31,520 nucleotides of DNA from the NCBI GenBank assembly GCA_001953115.1, contig LSSL01001086.1, positions 7,296 to 38,815 on the forward strand, written 5' to 3'. The first letter of the stretch is position 1; every line of letters begins with the position of its first letter. The translations under genes and the position numbers were made by a program. The stretch comes from Smittium mucronatum (taxonomy: Eukaryota; Kickxellomycota; Harpellomycetes; Harpellales; Legeriomycetaceae). A model generated the notes under the pieces. It was given only the letters and a program-made list of their open reading frames with translations, was not told where the DNA came from and did no database searches. This document shows positions 1 through 31,520 of the stretch, piece by piece.

Positions 1-129
<129 letters not shown>

Positions 130-2270
130 GAATATATCTACCTATTTAAGCATGTTCCATCTTTGAAAATAGATTAAAATAATAGTCATAAATTTCATCA
201 AGTTTTACAGTAAATTGGAAGTAAAATCATTTCAAAACTATTCGGATTAACCCATTACATATTTAAATAAAAATCAGTCTTTTTCATGTATCAATTTGCA
301 AAAGATTTAATAAAAAACAATAAATTTATTCTGAAAAATGAAAAAATAGAAATGATCCAATTTGGTTGAACTTCAGCGGATAATGTGTGCAAAATATTTT
401 CAAATGCTTTATTGTTTATAATAAGCTTTTTTTATGCTCTTTGTGAACTTATCTTAGATTTTATTCCGAGACTAGATTATATTCTGATATCTTTTCTTAA
501 AAACATACTAATAATAGATATTAATCACTATCAAAATAATTTAGTTATTTATAGTATTTGTGACATGGCTGGATGCATATTTCAAATTTATCTCCGACAC
601 ATTTCGCCCACTTTTTGGCTAGTAATTTTTTTCTATTGATTCCTTATTTAAAAAAAATTATATTTTAATGGAATGGTTTTTCTTAATGGCCATTTTTTTT
701 AAATATTTCTTTGTAACATTAGATCATGTAGACGAAACTCTTAGTAGACCATCAGTTCTAAAACAAGAATATTTAGCTGTAGTTTTTTTTTTATGGGGAA
801 TTTATTTTTCAATTTAAAAAAAGTCGTAATGATAAATTTTCAAAGGATCAAAAAAAGCGTAAAATTTTGGAGAAACTTTCCAGCTAATCTCTTACTGAAA
901 TTCTAGCAGCTCGAAAGGTCGTGGATATTGATTCAAGATTGGTTTTGGCTCATGTGACGAACTATTCGAAAGCAGAAAACACTCTTTTTGGAAATTATCA
1001 CACCATATAGATCTCAAAATACCGAGTAATTCAAATAGCCAGATTTAGAAATTTTTAAATCGTATTTATTTATACATACGGAATATCAACAATATTTATA
1101 TCACATCTTTAGCTAATTAACGCTATAAATTAATTTGACTTTTGCTATTTTTTCAAGATTGGGTATTTAGGAGATTTAATTTCTAAGGCCAATAAAAAAG
1201 GAAAATTTATGCTCTCGATTTCTAATGATGATGCTGGACTGATCTTTTTATAACTGGTGGCCGATATCATTACATTATTTAAAATAGCTATAATTTTTCT
1301 AATGTTCTGCATATTTTATTGACTTATTTAAGCGGAATCAGGTCAATAACTTTTGGTAAATTTTTAATTTCGATTATTATTGGTTAGATATAATTTTCCT
1401 ATATAATTATAGCCAATATACGACACTTTTGCTTCCGCGATAGATTGATGAGTTGCAATTGAAATAGTCATTCCACATTGCGTTCATTATCAAGAGCAAA
1501 ACGTCGCTTATACAATCGATTTGTCTATTAAATCTGGCTAATTGGATTTCCCAGGTTTCAAGTTACTGAATGACGTGATAATAGCCAAAAAGGGCTATTT
1601 GAAAATTTTGGCAGATCACAATACGAACTTATGCTGAACTATAAATTGATAAATAATGTTATAATCGATCACTCTTTGTAGTTAAGGTAGCATGTCGAGA
1701 ATGTAGATCAAGATGCCTGAATATCGATCTTCAGGCTCTTAGCCATCTTCCATAATCTACAAATTAGCTATTGGCCAATAAAAGCCTATTTGTCATCAAA
1801 CTCGTCATTAGTTGAGAGCAAGCCAAAGTCGAGTCTAAAAATATAGTCACGCTACATATTCCAAAAATTATCATCAATTTATTTACTGAAATCAATTTTT
1901 ATTTGTTTGTATTGCAGATTTTCATCTAGAGTAAATATAATGCAAAAGTTTAAACACTTGAAACTATCGATTTTTTTCCCTATATGAATCAACCGGAAAC
2001 ATTAAAGCAACAAATAATATTCGAATATTATGAAGTCGGAATCTCTCATAAACGGGAGCTGAAACGAAGGACCCAGAATTGGTGTTAAACTTAGAATTTT
2101 AAACTTCCTGCTTTCTTCCACCTCTAACTCGATATTTTTTATTCAACTGATTACCGATAATTTCTTCAAACTACTTTAGGTTTTAGAGACATTCCAAACA
2201 GTATTTTGGTAAAAATAAAAATAAAAATTTCCAAGGAAGTTTTATCAACAAGACCTTATGAATAAAAAAA
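130..2270. other. AT-rich spacer upstream of gene 1, with possible degraded coding patches
   Basis: No gene with a normal start can be supported. The longest open frame (385-639) begins at GTG and encodes a low-complexity hydrophobic peptide typical of AT-rich noise. Two stretches look more protein-like. Plus-strand bases 1458-1637 give 59 codons with a single internal stop and a non-AT-biased composition (it includes LDFPGFKLLNDVIIAKKGY, faintly ankyrin-like). Bases 1669-1929 read as 86 codons with three stops, in another frame. They may be remains of an old gene or transposon; no family can be assigned. No promoter for gene 1 is recognisable beyond A-runs just before the ATG. Confidence 0.4.
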
Positions 2271-5200
2271 ATGGACCAGATTTTACCTTCTGAGATTGTC
2301 GAAAGGTTATTTGTAGTTTCGCAGAATGCAGAGTTGCGTTTCCTGTCGAAATCTTTTTACAGAATTTCAAAGTTAACCAAAGTTCGATCTGAATTCTTTC
2401 TTTTGCAATTCGGGAAAAAATTCGTTTTAGATTTCAATTCAGGCTTGCCTGCAAAATTTCCAAAGATTTTTAATAGCGAAAAATTAATTCTGAGTCTATT
2501 AAAAAAGAGTTCTAAAATATGCCAAGAGGGTCAAAGTCTATTCTGTTACGCAATTAAAAACTCTTGGAAAGAAGTTGTAAAATTCCTCTTGCATATTTTC
2601 ATTTATGTCGTCAATTCCAGTGAAATGGGAAGTTTCACTTTTGCAAAGCCTTTAATTCATCTAAACAAGAACCACAAATTCATAGAGCTCGCTCTAGGTG
2701 TTTTAGATATTCAAATCCTTAATTTAATCCTCAACTCTTACAAATTCCTTCCCAATCTGGCAGATATTAATACGAACAAAGTAAAAGTCCAAACCCATTT
2801 AAGAATTGAATTAAACGAAATTAAGTTTGAGTATATCCAAAAGGTTGTTAAAGAAAGGAGGATAGATGTTTTAGATTTATTATTTCAGAACGGTCTGGAT
2901 ATTAAAAAAAAGGAGAAAATATTTATTCCCGCAATATCTAACTCCGATATTCAAACTATTGAGTATTTAATAGATAAAGGAGGCAATTTCCTACACTTGG
3001 ATAATGAGGCGTTCAATGTTGCCTGTCGATACGGAAATAGTAACATCCTTGAATATATGGAATCTCATTGCCCAAAAGTAAATTTAAATACTAGAGATAT
3101 TCAGCGAATTTCAATCAAATATGGCAATGTTGAAGCTATGAAATATTTGCACTCTAAAGGATTTATTTCCTACTTTTTCAATTACGACAATATACCTGCT
3201 ATTTGTAAACATAATAATACACAGTTATTCGATTACCTCTATCAAAAATACTGCAACAAACTGACTATTTTGAAATTAGCATTACTTCATTCAACTCAAA
3301 AAAACAATATCCATATGATATCTCATCTCCACAAGAACTATCCTGATATTAAAGACTTTGTGGATCAGAACTTTTTTTTGATCTGTATTCATTGTTCATG
3401 TCCAGATTCCGCTGCTTTTTACATCCGAAATAACTATTTTTCATTCTCTGAAATGGTAAATATGGAGAAATTAATGTTTGAAGATATCTACAGTCGTTTT
3501 AAATTAAATGATTATTCTATGCATACCAAAGCTTTAGAAAGCTTATTCAAATTAATCCCCCTTTTCAAGTCATTCTTTGCTGCATCTTCAAACAAAGGGC
3601 ATAATGAGTATATTAGTAATTGGGAATCTCTCCTCAAGAATCGGATGAACCATCTTCTAATAATCATATCCAAAAGATCTAGAGATGTCAATGAAATAAA
3701 GGTGCTTATTGAAAATGGCGCTGATATTCACACAGGAAATTATCAGCCCTTAATAAACTCCTGTACAATGTCTAAAAATATTGATGTTATAAAGTATTTA
3801 ATTGAGAATGGCTCTGATGTAAATGCTCAAAATGGACAAGCATTGATTAATGCCTGCCAAAATCAGTCGAATTCTGAAGTTATAAAGTATTTGATTAGCA
3901 ATGGTGCTAATCTCCATTCACAGAATAACCAGTCATTAATTGAAGTTTGTTTTTATACCGACAATTTCGAATTATTTGAGTTTTTAATAAAAAACGGATC
4001 TGATATCAACTCTCAAAATGGACAGGCCTTAATTAATGCTTGTTCCAGATTTAGCGATTTGCGTAAAATTAAATATTTGATAGATAACGGCGTAGACATT
4101 CATTCTCAAAACGATCAGGCTTTAATAAACTTATTTTTCAGTTATCGGACTAAGGGAATTTTTGATTTTCTTGTTCAAAATGGAGCGAATATACGTGCTC
4201 AAAATGACCAAACTTTAATTAATGCTTGTTCGAAATGCGGGAATTTAGAACACATAAAATACATGATCGAAAATGGTGCTGACATAAATGCTCAACTCGG
4301 ACAGCCTCTAATAAGTGCCTGTAAGATAGATCATAATATAAAAGTCATAAAATATTTAATCGAAGGCGGCGCTAACGTAAATTCCCAAAACGGGCAGGCC
4401 TTGATTAATTTTTGTAAAGTAAGCAATAAATCCGAAAATTTAGACGTTATCAAATGTATGGTTAGGAATGGAGCCGACATAAACGCCCAAAATGGTCAAG
4501 CTTTGATTAATGCTTGTTCATTTCGAAGAAATCTACCTGTTATTAAATATCTAGTTGAAAATGGGGCTGATGTGAATTTGCAAAACAGCAAAGCTTTTGT
4601 TAATGCATGTAAAGGAAACGAATATGATGTGATAAAATTCTTGATAGAAAGCGGATGTGAGGTAAATGCTCAAAACGGACAACCTCTAATAAACATGTGT
4701 ACTAGTGGTAGGTCCATAGAAACGTTGGGTTTGCTCTTTGAAAATGGTGCAGATATCAATGCTCAAAATGGTCAGCCTTTGATTAGTCTTTGCAATAAGT
4801 TTATTCTGTTTAATGACTCGTTTGATGAATCATTCAAGTACCTTCTTTTTAAAGGAGCCGATATTAATGCACAAAAACGGAAAGTTTGGGCCACACTCTT
4901 CAGCGGATGCCCCTCAGTCTATTTAATCGGTTATTTAATCCAGAGTGAATCTAGTAAAAATTCTCAAAACGATGTATCTCTTATTGAGTCCTTTTCTTTT
5001 CAAATCGCCAACCCAAGAATTCCTTATAATATTGTCGAATGTTTGGCTGATAAAATGTCTATCATTTCCGAGGAAAATTTTCTTATCTCTTTTTTGAGAA
5101 ATCCAAGGTTTAAGGTTTTACAATTTTTCGCCAGAAAAGGTATAGAAATCATCAAATTCAAGGATTTCATATTGAATTGTATTTATGAACTTGAAAAGTA

Positions 5201-5558
5201 CAATTCAAATGAACATTGCTTTGGTCTCATAAAGTCTCCTAATATGATTCCCTGGTCTAATTCTGGTTGCATTTTTTGTCACGGCCAAGGTGAAGAGTGT
5301 TTATGTAATCTTTTTTATGGCCATGTTTCTTTATTAGATGAATTTTCTTTAATCATTTTGTATTTAATGAAGATTGGTGTTGAATTCTCCACTTCAGAAC
5401 TACAAGAAAAGTTTGGAAAATATTTGCACCAACTTATTCCTATCGATCTAAATTCTATATCATTTATGGATAATGACATCCCAAAAAGATTCTATTCTAA
5501 TTCGGGTGATTTTCCATTGTGGTATAGTGATTCCCTTGACCTACGTCGGGGTTTATAA
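2271..5558 (+). CDS. F-box-like / ankyrin-repeat protein, copy 1 (1095 aa)
   Basis: A large intronless gene, probably encoding a cytosolic or nuclear protein-interaction scaffold. Residues ~4-45 (LPSEIVERLF..., LSKSFYRISK) resemble an F-box, the Skp1-binding module of SCF ubiquitin ligases. Residues ~80-350 hold irregular ankyrin-like units (for example SDIQTIEYLIDKGG and YGNVEAMKYLHSKG). Residues ~473-905 hold about 14 tandem 31-residue units of the form (I/L)DVIKYLIENGADINAQNGQALINAC. Residues ~925-1095 form a C-terminal domain shared with the other copies, with a Cys/His cluster C1000-x2-C1003-H1004-x5-C1010-x-C1012. The start ATG matches the start of the paralogues (M-D/E-x-x-L) and has A at -3 and G at +4. 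There is no signal peptide or membrane segment. Relative to copy 4 it has two extra units in the later part of the array. Substrate-adaptor function is inference from domain architecture; the domain calls are by eye. Confidence 0.93.
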   Translation: MDQILPSEIVERLFVVSQNAELRFLSKSFYRISKLTKVRSEFFLLQFGKKFVLDFNSGLPAKFPKIFNSEKLILSLLKKSSKICQEGQSLFCYAIKNSWKEVVKFLLHIFIYVVNSSEMGSFTFAKPLIHLNKNHKFIELALGVLDIQILNLILNSYKFLPNLADINTNKVKVQTHLRIELNEIKFEYIQKVVKERRIDVLDLLFQNGLDIKKKEKIFIPAISNSDIQTIEYLIDKGGNFLHLDNEAFNVACRYGNSNILEYMESHCPKVNLNTRDIQRISIKYGNVEAMKYLHSKGFISYFFNYDNIPAICKHNNTQLFDYLYQKYCNKLTILKLALLHSTQKNNIHMISHLHKNYPDIKDFVDQNFFLICIHCSCPDSAAFYIRNNYFSFSEMVNMEKLMFEDIYSRFKLNDYSMHTKALESLFKLIPLFKSFFAASSNKGHNEYISNWESLLKNRMNHLLIIISKRSRDVNEIKVLIENGADIHTGNYQPLINSCTMSKNIDVIKYLIENGSDVNAQNGQALINACQNQSNSEVIKYLISNGANLHSQNNQSLIEVCFYTDNFELFEFLIKNGSDINSQNGQALINACSRFSDLRKIKYLIDNGVDIHSQNDQALINLFFSYRTKGIFDFLVQNGANIRAQNDQTLINACSKCGNLEHIKYMIENGADINAQLGQPLISACKIDHNIKVIKYLIEGGANVNSQNGQALINFCKVSNKSENLDVIKCMVRNGADINAQNGQALINACSFRRNLPVIKYLVENGADVNLQNSKAFVNACKGNEYDVIKFLIESGCEVNAQNGQPLINMCTSGRSIETLGLLFENGADINAQNGQPLISLCNKFILFNDSFDESFKYLLFKGADINAQKRKVWATLFSGCPSVYLIGYLIQSESSKNSQNDVSLIESFSFQIANPRIPYNIVECLADKMSIISEENFLISFLRNPRFKVLQFFARKGIEIIKFKDFILNCIYELEKYNSNEHCFGLIKSPNMIPWSNSGCIFCHGQGEECLCNLFYGHVSLLDEFSLIILYLMKIGVEFSTSELQEKFGKYLHQLIPIDLNSISFMDNDIPKRFYSNSGDFPLWYSDSLDLRRGL

Positions 5559-5643
5559 TTAAGATCGTATCCCTAAATTTTTTTTATATTTGATTGTTTG
5601 GTATAGATTTGAATACTTGTATTTTTAGCCTTAATGATTGATA

Positions 5644-5649
5644 AATAAA
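5644..5649 (+). terminator. candidate poly(A) signal of gene 1
   Basis: AATAAA lies about 85 bp after the stop codon. In DNA this AT-rich the hexamer is common by chance, so this is only a positional candidate. Confidence 0.3.
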
Positions 5650-5711
5650 TTACCATTATCGATGATTGAATTAGTGTCTAAAATTAAGGGCCTTTAAAAG
5701 TAAAATATCTT

Positions 5712-6320
5712 TTAGTGGTTTAGGGGTTTAAGTGGTATACTTTTCTTAATACACTATACCAAAATTTCACACAGCGTTGTACGATTGTTGGTTGAAAGTT
5801 AGTGGGGAAAGCGCACAGCGATTCGAAAGACAGCGATTCCAGAGGCGGACCATTTCGAAATAGAAGAGGCCGATCGTTTAGCGCAACTAAGATGTTTTCT
5901 ATTGCAAAAGTCCAGTTTTGATCATTCAGACGGATCTCAGCATCTAACAGCTATTTGTAGGAAAGCCATGTCAATCAAACCCACGTTTGGGTAGGAGCCT
6001 AATTTTATGTATCCTGTTAGAATTATGCTCTGATTAGGAGCCCAATAGCTTCAACGAACTATTGTTCGTTGCAAAGGGCTTAATTCATAACCTTTAATAC
6101 CTTAGCCACCCAGCCTACTTGAAAAAAATACCAGGAAATAGTATTTTAATTGGTAGATTGTACCCTTTTTCCTTAGGTACGCATCCCGTAGCCCGGCAGA
6201 GGGGCTTATTTTAACAAGTAAAATAGTATTATATACTTCTTTTTCTTTTTTAATATTCTCTTTAAATGTAGTTCTTAATGAATTAATCTTAAAATAAAAT
6301 TCAGCGATACAAAAAAAGAA
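5712..6320 (+). mobile_element. Retroelement copy A (non-coding, A-tailed, ~600 bp)
   Basis: This segment is similar, in opposite orientation, to 12290-12910 (copy B) and 30970-31520 (copy C). Read on the plus strand it ends with AATAAAATTC, then GATAC and an A-run, like an mRNA-type or LINE/SINE 3' end, so plus is taken as the element strand. Shared landmarks are a hairpin at 6052-6071 (CAACGAAC, loop TATT, GTTCGTTG), the block CCCACGTTTGGG near 5980-5991, a doubled CAGCGATTC near 5816-5845, and the GTACGCATCC module near 6180. No coding frame is conserved between copies. Divergence and lack of a clear target duplication point to an old insertion. It is more GC-rich than its surroundings. 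Confidence 0.75.
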
Positions 6321-8024
6321 ACACTTTTTTTAGTTTCCTAAATGTCAATGATATCCATAAAAATTAAGATACAAATACCATCATAATTGATGATATTATT
6401 GATATAGCGATTATTGCATCTAGAAAAAAGTCAAATGGCAGGGGGGGTTGAATCTCAAAAATAATAAGAGGCATCCTAATCCAAAAATTTGTAAGTAATC
6501 GGTCATAATATACATTTTTCGAAGACGAATCCAAGCTAACTAGATTTAACAAGTCAAGAATGGTTCCATACTAATAAATTGACTGTTTAAACACTTTAAG
6601 ATCTGTAATAAGGCTCTATCTTCACAGAAAGCGATTTTAAGTTTTATGATCCTACATGGGTTGATAAAAGTATTTTCTGATAGCATATAATCTTAAGGCT
6701 CTGGTGATCAGTGTGGTTTTGGCATCGACCTCAGAAGTTCCGTTAGAAAGCATAAAAGTGGCTGGATTTCGGTAAATGTAGATAGAAATGTTCAAACTTT
6801 TGCAGATTGTATAGTAGCGAATTCAAATATATCTGAATTGGTAAAACCTTTAAAGTAGCACCCAACTTAATCGATATACTGTAATGTGCACTTTACGTTT
6901 AAATTTCATTAATGCAAGTAATATTTTTATTGCTCAGTAATTTTCGTAAATTTTAATAAGATAAATTGGCATAAAACCCATAAATACATAAAATTTAATA
7001 GATTGCAGTGTTATCCCACCTAAATTCATACTTTTTTAACACGAATCCAATTTGCACACTTAAGATGGGCGCTGTTGTATATAAATTTAATATGACCACC
7101 ACATTCTTATAATATTGATAAAGTTTCTTCCAAAAAGGTCAATTAGCATCAAATTTAGCCTAGGAGATGGATTATACGTTTCATGGTCTTTAATCTCAGC
7201 ATAAATTCTGCATATATATAAATATATATGTTGATTGCCCGCAGATTCGAGATTGATTATTTAGTACTTAATTTCAGTACATGGGGTTAAGGGCTCTATA
7301 ACAGCAATCACTATATTTGGATGTTATCTCACCACTTAGTGTCATATCTACTAACTAATTAAATGAAGTTGTTTAGATCTAATTATAGCCTGTTAATATT
7401 TATCGAAAAGCTGATATTAAATGTTTAAATATTTATCATTTATCATTTATGAATTATAATGAATGTAAGGACTGACATTATGGAATTGGATATCGAGGTT
7501 TATAACCACAAACTTGTAAATTAATAAAGGGGATAAATGAAAGAAAAAACCCCGGATAATCAACAAGATATTATTGGCTGCAAGCAACCCAAATAGCAAA
7601 TAAACAATGCTTTACACGTCATTCAGACAAATGCTAGCAATATCATTTACTCAACCCCCCACTTTTTATGTATCGCTACGGTTTGTTTCAAAACACACAA
7701 GGATACTGAGAGGAATAGACAAACTTTAAACATGAATACATAAATGTTTACTGATCCAACTTTATTTAGAACGAATTCCATTTTTAATCGAACCCTTTCC
7801 TTAAAAGATTAGATCATATACTTTAGAGCAAGATTCGAAGCAAATTTCCTAGCTTCAAAGCCCCAAATCATAAATTTTATTTTCCTCTTACTTTAATTTC
7901 AGTATCATTCAATGAAAAAATATATCTATTATTTTGAATAAAAAAAAATAGCTTAATATGAATTTCAGAGAAAAATCTAAATAAACAGCCTTTCGGATTT
8001 TTATATATCATCTGTCCGTTTATA
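6321..8024. other. AT-rich spacer between copy A and gene 2
   Basis: No supported gene. A frame open from 6697 to 6858 (54 codons, plus strand) has no ATG start and no recognised motif. A minus-strand frame at 6364-6552 starts at TTG and is a low-complexity hydrophobic artefact. Short imperfect TTTATCA repeats occur near 7430-7450. No promoter element for gene 2 could be identified. Confidence 0.5.
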
Positions 8025-11000
8025 ATGGAGCGTAATTTACCCTTAGAAATCCTCGAACGAATATTTGTATTTTCGCAAAACTTTGAGTTGAGAATTCTGT
8101 CGAAAACGTTTTATGAAATCTCGAAATCGACGAAATTTCGCTCTGAATTCTTTCTTTTACTGTTTGGAAAGAAGCATGTCTTTGATTTCAAAAAGGGGCT
8201 GCCCGCTAAGTTTCCACGAGTTTTTTCGAATGAAAATTTGTCTATGAGTCTATTGAATTTGGGTGCAGTTATTAGTAAAAGAAACCAGGATTTATTCTAT
8301 TACGCAATCTTAAATTCTTGGGCTACTGTTATCAAATTCCTTTTGAATTTTTTTGTTTATAAAGTCAAATCAACGAAGTTATGGAGAGTAATTTTTGCTA
8401 AACCGTTAATTAATTTGAAAAAACATAAACTTAGAGCTATAAAGCTTGCACTAACCGCTTTAAATATCCCTATTCTGAACCAAATCCTCAACTCCCATAT
8501 TATTTCCCCTGAATTACCCATCCCTAATATTCAACGAGTCGTTATTACAAATCATTTAAGGGTTGATTTAAATAAATTTAGTATTGGATACTACCAAAAA
8601 GTTGTCAAAGAAAAGAGGATTGATATTCTAAACCTATTGATTAAAAATGGTCTAATTATTAAAGGAAAAGAGAAAGTATTCTATCCAGCAATAATCAACT
8701 CTGACATCAAAATTACCGAATTTTTAATTGGTAAAGGAGGTGATTTTTCTAATATAGACAACGAGGCTTTTATTATTGCTTGTAGATATGGAAATATCCA
8801 TATTATTGACTATATTGTATCACAATGTCCAAAATTGGAGGTAAACTACGAATATATCAAGAAAATTTCCATCAAATACGGTAACATTGGCGCAATGAAG
8901 TATTTGCACTCTAAAGGTATTCGCTCATACTTTTTCAATGATGTATATATATCTATAGTATGTGACCACAAACATACACAGCTGTTCGATTATGTCTACC
9001 AAAATTATTTCAACAAATCGACAATATTAGCATTTGCATTGCTTTACTCAACCCAAAAAAACAATATAGAAATGGTAACCCACCTCCTCAAGAATTACTC
9101 TGATACCAGGAAATTTGTGAACAATAACATGTTTATATTCAGTATTGTTAGTTCAAGTACAGATATTTCCACTCTCTTTATTCGAAATAAGTATTTTTCG
9201 TTTCAAGAAATTATAAGAATGGAGAAATTGGTTTTGGAAGAAACAATCAATAGCTTGGATCCTTATAATAATTCTAATCCTACAAATAAGCCAGATAACA
9301 TTTTTAAATTGATTTCAGCTTTCGCACTGTTTTATAGGAACTTTTCAAGCCATGAACATAAAGAATATATTAGTGATCGGAAATTTTATCTTAAAGCCCT
9401 AATGTCTCAACTTCTTATAATTTTATGCAAGAAATCCTGTAATCTTGAAGAAATACAATACCTTATTGACAACGGAGCTGATATCCATATTGAAAATGAT
9501 CAACCGTTAATTGAATCATGTTTATTGAGCAAAAACATTGCTGTTGTAAAATATTTAATAGAAAATGGCGCCAATATAAATGCTCAAAACGGGCAGGCTT
9601 TGATTAATGCTTGCAAAAAACAATCAAATTCTGATGTCATCAAGTGTTTGTTAGATAATGGATCTAATGTAAATGCCCAAAACGGACAAGCTTTAATTAG
9701 CGCTTGTGAGTCATCATATAAACTGGATGTCATAGAATTTATTGTCAAAAATGGTGTCTTTGTAAATGCTCAAAACGATTCAGCTCTAATCAAAGCCTGT
9801 TTAAACTGTGGATATTTGGATGTCATTAGATATTTAATAGAAAATGGATCAAATGTAAATTCCCAAAATGGCCAAGCTTTGATCAATGCGTGTGGACGTT
9901 GTAGTCTTTTAGGTAATATGGATGTTATCAAATACTTGATTGAAAACAATGCCGATATCCATTCACAGAATGATAAAGCTTTTGTTGAACTCTGTTTTTG
10001 GTCTAAAAACTTTGAATTGGTTGATTTTCTAATAAAGAATGGGGCTGATATACATGCTCAAAATGGCCAAGCTTTAATTAACGCATGCTCTCAATTTTGT
10101 GATTTGCTAAAAATTAAGGTTTTAATTGAAAACGGCGTCGATATTCATTCACAAAATGATCTAGCCTTTATAAATGCGTGTTCGGGTGATAAGAATATTG
10201 ATATAATTAGATTTCTTGTTAAAAATGGAGCAAATATTCGTGCTCAGAGAGATCAAGCTTTGATAAATGCTTGTTCATATCCTGTAGATCTGAAAATCAT
10301 TAAATATCTGATGGAAAATGGTGCTGACATAAATTCTCAAAACGGGCAGAGTTTGGTTAATATTCCTAGATGCTACTATGGTTCCAAAAATATGGAAGTG
10401 ATGAGATATTTAATTGAAATTGGCGCTGATGTTAATGCCCAAAACGGACAGACAATAATTAACGCTTGTTCACAAAAAGGAAATTTCGGTGCCATAAAAA
10501 TTTTAATCGAAAACGGAGCTGATGTGAATTCACAGAACGGTTTTCCTCTGATAAATGTCTGCAAGAATCGTGGGCCCATCGAGACTCTAATACTGTTGAT
10601 TGAAAATGGAGCAAACATCAATGCCCAGAATGGTTTGCCCCTAGTTAGCTTTTGCAATTCCTTTTATAGACCCGACATCTCATTTGAAAAATCTTTTTAT
10701 TATCTTCTTTCCAAAGGTGCTAATATTAATTCACAAGATGAAAACGTTTGGATCAAAATATTCCGCGGGTATATGCCAGCTCAGTTGATCAAGTTTTTAA
10801 CTCAGATTGAGATAAATATTGATTCCAAATGCAGCTTTACTCTTATTGAGGTCATATCCGACCGAATCCTTGATCCGGAAATCCCTTTTAATGATGTTGA
10901 ACTTTTGGTAAAAAAAATGGGAATTATTACTGACCAAAATTTTCTTATATCTTTCTTGAGAAATCCAAGATTTAAGATTCTAAAGTTTTTTGCCGATAAT

Positions 11001-11354
11001 GGAATAGCAATGATCAAATACAAGGATTTTATCTTGAGTTTTCTCTTTGAAATAACTGAAGGATATTATAAGAGCCTTTTACTTCGCCTATTAGGCTTTG
11101 AAGATGTTTCTAACTTGAATTCCTATTGTTATTATTGTCATAATGACAATAGAAAATGCATAAGCGGCCATGTTTATGGCCATTTTTACCAACTAAATGA
11201 GGTTCTTGTAATTCTACTATATTTAAAAAAAATTGGTGTTGACTTTTCTACAGCAGTACTCCAAGATATGTTTGGGGAATATTTAAAACAACTAGATACA
11301 GTCGACCTCAATACAATATCATTTGAAGAAAATGAATTCGACCAAAATTTTTGA
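8025..11354 (+). CDS. F-box-like / ankyrin-repeat protein, copy 2 (1109 aa)
   Basis: Paralogue of copy 1 with the same architecture in one exon. The F-box-like N-terminus is LPLEILERIF at residues ~4-45. The conserved middle region includes SDIKITEFLIGKGGDFS and IKYGNIGAMKYLHSKG. About 15 units of the 31-residue ankyrin repeat begin at residue ~473. The C-terminal domain includes NPRFKILKFFADNG and the cluster C1035-x2-C1038-H1039-x5-C1045, followed by H1048 and H1052. It has five units before the first NADIHSQND-type unit, against two in copy 1 and three in copy 4, so extra units sit at the front of its array. The start ATGGAG has A at -3 and aligns with the paralogues. A role as an SCF-type adaptor is inferred from the F-box/ankyrin combination only. 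Confidence 0.93.
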   Translation: MERNLPLEILERIFVFSQNFELRILSKTFYEISKSTKFRSEFFLLLFGKKHVFDFKKGLPAKFPRVFSNENLSMSLLNLGAVISKRNQDLFYYAILNSWATVIKFLLNFFVYKVKSTKLWRVIFAKPLINLKKHKLRAIKLALTALNIPILNQILNSHIISPELPIPNIQRVVITNHLRVDLNKFSIGYYQKVVKEKRIDILNLLIKNGLIIKGKEKVFYPAIINSDIKITEFLIGKGGDFSNIDNEAFIIACRYGNIHIIDYIVSQCPKLEVNYEYIKKISIKYGNIGAMKYLHSKGIRSYFFNDVYISIVCDHKHTQLFDYVYQNYFNKSTILAFALLYSTQKNNIEMVTHLLKNYSDTRKFVNNNMFIFSIVSSSTDISTLFIRNKYFSFQEIIRMEKLVLEETINSLDPYNNSNPTNKPDNIFKLISAFALFYRNFSSHEHKEYISDRKFYLKALMSQLLIILCKKSCNLEEIQYLIDNGADIHIENDQPLIESCLLSKNIAVVKYLIENGANINAQNGQALINACKKQSNSDVIKCLLDNGSNVNAQNGQALISACESSYKLDVIEFIVKNGVFVNAQNDSALIKACLNCGYLDVIRYLIENGSNVNSQNGQALINACGRCSLLGNMDVIKYLIENNADIHSQNDKAFVELCFWSKNFELVDFLIKNGADIHAQNGQALINACSQFCDLLKIKVLIENGVDIHSQNDLAFINACSGDKNIDIIRFLVKNGANIRAQRDQALINACSYPVDLKIIKYLMENGADINSQNGQSLVNIPRCYYGSKNMEVMRYLIEIGADVNAQNGQTIINACSQKGNFGAIKILIENGADVNSQNGFPLINVCKNRGPIETLILLIENGANINAQNGLPLVSFCNSFYRPDISFEKSFYYLLSKGANINSQDENVWIKIFRGYMPAQLIKFLTQIEINIDSKCSFTLIEVISDRILDPEIPFNDVELLVKKMGIITDQNFLISFLRNPRFKILKFFADNGIAMIKYKDFILSFLFEITEGYYKSLLLRLLGFEDVSNLNSYCYYCHNDNRKCISGHVYGHFYQLNEVLVILLYLKKIGVDFSTAVLQDMFGEYLKQLDTVDLNTISFEENEFDQNF

Positions 11355-11482
11355 CATGACTCTACTAATTTTTAACTAGAACTACATTTTGTTAACCAGT
11401 TTAAAATTTGGATTTATTGTAAAGAGCTTAATGATAATTCTAAAAACCGAAAATTACATATTGTTGGGCCGTTAGATCGATG

Positions 11483-11488
11483 AATAAA
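11483..11488 (+). terminator. candidate poly(A) signal of gene 2
   Basis: AATAAA lies about 130 bp after the TGA stop. It is a positional candidate only, since the hexamer is frequent in this base composition. Confidence 0.25.
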
Positions 11489-12289
11489 GGTTGAGCAGTA
11501 TTTTTTGATGTAAACTTAATATATTTTCTTTTTTTTTAAAAAAAAATTCAAGGAAATTTTCAAAATAAGTTTCCCATATAAAAAATCAATTTCCTTTTCT
11601 ATTTTTTCATGAGATCCTCTGGGTGTTTAAATGAATTTTAAACTATTTGATTTACAGATATAACTAATAATAAATAGTTTTAATTGCAGGATATATTTAC
11701 AGATATTTGAGAAAACAGGAAAATTTTCAATCATATCTGTTTTTTTGGACAAAGGAAAAAAGTAGCATTTTTATACGAAAAAATATATCGATATTATCCA
11801 AATTATGATTTATAACGATAAATTTTAACTTAATTGGAATGTCTCAACCAACCAGTTGGATTTTTATTTGCCTCTAACTCCAAATAATATGAAAAAATAA
11901 AGGCGCTTAGCAAGTAGAAGCTCGATTAATTTCCCAATTTCATTGAAAGGATCCCAATTTTTCTACAATAATTTCCGATTTGATTCGATAAAAGAAAAAT
12001 TATTTTCTCTTCTCCATATCTAGGTTATTTGTAACAGGTCGGAAAACCACTATAGATGAAGTCTAAAAAATCTTTAATTCAGCTTCGTGTACGACCGCGA
12101 CTAACCAATTTAACTGGAGTCAGATAATTTTTTATGTTATTTGAGTATACATCTACTAATAGTCCAAAATATTAATCGAAAATAAGCACCCTTGACCAAT
12201 AACAAATGTGCACTCAGCCGCTATAATGGAGTAAGACACGGATTTTTTTTTTTCAAACATTTTATTAGTAATTTTTTAATTATCATTGA
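11489..12289. other. AT-rich spacer, nothing recognised
   Basis: No open frame of useful length, no RNA gene and no repeat was recognised between the end of gene 2 and retroelement copy B, apart from homopolymer A and T runs. Confidence 0.5.
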
Positions 12290-12910
12290 TTTTTTTTTAT
12301 CACAGAATTTTATTTTAAGGTAAATTAGTTAAAAACTATAGTAAAAATCGTCAAAAAATAAAATATATGTATATGAATATTATAATAATTACAATAAGTT
12401 TTTCTTTCAGACTATACGCTGCTTATCTACGGGAAAAGGGTGAAATATACCAACTAAAATATCCCCCATGGTATTATTCAAGTAGGTGTATGACTGAAGA
12501 TACATGCTCGCAAATTTAAAGTTCTTTGTCAAAGAAAAAACAATTTCTTGAAGCTATCGAGCTTCTATTTAGAGCCTAAATCTAACAGGATTAATAAAAT
12601 TAGGCACCCATCTAAAAGTGGAAGTTACCGATTTGGTTTTCCTAAAAATTTAGTTTGGGAACAGAGATCTTACTGACTGTCGAACGCTGGAATTGTGCAC
12701 TAGAAATTGTATCAGTCTGTACTAAACGACCCGGTTCCTCCTGCTTCTATATGCCCCTCCTCATGAATCGCTGTCCTTCTAATCAACCTGAGCTATCTCC
12801 TCATGTCCCAATCAAGAATAGTACTAAGTAGTGTGAAATTTTTAGTATATTTTACTCGTAAAAATGCGCTAATTTATTTTATAAAACATGGCAAGGTATA
12901 CCACCTTTAG
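12290..12910 (-). mobile_element. Retroelement copy B (non-coding, A-tailed, ~600 bp)
   Basis: Second member of the family described for copy A. On the minus strand it ends with AATAAAATTCTGTGAT followed by an A-run at the low-coordinate edge. Landmarks shared with A and C include TCGAACGCTGGA-TTGTGCACTAGA near 12678-12706, CTAACAGGATTAATAAAATTAGGC near 12581-12604 (with gaps in A), and the hairpin region at 12529-12551, where one base is bulged. Similarity to copy A extends to a shared GTATACCAC near 12895-12905. It is the most diverged of the three long copies; the GTACG module is barely readable here. No conserved coding frame and no clear target duplication were seen. Confidence 0.7.
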
Positions 12911-13194
12911 AATATTTTGATTTAGCTATAAAATATATTACGCCATAAAAAAAATATAATAAAAATAATACAGAACAAACTATTTGAAAAGATATGAATG
13001 ATTCATGGTTGTGATTCAATTTCAATAAACGTATAAATGAATTGGAAAACAAATGAGGGTAGTTATTGGGTACTCATCTAAATAAAAGCTCAAACAAACT
13101 ATAAAAATACCAATTAAGATTTATAAAAAATTATAAGAATAAAAACCGAAAAATCTTTTATGAAAAAAATTATATTGTTTGCCGAAAAGGCTAA
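12911..13194. other. AT-rich spacer, nothing recognised
   Basis: AT-rich sequence between copy B and the left arm of the inverted-repeat element. No gene or repeat was recognised. Confidence 0.5.
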
Positions 13195-15580
13195 AACTTT
13201 TTCCCAAAAACCAGAAATATTTTCCCAATAGTTTCAAATACTCTCTTAAAAATCAGAAATATTTTCCCCTCCCAATGAAGCATTTTCCCAATAAAAATAA
13301 ATTTTCTCCCGATAAAAAGAGGCTATTTTATATCCTATGAAGAATTATTTCTCAATAAAATGAAAAGATTTCCCATTTTATGGTCCATTAATTTCTTACA
13401 AATAGAAATAATTTCTGAATAGTCAGATTAAATTTCCAGCAATATTTGGCATTATTCTTTGGATTAAATTTTATACAATAACGAAAATTAATATTATTAG
13501 AAATTTCTTTTTTTAGAAACATGGCAGAAGCATAAATTTTTGAACCTATATTAAATAAATCTTCCATTTTAAGGCTTATTTACCGGTATGTGAGAAAATA
13601 TCCTTTTATATTTTTAATAATACTATATGATTTAAAATTTTATAGATGAAAATATTACTAAAAGAAATTTTGCTACCACAATTTAAAATATAATGGAAAA
13701 AATTGTGTTTAAAATTTTCTAATTCAACCCATTTTATCATTTTTCAGAATTAGTTCATAAAAAAATCTTTAAATAATTATAATTATAATTATGTAATTTA
13801 TTATATGCATTCATTTAGTGATTTATAGTTCTGCTCCCAAAATATTCGTATCTAGGTTTAAACATAGATAAAACCCCCTTATTGAATCCAATTGGGAATA
13901 ATATACTGAAAAATATTTAGAACTTTTTAATGATGATGGTATTGCTTTTTTTTAGCATTTATTTTCGTGTTTGCATTGAACGTTACTACCATTTTTTATT
14001 CACAATCTGTGGAAAAAAAAAAAATTTCTAAAAATTATTTATCATCCTTTTATTAAACGGTTTTTTGTTAATTTCTAAAAAAATAATTCTTTTTATAGAT
14101 ATAATCACTAAAATTTATATACTCAAATATTTTTTTCAATGGTACTGTAATTTTAGCATTAGAATTTATAAATGAATATCTATATGTTATTTAAAAAATT
14201 AATTAAATACCAGTTTTACCCGAATAAACTGAATCAATTTTAGAAATTACAGAAATTTATATAAAAATCATTTTTTTGTAATTAATGACCTAAACATTAT
14301 TTCTTTACGCCGAAATCTTTTAAAATATTTTTTATGATAGCAAGTGTCAACAATCTTTCTTTTTATTTTTTATTTAGAAGCTGAAGTGCCAGATTTTGGC
14401 GAATGATTTTTCAAATGATCTTTTTTTAAAGAATGGTTTTAATTATTATCAATGAAAAAAATTTCCATAATTTAATTTTTATTCTTTTTTTCCATATTTA
14501 GTCATGAGAAAAATTTTTATAGCTACAAGAGTTTAAAGCTCTATGCATATATTTTTCGAAAAATCTATTCAATAATAAATATAAATTCCTAATGAAAAGA
14601 ATAAATTATTATTAGAAATTAATTATTTATATATACTATTAAAACTAGCTATTATTTCTTTTTTCAAAGCGGTTTTCTTATTTCGATTTCGGGTAATTAT
14701 TTATAATATAAATATTTGACTTGATACTATTTTCTATGCTATTTCTATTAAAATATTGAATTAATAATTATCATCTTGTAATTTGAAATATAAATACCAC
14801 ATTTTAACGATATTTGATTGAGATGTAATATTAAAATGGTCATATTTGACCAATTTATACCTTTTTTACTATAAATACAATAATTTTAAGTTCATAATAC
14901 GAGATTTAAATATTAATTAATAATCTATTATTATCGATTTGGTATATTATTTTGTTATTAAGACATGAAATACAAAAATAATTAGAGTTTTAAAAATATA
15001 AAAGATTATTTTCTCACTTTTTTTTTTTTTTTTAAAGGGAATTTTATTTATAATATTTAAATACTAGAAAAAAACTAAAATAAAAAATAAAATAAAAGGA
15101 AAAAATAATAAAATTTCATCCTACTCCCATCTGTCGCTCTAACGGCTCCGTACTTACTGGGCATTGGTTCAAGGATTATTTTCTCACATACCGATAAATA
15201 AGCCTTAAAATGGAAGATTAATTCAATATAGATTTAATAATTTCTGCTTCTGCCAGGTTTCTAAATAAATTGATTTCTAATAATATTAATTGTTTTTATT
15301 GGATATAATTATATCATAAAAATAATCTCAAATATTGCTGGAAATTTAATCTGGCTATTCAGAAAATATTTCTATTGATATAAAATTAACGTCCGATATA
15401 ATGAAATTTTTTTTCATTTTTTGGGAATCAATTCCATTAATTTTGGGAAATGTTATTGGTTGTTTGGGATTGAGTATCTTAGATTGGGAAATTGTGTAAT
15501 TATTTTGGGAAAACGTTTCAATTAATTGGGAAACATTTTCATTTGATTGAGAAGGAATTCCAATCTCGTTGGGAAACCCT
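13195..15580. mobile_element. Non-coding element with long (~430 bp) inverted terminal arms
   Basis: The left arm (about 13200-13640) is the reverse complement of the right arm (about 14980-15017 plus 15174-15570). Anchor matches include 13561-13602 with 15174-15215 (TTCCATTTTAAGGCTTATTT versus AAATAAGCCTTAAAATGGAA) and 13411-13446 with 15333-15367. The outer part of each arm is an array of degenerate TTTTCCCAATA (left) or TTGGGAAA (right) motifs spaced about 15-35 bp. No transposase frame lies in the ~1.3-kb AT-rich interior. The layout is that of a foldback or long-TIR non-autonomous DNA transposon; a hairpin produced by inverted duplication is the alternative. Arm identity looks near 80-85% by eye, so it is not recent. 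Confidence 0.7.
15004..15187 (-). mobile_element. SINE-like element D with 14-bp target duplication, nested in the right arm
   Basis: The body is about 15018-15173. On the minus strand it begins CTTGAACCAATGCCC and ends AATAAAATTCCCTTT followed by about 16 A. It is flanked by exact 14-bp copies of GATTATTTTCTCAC (15004-15017 and 15174-15187), the mark of target-primed reverse transcription. The same flanking word occurs once, uninterrupted, in the left arm of the host inverted repeat, so the insertion post-dates that element. The AATAAAATTCC tail matches copies A, B and C. Its module CCGTTAGAGCGACAG resembles the 3' half of a tRNA D-arm, but no complete tRNA is present. Confidence 0.85.
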
Positions 15581-15582
15581 GT

Positions 15583-16690
15583 AATATGATCAGCAGTTTA
15601 TATTACAAGCCTAAATTAGCGGTCAGAATTTGAAATAATGTTTTGGAACCAGTAGAATATTATGTGGGGTACGCCAAGGATGCCCAGGATCTCCAATTTT
15701 ATGTTATTTTATTTTTACATCAAAGACACTTTTACAGAAGTTACAGGATTAAAGATTCAGATTTATCGGAACGAGTAACTAGATTTTTATTAGCGGATTA
15801 TTCAGTTGTGCTGGCTGATTCTGCAGAAAATCTTCAAAAGGAATTAAATTTCATAAAAATTTAGTTGAGCTCATGGGAAATGACAATAAATTGAGAAATA
15901 TGCGGAAATATGAAGGTTATTTCTAATTCAGCTATAGATACGACACCTAAAATACAAATAATTGGTTCAGTCAATAAAAATAAATATTGAGATAAAAAAT
16001 ATAAGTTAAATCGAATAAATTAGTAACGATAAAAAATGACGATGATAAGGTCTAAAAAGCCTATAAATTGGCTTAAAGTTTTCTGAACAGAAACAATTTA
16101 CTTTCAAATCTAAAAGTATAATTAATTTGCTCAGTCCTCAGACCTTTAAATTGATCAGGTGTTGAAACTTTTGGGACGATCGAAGCCAGGTCTAAGCCAA
16201 TAAAATTGGTTTTAGAAAGAAAAATGTGATTGGTAGTGAAAGTACAAAGATTTTAGATTTGGAACGTCCGAGATACGGGTCGGGGGTAAATTAATTATTT
16301 ATAAGAATCAGTTCTGCCAAGGAAAGGGTGGAATATAAATGGGGCACTTCGAAAATTATCTCAGACCTCATATCTAATCAAATTTCCGATAATCTCGAAA
16401 AAAAACCACCTATGATACTAGATGCTCATTCTGGATCAAAGGGTACTTTGGGTTAGGAGAAAGTGTCCAAAAATTTCATTCATCGGCCGATTATCACTCG
16501 AAAAAGTACCGTAAAAAAATAAAATAATAACCCAAAGAACCCGAGATAAAAAATAAAGGTAACAGGATATTATTGGAAGAAACCCATCATGAAATAAGGC
16601 AGGGAATTATATAAATCGGAAAATTTTGAATGGAGCTTTCAGGGATTGTCAGTGTTGGACAAGGATATCCAACCAAATCTAAATACTGAT
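15583..16690 (+). pseudogene. Non-LTR retrotransposon (LINE) reverse-transcriptase relic
   Basis: Translation in shifting frames recovers the order of a LINE RT and its thumb region. About 15583-15660 gives an SLYYKPKLAVRI-like stretch. About 15664-15724 gives GVRQGCPGSPIL, the RT motif usually written GxRQGxPLSP. About 15733-15864 gives VTRFLLADY-SVVLADSAENLQKELN, where the catalytic F/Y-A-D-D is degraded to LADY. About 15868-15920 gives WEMTIN..ICGNMKV, and 16059-16220 gives a stretch ending ARSKPIKLVLER. Weaker C-terminal similarity continues to about 16690. Several stops, at least three frame changes and the lost catalytic Asp make it non-functional. The 5' part (endonuclease and RT motifs before GxRQG) is absent; it begins right at the outer edge of the inverted-repeat element, either 5'-truncated or cut by that insertion. 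The part after 16220 is tentative. Confidence 0.8.
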
Positions 16691-16703
16691 TTTAAGAATG
16701 ATA

Positions 16704-16785
16704 TCTTTGTACAAAGAAAGAGAATTTAGGAAATGTAAGCACTTTATTAATCATTTTTATACAAAATGGTCTCTTTGCACAAAGA
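16704..16785. repeat. Pair of near-identical palindromes 68 bp apart
   Basis: TCTTTGTACAAAGA (16704-16717) is a perfect 14-bp palindrome; TCTTTGCACAAAGA (16772-16785) is the same apart from its centre. Both are followed by AAG. They lie just after the LINE relic and could be remains of its 3' region or a local duplication. Confidence 0.6.
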
Positions 16786-17391
16786 AAGTATTTATAATGA
16801 GATGGATAGCAGTTTACATGTTTCTTTTGGTTTAAATTATACATAAATTCGTGGGATCGACAAAACAAAAAGGTTTTTAGTTTTAATATAAAAAGGGAAG
16901 GGGTTCGAGTTTGATTAAAAATATCTCATTTTTTACTTTTCTGATTTAAATAAACAACTTTTCAAAGTATTTATTTTGAATCTTTTTATCAGATGCTTGC
17001 TAATATGAAAATAATGTGTGGAAGAGTTAAATTTTTTGCCCCAGCTGTAGGAGGAAACCCCCAGAAACGACAGATCTCATACTAATTTATATACAAGATG
17101 TAATTCAATTGGGAATAAAAATATAGAAAGTTATATATCTGGTTCTATCAAAAATTGATGTGGGATACATATCATTTTATCTAATGAAGTTTGGTTAGAT
17201 CTAGTTGGAAAACTGATTTATGGGTTTGGTCTAAAAAATAGTTACAGGAAATTTGACCTAAACGACATTTCACTTAATTATTTATACTATTAAAAGCTAT
17301 AATCAAGATGTACTTACCCAGTAAAAATAGTTAATTTTGATAAAATATTCATATTGTAAAAATGTGCATAATACTTAATTATTAGTGGTCA
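16786..17391. other. AT-rich spacer, nothing recognised
   Basis: No supported gene or repeat between the LINE relic and the minus-strand RT-like fragment. The word GGTTCGAG near 16902 resembles a Pol III B box, but no tRNA can be folded around it. Confidence 0.45.
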
Positions 17392-17586
17392 TAAATTGGG
17401 TGAAATGCCATGTAGGTCAATTGGAAATAGGTGAAATGTCTCGTAACCATAAAAAATATTTAAGTCAGCTTCGTTTTGACGCTCCGGACTGAATATTGAG
17501 TTGGAAACAGCGAAATCTTTGGACGGCATTCGAATTGCTAGATTGAATAAAATTGGAGGTAAAAGTGAATCACCAGCCCTTTTGAA
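17392..17586 (-). pseudogene. Possible second reverse-transcriptase fragment
   Basis: On the minus strand the frame from 17586 downwards reads KRAGDSLLPPILFNLAIR. It matches the RT pattern R-Q-G-D-x-L-S-P-x-L-F-N-L-A-I except at a few positions (RQ to RA, S to L or P). The frame is open for about 64 codons, with a stop immediately upstream, and no catalytic ADD box was found downstream. The residue set G-D-x-L-x-P-I-L-F-N-L-A-I differs from the GCPGSPIL form of the relic at 15583, so it would be a different LINE lineage. A chance resemblance is possible. Confidence 0.4.
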
Positions 17587-20478
17587 TCAATGCATATTGG
17601 TTACGGGGCCGCAAGAGCTATGGATGAAAGCGGCATGAAGTTTATTAATCAATTTTTTCTTTTATTGTAATTAGTAATAGCTTCGTATAGTTAGTAATTT
17701 TTATAAATAGATTCCCTACAAGAAGAATCCAGAGCCCCCTCTAATTATCGAAAATTCTTCATAGTGGTTATTTCCAGAGTATATCCGAAAAATTATTTAG
17801 AGTTTATGGGCTATAATGGATAATGCACCTAAACGCCTTAATACTCTGTTATTTGTGCACGGAAAGCTCTTAGATCCTTGTGACCTGTTTTTTCCCGGAA
17901 AAATTCTCGCACAGTTCTTTTTAGTGAATAAAACTCTTTATTCCCAACAGGATTGATATTCTCTATTTGTTTGCCATAAAACATGTATAATATAAAATAT
18001 GATAAAAATGCCCGATAGATAAAGTGAAACGAATTAACTAATAGTCTTAATCAAGTCTGATGGAAAAATTTTCCAATTAAAACTAAAAACCCACCAGCCC
18101 TCGCTATATATACCTCTATATTAACTTCATCCTACCAATAGTAATGATTATAAATAATTAAATCTACATTATGCTTGATATTGAATTAGTGAGGGGTCCC
18201 GAAATCTATTATGTGCCAATATTTCTTCAATCATAATTCCACCCCCCCCTCCCCACCATCAATTATTAACGAATAAGCGTTTAAAAAGGCTCTCTTTGGC
18301 GATTTATTTATTTATGGGAGTATAAGTTTTTTCAGTATTACCTCGCTTAAATTTCAATAGTGCAAATGATATTTTTGAGTTTCAATAATTCCTTATAATT
18401 TTTTTAACTTATACGGCATAAATATTATCAAAGAAAAAAAATAGATTAAATTGGTGCTCCGCTTAAGCACAAAATTCGAATACGAGCTAAAAACGCAACC
18501 TAAAACAGAGTTTACAGTAAAATATCTATTATTAGACATAGATTCGAATATTTTTTATTTTTTAGTTAAAGATCCGTAAAGAATGTCCTAAAAAAGAACG
18601 ATGATTATAATCGAGTATTTTTTTTTTTTTTGTAAAATTGCTTACTTTATATTATAAGTGCATCCGAGAATATTAGAATGGTGTAAAACTGAACACTGAA
18701 GGCGAAAAAGTTATGCAAGGTGCTTAATCTATTGAAAATCCTGCTAATCATAAAACGTAACACACATTGGAGACTAAAGAGTTAGTAAATCTCGCCCATA
18801 AAAAAGTGGATTAATTTGTTCATTTTTATGAACATAAATCGCTTATAAATTTTAGTTCAAAATAACCAAAAGATTTTCTAGCAATAATATAACCCTCAAG
18901 ACAAGTGTGATTCAATAATTTCAATATTTTTTCTAAATATCAGTAAAAATAACTGATAATGATAAATAATTTTTAAAAAAAAAGGTCTCCTAAGTCATTT
19001 ATACTTTTTACGTTAAAGTTTGGCTTTCTGGATTCACATCAACCGGTTTTAAAGGAATAAGAACCGGGAAATATAACTTATTTGGAATTTCTAGGTTATC
19101 CATTTATTTATTTTATAAAAAATAAATTTTATCATATCAATTTGTTTATTTAAAAATATTACAAGCCGAATATGAAAGTTATTATTTAACTTGGTTTTTA
19201 TAATAACTGGTTTTAAATAAGAGCCATCACCATATAAAAATAAACCTAATTTTCAGCTAGCTAATTTTTGAAAACTTTTTTTAAATGCAATAGATATATT
19301 TTTTGAAAACCTCTGGTTTTATTTCTTATCTCAGTGCTACCACTTCCATCTAATATACATTTTCACTTTTTTTATGTACAAGCTTTATTATAAAATAAAT
19401 TTAATAATAACTGTTCCAAAAAGAAAAACATCAAAAGTCTTAGAATAGATTGATAACGAAAATTATATATACTAGCTACTAGCTTTAGTTTTTTTTATGT
19501 CTTGCCTGAGGGGAATTAGGAATGATATATTAGCCCTTTATAAGCGGTCTAACATTGATTTTATAGGCTACAAGGCTGAGAATGTATAAATCCCAGAATC
19601 AGGATAGAAATCGACTATCATATTCTTATTTAAAGAAGTAATCTCCTAGCTTTAATTTATTTCTAATAGGATCCATAAAGCATTGCCTTACACTTAAAAA
19701 AGTTGATACTGTAATTCAAGTATCTCTAAATCAATTTATAGAATAAGAAAAATCAAGCTGTAGATATAATCAAGTTTTTTTAGCAGATTATGTTAAAATC
19801 AGCATGCTTAATATTTCCAGCCGGTTCCGAATTTTATCGATTATTCCGTATCCTTTATTTTGCAACAGGATTTTTTCAATTTTCTGAATATTATCTATTA
19901 TCCTAATTAGTGATGAGTTTCGATGTTTTATAATTTATACAGTCTTTTAGATACAAAAATTAATATGTTAAATATCAAGAGATTTACTAAACATGAGAAC
20001 CTTTATATTTATCTCATTCTAACTTCATAGATTTAAAGAAATTTGTTTGAAAATTTCAACAATATAAACACAGGATATAAACCTTTCATGGCTGCAAAGA
20101 CAGGAGGAAAAATTATCTGCCATAAATGATGTGGAGTAATACACTCATTTAATAAAGGGAAATTTTTTTCAAACTCTAATACTTTTTTATTTGTTAATTA
20201 TAGATGTTTCAAAAAAATTGAGGATAGTGATTTGCTATCTTAACCAAATGTTACATAAGCTTGGAATACTCACACTACACATATTTTATCAGAATGAGAC
20301 AGAATTTAATATAACATTTTATAACATAAATTTACCTAAATCTGTGTAAATTTATATTTCTACTAGTAATTGGCCTTTCCATCTATTTAAATTTTTTTTT
20401 TTTATAAAAAAAAACAACCCAATAAAAAATCGGTAGTATAAATTAAGACCACAATGCTCTAGATTCCTTTTTTAATAT
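17587..20478. other. 2.9-kb AT-rich spacer, no gene supported
   Basis: Very AT-rich with homopolymer runs and a C-run near 18241-18256. A plus-strand stretch at about 18677-18861 reads as plausible protein with three in-frame TAA stops (it includes LETKELVNLAHKKVD) but matches no family I recognise. No RNA gene or further clear repeat was seen. Confidence 0.45.
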
Positions 20479-20650
20479 TTAACCCTTTCAGGGGCAATGG
20501 TACAAAAAATGGCGTTCACTTTTTGCTCAATGTTTTCATTAGACTAATATTATTTGTATACCATTGGATAAATCTAAAAGTTAGGCCAATTGAAATGGCT
20601 AATTTACACAAATAGGAGTGAGGCCTAAATTTGGGCCCGGAAAGGGTTAA
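20479..20650. mobile_element. piggyBac-type MITE (164 bp plus TTAA duplication)
   Basis: The segment 20483-20646 is bounded by TTAA on both sides (20479-20482 and 20647-20650). Its ends are inverted repeats: CCCTTTCAGGGGC at the left and the complement of CCCTTTCCGGGCC at the right. TTAA target duplication with termini starting CCC is the hallmark of the piggyBac superfamily. There is no coding capacity, so it would be a non-autonomous MITE moved by a transposase encoded elsewhere. It lies about 325 bp upstream of the pseudogene start. Confidence 0.75.
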
Positions 20651-20974
20651 ACAATCGCGCTCTTTTATGCGTCTACCTAAAAACCATATATTTTTTAAAA
20701 AAGGCCATAGTTGTTGATTTTTTTTTTTTTTTTACGCAGAGTCATAGTTGTTGAAAATAAAAATATAATTCATTATTTTTTTATTTTTTTCAAGAAAATA
20801 GCAAAAAAATTAGTAGACCACCAAACTTTAAGTCAACTTTTTTGCAAATAAAGTAAAGTTTATTTTAGAATTCTAAAAATGCCACTATTTTATACGTATT
20901 TATTAATTAGATGTCCGATTAGTTTTAAAAAAATGCATTCCCTTTCAGTATAATAAAAACATAAAATCGAAAAT

Positions 20975-23900
20975 ATGGAGCCTAATCTACCTTCTGAGAT
21001 TATAGAGAGGATATTTTCCATTTCCCAAAACCCCGAGTAAAAATTGGTATAAATGTCATTTTACGAAATTTCAAAAGTAATTAAAGTTCGAACCGAATAC
21101 TTTCTCTTACGTTTTGGGAGGCAAAATGTTTTCAATTATAAAAAAGGTTTGCCTGCCAAGTTTCAAAAAATATTCAAGTGCGAAAACTTGTCTCCAAGTC
21201 TCATAAAAACGGGTGCCATGATTAATAAAGATGGTCAAAATTTGTTCTACTATGTGATTGAAAATTTCTGGGAGCTGTTTGATGAATATTTGTTAAAAGT
21301 TTTTATTCATCGATTCGAAAAGAGTGATTTTAAAAAAGTAGCATATTCCAACTCCATAATATCCTTAAAAAAGAATAACTATAAATCTGTTAAACTTGCT
21401 CTAGAAGCTTTAAGTCTGCAAATTTTGGATCTAATTCTTAACTCTCACAAGATTTCTCACAATCTTGATGGCCAAAGTATATCTATAGTCATTATCCAAA
21501 AGCATTTGTCTGTGGATTTAAACTAAGTGGATATTTTTAGATATCTAAAAGTCGTCAAAGAAAGGATGTTTGATATTTTAAAAATATTATTCAAAAACGG
21601 TTTCGAAATCAAGAAATAAAAGGAAACATTTTACCCAGCAGTATTCAACTCTGATATAAAATCTATAGAATACTTGATCAATAAAGGGTGTGATATATCG
21701 AGCTTAAATAATGACGATTTTTATATCGCCTACGCTATGGGGATATCCATTTTCTTGAGTATAATGAAAAACACTGTCCAAAAATAAAATTGAATCATAA
21801 TTTTGTGAAGAAACTTGCTATCTCTTATAGAAACATTGGTAAAATGGAGTATGTTCGTTGTAGAGGATACTCTTCATACTTTTTTAACTGTGATGCTGTA
21901 CGATTTATATGCAAAAAGAATGGATATAAACTTTTTGATTATATTTACCAGAGTTACTGCAACAGATTAACAATTTTAAAATATCTATTTTTGCACTCAG
22001 TAAAAAAAAGCAACATCAACGCATTATCTTATCTTTCTCAGAAATACCCCAATGAAATCAGAGTCTTCGTAAAAGAGAGTCTTTTTATCATCTGTATTTC
22101 AGATTCAAGTCCAGATACAGCATCTTATTTTATTAATAACAACTATTATACATTGGATCAAGTAATAGGGTTGGAAAAGTTGGTTTTGAATGAGATAAAA
22201 ATCGATTTAAGGATTTCGATGAAATTCTTCATAAAAAGAAACCTGGAGATTTGCTAAAACTAATCCCTATTTTCAAAAAATTTTAAAAAAAATCCTCAAA
22301 TAATGAGAATAAAGAATATATTCAAAATCGAGAAGCTCATATCAAAAACAATATATCTTTATTTTTGTCAGCTGGATGTGATGAATCTATCACTCTTAAA
22401 TTAATAAAGTATCTAGTTTTTCACGACGCGAATATCCACTATCGCGAAGATCAACCCCTAATTAATGCTTGCGATAGAGACGAAGATCTTCCGATCATTA
22501 AATATTTAATCTAAAATGGAGCCAATATAAATGCTCAAAATGATCAAGCTTTAATCAATGCTTGTTGTATCGAAAATAATCTTGATGTAGTAAAATATCT
22601 GGTTGAACATGGAGCAAATGTTAATACTCAAAACGGAAAAGAATTAATTACTCGCTGTCAGGAAACCGGAGACCTAGATTTCATAAAATATCTGATTGAT
22701 AATGAAGTAAATATACATTCACAGAATGACCAAGCATTGGTTTCGGTACGTTTTCATAACTCTAATTATGAATCATTTGAGTTTATGGTACGCAATAGGG
22801 CTGACATATATACCCAAAACGGCAGTGCTTTGATTAGTGCTTGCACTTTCCATAAAGATCTAAGAATATTAAAATATTTAATCGAAAATCGCGTCGAAAT
22901 TCACTTCCAAAATGATAAAGATTTAATAAAAGCTTGTAAGAGTTATGGAATGGTGGATGCTTTTAACCTTCTCGTTCAAAACGACGCAGATATTCATGTC
23001 CAAAATGGGAAGGTTCTGATTAATTCTTGCTATCGTCAGCGCAATTTAAATTCTGTGAAACATCTTGTCGAAAAAGGTGTGGATGTTAATGCTCAAAACT
23101 GAGTGACTCTAGTTTTAGCTTGTCTTAGCCCCAATGGCTTTGAGTACATAAAATATCTAATCGAAAATGGTTGCAGACATAAATGCGCAAAACGGGCAAC
23201 CTCAAATTAATGTCTGTAGTAGACGTGGGTCTTTAAAAGAGATAAAACTGCTAGTTGAAAATGGTGATGATTTAAACGCGCAGAACGGAAAACCTTTAAT
23301 TTATCTTTGCAAATCTTTTTACGGGCCAAGTCAATTATTTGACGAGTCGTTTGGATATCTTATTTCTTTGGGGGCTGGTAATAATATTAACTTGAAGCCG
23401 ATATATTTTCAAGTATTTAGTGGACATTTTTCACCCACTCCGATGAGATATTTAATACATGCCAAAGTGAAAATAAATTTTCGAGCAAATATGGTCTTAT
23501 TGAGGAACTTTCCGACAGAAATATAGACTCTAAAATATCTTTAAAAATTTTAGAAATTTCGGAAGCTAAAATGTGTATTATATTGGACCAAAGCTTTCTC
23601 ATATCATTCTTTAAAAATCCAAGGTTTAAAATTATAAGCTTTTTTGAAAAAAAAGGAATAGAAATTATCAAGCATAAAGATTTTATTCTAAATTGCTTGT
23701 TTGAAATAATTGAGGGGGATTATCGAAGCCTGCTACTCTGCGTTTTAAACAGCTCTGACTTGAATCGGATAGAATCCAAGTTGCGCTTTTTTTCTTAATC
23801 GTATTGTTAAATGCTCTTGTACCGATATTTACTTCAATGTTTCATACACAGACGAAATCTGTGTAATACTTTTGTATCTAAAATTTTTTGGCGTTGACCT

Positions 23901-24069
23901 CTCTACGACTGAAATCCAGGAAAAGTTTGGGAAATATTTTCAGCAACTAAATCCAATTGATATAAGCACAATAAAATTTGATAATGGCTTTTATAACAGT
24001 TTTTATCCTCAATCAAGTGATGTCTCTCTATGGTTAAAGGGCTTTGAATCCACCTTTAGTTATTATTAG
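20975..24069 (+). pseudogene. F-box-like / ankyrin-repeat gene, broken copy 3
   Basis: Alignable to the intact paralogues from the start (MEPNLPSEIIERIF) to the C-terminal end (LQQ-type FGKYFQQLNPID region). In-frame stops lie at 21038-21040, 21050-21052, 21524-21526, 21617-21619, 22284-22286, 22512-22514 and 23100-23102. Frame changes occur near 21735, 22208, 23170 (one extra T after AATGG), 23490 and about 23780. It retains about 12 of the 31-residue ankyrin units, with three units before the HSQND-type unit, as in copy 4. The C-terminal C-x2-C-H-x5-C cluster is degraded: the first Cys (codon at 23782) and the later C-x-C remain, but the second Cys and the His are lost. Most damage is point changes and single-base shifts, so it decayed in place as a whole gene. 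The nearest relative among the four is probably copy 4, its neighbour. Confidence 0.92.
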
Positions 24070-24994
24070 CTATACTATTATCAACCAATCTCTAATTCAG
24101 CATCCTTAAACTGATCAAATTATAAGTTTATTTATTTCCTCAACTAAATTTTATAATAAGGGTTATTTTTAATGGCTACTAATATATGAATACTTGATAT
24201 TAAGCGAAAAAAGTACAGTTTTTTTTGTCATTTATCTTGCAGCTGCAGCATTTATTTAAAAAACCTCTTGGGAAAAAATTAAATTGCTTGCGATTGATTA
24301 TTAACTAGAATCAATAACGGTAATATTAATTCCTTTATTGGATTGATTATTAATATATGCTGATTACACATATTAAAGAAATTTAAATAGGATCATTGGA
24401 AAATGGTCTAGGGTTTTACAACAAATCATCTTGGCTATCCTATCTTCCTAAATTAATTTGGCTTGGATTTAATAATAGGATCCTGGATTTGTAAAAAAGA
24501 GCTTGAGAATTAATTAAAGAGTATCATTTAACTCTTTAAGGACATATAGTGCAAAAAGTGCAAAAAGTTGCGTTTAGGAGCAGGGTTTAGTGGTAGGTAT
24601 TATGATTTAGTGAAATTGTGGTTTAAAATAAATTTCTATTTTTATCAGAACTAGCCAGTAGAATGAGAGCTGATAGATTAATTTCGGTTGACAAAAATAA
24701 AGTAAACAGTTTAGCCCAACGAATATAAAGAATTATGAGTTAACTGTTAAATATTTCTTTCGAGGTTAATAAATCGAAAGCGGTATTCGATATATAGCCA
24801 ATAAACAATTTCAGTTTATACCTAACGCTTGATTCTGGATTTATTATATACATGATTAAATATATTAAATTTAACAAATAGAAGTGCGGTTTTATCCATT
24901 TTTTATGAAAAATCTAATCATGTATAATATATATCATAATACATATAAGTGTTATCAGTACATAAAAAGAATTTTAATTTATATCTTTTAGAAA
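24070..24994. other. Spacer between pseudogene and gene 4; presumed promoter region
   Basis: AT-rich, with no gene. It holds a direct repeat GATTGATTATTAA (about 24292 and 24344), a doubled AGTGCAAAA near 24549-24566, and a perfect 12-bp inverted repeat TATACATGATTA / TAATCATGTATA (24847-24858 and 24915-24926). TTTTAG sits three bases before the gene 4 ATG and could be a 3' splice site of a leader intron, but this is not testable here. Confidence 0.45.
24847..24926. repeat. 12-bp inverted repeat upstream of gene 4
   Basis: TATACATGATTA at 24847-24858 is the exact complement of TAATCATGTATA at 24915-24926, with a 56-bp loop, about 70-150 bp before the gene 4 ATG. It could be a regulatory palindrome, the ends of a tiny MITE, or chance in AT-rich DNA. 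Confidence 0.4.
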
Positions 24995-27900
24995 ATGGAG
25001 CAAGTATTGAATTTTGAAATCATTGAAAGGATATTTGTCATTTCCCAGAATCCTGAATTGCGATTTCTATCGAAATCATTTTACAAAATATCTAAATCGA
25101 CAAAAGCTCGTTCGGAATTCTTTTTACATCGTTTTGGAAAGAAGAATGTTTTAAATTTCGAGATGGGTTTGCCTGCTGAATTCCCCAATATTTTTGAAAA
25201 CGAGAAATTAGTCCTAAACCTTATGAAGTTGGGTGCAAAGACTAGCAAGGTGGGCCAAGAATTGTTTTACTACGCTATTGAAAATTCATGGGTCACAGTT
25301 GTGGAATACTTGTTAAAAGTTTTTGTTCGAGGATTCGAACCAAAAAAATCGGGAGGAGTAGCTTACATCAAACCTCTAATTTCTTTAAAAGAGAGCAAAT
25401 ATGAATCTGTTAAACTTGCTCTAGAATATTTAAACAAGCCTATTCTGATTTTAATTCTCAACTCGCACAAATTCAACCACAAACTGGAAGGTCAAAATTT
25501 GCGTGTGGCAATAATTAAAAAAATTCCAAAAGTTGATTTAAATAAAGTTGATTTTAATTGTTATCTGAATATAGTTAAAGAAAGAAGGATTGATATTCTA
25601 GATATATTGTTTGAAAACGGGCTAGTAATTAAGTCAAAAAAAGAAATATTTTACCCAGCAATATCCAACTCTGATATTGAAACGATCGAATATTTGGTTA
25701 AAAAGGGGGGTGACTTTTCTAGCTTGGAACATGGACCCTTCAATATTGCCTGCCAAACTGGAAATATCCACATTCTTGAGTACATGGTATCACATTGTCC
25801 GAAATTAGTTTTACACCCTAGTTCTATAAAGGGAAATTCTATCAAGCATGGGAACGCTGATGCAATGATTTTCTTTCATTCTAAAGGATTGTGTTCGCAC
25901 TTTTTCAACTATGATGTTGTGCCATTTATATGTGATCACAATTACACCCAGCTACTCGATACAATCTACCAAATTTATAACAACAAAATGACTATTTTAA
26001 AGTTTGCGTTTCTTCGTACAGTTCAAAAAAACAACATGGTGGTTCTAACTCACCTTATCCAGAATTATCCTGGAATCAAGGACTTCATAAATCAAGATCT
26101 ATTTATGATTTTTATTCGGGATTCTAGTTTTGCAACAGCCGCTTTCTTTATTCAAAATAATCATTTTTCATTTTCTCAAATGATAAAATTTGAGAAATTA
26201 GTTTTGGAAGAAATCCATAAACGGGATGTTCACTACGATAAGAAACTTTATGCCAAGAAGTCAACAGAGTTATTCAATCTTATTCCCCTTTTTACCGAAT
26301 TCTTTAAGACTTGTACAATAATCGATAAAGAAGAATATATGCAAAGCCGAAAAACTGCTATCCGAACTCAGATGTCATTGTTTTTTTCAGCCGAGTGTAA
26401 TCAGTTTATGCCTCTAGAAAAATTAAAACTTTTTATTGAAAAAGACTATGATATTCACATTGATAATGACCAACCTCTAATCAATGCTTGTAGTATTAAA
26501 AGCAATCTACCAGTCATCAAACATTTAGTCGAAAATGGAGCAGACGTAAACGCAAAAAACGGGTCACCTTTAATTAATGCCTGCTCAGATGATATGTTTC
26601 CCACCCCACAATTGGAAATTATAAAGTATCTTGTTAAAAAGGGAGCTGAAATCAATGTTCGGAATGGCCAGATTATAATTAATGCTTGTAATTCAAATAA
26701 TCCTCTTCCTGCTTTAAAATATTTAATCGAAAATGGAGCTGATTTGCATTCGCAGAACGACCAAGCTTTCGTTAATATTTGCGCAAATACGTGTAATATT
26801 GAATCTTTTATGTTTCTAGTTCAGAACGGGGCTGACATTAATGCCCAAAACGGTGAGGCTTTAATTAAGGCTTGTTTTCTCCCTGAAGACATGCAAAGAA
26901 TCAAATTTTTAATCAAAAATGGCGTTGATATCCATTCTCAAAATGATAAAGCTCTAATTAGCACTTGCTTGGAAAGCAATTCCTTGGATGTTTTTGGTTT
27001 TCTTGTAAAGAATGGAGCAAATATACATGCTCAAAATGACCAAGCTTTGATAAATGCCTGTTCAAAGTTTAATAATTTTAAAATTGTAAAATATCTTGTA
27101 GAAAGTGGAGCTAATATAAATGCCCAAAATGGACAGGCCCTAGTTACAGCTTGTTCAAATGCAAGAAATTTAGATATATTAAAATATTTAATCTCTAATG
27201 GAGCTGATGTAAATGCTCAAAATGGTCGGCCTTTAATTGAGGCCTGCAAGAATTATGAACCCTTTGATATGATCAAGCTGCTGATTGAAAACGGCGCAGA
27301 TGCAAATTCCCAAAATGGAATGCCTTTAATTAACGTCTGCAAAAATCGTCCATCTCTAGCAACTTTAAGAATTTTAATTGAAAATGGGGCAGTTGTAAAT
27401 TCACAGAACGGTTTACCTCTAATTAACCTTTGCAACCATTTACTCTGGGAAGACTTTCAGTTTAATGAACCTTTCGATTACCTTATTTCTTGTGGAGCTG
27501 GTAAAAGTAACCAGCTAGGACCCATTTGGGCTCGTGTTTTCAATGAATACACTCCTTCCAGATTGCTTTCGTATTTAGCTCAGACTGAGGTGAATACAAA
27601 CCTCCAAGATTTTGTACCTCTTATTGAGGATCTTTCGGACAGAATTGTTGAACCGAAAAATCGCTATAGCACCACAGAAACTCTGGCTGAAAAAATGTGT
27701 ATTATAACAGATCAAAACTTTCTAATATCATTCTTTAAAAATCCTAGGTTTAAGGTTTTAAAGTTTTTTGCTAGTAAAGGGATTGAAATTATTAAACACA
27801 AGGATTTCATATTAAATTACCTGATTGAATTGATTGGTATGAGCTATAGAGACCTGCTTCCTTTTCTCTTGGGGGATTCATTTTTGGAAGGATCTTCTTA

Positions 27901-28201
27901 TGACTGCAGTTTCTGCCATCAATATCGTCTAAGATGCTCTTGCACTGATATTTACGTTAATGTTTCATATACGGACGAAGTTTGTGTGATGCTCATGTTT
28001 CTAAAAACAATGGGCGTTGACTTCACGTCGTCTGAACTCCAAGAAAAGTTTGGGAAATATTTGCAACAAATTGATCTAATTGATCCAAATACAGTATCTT
28101 TCATGGATAATAACGCTTATGAAAATTTTTATTCTAACACTGTTGAGTTTCCAATGTGGATAGATGATTTTGATTCTATTCGTAAAAGTGAATACGAATA
28201 G
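24995..28201 (+). CDS. F-box-like / ankyrin-repeat protein, copy 4 (1068 aa)
   Basis: The third intact paralogue, and the shortest. Its N-terminus (FEIIERIFVISQNPELRFL) keeps the F-box-like spacing, but the usual L-P is replaced by L-N-F. The middle region is conserved (SDIETIEYLVKKGGDFS, GNIHILEYMVSHCPKL). About 13 ankyrin units of 31 residues start at residue ~473, one less than copy 1 and two less than copy 2. The C-terminal domain has NPRFKVLKFFASKG, a cluster C971-x2-C974-H975-x5-C981-x-C983, and FGKYLQQIDLID. The ATG has A at -3 and G at +4 and aligns with the paralogues. No introns, membrane segments or signal peptide were seen. Substrate-adaptor function is inferred only from the domain combination. 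Confidence 0.93.
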   Translation: MEQVLNFEIIERIFVISQNPELRFLSKSFYKISKSTKARSEFFLHRFGKKNVLNFEMGLPAEFPNIFENEKLVLNLMKLGAKTSKVGQELFYYAIENSWVTVVEYLLKVFVRGFEPKKSGGVAYIKPLISLKESKYESVKLALEYLNKPILILILNSHKFNHKLEGQNLRVAIIKKIPKVDLNKVDFNCYLNIVKERRIDILDILFENGLVIKSKKEIFYPAISNSDIETIEYLVKKGGDFSSLEHGPFNIACQTGNIHILEYMVSHCPKLVLHPSSIKGNSIKHGNADAMIFFHSKGLCSHFFNYDVVPFICDHNYTQLLDTIYQIYNNKMTILKFAFLRTVQKNNMVVLTHLIQNYPGIKDFINQDLFMIFIRDSSFATAAFFIQNNHFSFSQMIKFEKLVLEEIHKRDVHYDKKLYAKKSTELFNLIPLFTEFFKTCTIIDKEEYMQSRKTAIRTQMSLFFSAECNQFMPLEKLKLFIEKDYDIHIDNDQPLINACSIKSNLPVIKHLVENGADVNAKNGSPLINACSDDMFPTPQLEIIKYLVKKGAEINVRNGQIIINACNSNNPLPALKYLIENGADLHSQNDQAFVNICANTCNIESFMFLVQNGADINAQNGEALIKACFLPEDMQRIKFLIKNGVDIHSQNDKALISTCLESNSLDVFGFLVKNGANIHAQNDQALINACSKFNNFKIVKYLVESGANINAQNGQALVTACSNARNLDILKYLISNGADVNAQNGRPLIEACKNYEPFDMIKLLIENGADANSQNGMPLINVCKNRPSLATLRILIENGAVVNSQNGLPLINLCNHLLWEDFQFNEPFDYLISCGAGKSNQLGPIWARVFNEYTPSRLLSYLAQTEVNTNLQDFVPLIEDLSDRIVEPKNRYSTTETLAEKMCIITDQNFLISFFKNPRFKVLKFFASKGIEIIKHKDFILNYLIELIGMSYRDLLPFLLGDSFLEGSSYDCSFCHQYRLRCSCTDIYVNVSYTDEVCVMLMFLKTMGVDFTSSELQEKFGKYLQQIDLIDPNTVSFMDNNAYENFYSNTVEFPMWIDDFDSIRKSEYE

Positions 28202-28225
28202 TTTCGGTCTTGGTTTTGATTTATT

Positions 28226-28231
28226 AATAAA
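28226..28231 (+). terminator. candidate poly(A) signal of gene 4
   Basis: AATAAA lies 25 bp after the TAG stop. This is a positional candidate; the hexamer is common in this composition. Confidence 0.3.
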
Positions 28232-30290
28232 TATTTCATTTGCACCATTTTTTTTATTTGAAATATAATTTACAATTTCTACTTAAGTTTATCTTTATTC
28301 GCGAACATCAAGCATATCTAAAACTTATGTAAGATGTTGGAAAAATATACTTAGAATGTAAAAAATCTTTTTTCTTAAAAGTCCACCGATTTTTAAATTT
28401 TATTTTTTGAAAAGATCGAAAAAATAACAGTTCCAGGTTTAATATTAAATATTTAAATGTATTATGAATATTTTTAATCCTTGAGTTTGTTTCATCAAAC
28501 CACATTTTTCATTTTTAAAAATGGCATTGGAAACGGGTTAGAATCCATACAAATATATTTAATTAGTTAATTTTAAAGAAATCTTAAGATTTTTACTCAT
28601 CGGAAAAAGTCTACATCTTTTCTAATATAGATTGATTTTTACCAATGCATCAAAATCGTGTAACGCTTAAAGTATATGAATTTCATAACAAAGTTGAAAT
28701 TTTTCTTATGTTTAAAAAATTAAACAAAATTAATAAACCATGATGCGGAGATGTTAGGCTTTGTAAAAGATGTTAAATAAAAAAAAACCCGACTATAATG
28801 GTGAATATGATGAAGGTTCTTCAATTAATTGTTTTTAAAAGTGTTTGAGACAGCTTTTTACCATTATTTTTATAAACTCAAAAGAAGTTTCCAACCTTAT
28901 GCATAGAATTATTCTTTTCAGTCTTGGTGAATCATGCGGATTTACCCTAAAAAAAATTAAATTTTGCATTAAATCGTTTTTTACAAATAGATTGGCTGAA
29001 GAGTTGGGAGAAGGGGTGAGATTCTAATTTTTACAAGGAGGTGTGTGGGTATTTCTTGAATTCAATCTTGACATTACCTAAATATTATTAGTTTCGAATG
29101 GATATTTTTCTCAGGTAGGATTGCGTTCGTAGTTTATTTTGGCTCATAACTATAACCAAAATACGTGATTTAGAGTGTAAATATCTTTAGATGTTTCTGA
29201 ATCATATCACAACTGGTTTAACATTTTAGAAGGGGTTTCATCTTCTAAAACCTTCAAAATATGGAAATTAATAGAGATAAAATGTATTGATTTTTTTCAT
29301 GATAAACATTAAATTTAAATCTATATAAACCATGAAATTGATAAACATTTCAATAACCATAAAAATAATTTAAAGTTACAATGTGCATACATATCTTCCA
29401 AATTGAAAAAATTTATCCCCAAAATCTGTAGTGAAATTTTTATTTTAAAAAATATAGACCACTTTTTACATATTCATTTTATTGAATATGGTTCGTTATT
29501 TCACAACTAAATTTAAGATAATTAAAGATATCAATAAAAATCTGTAAAATTTTGCAAAATCACTAAAATTTTAATAAAAAGTATTTTTAGTGAATAAAAG
29601 CGTTTCAAATGATCAAATATAATAAAATATATATTTAGATATTATATATTAAAAATGACATAAAATAATATGCATATTACACCTAATCATCCAAATTAGT
29701 ATTAAACAACTAACCAATCTTGCAATAATATAAATATAACTTCAGAAAAAAATATTTGCCCACATAAAATATAAAATATATACTCTTCTATAACCCATTA
29801 CAGATCCTCAGGACTGCAAACCAGAATTACGGCTAACTTTTTTTACAAGTTAAATTTAAAATTTACCTAATAATATTCAACTTGAATAAAATTTAGACTT
29901 TACATTAGACTCAAATAAGGAACTACTCAGCTTTCGAGGTGCTAATTGTACTAGATGAATAATTTAGTGACCACTTAATCAAACCAAGACTTTAATTTAA
30001 AGCCTGTAATAACATTTACAAACCTTAGTAAATGGCAATAAAAATTATCAAAGGTTGGGGAAAAAATTGTTTAAAAAATATTGTTAGGATTATCAAATAC
30101 TTTGGTTTGATTTAAAGTTTATCAGAGCTATTCTGATTCCAAAAAGTCTTATCAACTTTTATTTAAATAAAATTTATTTGATTCCTTTTGCTATAATTGT
30201 GATCTGGAAAGACTTATTTTTTTAAAAAAAAAAAACACTGGATTTTTCAGGGCCCTAATTTGTGATTTTTTTGAATTTTCTGAAGATCAT
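28232..30290. other. 2.1-kb AT-rich spacer, nothing recognised
   Basis: Contains one TTG-initiated open frame (28845-29027) of unremarkable composition and a minus-strand shadow frame near 28308-28505. No family motif, RNA gene or repeat related to the rest of the window was recognised. Confidence 0.5.
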
Positions 30291-30468
30291 TACTTATTAT
30301 TATTATTATTATTACGGGAAACTCATTTTAAATTTAATAAAAAGATGTAAAACCGCAATTAAAAAAATTGTAAAAATTAAAAAAAGTGAATAAATTTCAA
30401 AAAAAAATTTCCAACTTCTCTCTACTGCTCTAGCAGATCCGTACATCGAGGGCATTGGCTCAAAGTAT
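30291..30468 (-). mobile_element. SINE-like element E with (TAA)n tail
   Basis: On the minus strand it begins TTTGAGCCAATGCCC, matching the 5' end of element D (CTTGAACCAATGCCC). It then carries GTACGGATCTGCTAGAGCAG, matching D's GTACGGAGCCGTTAGAGCG at the same spacing. The 3' part is AT-rich and differs from D: in place of AATAAAATTCC plus A-run it ends in (TAA)n at 30291-30313. Two copies starting at the same point argue for a defined short element and not a random truncation. No target duplication was found. Confidence 0.6.
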
Positions 30469-30969
30469 TAAGAAATTATTTTTATCAATAAAATGACCTT
30501 AACGACTATATAAAAATCCAAAGGAAATTAAATCAAAAAAATATTAAGAGAAAATTGTTTTTATTATCTATGCTTTTTTTTATTTTTATTTTTTAATTTT
30601 ATTACTGAATTAGTTTTTATTCCATACCTCTGACTTTTAATTTTTATTAATTCTTGTTTAAAATTTATAATGATAATTAGCTTCAGATGACTTAAATCAC
30701 AGATTTAAAGGATTTTCTGCATTCTAGAGCTCCATAATTATAATTCTTAGGGAATTGATAAGTCTATAGCTTAAACCTACATCATTTCTATTAAAAATAA
30801 AAATAGTTATGTTTAGATGTAGGTTTATATAATATACACGTAAAAATATCATTCTTGACTCGTGGTTACCCCTTGCCCAATATAAAACGCGAATTAACTT
30901 TCAAAAAGCCATTTAATTTTTTTTAATAACAGGCTTTGAGGTCATTTATATGAATATTAATCATACTGG
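30469..30969. other. AT-rich spacer, nothing recognised
   Basis: Between element E and copy C. A short inverted pair occurs (TTAAACCTACATC near 30771 and GATGTAGGTTTATA near 30817). No gene was seen. Confidence 0.45.
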
Positions 30970-31520
30970 TTTTTTTTTTGTATCACGGAATTTTATTGTA
31001 AGATAACGTCATTAAAAACTATACTAAAAAATATGAAAAAAAGAAAAAGATGTATAGAAAAGACTATTATCCTAACTACAATAAGCTCCTCTGCCGCACT
31101 ACCGTCTGCGTACCTACCGAAAAAGGGTTCAATCTACCAACCGAAAGACCCCCCCCCCCGACATTGCTTCAAGTAGGCTGGATGACTGAGGTTATGTGCA
31201 GTCAAGAATTAAGCTCTTTGTCAATGAACAACAGTTCATTGAAGCTATTAAGCTCCTAGTCAGAGCCTATTTCTAACAGGATTAATAAAATTAGGCTCCT
31301 ACCCAAACGTGGGATTGATCGACATGGCTTTCCTACAAATGGCTGTTAGACGCTAAGATCCGTCTAACTGTCGAACGCTGGACTTGTGCACTAGACTATG
31401 TCTCAGCAGTGCTAAAATTTCTGTTTCTCCTGTTTCGAGATGGTTCTTCTCTGGAATCACTGTACTCCTAATCGCTGTGCGCTGTATCCACTATTCCCAA
31501 CCAAGAATAGTACAACGCTG
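30970..31520 (-). mobile_element. Retroelement copy C (non-coding, truncated by window end)
   Basis: Third long member of the A/B family. The A-tail is at the low-coordinate end (AATAAAATTCCGTGATAC plus A-run on the minus strand). It keeps the hairpin TCAATGAAC-AACA-GTTCATTGA at 31221-31242, CCCAAACGTGGG near 31301-31312, a second inverted pair GTTAGACG / CGTCTAAC near 31346-31369, and TCGAACGCTGGACTTGTGCA near 31374-31393. A C-run of about 10 near 31149-31158 is private to this copy. The 69-codon plus-strand frame at 31050-31259 is antisense to the element and not conserved in A or B. The 5' end continues past the window. Confidence 0.72.

Follow-up and report, generated by a model that had tools for sequence, protein, structure and literature searches.

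What do the long, related genes repeated along one strand of a Smittium mucronatum contig encode, and what might their products do? The array had been interpreted, from the letters alone, as a locally expanding set of substrate adaptors that join a F-box-like N-terminus to ankyrin repeats. We followed up this sequence-only reading in the whole stretch of 31,520 nucleotides concerned (the window) and in the genome assembly to which it belongs (73.8 Mb in 2957 contigs). Our answer, to which we give a probability of about one half, is that the genes form an old tandem family particular to their lineage, whose long products join a divergent N-terminal F-box to an ankyrin solenoid and would act as SCF substrate receptors.

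The gene array and its age

The window carries three intact open reading frames and one dead copy, all on the forward (+) strand, in the order and with the common architecture first described. Gene A (2271..5558, 1095 aa) encodes a F-box-like N-terminus, a middle region of partly degenerate ankyrin repeats, a regular array of 31-residue repeats and a C-terminal domain. Gene B (8025..11354, 1109 aa), which has the highest F-box score, and gene D (24995..28201, 1068 aa) are built in the same way. Copy C (about 20975..24051) is dead: its homology is split into six pieces between which the frame changes five times, and it contains eight in-frame stops, four in the first piece and four in the third. 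The GC content of the window is about 18-35% per kilobase, and its longest stop-to-stop frame extends over 1130 codons, compared with no more than 147 in any of 100 mononucleotide shuffles. The genes had been called giant; with products of about 1.1 thousand residues they are better described as long. They had also been described as single exons of about 3.2 kb. The reading frames are indeed uninterrupted, and 'single exon' should be understood in this sense only.

Genes A, B and D can be aligned along almost their entire length, with 45-51% identity in tblastn (the alignment of B with D is composed of two overlapping pieces) and with 49-53% identity in multiple alignments. Between pairs, 46-58% of codons differ at the third position, and these differences exceed those at first and second positions in all 12 region-by-pair comparisons. 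This pattern indicates both constraint at the protein level and an old split. The 700 bp flanks of the copies have nothing in common beyond short words. With paralogues that are deeply diverged (45-53% identity) and flanks that are unrelated, ongoing local expansion is not supported. The array is best read as an old tandem family, one member of which has also been lost; as far as sequence matches indicate, the family is probably specific to its lineage.

A number of other features of the window may be recorded here. Gene B is missing from the protein database's entries for the window, where genes A and D are present, and its public gene model may therefore differ or be absent. A run of 43 copies of the trinucleotide ATA occupies positions 1-129. 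Between genes B and C lies a foldback or terminal inverted repeat element, with arms of about 265 bp (13342-13605 and 15171-15434) that are 83% identical and about 1.6 kb apart. A short open piece at 15634-15861 resembles, by eye, a decayed reverse transcriptase fragment. A dispersed repeat, at most about 550 bp long (5772-6322, 12290-12824 and 30969-31520; 71-78% identical, in mixed orientation) occurs near the genes and is likely to be a mobile element remnant rather than a co-duplicated flank.

The ankyrin solenoid, its core and the C-terminal domain

The ankyrin array is certain. A Pfam search, suggested as a check in the sequence-only reading, places Ank_2 (PF12796) far above its cut-off of 27.3 bits in the full-length proteins A, B and D (172.5, 177.9 and 149.3 bits, respectively; E 4.9e-44 to 5.6e-53). 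As had been noted from the sequence, the repeat unit is mostly 31 residues long, with a few spacings of 30, 34 or 35. Ankyrin repeats commonly have 33 residues, two more than here. The array includes 12 units in gene A (3735..4856, +), 13 in gene B (9492..10718, +) and 11 in gene D (26462..27496, +). In a structural model of the gene B product, the helix pairs of the array have pLDDT values mostly of about 69-88, with lower values around residues 561-600 and in some short segments.

The middle region, described as a separate part of the protein, is present in all copies but much of it (about residues 190-400) is degenerate ankyrin. Ank_2 matches the N-terminal fragments (482-492 aa) of A, B and D with 39.4, 34.6 and 28.6 bits (cut-off 27.3), and its best stretches fall between residues 194 and 299. 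In the full-length model of gene B, helix pairs occupy about residues 190-400 (pLDDT mostly 66-84). The preceding segment, residues 51-185 or so, is modelled with low confidence and gives weak matches to single ankyrin repeats in A and D, close to residues 87-108.

A new observation is a core of four repeats that occurs in like order in all four proteins, that is A, B, D and a further S. mucronatum protein described below (P0003), with differing numbers of repeats around it. The units of the P0003 array are of this kind too. Classified by their hairpin motifs, the core units are, in order, of the types H..D/N, (N/H)..G, H..D and (R/H)..D. The core spans residues 551-674 of A (3921..4292, +), 648-771 of B (9966..10337, +) and 587-710 of D (26753..27124, +), and starts at residue 646 of P0003. 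It is preceded by two recognised units in A, five in B, three in D and four in P0003. When all phased four-unit pairings were ranked (12 to 36 for each protein pair), the core came first in five of the six pairs and, in A-D, nearly tied for first but ranked second, with identities of 0.49-0.65 against pairing medians of 0.36-0.42; this ranking is post hoc, the core having been chosen by eye beforehand. We also counted variability by position over the 34 units of exactly 31 residues in the four proteins. Variability is highest at positions 11-14 and 17-18. It is lower at positions 1-10 and 19-31, among which are the usual binding positions of ankyrin repeats (hairpin and inner helix).

The C-terminal 210-216 residues are 45-46% identical between paralogues and match no Pfam family at a maximum E-value of 10 in A, B or D. 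They include a C-x2-C-H-x5-C cluster that is invariant in the three intact proteins (5268..5300 in A, 11127..11159 in B and 27905..27937 in D, all +). This could be a metal site.

The N-terminal segment

The proposed function depends on the first 50 residues (2271..2420 in gene A, 8025..8174 in gene B and 24995..25144 in gene D, all +). The earlier proposal of a F-box N-terminus proves partly justified: a weak but specific signal exists, most evident in B and also seen in P0003, but it is below threshold, and A and D do not show it. When the N-terminal 50-60 residues are searched against Pfam, F-box families are the only ones reported, with PF00646 in two of the four members, below cut-off in both. 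PF00646 heads the list for the B fragment, with 17.5 bits against a cut-off of 20.5 (E 0.0038 over 24736 families), and scores 13.6 bits, against the same cut-off, in P0003. PF12937 also matches the B fragment weakly. The A and D fragments alone give no F-box match in Pfam, and no F-box appears in a full-length Pfam scan of A, B and D at E <= 1. In this segment A is 72-74% identical to B and D, and D is 74% identical to both A and B.

A small HMM constructed from three F-box sequences found in this genome gives a similar picture. The score of the B segment is reached by 2 of 500 shuffles and that of P0003 by 5 of 500, and no other window of the same protein reaches that of the N-terminus (0 of 50 in B, 0 of 37 in P0003). 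For gene A, 89 of 500 shuffles and 3 of 49 other windows reach the score; for gene D, these figures are 134 of 500 and 13 of 48. In an hhalign scan against F-boxes, residues 1-50 rank fourth among 106 overlapping windows, in the expected register. The three top windows are C-terminal, within residues 971-1040 (in gene B, the stretch concerned is residues 961-1040, window positions about 10905-11144); they outscore the N-terminus slightly, and this is probably a generic helix match. Helices are predicted at residues 7-14, 20-36 and 40-47 of the full model, and at similar places in the fragment, and would fit a three-helix F-box, at low confidence. The pLDDT of residues 1-60 (about 30-38 in the full model, mean 49 in the fragment) is too weak for calling a F-box fold, and Foldseek returned no match with this low-confidence N-terminal model.

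These results must be weighed against an alternative, which we consider possible but on the doubtful side: that the proteins are plain ankyrin scaffolds, in which the N-terminal helices cap the solenoid and the likeness to a F-box is due to chance or is a relic that does not bind Skp1. The sub-threshold scores, the lack of a match for A and D alone and the unusable N-terminal model are all in keeping with this. So is the result of searching PDB chains with a profile of residues 1-50, which found no F-box but only two matches at E <= 10, both unrelated. However, residues 1-50 are the most conserved block of 50 residues (68% invariant in A, B and D, L5, E8 and I9 among them, compared with at most 54% elsewhere), which a mere cap need not be, and F-box families are the only ones that Pfam reports for this segment. 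On this basis a F-box origin of residues 1-50 is likely, their identity as a F-box is probable rather than proven, and the evidence leans towards putative Skp1 binding.

The genome itself provides some context. It contains at least one Skp1 locus, from a single match of 52.7 bits (such counts are lower bounds). A search with F-box families scored 13 candidates, and the four loci listed appear by eye to be F-box genes of the LRR or WD40 type; genes A, B and D are not among these four, which counts against the F-box reading. Two contigs (L001 and L002) carry the same F-box/LRR-like gene, one residue apart by eye in the part read, and are perhaps uncollapsed alleles or a recent duplicate.

Relatives and a possible role

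The sequence-only reading had anticipated further relatives, and one was found. In a search of 5.8 billion protein sequences, two of four matches lay outside the window, as did one of three when region 1-480 was used and three of five with an alignment. For region 1-480 of gene A, the sole relative outside the window at E <= 10, from 5366 candidates, is P0003, and this search may hide records from nearby genomes. P0003 is a S. mucronatum protein named 'putative ankyrin repeat protein L25', which shares the N-terminus, middle region, array and core of A, B and D with 42-45% identity. The record contains 856 aa and stops inside the array, so that the C-terminal domain is not seen there.

The name L25 is that of a mimivirus protein and raises the question of whether the family was acquired from a giant virus. 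We consider this improbable. Against viral models, Foldseek ranks ankyrin proteins of Tupanvirus, Catovirus and mimivirus first, and at rank 47 places a Pithovirus LCPAC001 entry named 'F-box domain and ankyrin repeat protein'. The query was a model of moderate confidence (mean pLDDT 65, pTM 0.43), and the likeness is one of solenoid fold, which shows no descent. Scans of viral contigs with whole, N-terminal and C-terminal alignments gave no confirmed relatives among 76, 47 and 308 pattern matches, respectively, so neither terminal module has a confirmed sequence relative there. Moreover, the ankyrin likeness is generic: it extends to 79 kept loci of bacteria and archaea, whose matches fall in the array and the ankyrin-like middle and never in the N-terminal 185 or the C-terminal 215 residues. 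In this prokaryote scan, the lowest E-value belongs to a contig filed under an epsilonproteobacterial metagenome-assembled genome (L007, 3001-5771; residues 194-940, 37% identity in the best segment), which is possibly mis-binned. An even less probable idea is that these proteins leave the fungal cell and act on the insect host: the insect-gut lifestyle of the likely relatives would suit it (available part of PMC5954228), but the N-termini start with the F-box-like segment and by eye have no hydrophobic signal stretch.

Several known systems combine similar parts. In the available excerpts, ankyrin is given as one substrate domain among F-box proteins (PMC9485057), some F-box proteins of Aspergillus nidulans are marked with ankyrin repeats (PMC9744329), and single F-box/ankyrin proteins are described in fungi, with one per genome in Macrophomina phaseolina and Magnaporthe oryzae (PMC7991009); we liken these to the present family by description. 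Also from partial texts, poxvirus ANKR/F-box (PRANC) proteins join an ankyrin array to a SCF-recruiting F-box in multi-member families, but their F-box is truncated and C-terminal, and in eukaryotes ANKR/F-box proteins are said to be extremely rare and known only from Nasonia wasps (PMC9414399). We rejected membership of the PRANC type, since the segment here is N-terminal and PRANC is absent among the Pfam matches listed. FEM1 proteins, of which FEM1B/C chains are among the Foldseek matches, are ankyrin substrate receptors of Cul2 ligases; according to the entry titles they use EloBC/Cul2 and not Skp1, and resemble A, B and D in the ankyrin fold only.

Our literature searches found nothing that joins Smittium, Harpellales and ankyrin, nothing on Smittium mucronatum with ankyrin, and nothing on ankyrin repeats with a F-box in early-diverging fungi. 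One paper that mentions both Smittium and F-box includes a F-box/LRR protein in its core toolbox and, in the part available, describes the likely relatives as obligate insect-gut commensals (PMC5954228). Expansion of the ankyrin family is said, in an excerpt, to be limited to anaerobic chytrids (PMC8778642), and the accessible text of PMC12611240 mentions neither F-box nor ankyrin. Overall this points to moderate novelty: the combination of a F-box with ankyrin is already known, but this tandem family with a conserved core was not found in the literature searched.

Returning to the reading as SCF substrate receptors, which is probably the putative role of these proteins, a mechanism can be proposed. 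If the genes are expressed, residues 1-50 would bind Skp1 and thereby dock the protein on Cul1/Rbx1, and the solenoid, with its degenerate and regular repeats, would hold a substrate that is then ubiquitylated. The four-repeat core may be a binding site common to the paralogues, and each of these may be tuned by how many units surround the core. The low variability at the usual binding positions is not expected of diversifying substrate receptors and counts against this mechanism. A bolder version, which we regard as rather doubtful, is that insect-gut fungi evolved multi-copy degraders like the viral ANKR/F-box proteins but with the F-box at the opposite end; the fixed core would read a common ligand, and 31-residue units gained or lost on both sides would retune the receptors.

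If true, a tandem ANKR/F-box family in a probable gut fungus would widen the picture of the rarity of these proteins in eukaryotes and provide a cellular case in which the F-box is N-terminal. The natural series of 11, 12 and 13 units around a fixed core would then be a testbed for how repeat number tunes an ankyrin receptor.
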